64,000 bases of DNA from Funneliformis mosseae (lineage: Eukaryota > Glomeromycota > Glomeromycetes > Glomerales > Glomeraceae), in assembly GCA_910592005.1 (NCBI GenBank), contig CAJVPP010000017.1, positions 1 to 64,000 on the forward strand, given 5' to 3'. Numbering within the stretch: the stretch's first letter is position 1; each line of letters begins with the position of its first letter. The position numbers were made by a program, and so were the translations under genes. This document shows positions 1-64,000 of this stretch, piece after piece. The notes beneath the pieces are model-generated. The model saw only the letters and a program-made list of their open reading frames with translations, searched no databases and was not told the origin of the DNA.

Positions 1-186
1 GCATTTTACATGCAAAATTCATCGATCATCTAATTTTTGATTTATATGTTGTACAAGCTTATAATTTTACATGTGATCAACATTGGTATTGTACTTAAAT
101 TTTGGAAAATTTTAATGGGTGTTATTAATTAACTTTAAGAATTATGAGGGGTCGGATACTTATGACCGCTACTGTATAATAATTAA

Positions 187-931
187 AGCTCCGCATAAGC
201 CGGCTTGGCTTGGATTGCCACCGGCTCGAGCCGAGCCACTTTTTTTTCGGCTCGGCTCATGGAGATTAATTGACAAGCCAAGCCAAGCCAATGCGGCTTG
301 CATTTATATTTAGAAACGAAAAACCGTCGATAAAAACGTTTCTCATAAAGAGAAACGTTCCCGGAACGATTTCCTTGAAGGATTTCGCTTCCGAAACGAT
401 TTCCTTGAAAGATTTCGCTTCCGGAACGATTTCCTTGAAGGATTTCGCTTCCGGAGCGATTTCCTTGAAGGATTTCACTTCCGGAGCGATTTCCTTGAAG
501 GATTTCGCTTCCGGAACGATTTCCTTGAAGGATTTCGCTTCCGGAACGATTTCCTTGAAGGATTTCGCTTCCGGAACGATTTCCTTAAAGGACTTCGCTT
601 CCGGAGCGATTTTCTTTAAGAAAACGCCCCCGGATGCGTTTTTCTTCAAAGGAAACGTCACCGGGGCCGTTTTTTCTTCAAAGGAAACGTTACCGGGACC
701 GTTTTTCTTAAAAGAAAACGTTACCGGGGCCGTTTTTCTTCAAAGAAAAACCGCCTTTGAAATTATTTTCTTCAAAGAAGAAAATACAAAGCCAACGAGC
801 CGAGCTGCGGCACGAACCAAGTCACGGCATAAGCCGGCTTGTCTGGCTCGTGGCTCGTTTTATAGTAGCTCGAGCCGAGCCTAAACGAGTCGGCTCGTTT
901 GGCTTTCAAGCGGCTCGGCTTATGCGGAGCT
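187..931. mobile_element. Foldback/MITE-like element with internal minisatellite
   Basis: The outermost 16 bases are exact inverted repeats: AGCTCCGCATAAGCCG at 187-202 and its reverse complement at 916-931. Both sides are flanked by TAATAATTAA (177-186 and 936-945), a possible 10-bp target duplication, although the right copy lies 4 bases away from the inverted repeat and the flank is AT-rich. Inside both ends are GC-rich, self-complementary runs of GGCTCG/CGAGCC type. The core holds a 30-bp tandem repeat. The element has no recognisable transposase and is far more GC-rich than its surroundings. It looks like a non-autonomous element; the 9-10 bp duplication would suit a MULE, but that assignment is inference. 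Confidence 0.7.
361..600. repeat. 30-bp minisatellite, 8 units, plus degenerate units to about 750
   Basis: Eight consecutive 30-bp units sit in perfect register (361, 391, 421 and so on to 571). They share the core GATTTCCTTGAAGGATTTCG and differ by a few point changes. From 601 to about 755 the array passes into longer, more divergent units built on ACCGGGGCCGTTTTTCTTCAAA. Because 30 is a multiple of three and the unit lacks stops, both strands stay open and encode 10-residue repeats (FASGTISLKD on +, EAKSFKEIVP on -). I regard these as by-products of the repeat, not genes. Confidence 0.9.
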
Positions 932-1543
932 CTAATAATAATTAAAAGTTTATTTGTATACATTTTATTTCTTTTAAAAAAATATTTTTTTTTTCTAATT
1001 ATGCTAGTTATTTTGATATTATAAATAATACATTTTAAATTAGATATTAAAAAAAAACTATTCTGTAATAAAATTTGCATAAATATGATCTTGAATATAT
1101 ATAAATACTAATAAAAATACATATAAATATCTGTTACTAGTCAGGTTATAAATTTTATCTGAATAATAAAATAACTATTAATATTAAATGAAGAAAGTTA
1201 CTTTATAATAATTTACATAAAAAAATTTATTTTATTTTTATTTAATTTTTAGCAAATACGACTTTTGTTATTTTATAAAATAAAAAATATTACATAAATA
1301 GGGGCACGCATTCCTAGAATTGAGGGCATTACAGTTTTTCACATTTTTAGGATGTCGATCATAGATAATCAATGCAAAATAACTTTTTTTTTTTTTTTTA
1401 TAATATTCAAATTAATTATTTTCTGATGTTAGAAATTCTACTATTATTACTTTATTAATGTGCCGTGCATGACTAATAATTTTAAGCTACATCTTTAAAA
1501 TTTAATATAGTAAAGAATTTAGTATTTTAATTTGTGTAAACGA
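932..1543. other. AT-rich intergenic stretch
   Basis: No coding frame, RNA gene or repeat of note. It contains poly(A) and poly(T) runs only (for example 1384-1399). Confidence 0.6.
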
Positions 1544-3303
1544 TCAGAGAATTTGGTAATCTTTATTAAGCGTCGCTGTCCAAATAAGAATGGAAACAAG
1601 TAATTAATTTTAAATCGAAAGGTGTTTAGAAGATAATAGAATAATGTTATCTTACCTTCATCGTTAATTTGTAAACTATCTAAAGCTATAAATCAAAAAG
1701 TAAAAGAAAAAGTTTTTAACGCATGGATTTTTTTTTTTTTTTAAAAAAAAGACGTCTTACCTGACTTGGGAGCATTTACAGGCTTCGGAAGATCCTTAAA
1801 ATTTAGTGATCTACTAGCGTAAATTGCTTGAGGATGCGTTCGAGTAATTTTAAACCGATTATCATTTGAATTGCAATTTAATTTGTCTACTCTAACACTT
1901 ACATACTTTTGCATTTGAATTTGAATGTCACTATTTGTTTGATGCCTTTCGATGTCTAATTTATGTAAGGTTTGATATAATTCTTTAGCAGTTGGTCGAT
2001 TTTCTACCCTAGCATGCCAACATCTTTTAATTAAATTTGCGAGAGGTCTTGGGGTATCCTCGGAAATTTTTGGTCTAAGTCCTAAACATATATTATTAGC
2101 CAATAGATAATCATGAGACGTATCAGCGTAAGGGATTTCTTCTGAAAAATATTCGTTCATAATTATTCCAAGTGAATAAATATCTGATGATTTCGTATAT
2201 TGATGACCTCTTAAAACCTCCGGATCAATATAAGGCAAACTCCATAAATTCCTTCTTTATTTGAAGGTTGATTAACTGGTTGACACATTCCCAAATCACT
2301 AATATAGGGAGTTCTAAAGGCCGTAAACAGGATATTACCTGGGTGCAAGTCTTTATGAATCTTACCCGCGTTATGAATATCAATGAGACCTTTCGCGATG
2401 TAAGATAAATCAATGATCTTACTCTCATAAACGATGTTTTCAGGTTTACGTAAAAAATTATGCAAACTTCCATTCTCGCAATACCTCAAGACCATCATAT
2501 AATTTTTAGTATTAGGATCCTGAGTTATTCCAAAACATTGAATTACATAGTAAATATAAATCTGGAGATGAGATTTGATCTATTGAAAAAAAAAAAAAAT
2601 ATTAATGACACCAAAGATTAACAAAAAAGCAATGAATGGATTTTCAAATTTTGATTACCTCATTTAAAAACTGTTTGCTTATGTCACGAGAATCATTTAA
2701 ACTTTTTAATGCAACCATTTTACCACCATCTCTATTCCATTTTTGATTTTCAATATCCCAAGATTTAATATTCCCATCAGGCCAGTACGCCGAATAAACT
2801 TTGGAAAATCCTCCTTTGGTAAGATAAGTAACCATTTGAAACCTTTCGAATGGTATCCATTCAATACATTTGAAAGAATGCACAGCATTAAGTTGAGATT
2901 CCTTTATGAATTCATCGATATTTTCATTTCCACTGGACCATTGACCAAAGTTGCTTTTAAATCTTTCCGCGTTACAAGTTTGACACCAGTGACGACCCGT
3001 GCCCGGTCTAAAACATTCACCACATAATCCATACACGTCCTTTCTTGTCGTCAAGTCTTCTATGTATAATTTCTTTCGTATATCAGCCTCATTGGAATCA
3101 TCTGACCTGCCAGACGAATCATTAGAAGAAATTGTAACATGTTCCTTTCAAAACATTAATGAAGAGGAGATTAATCAAAGGTAATTCATTTAAAAACCTA
3201 AAGGAAAATCATTTATATTTTTACCTGATAATCGTAAGTCAACCCTTTCCATAAATCCTTGGCGCCATTATTTATCGCATTAGGATGATTGACGTTTGTA
3301 ATG
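1544..3303 (-). CDS. TKL-like protein kinase with Cys-rich leader (frameshifted)
   Basis: The exons read 3303-3225, 3144-2659, 2579-1761, 1685-1656 and 1575-1544, with GT-AG borders that keep phase. The stop is at 1546-1544. The true first exon is not resolved, because the 3303 exon starts in mid-codon and no ATG was placed. The leader has CGEC...CQTC, a probable zinc knuckle common before these kinases in Rhizophagus. The kinase domain follows: glycine loop GGFSKVY, VAIK-type lysine in MVALK, catalytic loop HKDLHPGN (HRD as HKD), DFG as DLG, a PE of the APE motif in DPEVLRG, DIYSLG, and the terminal arginine in NRPT. The C-terminal tail ends in a LQIND-type motif typical of the family. At about 2236-2240 one T appears to be missing from GTTTG. 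This shifts the frame inside the activation segment, just before PYIDPE. Either the gene is recently broken or the sequence has a homopolymer error. The substrate is unknown. Confidence 0.85.
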
Positions 3304-4889
3304 CTGCCTAAAGAGAAAATTTTAGACAGAAGGACTAATCTGAATATGTCTTGAAAACGATTTATAAAGAATGACAGCATAGCATGGTCTGACAACAACA
3401 ATGAAAATGAAAAATCAGCGACCTTTTTATCTGAAACGAATCGGAGTTCAGAACTTTGAAATAAGACCATATATAGAAACATGCGTCTTGTAAAACAAAC
3501 CAACTCTAGAGAAGGACCCACCTAAAAAACTTTGTAATTTCTGCGGATTGTAACTGTCAAATAATTTGGAGATCATTCATTAATTGGTATAAAAAAGTGA
3601 CGTGTCACAAGTCATAATCAAATCTTATCAATCTGTTTTGAAACCAAGCATAAACATTAATGCTATAAAACATTCCAAAGTTAGGTTATTTTGAAAGCAT
3701 TGAAAGGATGACCAGTAAAATCAAGGTAATGCCAAGCCCTTAAAAAGGACAACAAAGTTAAAATATTTTACACATTTGCCATTGCCATTGTTGAAGCCGG
3801 CTGAAATCGCCAAAGCACATATATTTATAGGTATAATAACATCGGGGTTTGTATGAAATATCACCTTATATGGTTAGGATTATATTGGTTTTAGTTAGGT
3901 TAGGTAGGTTAGGTCCATTCAATTCACGTCACTTTGCAATTTTTACTTGTGTGGACGCTATATAACATTATTAAATTCAAATAATTAAATCGCGGTCCGT
4001 TTCTAAGAAATTTGTGAGAAAAGAATTTTTTTTTTTTTTTACGTCAATCGTCTAACATCTAATTTAATCGTTGCCGAAAGTTGAACCCGTCTTCTTCAAA
4101 TTGTTTGGGATTTTGACAAGGTGTTAGTTGCTTTAGTAGTTTGTTTCTTTTCCGGTTACTAGCTCATAACCTACTGTTCGTTTCCTCAGTACGTTCATTC
4201 CCTACCTTCCCTATGTCAGTGCCGTAAAGATAAAGATAAGGAAGGCGTCTTTTTTGAAAATCTTCTTTTACGACATCGTTCTTTTATTCACTCCCCAATT
4301 TATTTATTTATTTGATTAATCTTATGATGAATAGAGCTGATTTGGCGAGGTGATAACTATGAGGAAATTTTGAAGGAAATTATTTTTAATATGCATGAGA
4401 AAAATCCACCAAATGATAAAAATTATTATTAAAAATTTATTTATGGAATTAAACCGTCTTCGTTGGTTTGAGTGATTGATATGTCATATGTTGGCTCATC
4501 TAAAAAAAATACCATAAAAGGAAATCTATATAATCTAAAAAATAATAGGTTCGTCACAAAATCAATTTTTTTTTTTTTTTTTAGAGTTGTTGTCGTGGGA
4601 ACAAAAGGAAGAAACTTGATTCTTTTGAAACGCGTAATAAATGGAAACATTTACAATAGAAAAAGGTGGAAAAAAAAATATAAAAAAATGAGTTAATGCT
4701 ATATATGAACTTACTTTGGCCTAAAAATCATATTTGGCATATAAAAGTAAAATTGATTTTTTCGGGAGTTTCCCCTTTCAATTGCAAACGTCCCATATGA
4801 TCGTAGATTAAAATCATATGAATTTACGATTGATACAATGATACAATTACCCTTATTAATATTCTTTGATGAGAAAGCAATACAACTTA
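3304..4889. other. Intergenic region between kinase gene and transposon
   Basis: Probably holds the promoter and unresolved 5' end of the kinase gene, near 3304-3600. The rest has no convincing coding frame. Short open frames at 4441-4700 exist only because of poly(T)/poly(A) runs. A degenerate TTAGG-like stretch lies at 3889-3911. Confidence 0.5.
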
Positions 4890-5339
4890 CCCCAGCATCC
4901 CCCAACAGAATTTCACTTTCACGTGATATATTTGTGGCGCATTCGAAAAAATTAATCTTTATTCATTGTTATTAAAATAATAATTTTATTACAATATTGT
5001 ATTACTCTTATTTGTATTGGGGTTTCCTTGTAAACAAAATAAAATTCAATATTCGAAAATACATAATTGATATTGAAATATTGAAATCGATTAATTCGGA
5101 TATTTCGATTATCAATCATTTCGATCGATATTATTTATTTTTTATTTTTATTTTTTTTTTTAATTTAATATTTTTTAAAATAAAAAAAAAAAAAAAATCG
5201 ATCGATGAATACGAAAGTACGTATGTAAAAAAAAAAAAAATAAATAAAAAATGAAAAATAAAAATAAAAAAGTATAAATATATATATTCAACTTCGGATA
5301 TCCGAAATGATTGTGGCTCGTCGATAACCCATTTCATAT

Positions 5340-7720
5340 TAGCAACTGCCTTTTTTCTTCAAGAAAATTAAGCAATTTAGTTGTTGAATCTATTAATTCA
5401 TTATAAAGTGCATTACAATCTTCTGTATCTTGCACAATAATTTCATTTCTACGTTATTATTATTATATATGTTAAGTGAGTTTATCTGCATATCAGATAA
5501 TAATGAGGTGGTCGATTTCTTAGAAAAATTCAGTGTATTACGGGCCCTTTTTTGTTGAATCCAAATGTTTACAAATACAAAATCGGTTAGTTAAATAATA
5601 AGGACATTCACATATCCATTTCGTCAGGTAATGCGTTGATAATCTTTTCCATTCAGATTTTAGTTGTTTTATCCACTCTAATTTTTCTCTTCCAGATTGA
5701 ATTTGTAGTAACTTTCGCTCCTGATGAATAACTACTTAGTCATTATAATATACACTACAAGAACAAGACGTGGCCGGAAAAATTTATAAAGAAATCCCGT
5801 TTTATAACTTTCCAGTGGCTTCTACGAACATAGTAGTTTTGAGATTTGAAATTTTTTCTTCATAAACAGATCGGGCCCATAACGGCCATCTTCGTCATTA
5901 TACCATTCACACCATAAATAACACCAAAGTGAGATCAAAGAATTTTCTTTACAAAATTCATACATTTCTTGAACTGCTGGTGAAGATGTTTTCCATTATT
6001 CTCCAAACAGTATTACGATGTTCTTTTGGGCAAAATTTTTCTGATTGTATAATATTGTTGAATGGAAATTGAATATCAAATCTATAAAGGATTAAAAGAA
6101 GAATTTCTAGATGCTTTATTACTTTTTAATCGTGTCATTACTGCTTTTTTTATATGCCATTTACATAATTGAATTTTTATTTCCTTTCAAGTAAACTGGG
6201 CAGCATTTATCCGCGCAAAATTCTTTATCAGTGAGAAGGAATTAGGGTTGCAATCCCATATTACACAATTCAGTAAAAAATTTTTGAATAATTGTAAGAC
6301 GTATTCCCTCACCGCAATCTTCATTATTTTCTAAGAATAGATATGCTAATGAAAATCCTGTGCCGTTCATTTCTGCATGATCATACAATTGTTACTGTAT
6401 TTGTATTTCTTTTAAATTAATAAATAATAAAATTATTTATTTTCCTTTTTAGATTCTAAATCTTCTATCTCTTTATTTTAATATTAAATAACATATTTGA
6501 TATACATATTTTAAATTGTTAAAGATAAATATTTATAAATATTTACTTACAAATGGCATCAATACCATATTCATAGATTTCAATTTCCATTTGTTTAAAG
6601 TATTCATAAAATCCTATTGCAATTGCTAAATCATAAGCAGGTTGTATTTCTTCTAAATTATTTAATTTTAAGCAATATCTTTATCAATTCAAATGAATTT
6701 TCATGACATTTATATCTTTCTTAACCCAATTGTGTTCACTAAAAATGAACCTGTTTTTACCAAAATGATATATCTAATCCTTTATCAATTAGTTGTATAT
6801 AGAAATATTATCTTTAATAAATATTTAATATTTTGAGATATAATAGCAATATTTGGTTATACATATAAAAATCATAACATAAAATTGCTTTTACTATTTT
6901 TGTTACTTCATTAATAACAATTTTAATAATTTCATTACAATTAAACCTTCTATAGATGATATATCCTGACACTTTGAAGGATTATTATATTTTTTTTAGC
7001 TTTTTCTAGTACTTTCTATTGTAAACAAAAATACTAATAATTTGTAATTTATCTTTTTATATAAGTGTAATGATAATTTTTAGATAATTATATAAATACA
7101 AAAATAATTCTATATAAAAAAATTATAAAATAAAGTGTAAATTTATTTACATCTTCAATAAATTCAATTAATTTATCTACCACTTCTCTTACTGATTTAT
7201 AAAAGAATAAAATATCTATTTTATATTGACATTTATATGATAAATTATTTTTCTTATTATTATTCAAAATGCATTAAAAAAGTTGTAAAAGTTGTATATA
7301 GTCAACTCTTGTTATAACAAACTCTATGTTCTAGACCTCAACTTTGCTATAAAGTTATAGTAAAGATTTTAAGAAATTTGATTGGCCAATTCGCTATAAC
7401 AAGAGTATTTTTATTATATTTGTTCAAAAAATTCGTTATATTAAGAGTTCGCTATATCAAGAGTTGACTGTAATATAATCACTAAAGTTTTCTAGTTTAA
7501 CAATTTCTAAATTTTTTCTTCTTATTTTCTGTATTTTTATTTTTATTTTCTACAATATTAACTACTTTTTTTACCACTTTTTAATAATATTTAATTGTTT
7601 TATTATAACATTTATTACAGGTATGAAAATGTTTTGAAATTTCTTTCTCTTTAACATTTATAAATTTATTTGCAATTTTCATAAAATCACATCCATTACA
7701 AAAAGAAGTTATTTTTAATA
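5340..7720 (-). pseudogene. MULE transposase relic with SWIM zinc finger
   Basis: On the minus strand, broken by stops and frame changes, several stretches still read as a MULE transposase. Near 7610-7720 is a CNGC...CNKC pair, probably an N-terminal zinc motif. Near 7140-7250 is FYKSVREVVDKLIEFIED. Near 6560-6640 is a helical piece. Near 6180-6390 are LTDKEF and, in another frame, QLCKWHIKKA, which fit the DDE core of MULE proteins. Near 5880-5990 are WKTSSPAVQEMYEFC and SLWCYLWCEWYND. At 5560-5631 is CECPYYLTNRFCICKH, the CxC...CxH signature of a SWIM finger. Several stops interrupt the frame (for example before IFPATS and after NMGLQP). The gene is dead; the MITE at 7299-7470 lies within its span. 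Confidence 0.75.
7299..7470. mobile_element. 172-bp TA-flanked MITE
   Basis: The left end 7299-7325 and the reverse complement of the right end 7444-7470 match at 23 of 27 positions (consensus CAGTCAACTCTTG then TATAGCGAACTCT). Both ends are flanked by TA (7297-7298 and 7471-7472), the target duplication of Tc1/mariner and pogo elements. A CAGT-type terminus suits pogo. There is no coding capacity. It lies inside the MULE relic, so it inserted later. Confidence 0.8.
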
Positions 7721-8421
7721 TTGTTAAATTTTACAATAATATAATGTAATATAAAATTTTATAAATATATAATAATATAATAAATTTTTCACTTTTCTAC
7801 AATTTTATTAGTTAAATTTTATGGTGATATTTTTAAAATATTACATAATTATTAATTTTAATTAGTATAATTATTATAAAATTTATTAAAATAAAAAAGA
7901 TAGTTTAACTATAAAAAAATATTTTTAGCTTTTTTTATAATTTTTATATAAAAACTAATTATTGTTCTATTGTAAAATTATGTATTAATAAATTCTTAAA
8001 TTAAATCAAAAATATAAAAATATCAAATATAGGAAGTAAGTTATTAAAATTACATTACAGATCATATGATTTACTATATTTATAACTAAATTTTAATAGC
8101 AAACTTCCCATATATCTATTATATATTTTTTTATAATAATCATAAAATTTTAGAAAAAAAAGGTAGAAAATTAAAAAGGATTTTGCAACATTAAATTAAA
8201 AAGTAAAATTATAAATGTTAAATTACTATTCAATAATATTGTGATTATTTTATCAAAAATTTAAATATTTAGATTAAAAAAAAGATATAATATTTATATA
8301 TGATTTCATAACAAAATAATTATTCTATAAAAAAAGTACTATCTTTAATGTAAAATCTTATATAAAAAGATTATAATAAGATAATAAGATAAATAATAGT
8401 TTATTAGATGATGAAATATTA

Positions 8422-10417
8422 CTGTAAATTTTTCTTTAATATACCCTTGTAGATATATACATATTGGCTAATTTTAGAGATTTTCATAGTGAATATTAAT
8501 TTTGATAACAGTAAATTTAAAGAAAAGAAATTAATAAATATTACAAAAAAATTACTAATATTTTAAAGTAAATGCTAATATTATATTAGATAGTTTTAAT
8601 ATTTTATTTTAATTTGATTATATAAATTCCATTTAATATCTGTTCTAATTTTTTTGCTATAATTTAATTATTTTTTGATTCTTTACTTTTAACCAATATC
8701 TTATAACATTTAAATAAATGCTTAATTAAATTTGGATCAATAGACTCCTAAGTTAATTTTACTCATTTAGTAAGTTGAAAATATAATAGTTTTTTAATAT
8801 AATTTGAAGGTATTATTTTATGAATTTCTTTAGATATCTATTAATTATATAAGACATAAGATCTTTTAAAATCATTTAAAAATTTAACATTAAAATAAAT
8901 TATATTATATATAATATTATTATAAAATATAAATAAATTATTTTTGATTTAAAATTTTTATTAATTGCAACATTTAATGGTTGTAATTTAGGTGTTAATC
9001 CTTCAGAAATTACAACTATATTTGTATTTTTTATAGCAAGTTGATCTTTAACTGAATTAACTAAATATATGTGAAATGAATCAATAATTAAAAGTGAATG
9101 TGAATTATCTAATGTAAAATTTTTAGCCCAAATACTTTCAATCCACTATAACATTTTATTTTTATTAGACCAGCCTTTTTTATTAGCACGAATAAATATA
9201 TCATTAGGAAGCTTTCTCAAGGTATATTTTTTAATTTAAAAATATAGACTGGAGATAATTTAGTTTCATCAGCCATACATGTAAGAACTACAGTAAAGTT
9301 TTTTTTATTACCTGTGGTTCGAATACTAACTGTATAAGCTCTATGTTTTTAATTGTTGTTAGATTTGATAAATCAAAAATAAGTGGAGTTTCATTTACAT
9401 TTCCAATTAAATATATTGGGTAATTATATTGATTACATTTATTTAAAACATAATTAAGAAAATCCTGTTTTTTTTTAAAATCTTCAGTTAAATGTTATGC
9501 AATTGTAGTACATCATTGAATTGATAATCATATTGATTTTAAAAGCCATCAAGCCATTTACTTGAAAATTTAAATGTTTGAATAATAGGTAAATTTGTAA
9601 CAGGATTTTTTAGTTGTCTTTGGCAAGTAATCATTCAAATAAAGCAACTTCTAATTGTGGATATTTGAGCGATCTTCCCTTATGCAATTTAAAAGTTTTT
9701 GAAGATGTGTTAATTAAATTTTGTTTTTGATTTATCCATTCTCGTAATTGTTTGGGTTGAATATGCATGTTTCATGAATGCTAATTACATTTTTTTCATA
9801 ATATGTGATAATTGCTAATTTTTCACGAGCACACCACTGTCTTAGTAATTTTTTAGTTTCGCGCTTTTAAAATAATTTTATTACTGTTTTTAGCTGTCAT
9901 CTTAAATTAATGTACTCATATCAAAAATATGGAAGTATTTATATCGATTTATTAATAATTACAATATTATTTTAAATAAAAATAAATTAAATAATATCAA
10001 ATAAAAATTTTGAAACAAACAAAAGAAATAAAAATTTATTATTTCATGATACCTTCAATTTCTTGTAATGATATTTAAGATATAAAAAATTTATGAAATA
10101 ATAACCAAAATCACAATAATAACTAAAATTACATCATATCGCTATGATGTTACGTTAAAATTTTTAAGTTTTCTTCGCCTATATTATAAATGAAAACAAT
10201 TAAGTTACAATAAAAAGAACACATTCATTATATTTATTGTTTCATTTAATAAAATATTTTCTTAACTCTTGTTCGATCTATAAAGAAATTCAGCTTTAAA
10301 CCTCCAAATGTTGATTGATCTTGTAAAATTAATGATAAATATGTCACCATGAAAATCTCCGAAATTAGCCAATATGTATGTATCTACGGGGGGGGTACAT
10401 TACAGAGAAATTTACGG
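8422..10417 (-). mobile_element. Pogo/CENP-B-type DNA transposon, 2.0 kb
   Basis: Terminal inverted repeats of about 72 bp (8422-8492 and 10344-10417) share CATATTGGCTAATTT, GAGATTTTCAT and GTAAATTT. Both sides are flanked by TA (8420-8421 and 10418-10419). The length is 1,996 bp, normal for pogo. The transposase relic lies on the minus strand between the repeats. Most differences between the two ends are C/T or G/A transitions, and the left end is the more AT-rich. It sits inside the larger MULE-like element and is therefore a nested, younger insertion. Confidence 0.85.
8950..9780 (-). pseudogene. Pogo-type transposase relic (DDE_1 with CENP-B HTH)
   Basis: Read on the minus strand, pieces in shifting frames give QPKQLREWINQKQNLI and KGRSLKYPQLEVALFE (HTH_CENPB-type N-terminus, about 9640-9780). 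Then come YPIYLIGNVNETPLIFDLSN (about 9365-9440), YTVSIRTTGNKKNFTVVLTC with MADETKL (about 9260-9350), and SLLIIDSFHIYLV followed by VVISEGLTPKLQPLNV (about 8960-9110). These follow the order of a DDE superfamily pogo/Tigger transposase, with the catalytic Asp in NVNET and LIIDSF. Stops and frame breaks show it is inactive. Confidence 0.8.
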
Positions 10418-10797
10418 TAGATAATGAAAATAAAGAAGAAGCAATAGTAAAAAAAAAATATTGGTAGACTTTAAAAATGCTTTGAACTTGGTAAATTATA
10501 AGTTATTAAATAAAATATATTTTAAAATACATATCTATTACTTTCTTTAGAATTTACCCAAATGTAAAGAAAAGTACGAATTATGCATCGATAAATTAGT
10601 TTTAATCGAACGTTACATAATATAAAAAAAATCGACATTTGATTTTATCACCTCGTGATAAAACGAATGTCCATTATGCTACGCGCAATATGACGAAATA
10701 TAAATGACGAAATAAATTACGAAACAAGCTTTTAAGACGCGTTACATCGATTTACATCAGCCACAAAAAATATCAAATACTGTTGGGGATGCTGGAA

Positions 10798-11136
10798 TAT
10801 CACGTGTTAAGCTTTTTTTTTTGAATAAGACATTGGTGTGGTGTAAACATTTATTTATATACTATCGTAGAACTTATTTACTTGTTTATTAATATGTATA
10901 ACCTTAAATATAAATTGTTATGCTGAGATTATATTACAACCAATATAATTTTGGAACAGGTAAGAAAATTTTCCGCATTCAATAATAGATCGGGAGAATA
11001 CATCTACCGACCGCCCATACCAAAATATATATATAGTACATCATAGTTCAATTCAATTTTCTCATAAATATTTAAAAATCTCTCTCTTAATTATTACTTT
11101 TCTTAAACCAAAAAAAAGATATCAAAAAAAAAAAAA
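10798..11136. promoter_or_regulatory. Upstream region of the P450 gene
   Basis: No gene. A TATA-like run AAAATATATATATAGTAC lies at about 11022-11039, roughly 100 bases before the ATG at 11137. The stretch from 11050 to 11136 is A/T- and C-rich, like a fungal 5' leader. The promoter role is inferred from position only. Confidence 0.35.
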
Positions 11137-13123
11137 ATGTTCGACTTGAGCTATCTTGTCGGTTCTTTTGTATTAGGACTGTTAGGTTGTGCTACCTATG
11201 TATTAATTATTTCACCATATTATATCTCTCCTCTGAGAAAAATTCCCGGCCCACCTTCCGAAAGTCTTTTATTCGGAAATTTTCTGAGTTTAATTACGCA
11301 AGGGGTTAAATATCTTTTTTAAAAATATGTCAACCATGTCACTCTGTATTATTGAAGATTAACCCGGTTTTCTTTTTTTTTTTTAGTCCGGTGAACCAAT
11401 GCTCGGATGGACAAAAAAATACGGAAACTTTGTAAAATTTCATGGATTTTTTAATCAGCCAAGCATTTTAATTACAGAAACAAAAGCGATACAAGAAATT
11501 ACTTTAAATCAAGTATATGATTTTATTAAACCATCAATGTTTATTGGTGATGGTAAGGCCATTATTGGTGAAGGTCTTATTCTTGCAGAAGGAGAATCCC
11601 ATAAGAGACAGAGAAAAATGATGAATCCTGCTTTCACCCATAATCACATTAAAGTATGTAATGCTCTTTCTCACTCTGGTTATTATTATTCAAAAAAGAT
11701 GACCAAAAAAAAAAAAAATTTTTTTTCCTTCTCGACACAATTTAGAATATGATTCCAACATTCATTCAAGTGGCTTCGAAATTAACAGGCTTGATAAAAG
11801 GCGAAGTGAATGAAGGAGAAGAAACAAAAGTTGGTATAACTTCCTATCTCACAAAAGCTACTTTAGATGTCATTGGCTTAGTCGGTAAAGAAAAAAAAAA
11901 AAATTTGATATACGCATTTAACATCTTAAATAAATAAAGTTCTTAACCTTTATGTATTTTTTAGGGTTTAATCATGAGTTTAATTCGCTAACTTCTTCAA
12001 GTGAATTAGCCGAAGCTTATGAAGCTATTTTTGGTATCACCCCAAGCAAAACATCCATTTCTCTTAGTTTTTTATCTGGTTACATTCCATCTATAAGAAA
12101 AATTCCAATCGAAATAAATAAAAGATTTAATAAATCGGTTGAGGTTATTAATCGTGAATCAACAAAGTTGATGAAAGAAAAATATAATGACGACAAAAAT
12201 AACAAGTTGGAAGGAACTGATTTATTAACTTTATTAATTAAGCTTAACAAAACTTTGCCTATCGAAGAAAAAATGACCGATGGAGAACTAAATTCTCAGG
12301 TAATTAATGTAGATATTTTTTTTTAAAAGGGAAAAAAAAATTTATCTAATTTAACGGTCAAATTTATTTTCTCTTTTGGATAATTAGATTATGACATTCT
12401 TATTAGCCGGTCATATAACCACAAGCATTTCAACAAGTTGGGCACTTTATCAACTTGCACAACACCCACATGTACAAGATTTATTGCGGGAAGAATTAGT
12501 TAGAGCCTTTCCAGATAAGTCAAAATTTAATCCCACTTTTGACGAAATCAATTCTTTGGAATACTTAAATTGTGTTATTAAGGAAACGTTAAGATTATCT
12601 CCTCCAGGTATGAGTTGAATTTTTTTTTTTTTTAACAAAATATTCATTAACCTGGTGAATTTTATTTTTATTTTAGCTCCGATTATTCAACGAGTAAATG
12701 TAAAAGATGTGGTCTTTGATGGTCATTTTATTCCAAAGGTATTGTTCAGTATGTTCATTATGTTTGTATTTGATATAATAAATAATAAATTTATTTTAAT
12801 AGAATACTCAATTGATGATCCCAATCGGAGCAATTCATAAGTTACCATCAATTTGGGGTCCAACAGCCGATAATTTCGATCCAAATAGATGGTTAGATCG
12901 TTCTTTAATGAAAAATGTAAATAATTATAATTACTTACCTTTCCATACTGGTGCCAGATCTTGCATTGGTAACAAATTGGCCTTAAATGAATTTAAGATA
13001 TTACTAAGTATGCTAGTTAGAAATTTTGTTTTTCGTCCAATCGAGGGATTACAGATTAATATACATAGAATTGGTAGAGCTGATCAACCCGTTGAATTAA
13101 TGGTTTCCGAAGTTGAAGCTTAA
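11137..13123 (+). CDS. Microsomal cytochrome P450 monooxygenase
   Basis: Haem-thiolate monooxygenase, probably anchored in the ER and served by NADPH-P450 reductase. Seven exons: 11137-11304, 11387-11653, 11746-11884, 11965-12299, 12388-12607, 12677-12738 and 12803-13123. All borders are GT-AG and in phase, giving 503 aa, the usual length. An N-terminal hydrophobic segment (about residues 8-29) is followed by the Pro-rich hinge KIPGPP. The I-helix motif is AGHITTS (about 309-315), the ExxR of the K-helix is ETLR (about 368), FDPNRW is the PERF region, and the haem loop FHTGARSCIG has its cysteine near 451. All key residues are present, so the enzyme should be active. The family resembles the fungal CYP5-like or CYP4-like long-chain or sterol-type P450s; the substrate is not predictable. 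A polyadenylation signal AATAAA lies at 13175-13180. The gene is isolated, not part of a visible biosynthetic cluster. Confidence 0.95.
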
Positions 13124-14715
13124 TGAAACCACCTCTTTATTTTATTTTATTTTATATTTAACATTTTATAACCGAATAAAAAATTTTTTATTTTACATAA
13201 ATTATTGAGATCGACATGTGTTAATTTGGACAAAAGTTTTTGGAATTTCGGGCCATAAAATTTTTAAATTTTGTCAGTCATGTGAATTTCACCAAGAAAC
13301 GGGCTAGTTGACTGACTCATAACTCGATTTTCAGAACGTGTAACGTTGAACATTTTATTTTGACATTATGTGGTGGTGTAATGATACATTAAATCAAACC
13401 ACAAATGTCGTTTTTTTATTTTTATTTTTATAAAATAGGAAACAAAAACAAAAATCAAAAAAAAAAAATAAACCTGCAAAGGGTGCATTCCTCCCAGTTA
13501 AAATTATTAAATAAAATTATTAAATATAAATATAATCAGGAAACTCCGTGATTGAGTCGTTAAAGAATTTTTGACTAAAAAATTATTTTGGACACGAGTC
13601 GCGACTTTATTTTTTCCTCTATGAGTGACCGTAAACGCTTTATGAGAAAAGCGAATAAGGATTGAATTCCTATTTGGTCAAAAAGGCTGATACACGCATT
13701 TATTTTAATTGTTTTGAACATAAAAAAAAAATTTTTTTGATGTATTGATATGATATGATGGTCTTTATCCAACTTGTGTGTGGGAAAATGTTTAGAGTAA
13801 TTGTTTACTTTTAAAATATTCCTTTTTGGTTGTTGATAGGGTAAACTTTTTATATGGTTTTGAAAAAACCACATCCTGCTAGTAAACATGAAATTTATAA
13901 ATATCCATCAATAAACTTTATCCGACTAACCAAAAAAAACGAAGGTTCTTTGTCCTTTGAAATAAATAATACTGCAAACCCTTTTTTTTTTTGTCTAGAG
14001 CGTTAAGTGCGAAAATGAACATATTTTGGAATGACGATACTAATTACCTACAAAGAAATGTTCATGTGAGACCAAATGAAAAAGATTAGGCTCAATATCA
14101 AAAATAACTATCAATGGGATCAAGAAATTATTAATTAATCCTTTATTGGCAGGTCGTCCAAAGATTGTGTAGTCCTTCTTCCGAGAAAGAAAGGAAAGAA
14201 TACTTTCTTTTTTTTTTTTTTCTTATATTTTTTTTTTTTTTTAAAAAAAAAGACGGAAAAGTAATGTAAATACGAGATAAATAACGAGTAAAGAACCGGT
14301 TGAAAACAATTGTCAAAAACCACGTAAAATTAAAAAGTTACTTCAAAGTAATCAAACCTGTTATATCGCAAGATATGGTTTCAAAACTAACATAAAACTC
14401 CGAAAATCAATCACGTTATCACAAAAAAATGCATAAACATTTGATCATTTTTATAATAATTTTCATTCACTGTGAATCCTATCGTGACCAGACCTTGTGA
14501 CAAAATTAAAGAACATCTATGTAATAACCGTGGGAATAGAATTCTAACTAGGTCAATAATTTTTCCAAAAAAGAAATTCGGCGGAAAAAATATTATTACA
14601 TTTCATATATATATATATATATATAAATATGTATAAAAACCCAAGGTTTTAACCTCCCATGACACTCTTCAACCTTCAACATTAAAAAAATTATATATAT
14701 CTTTCGGGATTCATT
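13124..14715. other. Intergenic stretch with AT repeats
   Basis: No gene found. It contains a T15A9 run (14228-14251) and an AT microsatellite (about 14604-14625). The open frame at 13575-13889 on the minus strand has random composition. The promoter of giant gene A should lie at its right end. Confidence 0.5.
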
Positions 14716-17700
14716 ATGCATGTTCAAGGTTCTACCAAAACTCCTGAAAACAGCTATGGTATGGCAAAGGTGTCAGAGGGTTTAAAGGTTTAGCTTGCTT
14801 TTAAGTAGACACCCACAAATTGTGCAACCACGTGATCGCGAAGGTTTCCAAGCGGTTTTAAAAGCTAATCCTAGTGTGATGATGTAACGAGTCCATATCA
14901 AACCGAAAAGGAAGCGCTAGTAATTATGTGAAAATGAAAATTAGCAAAAGAACCGTGAATTATACATATATTGATTAATTTCACACATTTTTATGAAGGA
15001 CTGATAGGATGGTATTCATGATAATTCATTATGGGCTTTTTAAATTTTTTCCATTTTCTCTTTTTTTCTTTTTTTTAAGATTTGGAAATGGAGGATACGG
15101 ATATGAATGACTCTGCCGTTCTTGTCAGTCCTCCTCATACAAGTACTGCCTCAAGTTCTCTACTAACGCAAGATGAAAACGAATTGGATACACGTGATGA
15201 CGTTCCAATGGAACTTGACTACAATGATAATAATTCCGTTACCGATGATAATGATTGCATTGGTGATGACTCCGATGATGAAGCTTCTTCCAACGAATAT
15301 CAAGATGAACCTTCGTTCCATGAATCTGAATACCGAGATGAAGCCTCTTCCAATGAATCTGAAAGTCGAGAGCCATATGATTCTCAAACAAATTATGGTA
15401 AAGACTTGGCTGAATACATTCCCGGGTTATATCGTCTGTTAGACTTATGTAAAGATGATGGTACGAATGGATTTGGTAAGTTTCCCTTACATTTTTCTGT
15501 AAAATGTAAAACGTGTCCTTATTTAATTTCACATTTCTTTTTTGTAGATAAAATAACTATCTCGAGGGATTATTTAGAGAAACTATGCAACAATTATGTT
15601 CCATCAAGTTTCAAAACTATTTCTGAAATTGATTTTACGAAATTAAATTCAATCTCGATTCACCTTATTGGATGTTATGGAAATCACGCTTTAATTGCGG
15701 GGCTCCTAAAGAAAAAAGGAATTATCGATCAACAAATGTGTGTAATTGGATCAAAATATTTTCTTCAATGCTCGTTATCTTAATCGTTTTTAAACTGCCT
15801 TTTTTATTTTAGACATGACGCGCTCGTTGCATCGAATTCTTCAGACAATACAAATAAATCGTCTTTACGTCCTGGTATTTACTTGCTGGTTGTAAGTTCA
15901 GACTTGGGTTTGGTAATCCATTGGCCGGAAGTAGGATGTTACGAGGAAAATGCTTCCTCGCAATGTAAAAAGAATGCGACTAACCTTCATAGGTATTAAT
16001 TCAAATTGCATAGAAGCCTAATCATAACTTATTTCATTTTTAATTGAATTGATTCTCATTTATTAAATGTTCTAGATATTTGACAAAACTTACTGACCAT
16101 CAGCTTTGTCTTATGGACGGTAAAGATTTGGAAAGTTTTGATTGGAACTTGGACAGTTCTGATAAATCCGATAGGGATTCCGACGATGAGAATGGATCAC
16201 ATTATAAATTTGAGGTGAAATTAATTCAAGAAGAACAGGAAAACTTTAAACTTCAACCCGGCTTCAAGGTTTCGATTCTAAACCAAATTTTTTGATGCTT
16301 TCACAAATGTAAAAGATATTTTTACACTAAATTTAAAAATTGTCAATTATTAATTAAGTTGGATTTACCAAGCAAAGTAAAGAACGAAATAGATAATCAC
16401 GTTCATGATGATATTCCTTTGTATCCTATTGGTAATAATTTAAATAATTATTTTTTTTCTTTTTTTTCAAAAGGGAGGATGTCTCTAAACTTTATGATTT
16501 TAAATAATTGCTCATTCAATCTTTTTTCTATTTATTCTTGGATCTAGTCGTCGAATCTTCTACGTGTCGTTCGTTTGCTACTCGTCAATTAGCCTTTCGA
16601 TTATGTACATCCACCCCAACTATTCCTCAAATTGACTTTGCTCGTGAACTACAGAAGAAGTTACGGAATCGAACTTTACGTTTCGATCGCGAAAAAATGA
16701 ACATGAAATCATTAGAGATTTTGATCAAGCATGGATTAAGTATGGAAGATGAACTTCTAAGTCAATTACGTAATGCCATTGCAGTTGCAAAGTTGCGATT
16801 TGAAAAAAAGAAGGATCAAGAAAGGAATGCCATAAAAAAGGATACTGAATTGATTTCGAATTGGGCATGGGAAAAATTACGCTCCTGTTATAGGTATTTA
16901 TCATTTTCTTTCTTTAAAAATCATATTAATGATGTTAACCGGTTCTTGTTTCATAGTCTATTTGAAGAGATGATTGACTCCTCTTCGCAAGCAATTATAA
17001 GTGACTATGGTTAAGTATAATTTTTAAATTTTTGAAATCCTCAGGCATTTATAACTTTATTTATTGATAAATGATTTCAATTTTAGATTTAGAACGAATC
17101 CGTTCGAATTATCCAAAGATTGATGAACAAATTGATGAAAAGATCGATATCAATTCCAAATCTTGGATTAGACTGAAAAGAAGATACTATTTGAACATGA
17201 TAACTATTGTTGAAGTATATAAATTGATTAAGAGTTCTGGATCGTGCAATGAAGCAATTACAGAATCCGCGATTCAACTTTTTTATACTATATTCACGGA
17301 TGGAGAAAATGATGCGCATAAGTTAATAAGTAAATACGACGAGAAACTAACTTCGCTCGCTTACAAGTTGCCAACCATTTTTGCCGGTATCTCTTTCACA
17401 CCTGAAAACATTAATCGCATTGTTGCAGATTCGATTAAGAGGGCCCAAGATACGACAGATATCAGATTCATACAAGAATTTATGAATTTAGAATTCTTTG
17501 ATGAATTTAGTGGGATCAAAAATAAAGTCGTGGTTGCCTTCTTTGAAGAATACCAAAAATGGAGAAAATCCGTTTTTCCGAGTAACATTAAAGATATTCT
17601 GCCAAAATCTTCCATCAATAAACAAGTGTTGGAAAAGTTAAATTACGAATACGAAAAGGAAGTACGAGAAATAGAAGCTCGTGAATTTCAACGAATTTGC

Positions 17701-20700
17701 GATGTATTAGAAGAAAAATATAGAAATGGGTATGTCTTTATTAATCATTGTTCGAAATGAAATCGTTTATAACTAATTCCTTTTTTTTTTAAAAAAAAAA
17801 TTCTAGATTTATGAAATTGAATATCATAAACGTTACAGGTGATAAATTAACCTGAATTTTTTTTAATTTTGTGAAAACTCACTTGGCTTTATATTAACAG
17901 TCCATTGTTTTTTTTTTTACATTTATCACTAGAATCTGAGAGTGGATTTCGATTCCATCATGAAATTGAAGAAATTCTGACGGAACAGCTACATGTAACA
18001 ATTTATGAAACTTCTTTAGACCAATCAGATATGCATCGACTTCAGGAAGATGAATTTCATGTTCCAGATATATCTTTGAAGCGTGGTCAAGAAGCTGCAT
18101 CATTTCACCTTGATCCACGAGTTTACGACATTAGGTAGGAGAAACAATGATTTGCGTTCTTTTTTATTATCTAGGAAAAGCAACTAATTTCATTTTATTG
18201 GTTACAGGAATATATCTCAATTTGAAAATCGTAAATTTCTTCTCGTGCTTTACAATAAAAAATCGCAAAAAATTGAAATTTTCCTCGACACTGCCGAGCG
18301 GTTGGCACAAAACTTTAAATCAAAGAGTTCATTTAAACCAATTAAAACGTTGAGTGTGGAAGATAAATTTCTTATTGCAATTAATGATTCAAAGAAATTA
18401 ATTGCAATTTATCATACAAAAAAAGCTGAGGTATGTATAAATCATCTTTTGGGTATTAAAATCCATAAATTAATTATATATATTTTTTTTTTCAAATAGT
18501 TGGATGTATTTAATTTTATTGAGGGGCAAGCCATGTATCCACGAAATCCGAAAATCCAGTTAAAGCATTGGTATAATAATAATGCTCCGACCATTCAACA
18601 CTTCTTATTCATCAACAGTACCGAAGAACTTTGCTTTGTTGAAAGAAGCGGACGTGCACGCATATTCAATCTTATCAATCAACAATTTCGACCAACAACT
18701 TGTGACCTTCCATCTGATGCCGCAAAAATTTTAAGTTCTCCCGATGGTTCATGTATCGTAGCATTCGTAAGAGAAAATTCAGGACCTAAGACACCTTACT
18801 TTGATGATAATACTGATAGTGAATATACCGATAGCGAAGATGATGGCACGGTTGCGCTTACCAACAAATCTAAAGAAATATGTCGTGCTTATGTTTATTT
18901 TTGTTCGACTTTCGGATACTCCAACTATAAAGGTAATTAAAAAATTTTCATATCCTCTTTAGCTTATATAAGTTACATATTAAAAAAAAAAAATCTCTCT
19001 CGTTTGAATAGTTATTAACTTACCGCCTACCCTTCAATCCTTGGAGTTCCTACAATTTAGTTGTATAAATAAACTACAAACCCACTTGATGTCACTTGAT
19101 TTAAAAAATGGACGTTTCAGTTCATCAATAGTTAAAATTACGCTCGAAAAAACTCAATATCGTTTTCAGAAGCAAAAACAGACACTCGGATCTGCGAGGT
19201 TAATTGATTCTAATAACGATTATGCTCATATTGAAGGAAGGAATACTCATTTTCAATCCGATCAAAAAGTTCAAAAAGGAGAATATATTGTGTTAATGGG
19301 TGAAAGGTTCAAGGTGATCGATGTTATTTCGGATACCATGTTAAGAGTTACCGGCAATTTTAAACCTACGAGCAAATTTAATAGTTGGACTGAATTCCGT
19401 ATTGAACCGAAAACAAAACTAAACGGTCTCATCGATGCCTATAAACTGATGTTTGAGAAATATCCAGTTGAAAGTTATGTTGATCCCGAGCAAGATCGTT
19501 TTATCAATTTGAAAATCGTTCTCGATATTGATGATGATGAAGTCGAACATTATTGCGAGAAATTTGAGAGTTACATTACTGAAACTTTTGAAGGTTTGAA
19601 ACGTACTACAAAAAAACCTACCTCAATATTAAAGAGATTTTCCACATCTGTCGTAACTTTCCAAGAGCTTCATATTGAGCATTTGACGAGATATTCATCA
19701 AATTACAAATTAGGAGAATGGATCATTCAACTTTGTTGTTTAATTCCTATACAAATTGCGATAGCAAGAAATAATTTATTTCAACCTCTTAGGGATGGAT
19801 TGGCTTCAAATGATATGGAACATGATGATGGTTCTGGTCATCATGTGGATAGCATAGCAAAGAATATTTCTTTTGGATGGTATGAAGGAATATTTAAGTA
19901 TTTTGGTGATAAAAAAGTAAAAGTTGTTTCTAGTATGGGTGAACAATCGTGCGGAAAATCCTTCATGTTAAATCATCTAGTTGGAACTACCTTCGACGGC
20001 TCCGCAATGGTAATTATTAATCTCTCCCCCTTCCTTTTTTTTTTTTTTTTTAAAAAAAAAAAAAGCTAATTTATAAATTTTCATTTCAGCGTTGCGTTGA
20101 TGGAGTATGGATGTCATTAGGTAAACTAATGATTTTATATTGCATTATATTAAGTTATGATTAATTAATTAAACTTACAATCTCTTTAAACAGTTAACAC
20201 CAAGGACTATATTTATGTTACACTTAATTTTGAAGGGTTAAAGTTTCTCGAAAAAAGTTCACAAGAAGGTAAAATTACAAAACTTATTATTTTTCATTTC
20301 AAACTATTCATTATATTAATATATACAATAAATCTTTTAGATATGTTTTTAACACTTTTCAATACGGTGATATCAAATCTTATACTCTTTAAGGTGATTA
20401 ATTTGATATTATCTTACTACCACTTTCTTTACATATTTACTAATGAATGGAAATTATTATTTTCAAAAACAGAATAAATTTACCGTAAATAAGGATATGT
20501 CTTCAATCTTTCAAAGATTTCAAGATGGCGCAATGTTATTTGATCCAGATCCAAAAATATTTCAGGTACAATTCAAATATTATTTATATATATAATCCAA
20601 ATGTGACGGAGAAAGTCGAATTTATTTAATGTTTTAATTATTTAGGCAAGGCTTTGTATCATCATAAAAGACGTGCCTAAGGCCGACAAAGAAGACATTG

Positions 20701-23700
20701 TTAGGGAATTTCAGTCAAAAATTTCTCAATTGGTTTCTGAGGTACATTTTATTATATTATTTTCAAAGGGTTTTTGTTACGGCTTTATTTATTTAAAATT
20801 TTTTTTTTTAGGGGGGTAAAGATAACTTTATTTCAAGGATGTACAAAGGAGGACTGGATATCATTCCTTGGCCAATGTTTAATGACGCTGGATGGTTTAA
20901 AACCTTATCTAATGTTAATAAAGATTTAGAGAAACAGAAGGCAAAATATGAAAATGCGCGAACCTTCTTACAAAATACAAAGTTGATCATGGCTAAATTG
21001 AAGGTTCGTAAGGTTATCCCGTTCTTAATAAAAAGAATCTCATACTTATATTTGTAACTTTTTAGATATGTGATTGGGGTTCGTTAGATGAAAGCCTCAT
21101 ACAAATTCGCGTCGCAACATTAAAAGGATTACTATCAGTCGCTGTTTCTTATGGTTTAGAACAAAAATCTCCTGATTTCGAACCTCTCAAAGTAAATTTT
21201 ATTTTTGTAATTTACGTCTTTAAATAAGTTTGTAAGCTAGAGAGATATTTAATTTTATAATTTTTACTTCTTTATTTCTAGAACCACGATACCGGAGAGC
21301 CAATTGAAGACCAAATAGACAAATTTTCCACGATTTTATTTGACTTCAATGGAACTGATGATGAAATATTAGCAGATACTGATATTCAATTATATGAAGA
21401 CAGCTCATCTTTTGTCGAACTTTCTGAAGATTTAAGAGAGTACTTCGGAACTTACGTCCAACCACGAGAAGTATCTTCCGATGACACGAAATGGTTCCAA
21501 AATTTAAATAATTTCTTTAGATATGTCGTTGAGCGTCGCGTTGATCGTGTCACTGATTGGTATAGGCAAAATACTACCAATTTTCCACAAGATAACAGTG
21601 ATATTGTTAACGGAAGGTTTGCAATGGAGCAGGAATTAAACAACCTTATGCGTTTGTGGACATTGTGCGGATTGACATGCTATCAATGTGGCTTAAAATG
21701 TGTTAAAAATCGTGAACACGAAGATGAACATGATTGTTTGACAGATCATAAGTGTCATTTCAATTGCCAGTTTACTGAACAACATAACCTTAGATTAATT
21801 CCGTCATGTAATTACAAAGCTGGACATGAAGGCATGCACGTTTGTAGTAAAATAAGAAATCATTTATGTGGTCAAAAATGTAGTCTTCACAATAAGCGTA
21901 ATTGCTTAAAAGTTTGCGCAAAAAAAATTGGACATCACGATGAACATATATGTCAATCGACACGTCATTTTTGTGAGGAAAATTGTTCATTGTCAACAAA
22001 AACTCACAAAGGAGTAGTTTATAAGTGTCCTAACAAATGTATTGTTCCATGTGAAGATCAACACGAAACGCATCGTTGTGAAGATGTAACGTGTCCGATT
22101 CAGTGTCCTTTTCCAAATTGCAAGAAAAAATGCCAAAGCAGTGATCATTTCCATTCAAATTCTAAATCACGAGTGGATCACTTTTGTGGGTATGTGCATC
22201 ATTTTATTTTTATTTTTATTTTATTTTTATTTCATTGGAAACGATTTAAATTTTTTTGATTTTAGGGATGAACATCAATGTCGTGAGTTATGCGAAGAAT
22301 CTGGTATATGTAAGGTAGTAATTGCCAAGCAAGGAGTTAATAAAGAATCTGAAAAAGAATCATTTACGAAGGTATAAATTAATATGTAAAAAGTTAGATT
22401 ATTTTTTAATAAAGAGATATTAATATTTGAATGATGTTTTATTAACAAAATAGTATGTTCAATCAAGTGAAAGATTAAAATGCATTAAAAAAATTCCTCA
22501 AAATGAATTTAAGCACCCCGGAAAACACTCTCATGAAGAAGATGGTTTTCATTTTTGTGACGCAAAGTGTCAATTCTGCGAATGTTTTGTACGTGTTATA
22601 CAATAATTTCTTTTGCTTGTGAATTCTTATTATAACGTAAAATGTTTTATAATTAGTGTACATTGCCTCATGGGCACACGCAACTTCATGATACCAAACA
22701 TGGAAATATGATACCAAACCAATTCAGTGATGACGAAGAATATGCAGGGTATATTATATTTAATCTTATTATTAATATCAATAGATATATCTTTATTTAT
22801 TTATTTTTTTTTTTTTTGGCTAAAACATCTTTCAATCGTTAGATACAAATCAATTAATCAAGGAAAATTCGTCCCTTGCAACTTGGTATGTATATATATA
22901 TTTTTGATTAAATGATGTATATTTTTTTTTTTTCAAATATCTTTTAATTTTTTGTTCAATTTTTTTCAATCTTAGTATTGTAAAGATTTAGGAAGACATC
23001 GACATGTTGATTATTGTCAAGACGAAAAGGCTTGTAAATCAGGACAAGATATTCAGCATATTGATAATAATGGTATTTTAAATTTGTATTCAAGTTCTCT
23101 TCAGTACCATCGACTCTATTTTAATTATTTAATAAATTATAGAAAAACCTATTAATGATAAACCGCTAGATTTCATTTCTCATAGGTTGTTCTGGGAACG
23201 TACAGGTTTTAAAGGTATGTATTAATTCTTTATTTCTTTTATTTAATGTACATATTTTTGAATTTTTTTTTTTTTATTCCAGATCCTTATTCTGTTCAGG
23301 AACAACAAGAGTTTGCAAAATGTGATCACGAATGTTCCGATGAAAAACATTCTCAAGGGTCTACAAACGCTCAAATTAAGTCATTTTGTGAATTACCACT
23401 TTTCCATGCTCCATTCGATCCAAGCTCAAACCCTCCAAATAACTATGGACATATATCTTCAGATGGGCATTATTATAATTGTGAAAATCCAGATACACGA
23501 GAAGCTGCCGCTTTTCATATTGTTTTTGTCTTGGATCGATCGGAATCAATGAGTTATAATGATATGAAGCCTTCACCGTGGACTTCTATTTTTAAGGAAA
23601 TGAAAGCAAATCATAACAACAGACTCGGTGCAGCTTACAATGCGGTAAGATTTAAAATTAAAGAATTTAATGATTTTTACAAACTATTCTTATTCTTTTT

Positions 23701-24422
23701 AATGTATAATTTAGGTATACCAATTTATGGAAACACGTCTTACTTCCACTCAAGAAAACCAGAATCAATCGTCACCCACTTTGCGTGATAGCATTTCATT
23801 AATCCTGTTTGATCATAATGTTATCGTACCATTTGAGAATCGAAATTTAACAGAATCGGGAGCTTTATTGAAAACAATGCTTCAATATAAAACTGGTGGT
23901 GGAAAGAATTTCGATCTCGCAATTAAGAAAGCTGGGGATTTAATCTATTCGTATTTTGATCCTACAAAGTAGGTTTCTTACTTTTGTAAAGTTAAAATTT
24001 GAAATGTCCGTTTAATGTTTGCTTATGAATTTTTCGTCCCCCCTTTTAGGACAAATGTCATTATTCTCTTATCTGATGGAGAATGTGGTATTCCAACAAC
24101 TCAACTTAAAAATATTTGTAAGACGAATCAAACAAAAGGGTAATTATCATCAAATCTTTTTTAAATTTTGTTGCCTTAAACTAATTATTAAATTTAATAT
24201 TTTTGGAATTCTTTTAGTTCCCCATTATATCTCTATACAGTATCAATTAACAACGATTCACAAAGTCAACCATTAGAAGAGATGGCAAGGATTGCACAAT
24301 CTTATCATCCTCCAAATACTTCATCCGGTGCTTTACGATGTCAATTTATCCGTGCCACTAATGAACCAAATTTAGTTAATCATTTTAGCAGTGTGGCGGA
24401 AAGTTTAAAGAAACACACATAA
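14716..24422 (+). CDS. Giant GTPase / Cys-His array / vWA protein, copy A
   Basis: Paralogue of the genes at 32291-42335 and 43049-53202, following their exon order. The first exon, 14716-14758 (MHVQGS...), aligns with the first exons of the others and joins 15080 in phase after a 321-bp intron. The stop is at 24420-24422. No frame break was found in the exons checked. The predicted protein is about 2.35-2.4 kaa, shorter than B because the variable N-terminus is shorter and acidic (15080-15400). Module order: GKDLAEYIPG module (15403 on); RPGIYLLVV segment (15870); charged helices (16540-17730); propeller-like segment with SSPDGSCIVAF (18200-18930); GTPase P-loop GEQSCGKS (19942-19965); G3 region NFEG (20228); IIIKDVP (about 20660); Cys/His array (21650-23080); vWA (23490-24420) with DRSES and LLSDGE. 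Two key residues differ: G3 DFEG is NFEG, and the MIDAS Thr of GGGTNFD is Lys. GTP hydrolysis and metal binding may be impaired. Confidence 0.85.
15277..15372 (+). repeat. Short acidic peptide repeats in gene A N-terminus
   Basis: Three imperfect units start with GATGAAGC/CCTTC-type sequence and encode DEASSNEYQ, DEPSFHESEYR and DEASSNESESR. Units are 27-33 bases, all multiples of three. This is a fast-evolving, disordered, acidic tract that B and C lack. Confidence 0.7.
17781..17800. repeat. T10A10 palindromic tract in an intron of gene A
   Basis: Ten T followed by exactly ten A, just before an exon of gene A. Similar poly(T)-poly(A) junctions lie at 1728-1750, 14228-14251, 20035-20064, 24499-24516, 34299-34317, 35686-35708 and 40495-40520. 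Confidence 0.9.
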
Positions 24423-27400
24423 CTTTCTTATATATAATTAGATGAACGTTCAAATAAATACAGTATATAGATGAAAAATCTTGTGCTTAGGTCTCGACTT
24501 TTTTTTTTAAAAAAAACATTCAAATTTACCAAATACCAATTGATGTATATTTTTTTTTTTTTTTTTGATTATTTCATATATAAATAAATTTACTTTTTAA
24601 ATAAATTAGTTTTAAATATCCATTGGTGTCACGCAAATGACCCTAACCCCAATGACACGTAATGTGACAAATATGACGTCGAAAAAATTATCAATATAAA
24701 AAAAAATTTTTAATTTTTTATATATAAAATCGTAGAGTATGCATTAATTTTATAAATATAATAAGGTAATTCATAAGATAAAAATTTGTAATCTTAAAAA
24801 ATGTTGATTTTTTCTATTCATCAATATAATATATAAAATTTATCAAAGAAAAATTCTCGTTATATAATTTATTAAGAAATTTTATAGTAAAATAATTTAA
24901 TTAGTATGGATTTTTAAAAGAAATTTAATATAATTTTAAAATTGAATTGTTTTAAAACTTCTATAACTTAAAATATCTATTAATAAAAAATATATTTAAC
25001 TATATTTTTTTATTAATAATAATTATATTTTAAAATAATATGATATTTTATTAAAAAAATTAATACTTTTTTTTAAAATTTGCAAGCAATTTATTTGCTA
25101 ACAATCTAAATAATAACTAAAAATATAAGACTTTGTAATAGAAATACATATAGTAACGTGATGAAGATAAAATAATCATATATATTTATTAACTTATTAG
25201 TATTAATAAAGATCAATATTTATTTATAAAAAGGATTTATAGATTAAGGGTATAATAACTAAAATACATAGGTTTAGCAATTTAAAAAGTGTTAAAATAA
25301 AGAATAGATTTAATTAATAATTCATATCTTAAACTATAACTTGATATTATTTTAAACTACATCTTAATTAAGGTTAAAACTATTCTATTTATAATATATT
25401 TATGATTGATGTAGTATTTCTAATTATACAAACTCAATATTTTATAATAATTTTAATATAATTAATTAAACTAATTATTTTATTGACTAAAAAAATTAAT
25501 ATATCAATTTTTTTTCTTAAATTATAATCATTCTATATTTTCTATACTGACAGTATTATCAGTAAAATGATCTTTATATTATATTAATCTGATCAGATAA
25601 CTAATTTAGATGTTTTATTAATAATATCAAATAATATGATTTTTAAATTAAAATATGTTTAGATTTAATATTAATTATTTTTATTTTTATTTTTAGTTCT
25701 TTTTCTTTTCAATTACAAAGATTCTATATCTTTATAGGTTTATTTTAAAATATTTTTTCATAAAATTTAAAATTAATAATAAAATATTATCATAACCAAA
25801 ATAATTATATCAATTATAATTATTATTAATAAAACATATAATTATATTAAATTGTTATTATATTATATAATTATAATTTAAAATCAAATTTATCAAAATA
25901 TATTTTTGAATACTAAATAACTGATAGTGAATATAGAATTATTTATAAAGACTAATTATATTTTATAAAATTTTTTTAATTTAATTATCAAATAAAAATA
26001 GTATAATATTATTATCACATTCTGAAGGTTACTATTTATTATTATAAATTACTTTAAAAATAAATTTTACTTAAGCTAAACCTTTAGAAATTTAACTAAC
26101 AAATTTAAATAGAATGATAACTTTTAGTCATAAGATTATCAGATCCTATTTTTACTATACCATACTATATTTGAATCATTATAATCTTTATCTATTATCA
26201 AAAGATTTAATGATAAAATAATCTTATAAAACTTATACCTTAAAAATTATCATTAATCTATATAGAATTAAAAGATAAGTAATTATTATATTTATATCAT
26301 CAAATTTATTCAGGAATTGAATCTAACTTTTAACTAAATAAAAATTCAACCAAATTGATATTAGATCTGCAATATTTTTTATATTATTAATAATCTAATT
26401 TTTTAATGATTGGTTATTACTTTCTTACAAAATAAAAATTTCTATTATTTAAAGATATTAGATAATATAATAATAAATTTTTTATTATATATACTATTAT
26501 TATATTTTAAAAAGATCTTTGATTATAAATAGAAAGTTATTAGAATTACAGTCATAATAGTATTACATCAAATTTCTTTCTTTATTATATATATAAATAT
26601 TTAATAAATTAAAAATTGTTATATATATTCTAATATTTTTCTTTTAAAAATATGAATAAAATATTAGATAATTTATTATTATAAAATTTTTTTAATTAAA
26701 TTATTATATATTTATTAATTTATATTTTATTTTACTAAATAGTAATAAAAAATTAAATTTAGTAAATAGAATAAATTTTTTTAAAGTAAATTCATTTTTA
26801 CATTATAAACTATATATAAATTATTTTTATTATCTTAATGAAACTTATCTATAAAGTAATCATAATATTTAAGATACTATATTTTAGATATATTTATTTA
26901 TTTTAATCAATTTATTAACTATAATATTTTAATTAAAAATGTATTAATTATAATAAGAATGAATTTAGAATCTGAAGAAATACAACCTAAAAATATGTGA
27001 ATCTTTGATTTAAAAAGAAAATTAATTTTAAAAAAAAAATGATTGCAATATATAATAAATACCATATCACAAGTTAAAATATCTCAAATATTTGAAGATT
27101 TTGAACTTTATATCTAGGTATATTATATAGACAGTACATATCAGATACTATATATAGGAAGTATAAAATTTTAAAATATTAGAGGTATTTGCTGTTTATA
27201 ATATTCAGATACTTTAAATTATACTAATAAATAATTAATATGTATAATATATCAAAATTGTAATTATATCAATATAAATTAAAAAATTTTTTTCATTTAA
27301 ATATTTTTCTACTATTGTTTAAATATTTCATTAAATAAATAGCTTATTTTAATCCCTATTTATTTAAAATGATACATGTGAATTATTTTTATTTTTATTT

Positions 27401-28772
27401 TATAAAGCAAACTATTAAAATAGTTATTATTGATAAGAAGTAAAATAAAAAGCACAAAACTATTTATTACAAAAAAAGGTAATAATGAAATGTAAGAAAG
27501 GAGTTAATAGCAGCACATTTTTTAGAAAATAATGAAAATAATAAATGTGAAACTGTTAGAAACTTTGATATTTAACCTAAACAAGTGAGAAAATAGAATA
27601 ATAATAAAGTAAAATTACTGGCAATTGTATCTTATATTATCAAACTTTATCCAGATAAATCTGTTAAATATTCAAGTTTGAAAAATGATTTATATGTGTA
27701 AATTTATAAAGAAAAAGTAATAAAAATATTGTTATCAGAAAAGTGATTATTAATAGTCATTTTTTTTTTAAAAAAATCAAAAATTTTTAGCAGATCATCT
27801 AGCTATTTCATCTTTTTAGAAGACTAAAGTTAAAATTAAGCTTAAAAAAACTTTTTTATAAAACTTTATTTATCACAATAAGAAAAAGCTGTATCAGTAA
27901 AATTTCTATTTTGTGGTTTTGCAATACAATAATTTATCAAGTAAAAATTTGCCTGCAAAACCATTGAAGAGATAAGTTATATATACAGTATATTAAAATT
28001 TTTATTGCAACCTTTTACTCACCTATGGAATATTAGGTAGGGGACCTCCACGAACATAGTTCCAAAGCGCATAAGGGCATATAAGTTATCCATGTTAAGA
28101 ATTCAGTTCAGAGCAACGAATCCGACGAAGGAAAAGTTTGAGGTAATAGATATCTAGGTCGCGTTGTTGAACTTAAGAGGAAAATTTTCGATTTCTAATT
28201 TTAAGAAAGAAAATATAATTCAAACTTTTTAATGCACAGGTAGCGTTCCGCAATATGAGCCATGGAAAATACACTCTATAAATAGTTAATTTTTTTTTTT
28301 GAGAAATGGGAATTTGTTTAAAGTTTATTTTTAGTACAAAATAACAAAACTGTAATATGAATGATATAAAGATTTTCTTTTCGCCACGTCTAACTTTAAT
28401 AACGTTAACAATATGATTTTAAATCCTAACTTTAAAGATTTAAAAAAAGACTTTGACGTGTTAGTCCATGACCCATATTAAAAATTTAGTTATTGGTTGT
28501 AGTTGCTGTAAGTAGTAGCAAAGTATGATTGATGTAGGGGTTCGATGAAAGTATCACCCATTTATCAAGGCGTTGCTAAACTTAAATTTAAGTAATTTAT
28601 CTGTATAATAATATAAGCACGCGTGTGCATGAATAGGATTTTGTTTTTGTGCTTATATATAAATCACGTGGAAAAAGTATTGGCAAATAAAAAGGGCAAT
28701 TTTTAATAACGTGAAGTTTTTCCTTTTAAAAAAACATTTTCCCAACACTTCCTCGTCTTTTGTGCTTGCTTA
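24423..28772. other. AT-rich desert with transposon remains
   Basis: From about 24,640 to 28,020 the sequence is almost only A and T, with stops in all frames. One remnant can still be read: the pogo N-terminus at 27,480-27,750. The 28,020-28,770 part has ordinary composition and should contain the promoter of the small gene that starts at 28,773; a TATA-like TTATATATAAATC lies at about 28,653-28,665. Confidence 0.65.
27480..27750 (+). pseudogene. Pogo-type transposase relic, N-terminal HTH
   Basis: Plus-strand reading gives ELIAAHFLENNENNKCETV, then RNFDI-stop-PKQVRK-stop, then KLYPDKSVKYSSLKNDLYV. This is the order seen in HTH_CENPB N-termini of pogo transposases (FDIQPKQVRDW, then a YPGRSAKYP-like motif). 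The stops stand where the family has Gln and Trp, as expected from CAA to TAA and TGG to TAG changes. The rest of the element has decayed past recognition. Confidence 0.6.
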
Positions 28773-29616
28773 ATGTCTCACGTCCCAGAACAAGATAATC
28801 GTGAGTCTTTTTTGTGAATGTTCTATTATTTTTCCAAGTTCTTTATGTACTTATGGTTTACTCCCACAGAACCAACTCTACGCGACTTTTACAATGCTAC
28901 ACAAAAAAAATCTGAAGAATATCATGCTTGTTTAACTACTACTATATATGGCGAAACATATTTGGACCCAGAAAAAGTTAAAGCTAGAGGTTTTGATATA
29001 AACGAGTAAGTGATTTATCAACTTTGCTTTTTTGATCTCTTTTCTTATGTGTCTATTACTACAGAGCAATTGAGGTAGGGAATGAAATGATCAGATTGTC
29101 AGGGGAATGGTTTGATAAAACAACAAAAGAGAAAGGATTTCACACTATGTTCAAGGAATTTATTGATCAAGCGTAAGTTGGCATCTTAATTACAAAACGA
29201 AATCACAAGTAGAAATTAATACCATCTGTTTTAATAGTCTGCCACAATTTGTAAATAAAAGATCGAATTTTTCGAGTTTTGATGATTTGTATGACTTCAC
29301 AAAGAAAGAAAAGAAGGGAAATAAGGATAATAAAAAGCTATCAAAAAAGGTATTTTTTTATTTAATTTACTTATTAAATAATTGATATTTAGTGATGATG
29401 TCGTTGACTCTTTTATACATTCAGAAAATTCGTTCTTTAATGAACAAAGCTTCATATCTTGTGGGCCGTAAAATCAAACTTGAAGATAAATTATATGTCA
29501 AAGTCATTGCCGTAAAGACGAACGATGACGGTGTATTTTTGGAGGTGGAGGAAAAAGTGGGAGATAAATTGGAATATTATGAAATTATGTATCAACAAGA
29601 TATGGTTGGATTATAA
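28773..29616 (+). CDS. Small conserved-looking protein of unknown function, 191 aa
   Basis: Five exons: 28773-28800, 28870-29005, 29065-29172, 29238-29349 and 29425-29616. All borders are GT-AG and in phase, total 576 bases with stop TAA. The start MSHVPEQD is the first ATG in the leading exon. I do not recognise the family. The protein is soluble and charged. Its middle is helical, with IEVGNEMIRLSGEWFDKTT-like amphipathic character. A Lys-rich linker KKEKKGNKDNKK (about residues 119-130) follows. A C-terminal piece starting GRKIKLEDKLYVKVIAV looks like a small beta-barrel (SH3/KOW-like alternation). No signal peptide or membrane segment is seen. Consistent splicing and balanced codon use in an otherwise AT-rich area argue for a real gene. 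Confidence 0.7.
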
Positions 29617-32290
29617 AATTTTTTATATTTTTTCATAGACGTAAATAATCTTGATATAATTCGGGTCATAAAATATTCTTGCCAAAAAAATTTCGATATA
29701 GCTGATTTTAGTTGCAAACCCTACTAATTAAAAGTTTTAAAGTCACGGTACAAGTGTTTTTTTTTTTACAAATATTTAGAATTCCTTTTTATAGACATAG
29801 AAAATAAAAATTGGTTGCTTTAATTACTAAATGTAATGGCTATAATTTAGGAATATGAAAATAATTATTTGAAAATTAATATGAGAATTAGTTATTATAA
29901 CGAAGTAGAGATATAATAAAGCTTGCTGCATCGCTATAAATTTATTTATAAACCCTTTTATGATTCTTAAGTATAGATTAAAAGAAATTTTGACATATTT
30001 TTAACAATATTTACAAAAAATGCTCTTTTACAATTCTTAAATTCTTGGAATTCTCTTGTCTCGTTCAGATTGTATTATTAAGAATTTTTTTTTACAAGAT
30101 GAAATATTTAAAAAGTTCGAGTTATTGCACAGGAACAATAGAAAAAAAATCAAGTGTGCGTGATGCCTTTTCAAGTTTATATAATATAATAAATCCTAAA
30201 AAAGCTCTACATTATTTGTTAACATTTTATATCACTTCAGTAAAAAACTAAAAAGATTACATCCAAAGATAAACTTTTTCCCCCACAACTTACTTATCCA
30301 ATAAACACCATATGCTTTGTCAAGTAAGTATCAGGTCCTGCTCCGCGGTGGAAAATCGTTATTATTCATCGTCTGCATTGATTACAAAGGTTGAAGATTT
30401 GTGAATACAGGTTCTTCTCATGCATAAGGGAAGATTGCTACGAAAACAGATTTTTGACTAAAAATTAAGATTTTTATTACTTCCTATATTCCATTTTTCA
30501 TGCTCAAAAAGGTACTAACGACATAGTTTGTTATAATCATCCGAAATTTTCCGAGTTGTGATGTGCATGAGACATTATATTCACAGATGAACTTTATAAC
30601 AATTATGCCATCCTTCCAGACAAATTTTTATGGATTCTTCTTACTGATAGAGATAAGTAAAAGGAATATAAGCAACGTAAAATATGAAGTTGTATAGTGC
30701 ACAAATGAACCAAAGGATCAAATTAACTTACAATAGTTTGAGCCCTGAGATCTCGATAATAAATGGTTTGAATACTAGGGTCACTTCCTCCAGCATCTGG
30801 GTTGAAATTTGGGCAAAAAACTTACAGACCCAGAACTGGATTTGATATGCTACCGCGTTCTTCGTTTCGAGAAACAATTGATAGGAGATATATTATTTTA
30901 AACCTTTGATTATAGCTACTCCATCGCACATACGGTTTTTCCATCACTTTAAAGTGCCTAATTTTTGTGAGAGTCTCGATTTCGTAGTATTTTGATGATT
31001 CATAAATAAATTTCTTAGTTTAAATCCACGTTCTCAAGATCGTTGAGAAATTGGATGGTAGAGAAGGGTTGGGATGATTTGTATTTTTAAGTGGACGACA
31101 ATTAAAAGAACGAACCACAATTGCCAAAAATTGGGAATTACTCTTGTATATCATGACACTCGTTGTTGGATGAATATTAGACATCATTTAAGTTCTCCTT
31201 TCCTCCATCAAAAGAATTTTATCCAAGTGGTTTTAAACAAAAGGTATTTCACAAATATGTTTTTGTTTTTTTTTAAAGGATAAAAACTCGTGTGACTTAC
31301 TAACTTCTTGCGTAATGCAATCAAATTATAAATACCCTTGTGTTTTCCTCTTTTAGATAAAAATACCTCTTTATTTCACAATTTTAGTTGAAACTAATTG
31401 CAGCATATCAAAAATATAAGCGCCTTATAAAAAATAGAATTCTATACTACTCATTAAAGTGAAACTGTAAACTTTACTGATGTAGTAAATTTTAAACAAT
31501 TATGTAAAAAGTTATTTTTAGAGAGAATACACTTTACAATTGTACTTATTTTATTATTAAATGATCAGTCATTATAGTTGATTAAAATAAGAATCAATAT
31601 ATTATAATCATCTCCTTTTTTATTATTTTAATGGGAATTGTATACATTTAATCTCTTTTAAAGGAATCCCTTCCTATGTCATAAAAGTTCCATGCAACTG
31701 AGAAATAAAATAAAGAACCCAACCAAATTTCTTTGATCGCAAATTTGATTGTTATTGTGATCAACACACTGCGCAGTGTTGTACATGGGACAATGTCCCG
31801 CCAAATTTTAATGTCCCCGTCCCAAATGTTCCAATGTTCCCAATGACTACGCTGGCCTTTACGGTATATATACGTAAACATTAAGAAATTTTTCGCCTCA
31901 TATTATTTATCATCGAGTGATGTAAAGGAAGATTCGACCTTATCAATATAATATGTCATTTATGATAATTACCAAATGATTACTTTCCCAAAGTATATGA
32001 CAAAAACATTTAATCATTTATCCCAACAATTGAAAAATTTTCCGAACAATCGTGGGAATTCCAGTCACATAAATTTTCATGTGTGTGTGAACTTTATGTA
32101 ATAGTTTTCCAAGAGAAAAAGACGAGTTTGATTGTTCTACATATGTTGATAAATTATTTAAAAATCAATCAACCTGCGGTGTGTAGGTAAAAAAAAAAAA
32201 AAAAAATTCTTATAAAAAGACAGATTATTCTTTAAAGTAGAAATTTTCCTTCAACCGTCAAATCTTTTTAGTCGGTTAAATTATATCACT
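29617..32290. other. Intergenic region, upstream of giant gene B
   Basis: No confident gene. On the minus strand at about 30,735-30,880 one frame reads NPVLGL-stop-VFCPNFNPDAGG, then SDPSIQTIYYRDLRAQTI. This looks like coding remains, but I cannot name it. A GC-rich patch with a palindrome lies at 31,763-31,860. The promoter of gene B is expected in the last few hundred bases; none of its elements is evident. Confidence 0.45.
31764..31860. repeat. Palindrome and GGGACA-type repeat patch
   Basis: ACACTGCGCAGTGT (about 31767-31780) is a perfect 14-base palindrome. It is followed by GTTGTACATGGGACAATGTCCCGCC and several TGTCCC/TTCCCAATGTTCCC motifs in both orientations. The patch is much more GC-rich than its surroundings and resembles one end of a small DNA transposon (hAT-like CAGTGTTG end). 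No matching second end was found. Confidence 0.35.
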
Positions 32291-35200
32291 ATGCACATTG
32301 TTAATTCTTCCCAAGCTTCTGATGATTTTGGTAAGAATTTTATATCAAGGCAATGTATATATCAGAAAGCATGACATAAAGTGACTAATTTTCTTAATTC
32401 CTTCTGTATTTTTCAAAAAAAAAAATAAAAATAAAAAAATAAGAATTTCAAGAAGATACAAATGGTTCGACCGTATTCATCAATCCGTGTGAAGGAACTC
32501 CTTTAGCGCAGCAGCCAATCAGGATCGAACCTAACGACCATCAAAATATAAATGAAGCAAATTTGCCTCAATTAATGACCGATAACGCAGCAAACAGACA
32601 ATCACCAATTGACCCATGTCAACGGGATTCGAATCTTTTACAAAAATCGGTAGAACAAGTAACTGAGATTTCGGAACAAGCTCAAACTGCCAATTCACTT
32701 TCACAAAATTTAAGTGAAATTATGAATACGAAACTCACTGTCGTTAACAACACGCAAAGATCGGAATCGATCCAAGCTCAAAATAAACAAACTTCTGATA
32801 ATTTGCTTTTTCATAATTTATCATCTGACACTAAAGATAAGCAAATGTCGGAATCTTTTAGGTCTTCAGACAAAAATATCGAGTTTCAATTTATGAATTT
32901 AAACCTTTTTTCTGGTGATTCTTCTCAACCATCTCAACATTCTCACCATGATCAACAATTAGAAAATGCAATTACAACTGGTTTCGAACAAATAATGAAT
33001 TCGAGCATATTTGCTAATATACAAAAAGGAATTTCTACTCAGTCTCAATCTGATGAATCATTTGAATTGACGTCAGATCAAGATGCTATCCGAAAAAAAC
33101 CAACTAATGAAATTCCTAGGATGGAAACAAATTTTGGGAATGATATTGAGAGCAGAATTGATCCAAAGGAAAATATCCGCAAAGTTCTCAAAAATAATAA
33201 ATATCATTCGCTTAATTCCAAACATGGTAAAGATTTAGCTGAATATATTCCCGGCTTTTATCGTTTATTAGACTTATGCAAAGATGATGGATCAAATGGC
33301 CTAGGTACGTTCCTTTATATGATCTGTGTTATTTAAATATGATATGTATTATGAAATTTCACTCGATGTATTTTATAATTCTATAGTGGATAAAATAATT
33401 ATATCCAAAGAGTCTTTAAAGAAACTATGCAATGATATGGTTCCATCAAGTTTCAAGTCTATCTCTGAAATTAATTATACTAAATTGAATTCAATTTCTA
33501 TCCGTCTTATTGGATGTTACGGAAACCATACTTTAATTGCAAAACTCTTGTTAAATCAAGGTGTCATTAATCAACAAATGTATGTGGTTTATGAAATATA
33601 TACATTCCATTTACTGTAATTGGATTTTAACTTAATCATTTTTTTTTTTTTTTTTATTTAGACATGATTTTCTTACAGAATCGCAATCATCTGTAAATAA
33701 TCCTTCTTTACGTCCTGGTATTTATTTATTGGTAGTGAATCCAGATTTAGGTTTAGTCATTCATTGGCCTGAAGAAGGATGTTACGAGGAAAATGCTTCT
33801 TCGCAACGTAAAAAGAATATGACTAATCTACATAGGTATACAATTTGTTAAACTGTTTTGATTATCAATAATCTTTATTGACATTTTATCAATTCATAGA
33901 TATTTGACAAAGCTTACTGATCATCAACTTTGCTTTATGAGCGATAAAGATCTGGAAAGTTTTGACTGGAAATTAGACAAACCCGATGATGATTCAGACG
34001 ACGACGAAGTGAGTTATGAGTATGAAGTCAAGAAAAGTCAAGAAGAACAGGAAAAATTCATAATCTATCCCGGATTTAAGGTTTTAATTTTTCTTTATAT
34101 TAATTAGCGTATGTATCGAAACATTTCTTTTAACTGGATAATCAAATTTTCAAGATGAATTTATCTAATAAAACCAAAACCGAAATAAATAACACCACTC
34201 AAGATGAAATACCGTTATATCCAATCGGTACTTGATTTATTCTATATATTTGAATTTTTAATTCCGCCTGCATTCGTATTATAAAGATAACAATTTTATT
34301 TTTTTTTTTTAAAAAAACAAAAATTAGTGGTTGAATCAACTACAAATCAATCTTTCGTTACTCGAAAGTTAATGAAAACAGCAAAAACATTAAATAAATC
34401 GCATGCTAATTTTTTTGAATACTCATTTTCGAATGAACTTCTTAAAAAACTTGAGGGACATAGCTTATTTATTTGTCGTGAATCAATGAATATGAAGCAA
34501 TTGGAGATCCTGGTAAAATATGGATTTGAGAAGGAAAATGAACTTTTAAAACCATTCTATAATGCAATAAAAAATGAAAAGTCATTAATGGAAAAGAAAA
34601 AAGAACAAGAAAAGGATATAGTGAAAGAAGATGCAGAAATTCTTACTAGAATGATGTGGAAGAAATTAAAAGATTCTTATAGGTATTTTAATAACATAAA
34701 TAACGAAAATAAATATCTTAAATATAATTATTAATTATTATTTTTATCACTTAGTTCATTTGAAGGATCGATCGATAGCAATACCACACCACATGAAATT
34801 GGAGATGACGGTAACGTATTTTATGATTGATCAAAGGTTTGAATAATCTAAAACTGATGCTTTATGTAAAATTCTTTAGATATCAAAAGAATTCAAGATA
34901 AATATCCCGATATCGAAGCGAAGATAAACGAAAAAGTTAAAATAAATTCCGTTGAATGGCGTAAACTGAAAAAAAGATTTGTTTTAGCCTATATTACTAC
35001 TCAACAGGTTTTTAACATCTCTGACTTGAATTCTGAACAAAAACAAGAAATGACAAAGTCAGGGATCCAAGCATTTTACGAATTGTTCAATGACAAAGAG
35101 AATGATACATATAAGCTTGTAAAAAATTATGAGCGTCAATCACGTGGTTTTTTTTATTCTTTATTGTCCAAGTTTACGACAAGTATTCAAGATTCGTATA

Positions 35201-38200
35201 TTAATAAATTAGATCAATGTTGTAGAGATTATGTGCTTAAAAAATCAGACACTGAATTCGTTCAGGAGCTTAAGTCATATTTTGGGGATTTTACCGATAT
35301 ACAGTCAAATGTGGTAACCGCTTTCCACAATGAATACCAGAAATGGAGAAAGGATACTTTTCCAAGTAATATTAAAGAGATAATACCCAAATTTTCCTTT
35401 AAAGAATTAAATGATAAGTTAAGCCACGAACTCTCGCAAGCGAATAAAGAAATTGAGGTTCGTGAATTTGAAAGGATATGTAGCGAATTGGAAAATAAAT
35501 ATCGTGATGGGTGAGTCATATTATGTTAAATTAACTTCACATCATCTTTAAATTTATCATTTAACTTTATTCTTGCAATTCTTATATTTAGACCTCTGTG
35601 TTTAAACATATTAAATGTTACGGGTAATTTATTATAATAAATTATCATTATTGATATATAATATATAATTCAATCTCTTTTTCTCTTTTTTTTTTTAAAA
35701 AAAAAAAATCTGTAGAATATAGTAATAGCTATTCTCGCAGTAAATCTTTTCGATTAAATTTTGAATTTGAGACCACTCAACCAAATCAATTGCAGATATC
35801 CATTTACGAAACTTCATTAGATCAATCAGATACCTTACAAATTCAAAATGACGGGCTTCATATACCTAATTTGCATCCAAATAATCAATATGGAACTACC
35901 TTTCAGATAGATCCTGCGATTTATGATTTCAAGTAATAATGCTTTACTTTTTCTCAAAAAAAAAAAAAAAAAAAAATTAAATATAAATTCTAAATTACAG
36001 GAAAATATCTCAATTGGATAATCGCAAATTTCTTCTCGTGCTTTACAATAAGAAATCACGAAAAATCGAAATATTCTTTGGTTCTTCCCAACACATAATA
36101 CAAACTTTCAAGACGAATAAACCTTTTAAATATCTGAATACAGATGAAAATTTTCTTATTGCGATTAATGAGCCAAAAGAATTAATTGCTATATATCGAT
36201 ATACAGAAAATGATATTGTGGTAAGCAGATATTCTTTGGTGATTTATATAAATTTTTAAATCTAATTTTATTAACTGTTTAAATAGTTAGATGTGTATGC
36301 CTTATATGACGGTCAAACACATTTTTATGCGCGAAATTCAAATATTCAATTGTTACAGTGGTATAATAATACGGTTCCAAATCTGCAGTATTTCTTTTTT
36401 ATTAAAAATACCGAAGAACTCTGCTTTGTTGAGAAAAGTGGTAGAGCGCGTATTTTTAACCTTGTAAATAAGCAATTTCGACCAGCGGTTTGCAAACTTC
36501 CATCCAATACCTCAAATGTCTTAAGTTCACCCGATGGCTCATGCATTGTAGCATTCGTAAAAGAAAACTTGGAAAAAAATATGGTAAACATTGATAGTGT
36601 TGATAGTAGTATTACTACTGATGATGAGAGTGACTATGATTCAGTTATTACTGATGAAGAACAACAACAGGATGATTCCGTTAAAGACGGTAACATTAAA
36701 GAAATATGCCGTGCTTATGTTTATTTTGGCGCGAATTTTGGAGACTCTGTTAGCAAAGGTTTGTAATTTTGTTGTCGTATATGTTCTAGCTTTAAATTTC
36801 TAATAAAACTCGTTATTATTTATCTTATAGTTGTTGATTTACCAACTTCTCTTCAATCCTTGGAGTTCCTACAATTTACTTGTATCAACAAAATACAAAC
36901 TCATTTGACGTCATTTGATTTACAAAGTGGATCTTACAATTCCGCAATAGTTAAAATCACCCTTGAAAAGACTCAATATCGTTTCCAAGAACGAATGCAA
37001 AAGAAGTCACTTGGACTTGCAAAATTAATTGATTCTCCTAGAAAAAATGTCAATTATACTATCATTGAAGGAAGGGACACACATTTTGAACAAATTGTTC
37101 GTAATGGAGAATTCATTGTATTAATGGGAGAAAAATTTAATGTGATTGAAGTTCTTTCTAGCACAAAGTTGAAAGTTGGAAGAAATTTTAAAAGTGGATT
37201 TGATGATTGGATGGAATTCCGTATTGAACCAAAGACAAAATTAAATGGCCTCATTGATGCTTATAAATTAATGTTTGAAAAATATCCGGTTGAAAGTTGT
37301 ATCGATTCTGCACAAAATCGTCCTCTGAGTTTAAAAATCGTTCTCAATGACGAAGTTGACGACGAAAAAATCGAAGAATTCGGCGAAAAATTTGAAGAAT
37401 ATATTTCTGAAACTTTTGAGAATTTGAAACGTTCTACAAAAAAACCTGCAACAATTTTAAAAAAATTTTCTTTATCAATCACTACTTTCCAAGTCCTTGA
37501 TATTAAAAATGTGAAATTTCAAAAGAAATTTTCATTAGCATATGAAATAGGAGAATGGATCATTCAATTATGTTGTCTAATTCCAATACAAATTGCTGTT
37601 GCAAGAAACAATTTATTTCAACCTCTTAAAGATGGATTATCTTCAAATGATATCGAACTTGATGACGGTTATGGTGGTCATGTGGAAGGCATAGCAAAAA
37701 ACATTTCTTTTGGATGGTATGAGGGGATTTTCAGGCATTTTGGCGATAAAAAAGTGAAAGTTGTTTCTAGTATGGGTGAACAATCTTGCGGAAAATCATT
37801 CATGTTGAACCATCTTGTTGGAACTACCTTTGACGGCTCCGCAATGGTAAATATCAAACCTCATTTAAATTTTTTTATCTCTTTTTAAAATAAATGACCA
37901 AATTAATATTCATTTCAGCGTTGCACTGAAGGTGTATGGATGTCACTGGGTAATAAACATTTTTTGCTTCTCGTCTTAAAGTGAAATATTAACTCAATTT
38001 ATTTCTTTTTCCTATATAGTAAATACCAAGCAGTGCATTTATGTCGCACTCGATTTTGAAGGTTTAAAATCTCTCGAGAGAACTCCTCAAGAGGGTCAGT
38101 ATATACTATTTTATTGTTTTTTACTATCATGAAATTGCGTATTAACGAAGATATTCATTCTTTTTTTTTTTTAGATTTATTTTTAACACTTTTTAATACA

Positions 38201-41200
38201 GTAGTTTCCAATCTTATACTTTTTAAGGTGATATGTGATGAATTTATTACTTTATTCATTTCATAATTTTTTTTTTTATTTTCTCATTCAAATTATATTT
38301 AATTTCAAACAGAATCAATTTGCAGTAAATAGAGATATGTCTTCGATGTTTCAAAGGTTTCAAGATGGTGCGATGTTATTTGAGTCAGATCCAAAAATAT
38401 TCCAGGTAAAAGTTAATATATAATCTTAATAAAGAATAACATAAAAAATTTTTTTATTAATATGTTTATAATTTAGGCGAAACTATGTGTCATCATAAAA
38501 GATGTGCCTAGAGCCGACAAAGAAGACATTGTAAAAGAATTTAAATCAAAATTTTCTCAATTAGTTGCCGATGTACAGTATATATTTATTATTATATGTT
38601 TTCAAGGATTTTTGTTGCGGCTTTATTTATTTATTTTTTTTTAAATAATTTTAGGAGGGCGAAGATAACTTCATTTCAAGAATGTACAAAGGAGGGCTTG
38701 ATATTATTCCTTGGCCAATGTTTAATGATGCCTCATGGTTCAAGACATTATCAAAGGTTAATAAGAATTTAAATAACCAGGAACCTAGATATGAAAATGC
38801 ACGAAATTTCTTACAAAATACAAAAGTAATTATGGCTAAATTAAAGGTCTGTAGAATTATATATATATTAATTATTATATTTATGATTGATTAAAAAAGT
38901 GACTTGAATTTTATAACATTAGATATGCGATTGGGGTTCATTAGACGAAAATCTCACTCAGATTCGTGTTGCAACATTAAAAAGATTACTCCCAACTGTG
39001 ATTTCATTTGGTTTGGAACAAAAAGATTCTACTACTGAACAACTTATGGTAATAATGGTTTTTACTTATATTGATATAACATAAGCTTCGACAAGTTTAA
39101 CGAATTTTTTAACGTTGTTTTTAAATTTACTTTTTCTATATACTTCAAAAGAATCGTGATACTGGGGAACCGATTGATGACGCAGTAGTCAATTTTTCTG
39201 AGATTTTACACGAGTTCGAAGAATCTAATATAACATTGTCAGATTCTGATATCCAATTATATGATGAAAACGCATCTTTTGTCCGACTTTCTGAAGATTT
39301 AAGAACTTACTTCGAAGAAAATATACAATCGCGTAAAAACTCATCCGATGATCTCAAATGGTTCGGAAACTTCACTAGATTCTTTAAATATATTATCGAG
39401 CGTCGTGTTTCACGTGTTAAAAATTGGTATATGCAAAATACTGCCAAGTTTCCGCAAGATAACAGTGATATTCTTAACGGGAAGTATGCAATGGAGCAAG
39501 AGATAAGCAAGCTTACACTGCTATGGACATTTTGTGGATTAACATGTTATCAATGTAATTTAAAATGTGTCAAAAATCGTGATCACGAAGAAAGTCATAA
39601 TTGCTTAACAGATCATAAATGTCATTTTGATTGTCATTTCACTGAAGCCCATAATAGTAAATTAATTCCAATGTGTAGTCATAAGGCTGGACATGAAGGA
39701 AAACACGCTTGTGATAAAATAAATCATTTGTGTGGTAAACCTTGTAACCTTATCGATAAACGTAATTGTCAGAAAGTTTGTTCAAGGGAAATTGGACATG
39801 AGGAGGAACATCTATGTCAATCAACACTTCACTTTTGTGGAGAAGCTTGTTCATTATCAACAAAAACTCAGAAAGGAGATTATAGTTGTCCTAATAAATG
39901 TATTAGACCATATGAAGAAGAACACGATTTACATCGTTGCGAAAATCCAACTTGTCCAATGCAGTGTCCAATTCCACGTTGCCAGCGGAAATGCCAAGTT
40001 AATGATCATTTTCACTCATTTTCTGATTTACCAGTAGATCATTTTTGTGGGTAAGTACTATATAAAACCATCACTTATTTTTTCGTTAATTGGGAATTGG
40101 ATTTGATCAAATTAATTATTATTTTAAGAGATGAACATCAATGTCGTGAATTATGTGAAGAAGATGGTATATGTAGAATAATACTCGAACCGAAAAAGCA
40201 AGAAGAAGTTTATAAAGGATTAGTAACCAATATTGCATTTACGAAGGTATGTTAATGTCATTTGAAGTTATTTTGATGTGGTTAAAATTAATTTTAATAA
40301 TCTATAAATGTTTATTTTTCATTAAAAAATAGTATATTCAATTAAATGAAAGATTAGCATGTATCAAAAAAATTCCGCCAAATAAATTTAAACATAATGG
40401 AAAACATACACATGAAGAAAGTGGCTTTCATTTTTGTGATGCCAAATGCCAATTCTGTGAATATTTCGTATGTATTATAAAAATCTGCGTATCATTTTTT
40501 TTTTTTTTTTAAAAAAAAAATATATTAATTAAGTGTTTTATGATTAGTGTACGTTACCTTATGGGCATGCACAAATTCTTCATAATACGACTCATGGAAA
40601 TATGACACAAACTGAGTTCACCGGAGAAGATAATGAGTTTGAATATGCAGGGTATAGTTTATATAAAATCAACATGTCTGTTATATTTTATTATTAAATT
40701 TTTTTTTTTTTTTATTAGTCATAAATTAAAAGTTGGCGATCAAGGAACATTTGTCCTTTGTAACGTGGTTCGTTATTCATAATTTGTAATTTCCACATTT
40801 TTTTTTTTTTTTGTTATTCTGTAGTTTTAAACTTTAAAATTCCTGTTTCCTCAATATCAGCACTGTAAAGATTTAGGAAGACATCGTCATATTGATTATT
40901 GTCAAAACGAAGAAAATTGTAAATCAGGACAAGATATTCAGCATATTAAGGGTAAATTAAACAAATTTATGATTTAACTATATTTAATAGGTTAATTAAT
41001 TGATTTAAATTATAGAACGAGTACATCCTAATCCTGAAATATCCAAAGATTTCATTTCTCATAAATTGTTCTGGGAGAGAACGGGTTTTAGAGGTATATA
41101 TCAAATAATTCCACGTGCTTCTTAAAAATATATTGATGTATTTTTTATACTAGATCCTTATTCCGCTCAAGAACAACAAGATTTTGCAAAATGCGATCAT

Positions 41201-42335
41201 GAATGTCCTGACGAAAAGCATCATAAATCTCAAGGATCTACAAGAGCTCCTCCAACTAAATCATTTTGTGAATTATCCCTTTTCCATGCTCCGCTTAATC
41301 AAGATTCAAATCCTCCAAATGACTATGGATACATTTCTTTAGATGGGCACCATTTTAGTTGTGAAAATCCAAGTACACGTGAAGCCGCTTTTCATATTAT
41401 ATTCGTCATGGATCGTTCAGGATCTATGAGCGGAAGGGATAGAAAACCAATTCCAAACCATCCAATTTATAACGAATTAATAAAAAATCACAACGATAGA
41501 ATAGGCGCGGTTTATCAGGCGGTAAATTAATAAATAATATTAAATTTATTATTGTCAAGTATTCAATTTTAATATATTCAATATATTCAATATTTTTTTT
41601 TTCAATACAGGTATATCAATTTATGGAAACGCGTATTGCTTCCGCTCAAACTAGTCAAAATCATGCTTCATCCGCTTTACGGGATAGCGTTACATTAATT
41701 CTTTTTGATCATAAAGTTGTTGTACCATTTGAGAATCAAAGCATGACAAACACAGTGGAATTGTTAAATATTATGCTTAATTATAAAGCTGGTGGTGGAA
41801 CAAATTTCGATAATGCAATTCAAAAAGCTGGATATTTGATCACCTCTTATTTTGACCCTACGAAGTAAGTTGATACTTATTACATGAGTTAATTATATCT
41901 TATTAGCGAATGTATTCACACAAATTTTTCTTTTCAGAGCAAATATCATCATCTTCTTATCCGATGGAGAATGTGGTGTTCCAACCAAACAACTTCATAA
42001 TATCTGTAAACAAAATCAGTCAAGAGGGTAATTATTATCAAAGTTTATAAATTGTTGCTTTATAATATTGATTTGAATTACAAATTTTTTTTCGTAAAAT
42101 TTTCAGATCGCCAATATATCTATATACAGTATTATTTAGCAGCAGTGCACGAAATCACTCTTTAGAAGAAATGGCAAAGATTGCGCAATCTTATCATCCA
42201 CACAGTTCATCATCTAGTGCTTTGCGTTGTCAATTTACTTGTGCCATTACTGAAGTTAGTTTAGTTAACCATTTTACTGGCGTGGCAGAAAGTTTGAGAA
42301 AACATAAACCAGCGTTGCTAAAGAAGAAACACTAG
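32291..42335 (+). CDS. Giant GTPase / Cys-His array / vWA protein, copy B (intact)
   Basis: Spliced by eye into 32 GT-AG exons in consistent phase: 7,602 bases, 2,533 aa. Exon 1 is 32291-32330 (MHIVNSS...); the stop is at 42333-42335. Modules: Gln/Ser-rich disordered N-terminus (1-270); GKDLAEYIPG module (from about 274); RPGIYLLVV/IHWPE segment (about 375-430); long charged helices (about 500-850); beta-rich propeller-like segment with FLLVLYNKKS and SSPDGSCIVAF (about 930-1165). The GTPase domain has P-loop GEQSCGKS (about 1483), RCTEGVWMS, G3 DFEG (about 1528) and IIKDV (about 1597) as the R/K-D type G4 of GB1/RHD3 proteins. The Cys/His array spans about 1855-2195. The vWA domain has MIDAS DRSGS (about 2306), the Thr of GGGTNFD (about 2405) and the Asp of LSDGE (about 2435). 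No signal peptide or membrane helix is seen, so it is probably cytosolic. By analogy with GBP/VLIG proteins it may assemble on membranes or intruders; that is inference. The annotation of the family in databases could not be checked. Confidence 0.9.
36831..38846 (+). other. GB1/RHD3-like large GTPase domain of gene B
   Basis: Covers the exon at 36831-37846 and the next six. GEQSCGKSFMLNHL fits GxxxxGK[ST] followed by a leucine-rich helix. TTFDGSAMRCTEGVWM corresponds to the switch/guanine-cap region of GBP and RHD3/atlastin-type GTPases, whose consensus has a TxGIWM motif. VALDFEGL matches their DxEG-type G3. LCVIIKDVP supplies the lysine-aspartate in place of NKxD, as RD does in GBPs. SNLILFKNQFAVN corresponds to their SSYLIYN-like helix. 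The order and spacing support a dynamin-superfamily GTPase. This is recognition from motifs, not a search. Confidence 0.75.
39525..40951 (+). other. Cys/His-rich probable zinc-binding array of gene B
   Basis: More than 60 Cys and His residues in about 340 aa. The recurring unit runs roughly C-x(3)-GHEx(2)H-x-C-x(5)-H-x-C-x(3)-C, for example GHEGKHAC, NHLCGKPC, GHEEEHLC and LHFCGEAC. The same ligands are kept in genes A (21650-23080) and C (44580-45980). It faintly recalls NF-X1-type fingers, but the spacing differs and I do not recognise it as a named domain. Multiple bound zinc ions are inferred. Confidence 0.65.
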
Positions 42336-43048
42336 AAGCCTTTTATCATAGGATTTATATATTTTATATCTTTCTTTATTAGTTAGGATATTGTATAAAA
42401 TATTTAGTGTGTTTTAAAGTCTTGTTATTTACGTTACGAAAGAAATTAAAAAAAAAAAAAATTATTGATCTACGTAATCATTTTTATTGTACCCTCCGCC
42501 GATCTCTTGTCGAGTACTAAAATTGATTAGCGAATTATTTATTCTAATAATAAATAATTATTTAACTGCTATTAACGTTAACGTTATTACCGTGTTGGCT
42601 AAAAAATCACTGGCCGCGGCCAAATGCCAATTAAATCTTAATTAGTACCTAGTTATTTGGCTGTTTGGCCCATTTTAGCTATTGGCCACGGCCAAATGGG
42701 TCACAAAAAACCTCTTGGCTGTGGCCAAATGCTAATACTACGTTATAATAAATTTTTATACTTAATCTGACACACGTCACATAACAAGTTTATGTTGTGA
42801 GAATGAATTCTCGCAGTATTTTTCAAGGTTAGGTTATAAAGAATTAATATTTATTTTAAAACTTTTTTCCAATCACAAAAAAAAAAATATAAGAAAATTA
42901 AAGTCATGATCTCTCTCTTTATTATTTCTTGATTATACTATACCTTTGATTACAAACACAAAGCATATATATGATAAGTTAATTATTCATGAGTACTACT
43001 AAAAAAAATAATCTATTTTTAGTATACCATTTCAAATTGTTACATTAT
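42336..43048. other. Spacer between convergent genes B and C
   Basis: Carries the 3' ends of two convergent giant genes. AATTAAA/AATAAA-like signals occur, but none can be chosen. A GC-rich repeat patch lies at 42595-42735. No gene. Confidence 0.6.
42595..42735. repeat. Three GGCCGCGGCCAAATG-type repeats
   Basis: Related units lie at about 42611 (GGCCGCGGCCAAATGCC), 42686 (GGCCACGGCCAAATGGG) and 42719 (GGCTGTGGCCAAATGCT). The half-unit GGCTGTTTGGCCCATTTTAG at about 42659 runs in the opposite sense. The units differ at CpG positions by C/T or G/A changes, as cytosine deamination would give. Possibly a small palindromic element; no clear borders. Confidence 0.6.
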
Positions 43049-46000
43049 TTAAGAACCGTGATTCTTCTTTAACAATGCTGGTTTATGTTTTCTCAAACTT
43101 TCTGCCACTCCTGTAAAATGGTTAACTAATTTTACTTCAGTCATTGCACAAGTAAATTGACAACGCAAAGCGCTTGATAATGAACTTTGTGGATGATAGG
43201 ATCGCGCAATTTTTGCCATTTCTTCTAAAGAGTGACTTTGTGAACGACTGCCAAATAATACTGTATAGAGATATAATGGAGATCTGAAAATTTTCCAAAG
43301 AAAATTTATTCAATAAGATTATTTTTAAGTAAACTCTAATAAAATTTAATAATAAATACCCTCTTGTTAGATTTTGTTTGCAAATAGTATGAAGTTGATT
43401 CGTTGGAATACCACATTCGCCGTCAGATAAGAAGATAATGATATTTGCTCTAAAAAAAAGTTAGAAATATAGCATAACTATTTCGATTTTAACTTGTACA
43501 AAATTCTAACTATACCTTGTAGCATCAAAGTGTGTAGCAATCAAAAATCCTGCTTTTTGAATTGCAAGATCGAAATTCGTTCCGCCTCGAGCTTCGTGTT
43601 TAATCATTTCATTTAGCAACTTTTTCGGATCAGTTAAATCTCGATTCTCAAATGGAACGATAATCTATCATTATTCAATTATTCTTAGTATATTAATGAT
43701 TATAATTAAACTTCAAAATATGATTGTAAAATTAAAAACCTCGTGATCAAATAAGATCAATGATACTTTATCACGCATAGCTTGATTTTGATTTACTGGA
43801 GCAGATTTGATACGTGCATCCATAAATTGATATACCTGTTAAAAGTTAATGATAAAAAATTTTTTATTTAAAAAAGTTAATGCCGTAAAATTTATCTTAA
43901 GCAATAATAATAATTTTAATCTTACTGCATGATATACTGCGCCTGTTCTATTGTTGTGTTTTTTGATTAATTCATTATAAATTGGAAAGTTTGGAATTGG
44001 TTTTTTATCTCTTTCGCTCATAGATGATGAACGATCCAAAACGAATATAATATGAAAAGCGGCTTCACGTGTACTTGGATTTTCACAATAAAAATGATGC
44101 CCATCTAAAGATATGTAGCCATAGTTATTTGGAGGATCTGAACTTGGATTAAGCGGAGCGTGGAAAAGGGATAATTCACAAAATGATTTAGTTGGAGAAG
44201 CGCTTGTAGATCCTGATTTATGATGCTTTTCGTCAGGACATTCATGATCGCATTTTGCAAATTCTTGTTGTTCTTGAGCGGAATAAGGATCTAAAAAAAA
44301 AAAAAAATACATCAATAAATTAATATATACTGAAGAAGCACGTGAAAAATTTTTCATATATACCTTTGAATCCCGTTCTCTCCCAAAACAATTTATGAGA
44401 AATGAAATCTTTTGGTTTATCAGGATTAGGATGTACTCTTTCTATAATAAAATAGTTAATTAATTAATATATAAATATAATTACATCAAAAATGAATTAA
44501 ATTACCATTAAAATGTTGTATATCTTGTCCTTGGTTTAATAATGATTTACAATTTTCTTCATTCTGACAATAATCTATATGACGATGTCTTCCTAAATCT
44601 TTACAGTGCTAATATGGGAGATTAAAAAACACAATGCTTTTAACACTAATGACTTCGATAATAAAATGAGATGCTGTATCAACATACCAGGTTACAAAGA
44701 ACAAATGTTCCTTGGTCACCAACTCTTAGCTTATGTCTAAAAATTAAAAGAAATTTTAATAATAATATTATATTAATAAATATTTCTATATATGTATATG
44801 CATACCCTGCATATTCAAATTCATTATCTTCTCCGGTAAATTCAGTTTGGGTCATGTTTCCGTGTGTTGTAGTATGAATTTGTGCATGTCCATAAGGTAA
44901 TGTACACTAATTATAACACATTAATTCATTAATATATTAAAAAAAAAAAACAGGTAAATACATAAATATGTTTAAATACATACAAAATATTCACAGAATT
45001 GGCACTTTGCATCACAAAAATGAAAACTATCTTCTCCATGTGTATGCATTCCAGTATGTTTAAATTCGTTTGGAGGAATTTTTTTAATACATACTAATCT
45101 TTCATTTAATTGAATATACTATTTTATTAATGAAAAATACATTTATAGATTAGTAAAATTTTTATTTTTCTCACATAACTTCTATAAGAGATCATCATAC
45201 CTTCGTAAATGTAATATTTGTAATTAATCCTTTATAAACTTCTTCTTGCTTCTTAGGTTCAATAATTACTTTACATATGCCATCCTCTTCACATAATTCA
45301 CGACATTTATGTTCATTCCTTAAAAATAATGTGTTTTTAAATCATTAAATTCATTCCAAATAATAAATAAATCAAATAAAATCAAATAACAAAATAGTAT
45401 CATAATACATACCCACAAAAATGATCTACTTGCAAATTAGAGTAAGAGTGAAAATGATCATTATTTTGACATTTATTCTGGCAATCTAATATTGGACACT
45501 GGATTGGACAAGTTTCATTTTCACAGCGATGTGAATCATGTTCTTCTTCATATGGTATAATACATTTATTAGGACAATCATAGTCTCCTTTCTGAGTTTT
45601 GGTTGATAGCGAACAAGCTTCTCCACAATAATGTCGAGTTGATTGACATAAATGTTGCTGTTCTTCATGTCCAATTTCCTTTGAACAAACTTTCTGGCAA
45701 TTACGTTTATCGATAAGGTTACAAGGCTTACCACACAAATGATTTATTTCATCACAAGCGTGTTTTCCTTCATGTCCAGCTTTATGGCTACACGTTGGAA
45801 TTGATTTGTTGTTGTGAGCTTCAGAGAAATGGCATTTCAAATGACATTTATGGTCCGTTAAACAATCATGATTTTCTTCGTGATCACGATTCTTGACGCA
45901 CTTTAAACCACACTGATGACATGTCAATCCACATAATGTCCATAAAAGCGTAAGTTTGCCGATTTCTTGTTCCATTGAATAATTTCCATTAACAATATCA

Positions 46001-49000
46001 CTATTGTCTTGTGAAAACTTGGAAGTATTTTGCATATACCAATCTTGAACGCGTGAAACACGGCGTTCAATAATATATTTAAAGAACCTATTGAAGTTGG
46101 CGAACCATGTGAGATCGTCAATTCGTGATTGTACATGATCTTCAAAGTAATTTCTTAAATATTCAGAAAGTCGGACAAAGGATTCGTTTTCATCGTATAA
46201 TTGGAGATCAGAATCCGGTAATATTGTCTTAGAAGATTCGAAATCATGTAAAATCTCAGATAAGCTGACTACCGAGTCAGCAATTGGTTTACCTATATCA
46301 CGATTCTATTGAAATGTATGAAATAAAATCATTAATGATTCGTCAAACTATATAAGCCAGAATATAAATAAATAAATTTCTTTTATGATACCATAAGTGG
46401 TTCATTAGCGGAAGAATCTTTTTGTTCCAAACCATAGGAAATCACAGTTGGGAGTAATCTTTTTAAAGTTGCAACACGAATCTGTATGAGGTTTACATCC
46501 AACGAACCCCAATCACATATCTAATGCAAATCGATTACTTATTTAATTGAAAATAATTTAGATAGATAGATAGACGAGATAAACAGGTGTACAAACCTTC
46601 AATTTAGTCATAATTACTTTTGTATTTTGTAGAAAAGTTCGTGCATTCTCATATTTTGCTTCCTGCTTGTCTAACTTCTTATTAACAATAGATAATGTCT
46701 TAAACCATGCAGCATCGTTAAACATTGGCCAGGGAATAATATCTAATCCTCCCTTGTACATTCTCGAAATAAAGTTATCTTCTCCTTCCTAAAAATAATA
46801 AAATTAATACCTTAACAGATAAATATTTAAAAGTGACGGTAAAAATACTACCGCTGAAACTAATTGAGAAAATTTTGACTTAAATTCTCTAACAATATCT
46901 TCTTTGTCAGCCTTAGACACGTCTTTTATGATAATACAAAGTTTTGCCTAAATAACAAAATATATTAATAAACAAATTTTATTATACTATAAGTAAAAGT
47001 TGTGAAATTGACTCATGCCTGAAAAATTTTTGGATCTGATTCAAATAACATTGCACCATCTTGAAATTTTTGAAACATCAAAGACATATCTCTGTTTACT
47101 GCAAATTGGTTCTGTTTTAATTAAGAACATTTTGCAATAGTAAATAGATGAGAAATGAAATAAAGATAACAAGATAAATAAAATTTACCTTAAAGAGTAT
47201 GAGACTTGATACGACTGTATTAAAAAGTGTTAAAAACAAATCTAATGTATATATTTATTAATTAGTATACAGCTATCTAAACTGAGAAATATAATTATAT
47301 ATATAATTGTAAATTTACCTTCTTGAGAACTTCTTTCAAGAGAATTTAAACCTTCAAAATCGAGTGCGACATAAATAAATTTCTTGGTATTTACTATAAG
47401 AAAATAGGAAAAAAGGCATTAGAGAAAGCCAATTTAATTTTTATGGTACCAAGAATATTAAAAAGTTTATTTACCAAGCGACATCCATACACCCTCGGTG
47501 CAACGCTGAAATGAATATTAATTTAATAATTTATTTTACAAAGATAATTAGGTAAAGATGTTAAAGAATTAATATTTACCATTGCGGAGCCGTCAAAGGT
47601 AGTTCCAACAAGATGATTCAACATGAATGATTTTCCGCAAGACTGTTCACCCATACTAGAAACAACTTTCACTTTTTTATCGCCAAAATGCCTGAAAATT
47701 CCTTCATACCATCCAAAAGAAATGTTTTTTGCTATGCTTTCGACATGATGACTATAGCCATCATCAAATTTCAAAATCATTTGAAGATAATCCATCCTTG
47801 AGAGGTTGAAATACATTATCTTTTGCTACAGCGATTTGTATAGGAATTAAACAACAAAGTTGAATGATCCATTCTCCCAATTCATATTCCGATGAATACT
47901 TTTGAATACTTTCAATATTAAGTTCTTGGAAAGGAATAATTGATGTAGAGAATTTTTTTAGCATTGTTGTGGGCTTTTTTGTAGATCGTTTTAAATCTTC
48001 AAAGGTTTCAGAAATGTAATCCTTAAATTTCTCGCCATATTTTTCGATTTCTTCATCGACAACTTCAATATCAAGAACGATTTTTAAACTAAGAGGACGA
48101 TTTTGTTCAGGATCGATACAGCTTTCAACTGGATACTTCTCAAACATTAATTTATAGGCATCAATAAGTCCATTTAATTTTGTCTTCGGTTCAATACGAA
48201 ATTCCATCCAATTATCAAATCCATCTATAGGTTTGATATTATAAATTTTTAATTTTGTGTTAGAAACAACTTCAGTCACACTAAATTTCTCTCCCATTAC
48301 TACAATAAATTCTCCATTTTGAACAATTTTTTCAAACTCTGTATTTTTTCCTTCAATAATGGTATAATTAACATTTCTGTGAGAAGAATTCATTAATTTT
48401 ACAAGCCCAAGTGACTTTTTTTGCATTCGTTCTTGGAAACGATATTGAGTTTTTTCAAGGGTGATTTTAACTATTACGGAATGGAAATATCCATTTTTTA
48501 AATCAAGCGATATCAAATGAGTTTGTAGATTATTTATACATGTAAATTGCAAGAATTCCAAAGATTGAAAATTTGTCGGTAAATCAATAACTAAAAAAAA
48601 AAAAATTTTTTTTAAAGCATTAAATCTTATATAAGTAAAAAAGACATAATAGATCGTTAGTTACCTTTAACAGGACCCCCAAAATTTGAACAAAAATAAA
48701 CATAAGCACGGTATATTTCTTTGCTTTCGTTTTTAATACAATTATTTTGCTCTTCTTTGTTATCAGCTGAAATAACCGGATCATTATCACTTTTGTCCAT
48801 ATCATCAGTAATATGTTCATTTTCGTTGCCATCTTCGCTTCCCGCGGGGTTATCAGCTGAAATAACCGAAATATTATTATTTTTTTCCATATAATCAGTA
48901 ATATGTTCATTTTCGTTGTCATCTTCACTTCTTGTGGTTTTATCAATGGGGTTAACCTCTACTAAATTTTCTTTAACGAATGCTACAATACATGAGCCAT

Positions 49001-52000
49001 CAGGTGAGCTTAAAACATTTGCGGTATTGGTTGGAAGATTACAAACTGCTGGTCGAAATTGCAAGTTTATAAGATTAAAAATACGTGTTCGGCCACCTTT
49101 CTCAACAAAGCAAAGTTCCTCGGTATCTTTGATAAAAAAGAAATGATGAAGAATTGGAACCATATTATTATACCATTGTAATAACTGTATATTTGAATTT
49201 CGTGTAAGTAAATTTGCTTGACCATCATGAAAAGAAGATACATTTAACTATTAGAATAAAATAAATATTTTTAGATTTATGGAAATTAAGGAAGTTACAA
49301 ATAATCAAACATTTTCATACATACCGTAGCTTTTTTTGTATTATAGATAGCAATTAATTCTTTTGGCTCATTAATTGCAATAATAAAATGTTCATCCGAA
49401 AAAAGCGTTTTAAATGGCTTAATCATATACGATGCTTTGAAACTTTGTGCTAATCGCTGAGCCGTATCAAAAAATATTTCGATTTTTTCCATCTTTTTAT
49501 TGTAAAGCACAAGGAATTTGCGGTTACCAAATTGAGATATTTTTCTATGATGTAAATTATACATATATGTAAGTCATCGAAAAAAGAAGCGAAGATTTAT
49601 AAAAATATTAATAATTGCCTGAAATCGTAAATTGCAGGATCAATCTGGAAAGTGAAGCCACATTGATATTGTAATGTTAGATTTGGAATGTGAAGCCCAT
49701 TATCTTGAAGTTGAAAGGTATCTGCTTCATCTAATGAAGTTTCGTAAATAGTTATCTGCAACTGATTTGGCTGCGTTGTTTCAATTTCATGTTGGAATCG
49801 TAATCGATTAGGATAATTAGAATCTGACCAAAAAAATATTCACGATGTTAAAAATATTATTATTAATCATTTTAATTAAATTGCGAATAATTGTTCTATC
49901 ACCTGTTACTATATTTAGTATATTCAACTGCATAAGTCTAGAAGATTTTTATTGTTAATATTAACGTATTAATAAATCAATGTTAATAATTAATTAAAAC
50001 TTACCCATTTTGATATTTTTCTTCTATTACATTACAAATTCTTTCAAATTCATGAGTTTCAATTTCTAGTTTCTCTTGCTCAAATTCTTCATTTAACTTT
50101 TCTGTTAATTCAGAAACTTTTGGCAGAATTTCTTTAATGTTATTGGGAAAAGTGATATTTCTCCATTTTTTGTATTCTTCAAAGAAAGCTTCTATGACAT
50201 TTTTTTTGATCTCATCAAATTCTCCAAAAAATGCTGTAATATTAAGGTCTTGTACAAATTGTTTATCTAACATATTTTTGGATATTTTAATCGAATCGTC
50301 GATTGCGCGATTAATTTTTGTAGAATTGAAAGACTTAACGATAAGATCCCAAATAATAGTTGGTAATTTATACCAAGGTTGTTGTTTTTCAGTATACTTT
50401 TTTACTAATTTATGTGCATCAGTTTCTGAATCCTTGAACATATTTTTAAAAATCTCTATTGTAGATTCTGCAATTTCTTCACTGTTTTCTCCAGCCGATT
50501 CTATTATTTTCTTAATTATTATCGTAGTTAAAATGTATCTTCTTTTTAATGGTTGCCAAGCTTTGGAATTGATTTTAATTTTTTCATTAATTTGACTTTC
50601 TATGTCAGGATATTTATCATGAATCCTTTCTAAATCTAAATTAATAAATAAGAAATTGATTAGATAACAATATTAATAAATAATCTCCAAGTATTTTAAA
50701 TTTGTACAATATACTTTACCCTCATCACTTATATTTGTCTGAAAGAAGGAATTTTCGTCAATAAACTCTTCAAAAGAACTATAATAAAATTAATTTATTA
50801 CATTTTTTTTTTTAAAAAATAAAAAAAGGATCAAATAAAATACCTGTAACAATCATATAATCTCTTTTGTGCTAAATTTGTAATGAGTTCAATATCTTTA
50901 CTTGTAGCACTCTTTTCTTGATTTTTCTTTTTTTCACTTTTCAACCTTGCAGCTTCTATTGCTTCATGTAATGGCCCCAAAAGTTTATCTTCCATATCTA
51001 ATCCGTGTTTAATCAAAATCTCTAAAGATTTCATGCTCATTTTTTCACGATTAATTTGTAAACGTCGTCCTTGCAGTATAGTCTGAAGTTCTCGTGAAAA
51101 TTCATTTGTAGAAAGAAATAAAGTGTTTGGGCGTAATTGAAAAGTCGACTTTATTAATTGTCTGGTAACGAACGATTGGTTTTTAGCTGATTCAACAACT
51201 AAATCAATAATGGATTGAATATAAGTTAATAATTCACTTTATAAAATTTAAAAATACAAATTATTACCAATGGGATGTAAAGGTATATCATCTTGAACAT
51301 TATTATTTATTTCAGCTTTTATTTTTTCAGACAAATCCACCTTAAGAATTAAAAATTAAGTTATTTTACATATATATATTACATAAAGTAATTTAATAAA
51401 AACCTTGAAACCGGGATAGATTATGAAGTTTTCCTGTTCTTCCTGGCTTTTCTTAACTTCAAACTCGAAACGAGATTCATCATCTTCATCTTCTGAATCA
51501 ATATCAGAATTGTCTAATTTCCAATCGAAACTTTCCAGGTCTTCATCGCTCATAAGACAAAGCTGATGGTCAGTAAGCTTTGTCAAATATCTATAGGATT
51601 TGATAGAATGATAATTAAATTGATTTTCGATTTAATACAGGCTAAATAAAAAAAATATACCTATGTAGATTAGTCATATTCTTTTTACGTTGCGAAGAAG
51701 CATTTTCCTCATAACATCCAATTTCAGGCCAATGAATAACTAAACCCAAATCTGCATTCACAACGAACAAATAAATACCAGGACGTAAAGAAGGCTTATT
51801 TGTGTTGTTCACAGAAGATTGCGAGGCTATAAGCAAATCACGTCTAAATAAAAAGAGAATATAAGTAATATAAGTTTAATTATGGTTATAGGAATTGAAT
51901 AATTATTTCATGATATAAATTGATATAAATTACATACATTCGTTGATCGATAATATTTTTCTCGAACAAAAGTTTTACGATTAAATTGTGAATTCCGTAA

Positions 52001-53202
52001 CACCCAACAAGTCGAAACGAAATTGAATTCAGTTTCGTATAATTAATTTCAGAAATAGACTTGAAACTTAACGGAACCATATCGTTGCATAGTTTCTTTA
52101 AAGAATCCTTTGAAATAATTATTTTATCCACTAAAGGAATTATAAAATATATCAAGTGTTGAAGATTAATCCTTTAATAAATTATTCAAATACAATTTCA
52201 CAAATAATGTAAGTAAAGAAACATACCAAGTCCATTCGAACCATCATCTTTGTATAAGTCTAACAACCGATACATACCAGGAATATATTCAGCCAAATCT
52301 TTGCCATTTTCAATTGAATCAATCGAATAATATTTGTGATTTTTAAGAACTTTACGAATATTTTTTTTGGGATCAACCTTGTCAAGGTCATTTCCCAAAT
52401 TCGGTTTTTTTCGGAAAGCAATTGTAGAATCATCGGATTGGGATTGAGTAGATTTGCTTTTCTCTCTGTTTTTTTCTTGAGATTCTTTGGACAACGTTTC
52501 AACTTGAGGGTTAGAATCAGTACCATCACTTTGTTGGCCGTGTCGCGAATAATCCCCGGAAAATAAGTTCGTGTTCATAATTTGACTAAAATCACTAGTA
52601 AGTAAATTATCGGAAGGCTCATCATCTTGAGTTTGGACCGAAAGCCTAAAAGTTATTTGTTCTTCCGAACTTTGCATGTTGTCAGCACTAAAGGAGTCCG
52701 TATTCGTGATGATACCTTGCTGAACTAAGTTAATTGGTGGTTGTTCGTTTGCGATGCCATCATTTAATAGTGGCGGAGAAGGAATTTCATTTCCACCTTG
52801 AACAATTGAAGGATCGTTAGGTTGCATCCTGGTTGTCTGCTGCGCAAAAGGAGTCTCTGCCGGCGCCATCGATGGATTGATAAGAATGGTTGAATCATTT
52901 GTTTCCTCTAAAATAATAATAATAATAATAAGGAAAGAAAAGACAAAATTAGTGATTTATATATTATATGCATCAAAATAATTCTTTCCTATCCACAACA
53001 TTGAATTAATAAAATCAATTCAATATATGGATGGATTAACGCTTCTGTGCCAATTATCAATTGTTCTTTGATTAGTTAACAAGTTGTCATGGTAGGCCGC
53101 AGTTTATCATGTTATGGAAAATTTTTAACGCGTTAATATTCCGAAATTGATTAATATCTTACCAAAATTATCGGGAACTTGGGTATTATTATGATTTTTC
53201 AT
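43049..53202 (-). CDS. Giant GTPase / Cys-His array / vWA protein, copy C (frameshifted)
   Basis: Reverse-strand paralogue, closer to B than to A: both end in a RKHKPALLKK tail that A lacks. Exon 1 is 53202-53163 (MKNHNN...), joined in phase 1 to the exon starting near 52907. The stop is at 43051-43049. Modules match B. The P-loop GEQSCGKS is at about 47655-47630, G3 DFEG at about 47355, the Cys/His array at 45980-44580, and a full MIDAS (DRSSS, GGTNFD, LSDGE) at 44035-43425. One extra T at about 47765-47770 (GAAATTTGATGATGG) shifts the frame and gives TGA just before the P-loop, so the gene as written would make a protein of about half length without GTPase, zinc array or vWA. All exons downstream remain open, so the break is recent or a homopolymer error. 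Also private to C are an intron at 43665-43739 and a 90-bp coding duplication at 48760-48939. Confidence 0.85.
43665..43739 (-). other. Extra intron in vWA domain of gene C only
   Basis: Gene C reads LILFDHE, then GTTTTT...GATAG, then IIVPFEN. Genes A (about 23806-23840) and B (about 41695-41730) are continuous at this point (LFDHNVIVPFEN and LFDHKVVVPFEN). The 75-base interruption has GT-AG borders, preserves phase 0 and contains stops. It is either gained in C or lost twice. Confidence 0.75.
46560..46573. repeat. GATA microsatellite in intron of gene C
   Basis: Short run of TAGA units (TTAGATAGATAGATAGAC) in an intron next to the exon ending near 46597. Confidence 0.7.
48760..48939 (-). 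repeat. 90-bp tandem coding duplication in gene C
   Basis: Two 90-bp units (48760-48849 and 48850-48939) both start TATCAGCTGAAATAACCG on the plus strand. On the coding strand each gives a 30-residue acidic unit with SED-NENEHIT-YME/DDMD and VISADN. It lies in the variable acidic loop after the propeller-like segment. A and B have unrelated acidic sequence there. Confidence 0.85.
52908..52931. repeat. TAA trinucleotide microsatellite
   Basis: About seven TAA/ATA units in intron 1 of gene C, just upstream of its acceptor. Confidence 0.8.
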
Positions 53203-54095
53203 GATGTAACCGACTAATTATAACGTTTGATGGTTGACCTTGTTTATATATCGAAAATTTTTTTCATTTTTGTCCCGCAGAATGAATTAAACAATATCAA
53301 CAATAGATTCTATAAAGGTCAATGTTTTAAATGATAATAATTTAAAATAAGAAAGGCGACATCCGGAAAACTTCTATTTGTGGTTCAATTTTGGTTGATG
53401 CACCAACGAAAAGGCTGATGCATGTGATGCAAACTTGAAAATTGGATTTTGATTAGCAGTAGTTAAATGGTAATTGTTTCCAGGGATAGAAATTTTATGT
53501 TGTAATGGTATCTCCTTAATCAACCCTAATTTGAACTTATTGATGACAAGGTTTCTTTATGCATAAGCATAATAAAAATTTCATTTGTTCAAGGTTACAA
53601 AATACCAAATCAAGTTTAATTATTCTATTTTTCATTTGGTGAAATAATACATGAAGATTGTAACCCGAGAACTTCTCTATCTCGCATAAGTAATTTTATT
53701 CGTACCTAACAAAATTGCCGGAAATAGAATCAATTAACGACATATTCGTATTAGTCAATTCATATAGTCTAAATAAGTCTGTACATTGAGGATTTTTAAT
53801 TTATCGTTCGATGCATAGATAATGATCTTTAAATATTCTATCTAAATAATTTTACGCGTTTATTTCGTATCGTAAATTTATCCAATAAAAATTTGGCGTA
53901 TGGCGCGATTAACACAACACGATTTTTGTTATTTTTATTTCTTAAATCTCTGCCGGCTGACAAATTCCGGATTAGTCGTAAAATAATAATTATAATAAAA
54001 TTAAATTATAATAAAATTAATAAAATTAAACTAAATAAAATTTATCCAAATTTAGAATTATTAAACTAGTGAATTAAAATAAAATATAATTAATA
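53203..54095. other. Intergenic region between gene C and BTB gene
   Basis: Holds the promoter of gene C and the 3' end of the BTB gene. I see no gene, repeat or clear promoter motif in it. Confidence 0.55.
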
Positions 54096-55460
54096 TTAAG
54101 TTGTCGAAAATATTCTAACCACTTGAAACACTTCATAATCATCGACAGAAAAGTAATCTTCACTTTCTCTGATTTTATATTCATAACTTGTCTTTACACA
54201 TCTACAATAACGTTCTTCATTGAAATTTCCCCATAATTGTAAATCTGTTTCGGATCCACCAAAACTAGGACCCGAATCTGCACAATTATAAAAAGCGCAA
54301 TTAGGGTCTTTTACCCTAGAACATCTAGCATTATTCAAATTATCTTTATCAAATGAAAATAAAAAACTTCTAGTAGAATAACTGAAATCTTCTAAAGACG
54401 CATCCCAATTCATTGGGGTATACCCCCCAAGAAGTTCTCCTGTACCTTTAACTCGTAAAATGGTTACGGTTGGTCCTTTATTATCACATAATTTATGAAA
54501 CGCTTCCGCCGTAAATCCGTCCCTTGTACCACGTAAAAGCAATCTAAATTCAAAATGTGATTGCATTTGCGGATCGTTAATCATCCATCCAGAGATCAAT
54601 GAGGCATGCTTCGCTGTAATTAGAGTTGAATCAATATCACATGTTCCTATTCCTGATGATAATGATTCTACCCCAATTTCTTGATTAAAAGGTCGAACTT
54701 TTTCAAAGAAATCATCCTGACTTATTAGCGAAAATTTAATACAATTAACGAATGGTTGTACTATGTTTCGAAACGTTGAAAAATGATCGGATGTCCACGT
54801 CTTAATATCATGTGAGAGTAAAGGATCTTGTGCAATTCCCCATTCAACTATTTTATTCCATAAATCAATTTCTTTCATAATAAGATTACTGGCTTTAAGT
54901 ATAAATAATAATGTATTTTGATCTATCGTAATAAAATCTTTGGCCTCAAAAAATATCGCAGGATCTTGATTAATCGTATTAAGACAAAAGGTTTGTAATT
55001 CTGTAAAATGATCATATTCGGTAACAAACCGATGAATTAAAACGAGATTTGTTAATATTAATTCCGGGTTATACAAAAGAAATTCTTGAATACGTTCAAC
55101 TAGTTCATTTATGCATAATTCATCAGCTGCCTTCAAAATTTCAAGTATAATTTTCACATTAACTTTTGGGAGTGAAACTGATGCACCATAAATATATTCT
55201 AAAATAATTTCGAATACGTTCGGAGAAATATTTGGTTTCTGAAAGATTAAATAATTTCCTTTTGTCCTTGCCCATGTGTTTGATAATGCATTACGAAAGT
55301 AAACTGATCTTGTTCGTAAAATAAGTGAATGTACTCGAAATTCTCTGATAAAAGGTTCTTGACCAGCTTGAATTATTACATCTGAATATTCTCCCGTATC
55401 AAGAAGTGAAATAAAATCGCGAGATAATAAATCAAAAGTTTCCAATGACATTATATACAT
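54096..55460 (-). CDS. BTB-BACK-TLDc domain protein
   Basis: Single uninterrupted exon of 454 aa. The start may be the ATG at 55460 or, more like its relatives, the one at 55451 (MSLETF). Residues 22-130 form a BTB domain: YSDVIIQAG, then FRVHSLILRTRSVYFRNAL, then FEIILEYIYG. Residues 130-240 fit the BACK helices. Residues about 285-454 form a TLDc domain: LISGWMI, FRLLLRGTRDGFTAEAFH, GPTVTILR, GELLGGYTPMNW, SFLFS, then GPSFGGSETDL. BTB-BACK modules usually recruit substrates to Cullin-3 ubiquitin ligases, and TLDc is linked to oxidation stress response. This combination is a very large family in Glomeromycota. Substrate unknown. It is divergently placed with the gene at 55773. Confidence 0.95.
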   Translation of the reverse strand: MYIMSLETFDLLSRDFISLLDTGEYSDVIIQAGQEPFIREFRVHSLILRTRSVYFRNALSNTWARTKGNYLIFQKPNISPNVFEIILEYIYGASVSLPKVNVKIILEILKAADELCINELVERIQEFLLYNPELILTNLVLIHRFVTEYDHFTELQTFCLNTINQDPAIFFEAKDFITIDQNTLLFILKASNLIMKEIDLWNKIVEWGIAQDPLLSHDIKTWTSDHFSTFRNIVQPFVNCIKFSLISQDDFFEKVRPFNQEIGVESLSSGIGTCDIDSTLITAKHASLISGWMINDPQMQSHFEFRLLLRGTRDGFTAEAFHKLCDNKGPTVTILRVKGTGELLGGYTPMNWDASLEDFSYSTRSFLFSFDKDNLNNARCSRVKDPNCAFYNCADSGPSFGGSETDLQLWGNFNEERYCRCVKTSYEYKIRESEDYFSVDDYEVFQVVRIFSTT

Positions 55461-57970
<2,510 letters not shown>

Positions 57971-60900
57971 ATTCACAATATCGGAAAAAAAAAAAAAAGT
58001 ATTTTATTGTTATATTGTTAGGAAGTTATTAATGTATATATTCTAATACTATAATAATCATCATAAATTATAGAATTTAACCATTAAAGTTATTGTATAT
58101 TTATCATTTACATTAGAAAAGATTAATGACAGAGGTCTTAGCAAACTCGGTCCTTGTTAAAATGTCGGTTAAAAGTATAAACACAAATTTTAAAATAGTA
58201 ATATCTTGTGATGATTTGTGATTATGACATATCCTTATTTTATTAAATCTTTTAAAGCTCAATTGTATAACCACCAATTACGTCATTTATACCAACCAAC
58301 TTACCATCCAAAATTTGATATTTAATAATTATTAAAAATAAATAACATTATATTATAATACAATCCCTTTAAATTTAACTATAAGTTTGATAATAGATTT
58401 AAAATTTTTTATCATCAGACTTATAAATTATAAACTTTCGTTCAATTTAACTATTGTTTTTTAATTACGAAAATTCTTCACAAGTTATCACAATTATTAT
58501 TAAAAAAAGATTTAATCTCTCAATAAGTTATTTTAGTATAAAAAATAAATATCATTATTTTAATTAAAAATATATTTTTTTAATTATCATAATTATTAAA
58601 AAACTATTTTTTGATTTAAAAATCATTCTAATAATTCCTATTTAATCTTTATATTCATTAAAATTTAATAATTAAATTTATTTTTTTTATATTTAGTTAA
58701 CTTTTTCTAATTATATCCTCTTAAGATTATAGTGAAAATTTTACAAAATATACATTTAAAAAAGAAAATTCCTATAAAAAAAATGTTGACTATACTACTT
58801 TTATTAATATAAATATACTTTAAACAATTATTAGAAAAACTTTATAATATTTAAATTGTAATTAATTAAATTAAATAATATATATACAGTATATTAAGGA
58901 GCTTACATATACAGTATAACATAATTATTGAAGGTCTCAAATATCTCACCTTTAGGATTAACCAATCAGAATAAAGATGCAGATCATATAATTTATATGA
59001 CATATTTAAAAGAACTTGTATAAGAATAATCTAACAAATCTGATATTATCTTAAAAATAAAAAAATAAATTTCATCAATATTTTAATCAATAAATTAAAC
59101 TATCTTGATATTAATGATTATATGTTTAATGATCTAACATACTGTAAATTTTATTAATCTTTTTTCTTCAGTTGCTTAAAATCTGCTTTAGTTTTATAAT
59201 AATTTCCTTATTCATCATTCGATTATATTATCTAATTATTTAAGCCTAATACTTATCTATTTGACGTAAATATAGCTAAAAAATCATTGATAGAATTGGT
59301 AAATAGTTTTTAATGTTTAGCTAATTGTTTTCATTATTTTTTATGTTGATTTTTTTATATAAGATATTAATAGAAAGAGTCAGAAAATATGCATTATGAT
59401 TAGTATAATAGAAATAATAATAAGTGTGTAAATTAATAAAAGAATAGTAAGTATTATATTCATTTTGAGTTTATCGCAATATTTTAAAATATGAAGTAAA
59501 TTTAAGAAATAATCATCTTTTTCTATTGTTATAAATAAAAGAAATCTATTATTTTCTACAAGAAAAATGACTGAATTTTCATAGTATTTAATTAACAATA
59601 AAGAGAATTTTTACATTTTTTAATATTAAGAAAATATTGACATATTTTAGTATGATTTTTTAGCCATTATCAAATTATAATTGATTTATTAGTGTTTTTT
59701 GTATCATATTTAGAAAATATGATATTATTTAATAGAAAGATTTTTTAATCAATATAATATATTCTAATTAGTTTTTTAAAAATAAGATCATGATTCTAAA
59801 AGCATATAAAGTTTTACTAATGTAATATATATTCTTCATTACAAATTCTAAATCAACTACTTAACTTTAAAATTAAGATAAAAATCATACTTATTAATTA
59901 GCAATATTATTCTAATTAGCTTTTGAAAAAGCGTCATTATATTATACTCAACAGGATTATATAATAATTAGTCAGATATATGTATTCAAATAAAATGATA
60001 ATCAAGATTGAATATACAAAATATTAAAAATATTCTAATGTAATATCAGAAACTCTATTAACTAAAAGAATCTAAATAGATTTAATCTGACTATTAATTT
60101 TTAGTATTCTATCAAAATAACTGTTTTTATCAATAAATTTAAATTATTTATATAGATATTAACTTTATGTTATTTTGATATTATGAATGTATGAAAATTA
60201 AAAATTAGCTATTATAAGATAAGTTATTTATATTAATAAATAAATAAACTAATAAAATAAATTTTTGCTGCATTTTAATTAAAAAATATAATTAGATAAT
60301 ATAGCTTATTCTTAAAGACTTTATTTATTTGAAAAGTTTTTCTAACTACAAGAATATTAAAAAAAATTTTAGTTTTATCATCTTGAAAAATAATAATAGA
60401 ATAAATTAAAAATAAGATAACATATTGTTTTACTTCTTTTATAAAAGCAAAACAATAATGCTCATCAGTATATTTATTTTTTTCATCTTAAAAAACAGAC
60501 ATAATTATAATATTAGCCAGATAGTAATAAATCTTTGCTATTATAAAATTTGATTAAAATGGTAATAGATAATTATTAAAATAGTATGAGAAAGATACTC
60601 ATTATATTTTAAATTGAGTTCTTCTTAATGATAATAGATATTCTAACTTTAATAACTTCTTTTTTTTTTATCTACAATTCTAAATTTAACATATTCATAT
60701 ATATATATTTATGTAAATCAGAATATTGAATTAAAATAAGTAAATAATCAAATGAATTATATTTTATTATTTTTGATTTTCTTATAAAAGTTTCATTTTT
60801 TTTTATTTTATATTGATAACTTATCTAATATTTTAATTTTTTTAATTTTACTATCTTTATTATACAAAATTTTCTTAACATTTATTATATGTTCTATTAG

Positions 60901-63780
60901 ATTATATTAAATTTTTATATAATTAGTAAAATATAAAGATACTAAAGATCTGTAAATTTTATATTAGTTGTATTGATAGATTTATAGTTATTTTCTATGT
61001 AATATCATTAGAAAATGAATTGATATCAATTATAATAGTCTTTTTTATTAGCTTTTGAATAGCTTGAATAAACTTTGAACTTTGGAATAGGTCAGCTCAT
61101 AAATGATTAGTTTGTAAAATCTTTAGATTAAAATTGACATTATCAAATATTTATAGATTTTATTTTTTAATTTCTTCTTGAAGTTTATGCTAAATCTCCT
61201 TTTATGTATTAACATATTCTATATATAGATTAATTTTTAGATAAATAAAATTTTTGTATTTACTATATATTAATAACCAAAAATATTATAAAACTTTTGA
61301 AATTGATTTGTATAAGTTTTATAAATGTAAAACTTTTGTATTTTGATATAGTTAGAAAAAATTGTATGATAATTTTGAATAAAGAAATCAAAAAATAATG
61401 ATTAAAAATATGATAATACTATATTTATATATGTGACAAATATTTGATTATAATTGATAATAAGTTACATACATGCAGTTATAAAAGATATAATAGAATA
61501 TGAATTAATATTATAAAGGTAATATTTTATTCATACATATTAATATAAAATTTATTATTTTATTAAATTATTTTAAACTGATACTAATTATATAACTGAT
61601 CAATAAAATAAAAATTATAAGATAAGTCATTATCTATCTTATTAAATAATTTTATGATACTAATAATTTTAGGTATGAAATATCAAAAAATCTCTAATTT
61701 AGTAAATATATTAATAAAAATTAATATCACAAAGATAAATTAATTTTTTAACATAACAACTTTTAAGTTTATAATAATTAAATTATTCAGAATTCTTAAG
61801 AAAATAACTTGATCTTTAATACTATTTTTCAATAATATTTTTTTCTTATTGTAATTTATTATAAATGTAAAATATAATACTTAATAATAATTAACTAAAA
61901 TAAAAATTTAATTAACATATAATATCTTAATCTTATTAGAAAAAAAAAAAAATTAGATCTATAGTAACCTATAATTATATCATATATGTAACTCACTTAA
62001 TATTTATATAATTTATATTGTTATAGTTAGTTTTTTTAAATACTTATTTATTATAAACATTTAATATAAATAGAATTAAGTAAAAGATTAAATTATAATT
62101 AATTTTAAGAGATATATTAATATTAAATAATTTATTTTAATAAGGTTAATAAATGAGTATTACTTCAGTTAACACTTTATACTGTACAAATAATTTTATA
62201 TTTAAAATTAAATGATTTAATTATAGATTATTTTTTTATTATAAAAAATTTTTATTCTATTTATATAAATTATTGATTTACGTTTTTACTAATAAAAAAA
62301 TAAAGTATAACTAAAAAACTATAGAAATATTATTAACTTCATTAATAAATTAAACTAAATAAACTAAATTAATTATATTAACATAAGTAATATTGCTTGT
62401 CTAAACTTATTTTAGATTTAACAAAATGTTTAATTTTAGTTTTACTAATTTTACTAAAGTTTTGATATAGTTTCGCATTTTTATAAGCTTTGATATAGTT
62501 TTATCTTTTCTAGAATTTTGCAGATTTTTTAATAAAGTTTTAATATAATTTATTAAATATGACTTTTTTCTATTTAGATGATTTGCAAAAATTCTAGACT
62601 TTATTTAGAAATCTTAACATAAGAATTTTATTAATAAAATTATAATTGTTTCTATTATTTTAGCCATTTAATCATTAGGTTGCAGTTAAGAAATTATAAC
62701 TTCTTTTAATAATAATCTATAAAATTATCTATTATTTCTTCTACTTAAAATATCTTATTAATTATTAATCTTAAAAATATTTTAATTCTTTATTAAAATT
62801 AAATATATAACTTTAAGCATTTTATTTTTTATAAAAAAAATAAATAAATATTATTAATATAATTTAGTAAATCAATTATAAAATCATTTATTTTATTTAA
62901 TATAAAATATTTAAAGTTTAATTTTAAAATTAATTTTAAAAAATAAATAATTTTAAATTTATTATAGTAGTAAACAAATAAATTAATAGTAAACAAAAAT
63001 TCATTTACTTAATCAATTTTTATTAAAATTATTTAAAACTTAAAATGTAAATAAATTAATATCACATTTATTATATATTAAATTTTTAATATTAAATTGT
63101 ATTACCATTACTAAATTTACCTTTCATTTCATATTATTTACTAAATTAAGATAAAGGTTTTAATCAATATTAAAATATTTTCTTTAATAATTTTTATAAA
63201 AATCCTTTGCAGAACTGATTTTTTTACTAATTCATTTATTGACTTTCTTTTTCACTCTTTTCTTGATAATCATTTATAAGTTTTCTATTGAATTCAGATC
63301 TAGAAAATATGATAGTTAATTGAAAACTATAAGATATTGAATTTTAAGAAAAAATACTATAAGCCTAGTTTTATGTTTCAGATTATTGTCCTATAAACAT
63401 ATTCAAGACTCTCTAAGAAGCTAGTATATTTAATTAAAAAGATTATTTGTTAAAATTTCACAATATAATACTTCATTCATATTTTTAGTAAACATATGAA
63501 ACCTAATAATTTCTTGCAAATAAAAAACCCCTTAAATATGAACTTTAAATAGATATTTAATAATTTTATGAGTTAGTTTTTCTTTAACCTTTATAATAAA
63601 CTAAGGTAATGTTACAAAATATTTAAATGATCATTTCATCAGAAAAAATCATATTCTTTTAATTTTTATTTTGATGAGCTTTTACTTATAAAACTTATTA
63701 TTTTTTTGTAATTAAAATGAAGAATAAAATTTTTTTAGAAATACAAACTTAATAATTAAGCTTTAAAGATTTTTATTAGA
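57971..63780. other. AT-rich desert of decayed transposons
   Basis: Nearly pure A/T with stops in all frames. Polyadenylation of the preceding gene must lie in its first 200 bases. Recognisable remains are the Tc1/mariner transposase at 63170-63615 and a piece on the minus strand at about 60430-60500 reading DEKNKYTDEHYCFAFIKEV. Another minus-strand piece at about 61020-61130 reads ADLFQSSKFIQAIQKLIKK. The last two I cannot assign. No intact gene. Confidence 0.7.
63170..63615 (-). pseudogene. Tc1/mariner transposase relic
   Basis: Minus-strand reading gives, in order, KVHI-stop-GVF, FTKNMNEVLYCEIL, DNNLKHKTRL, FLDLNSIENL-stop-MIIKKRVKKK and ISKKI. This matches the usual Tc1/mariner order: WGCF, GxMNxxLYxxIL, QQDNxPKH, SPDLNPIENLW. 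The second and third catalytic positions are still visible as D in DNN and DLN. Stops stand where the family has Trp or Gln (before GVF, before DNN, after NL), consistent with C-to-T or G-to-A change. Confidence 0.7.
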
Positions 63781-64000
63781 GTTCTGAATGAGTCAAGTTG
63801 AATCAAGTTTAAAGATCAACTCTATTCAATTCATTTTTTTAAATTGAGTCGAGTCAAATTTATTTTATAAAATCTTACAACTTGATTTGATTCAAATTAT
63901 ATAAATTTTAAACTTAATTTAATTTGATTCAACTTGAGTTTAACTTGACTCAATTTTGATTTGAATTTATTTGAGTTGAGTCAAGTTCAAATCAAATTTC
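63781..64000. repeat. GAGTCAAGTT-type degenerate repeat, runs off the window
   Basis: Many variants of TGAGTCAAGTT, TTGATTCAAATT and their reverse complements occur in both orientations up to the window end. The unit looks like a T-rich version of the GAGCCGAGCC motif found inside the element at 187-931 (changes C to T and G to A only). Function unknown. Confidence 0.55.

Follow-up and report, generated by a model that had tools for sequence, protein, structure and literature searches.

Guanylate-binding proteins (GBPs) carry an RD motif, and the mouse IRG family comprises GKS effectors and GMS regulators, the P-loop itself differing between them. From work on GBPs and Ras, loss of the switch-I threonine and of the G3 aspartate should impair Mg-dependent switching. 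To our knowledge, no VLIG protein has a Cys/His array or a vWA domain. GBPs have been classed as membrane-independent scaffold GTPases (PMC8565484, in the part available). The words "fungi" and "fungal" are absent from the available portion of the main text of a review of GBP evolution (PMC9005921). A Blastocladiella EST "similar to Interferon-induced guanylate-binding protein" is listed in PMC1550239, which means that a GBP-like fungal transcript had been observed by 2006.

Here we describe three multi-exon paralogues of Funneliformis mosseae, named copies A, B and C, which lie in a window of 64,000 nucleotides (the whole stretch of DNA analysed) and span 29,906 of the 38,487 bases examined within it. 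The spliced models agree with the initial annotation, which had placed three paralogues in about 30 of 38 kb and had given copy B exactly the length found here (2,533 residues). In each copy, an N-terminal half of about 1,150 residues is followed by a GTPase of the GBP/VLIG/RHD3 class, a Cys/His array and a vWA domain. No description of such a GTPase-Cys/His-vWA family was found among the titles and abstract openings of part of the literature matches, which accords with the earlier remark that no well-described fungal protein is known to have this order.

The cluster proteins share features with several described systems. Like VLIG/URGCP proteins they are giant, with the GTPase far from the N-terminus, and URGCP_GTPase (PF25683) is the best Pfam GTPase match of copy B (E 2.4e-10); nevertheless, copy B falls below its curated cut-off (40.2 versus 55 bits), and the proteins carry the Cys/His array and the vWA domain. 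The P-loop, TxGVW and DxEG follow one another as in GBPs and plant GBPLs, and copy B passes the Pfam GBP cut-off (PF02263, 22.7 bits, cut-off 21.1, E 6.2e-5), whereas KD replaces the RD motif and the GTPase is embedded in 2,300-2,500 residues. Sey1/RHD3/atlastin proteins belong to the same GTPase branch, as seen from PF05879 (E 3.4e-7) and from a search of the PDB with a profile of 20 homologues (SEY1 0.0012, CLCA1 vWA 0.0017, GBP1 4.8e-6, with GBP1, GBP2 and GBP5 as best sequence matches). Copy B, however, stays below the PF05879 cut-off (30.4 versus 42.4 bits), and hydropathy alone gives no clear membrane hairpin, the highest 19-residue value being 1.79, upstream of the G domain. The vWA-MIDAS proteins ANTXR2, CLCA1 and Rpn10 resemble the cluster proteins in Foldseek vWA matches and DxSxS-T-D residues, but the vWA domain is here joined to a GTPase and a Cys/His array, and no signal peptide is visible by eye at the N-termini. 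GmGIN1 of Glomus mosseae also fuses a GTPase domain of an arbuscular mycorrhizal (AM) fungus to another domain, yet its AIG1/IAN-type GTPase and Hog domain mark a different family (PMC2362128, as far as the available part shows). Mouse IRG proteins, too, combine active and switch-altered paralogues within one family, but their sequence is unrelated and the cluster paralogues keep the P-loop.

Gene models and layout of the cluster

Gene models were obtained with a small codon and splice-site predictor and then corrected by comparing the copies with each other (Table 1). Because the predictor accepted no intron without a GT or GC donor and an AG acceptor, the GT-AG ends partly follow from its rules; independent support for the models comes from shared intron positions and phases. 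Both are common to copies A and B for 30 of the 31 introns of copy B, and the two pieces of copy C share 12/12 and 18/19 introns with copy B. The vWA region of copy C has one predicted intron that is absent from A and B.

Because of a frame break, copy C was handled as two pieces, C1 and C2. Its F. caledonium orthologue (P0013) is in frame across this site, which makes the break either a recent event or a fault of the assembly. Copy C may be a pseudogene; its scored GTPase and MIDAS residues are intact.

Table 1. Features of the three paralogues, in positions of the window.
Feature	Position	Strand	Remarks
Copy A	14716..24422	+	35 exons, 2,365 aa
Copy A G domain	19938..21003	+	P-loop 19938-19961, NFEGL 20226-20240, IIKDV 20661-20675; predicted switch-dead
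Copy A Cys/His array	21654..23509	+	
Copy A vWA domain	23510..24419	+	DRSESM; MIDAS Thr replaced by Lys; SDG present
Copy B	32291..42335	+	32 exons, 2,533 aa; scored G-domain and MIDAS residues all intact
Copy B conserved N-half	33232..37549	+	residues 277-1408 (approximate); contains alpha/beta, helical and beta-propeller-like parts; matches no Pfam family
Copy B G domain	37775..38846	+	P-loop 37775-37798, DFEGL 38052-38066, IIKDV 38492-38506
Copy B Cys/His array	39521..41389	+	
Copy B vWA domain	41390..42335	+	full MIDAS, C-terminal tail
Copy C	43049..53202	-	about 2,500 codons over two frames; pieces of 1,422 and 1,074 residues
Copy C vWA domain	43049..44057	-	full MIDAS
Copy C Cys/His array	44058..45945	-	
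Copy C G domain	46618..47651	-	P-loop 47651-47628, DFEGL 47361-47347, IIKDV 46932-46918
Copy C frame break	47768..47781	-	one base, between 47,770 and 47,768, just upstream of the P-loop

Domain architecture of the encoded proteins

All three copies carry GEQSCGKS, (D/N)FEG, IIKDV and the DxSxS motif of the vWA domain. The initial annotation had read the G-domain motifs as GEQSCGKS, DFEG and IIKDV throughout and had assigned a C-terminal vWA domain with MIDAS to each protein. The first and the last motif stand in all copies, but DFEG is confined to B and C, A reading NFEG, and the MIDAS is complete in B and C only, with Lys in place of Thr in A. The P-loop, switch-I Thr and DxxG occur in order in B and C, whereas A fails at the Thr and the Asp. 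By regular expression, the same order was found in 87 of 120 homologues, partial models included, and the DxSxS, Thr and Asp of the MIDAS in 72 of the 120, a set with partial and vWA-less models. At the RD-motif site the homologues have Lys in 107 cases, Arg in 2 and other residues in 3, with 8 unaligned.

Profile matches together with these motifs place the G domain in the GBP/VLIG/RHD3 branch of the dynamin superfamily, which bears out its earlier description as a GB1/RHD3-like large GTPase. The Pfam families VWA_2 (38.1 bits, cut-off 27) and VWA (27.5 bits, cut-off 23.8) are likewise passed by copy B. Among 20 full-length fungal homologues, Pfam at E<=0.1 returned VWA_2 in 20, URGCP_GTPase in 18, RHD3 in 18, GBP in 15 (a count of E<=0.1 matches, given without the curated cut-off) and VWA in 14, and no other URGCP-type domain. 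NCBIfam and PADLOC gave only vWA or weak matches on four homologues.

The Cys/His array is borne out too: of 80 Cys or His residues in this region of P0001, 64 are invariant in 20/20 fungal homologues and 70 are kept in at least 18. Its spacing is regular in part (C-x3-C...H-x3-H-x-C-x4-H-x-C-x3-C), which suggests that the array binds zinc. No zinc-finger family, NF-X1-type included, was among the Pfam matches of copy B at E<=1, a search whose filters drop weak hits. Upstream, about 1,200 conserved but unnamed residues had been expected and about 1,150 were found; Pfam at E<=1 gave no family for the first 1,400 residues of copy B. A structure model of the N-half (pLDDT 60, pTM 0.33, a weak model) hints at a beta-propeller-like region. 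The C-half model is poor (mean pLDDT 39, alignment of 5 rows); it predicts helices upstream of the Cys/His array, and the recognisable rows of its Foldseek search are vWA proteins, the missing GTPase being uninformative in a model of this quality.

Homologues in fungi and beyond

A count of homologues across fungi had been proposed beforehand, and the GTPase-array-vWA part drew 182 matches. The 120 of these that were listed form our homologue set and contain full or partial members from Glomeromycota, Endogone, Jimgerdemannia, Basidiobolus, Phlyctochytrium and Basidiomycota, Schizophyllum commune having a homologue as well. Most full-length fungal members measure 2,100-2,600 residues and align collinearly, the N-half included, although more weakly there; the seven basidiomycetes compared all lack some 50 residues (B 1251-1300). 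No row from Ascomycota was among the matches listed for this query (120 of 182) or for the Cys/His-vWA part. The latter gave 56 matches, whose named sources are fungi except for one Symbiodinium protein.

With this Symbiodinium protein as query, 24 proteins were retrieved, itself included, among them proteins of Durusdinium, Cryptomeria, Taxus, Ceratopteris, Adiantum, Phytophthora ramorum, Reticulomyxa and Rotaria. The fungal profile is collinear with the longer non-fungal proteins, N-terminal stretches included (P0179 at profile positions 108-366, 849-955 and 1139-2355). Most of the architecture recurs in ferns, conifers and dinoflagellates; the oomycete (Phytophthora), foraminiferan (Reticulomyxa) and rotifer (Rotaria) proteins match in part only. 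The domain order is therefore not confined to these fungi: Basidiomycota, Endogone, Basidiobolus and a chytrid show it in collinear form, and it reaches as far as ferns, conifers and protists. Judged by these alignments, the family is old and widespread across eukaryotes, and its patchy distribution could stem from loss in many lineages or from horizontal transfer. A prokaryotic or viral origin was also considered and rejected, as scans with two short conserved peptides each found no relative in prokaryote or viral contigs.

Age and divergence of the copies

The 82-Mb assembly of F. mosseae (4,154 contigs) contains at least 13 loci of the family, three in the cluster and ten on other contigs. 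Two of the latter (C1277 and C1405) cover 2,222 and 2,112 residues of copy B, and C1006 matches parts of B 277-2233 (1,867 residues); within the stretches examined, the other seven are incomplete or degenerate. A plain GBP family search of the genome gave five matches and none on the contig of the cluster, probably owing to the division of the G domain among short exons.

Copy B and the second piece of C are 99% and 98% identical to F. caledonium proteins in the tree columns, and the best match listed for copy A is from F. geosporum (91% identity). In a 53-row tree, made by a quick method with SH-aLRT support only, the partner of A is F. geosporum 15834; copy B falls into one group with F. caledonium 8031, F. 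geosporum 13694 and a metagenome protein, and F. caledonium 8032 and F. geosporum 15836 form a group with C (support >=99 in each case). As each copy groups with an F. geosporum orthologue, the three lineages are older than the separation of these Funneliformis species. B and C are sisters in this tree (support 99) and without resolution in an 87-row tree of the G domain. Eight Rhizophagus rows form a group of their own (support 99), so by the tree duplication went on separately in Rhizophagus, and the family was amplified separately in at least two genera of AM fungi.

Between B and C, dS lies at 0.47-0.66 in six of the eight segments and exceeds 1 in the other two; between A and B it exceeds 1 in four of eight. 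A recent tandem birth of the copies, as first supposed, is rejected on account of the orthologues of all three in F. geosporum, and of B and C in F. caledonium, and the B-C distances do not fit it either; birth and divergence spread over the age of the genus, with the separate Rhizophagus expansion, do fit. By segment, dN/dS ranges from 0.08 to 0.52, the G domain being among the most constrained segments (0.12 for B-A, 0.08 for B-C), and dN is highest in the N-terminus and the helical region. No segment tested (A/B, B/C) points to positive selection; where dS exceeds 1 the ratios are rough and could hide site-level signals.

Switch-altered paralogues

Copy A differs from B and C, which keep the consensus, at four sites: switch-I Thr to Val (CVDGVW versus CTEGVW), G3 Asp to Asn (NFEG versus DFEG), SRD-motif Arg to Lys and MIDAS Thr to Lys. 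Its F. geosporum orthologue P0020 has the identical four substitutions. From this comparison copy A appears to be a maintained catalytic variant, which is new here, its switch apparently disabled and inherited in that state.

Across the 120 homologues (of 182 matches), 101 have Asp at G3; Tyr stands there in 7 and Asn in 5, and the remaining 7 are unaligned at this site. With 12 exceptions among 113 scored, the Asp is not universal at this position, and its absence may have less effect than assumed. The G-domain tree comprises 87 rows (92 were put forward, and 5 with fewer than 150 aligned residues were left out). The 12 non-Asp rows, A and the own-genome locus L037 occupy four or five places in it: A and P0020 joined weakly with P0073 and L037 (97/71), an eight-row Rhizophagus/Glomus clade without the G3 Asp (97/84), P0049 alone and P0012 alone. 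Because the backbone between the first groups and the Rhizophagus/Glomus clade lacks resolution, A+P0020, P0073+L037 and this clade may share one loss; counted so, together with P0049 and P0012, the Asp was lost at least three times. P0012 is the F. geosporum orthologue of copy C and has Tyr at G3, so that not all species have preserved copy C in its intact state. Each of the eight proteins in the Rhizophagus/Glomus clade stops at P0001 position 2233-2291, upstream of the vWA domain; some of these ends may be gene-model truncations, but a short common tail in vWA-less members recurs in R. irregularis and R. clarus.

It could be argued that copy A and those Rhizophagus/Glomus members in which G3 is Tyr or Asn are in decay and not maintained variants, given that several relatives in the F. 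mosseae genome are partial or stop-ridden and that P0043, a member of the clade, has lost the P-loop Lys too. We regard this as very unlikely, since the frame of copy A is open over 35 exons with introns matching those of B, and A and P0020 combine identical substitutions with 91% identity over 1,053 columns.

Possible functions of the family

We propose, with a probability of roughly 0.5, that the three proteins of the cluster belong to an old eukaryotic family of giant GTPases that act as GTP-driven, self-assembling scaffolds, with intact and switch-altered members side by side. Since GBPs are classed as membrane-independent scaffold GTPases (PMC8565484, in the part available), GTP-driven assembly with target binding is our best guess. 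The members are probably intracellular. GTP binding would cause the G domains to dimerise and the proteins to polymerise into a scaffold on a target, which the propeller and vWA domains may bind, the vWA domain via a metal ion, and GTP hydrolysis would lead to disassembly. Copy B, and copy C if expressed in frame, keep the scored catalytic residues. Copy A retains the P-loop but lacks the Thr of switch I, the G3 Asp and the MIDAS Thr, and is hence predicted to bind nucleotide without normal switching and might be a regulator or decoy in mixed assemblies. The scaffold reading has its limits: it draws on domain analogy, the URGCP and RHD3 cut-offs were missed and both structure models are weak.

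An immune or self-recognition role is possible. In such a cell-autonomous system the propeller, helical region or vWA domain would bind microbial, viral or non-self hyphal ligands, GTP-driven coating would contain them, as with animal GBPs, and A-type paralogues would be sensors or inhibitors. The GBP-class GTPase, the many members and side-by-side copies in AM fungi with separate expansions in Funneliformis and Rhizophagus, and the existence of switch-altered paralogues are in line with recognition, as is the fastest divergence in the disordered N-terminus and the helical region (identity between A and B of 0.16 and 0.44, compared with 0.81 for the G domain). We still consider it unlikely, as dN/dS does not exceed 0.52 in any segment tested, orthologues are kept between Funneliformis species and most Basidiomycota species are named once among the matches listed (120 of 182). 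A housekeeping giant scaffold for membrane traffic, organelle contact or protein quality control, without intruder recognition, would account for the strong purifying selection on the G domain and for collinear conservation across ferns, conifers, dinoflagellates and fungi with diverse ways of life; the number of copies in AM fungi would then reflect large coenocytic cells or loose control of gene number. We consider this explanation unlikely as well, in view of the patchy distribution, with no Ascomycota row among the matches listed, and an amplification with altered-switch paralogues that is unusual for such a GTPase.

More speculative, and improbable as a whole, is the combination in which an overlooked GTPase-zinc-vWA class common to AM fungi, mushrooms, conifers and dinoflagellates became a cell-autonomous recognition system in AM fungi. 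The coat would consist of catalytically intact members, and its threshold would be set by maintained members that are switch-dead, MIDAS-altered or devoid of the vWA domain, some of them encoded next to the intact ones, comparable to paired sensor/helper or GKS/GMS immune GTPases.

Altogether, a conserved GTPase architecture that appears to lack a described function is shared by fungi, ferns, conifers and protists, and the repeated, inherited loss of switch residues next to intact copies is the most unexpected result. If the family is GBP-like in action, cell-autonomous GTPase scaffolding would go further back, and reach more widely, than is known from animals and plants. The neighbouring intact and switch-altered copies of AM fungi, together with the homologue in the laboratory mushroom Schizophyllum commune, make the function of the family testable.

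Sequence variation among the three paralogues

The DNA of copies B and C, two of the three giant GTPase genes, is 94% identical around the P-loop of the G domain, and the remaining segment pairs, among the matches listed, share 81-92% identity; gene conversion between the two copies around this motif is possible. Length variation affects disordered parts of the proteins, namely the acidic linker of copy C, which carries a 90-bp tandem duplication, and the acidic N-terminus of copy A, which contains a 33-nt repeat. Copy C also has a predicted intron within its vWA domain that is found at this place in neither A nor B, as well as, in other parts of the gene, two predicted introns of the GC-AG type.

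Features of the window
Feature	Position	Strand	Basis or remark
Tandem repeats	361-779		unit 30-31 nt; 8.7 and 3.6 copies; kinase-like reading frame alongside
Kinase-like reading frame	about 2659-3521		by visual inspection
Cytochrome P450 gene	11137-13123		PF00067, 1.4e-89
33-nt repeat, copy A	15295-15371
Segment around P-loop, copy B	37656-37857
vWA-domain intron, copy C	about 43665-43766		predicted
Segment around P-loop, copy C	47569-47770
90-bp duplication, copy C	48759-48938
BTB-BACK-TLDc gene	54120-55451	minus	beside GTPase cluster
6-phosphofructo-2-kinase/phosphatase gene	55773-57970		beside GTPase cluster

Related loci and homologues

Four other loci of the same genome (L001, L002, L003 and L004, on contigs C635, C2022, C646 and C3) score 86-111 bits against the GBP family, far above copy B (22.7 bits). 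Among the homologous proteins, six Rhizophagus members (P0037, P0041, P0044, P0048, P0049 and P0054) stop short of the vWA domain and end in a similar C-terminal tail, approximately DNDxHTITxxNLK; in the G-domain tree they fall into two distinct clades. Public databases give two basidiomycete members (P0102 and P0116) the name 'E3 ubiquitin-protein ligase TRIP12'; their Pfam listings contain domains of the GTPase and vWA types only.
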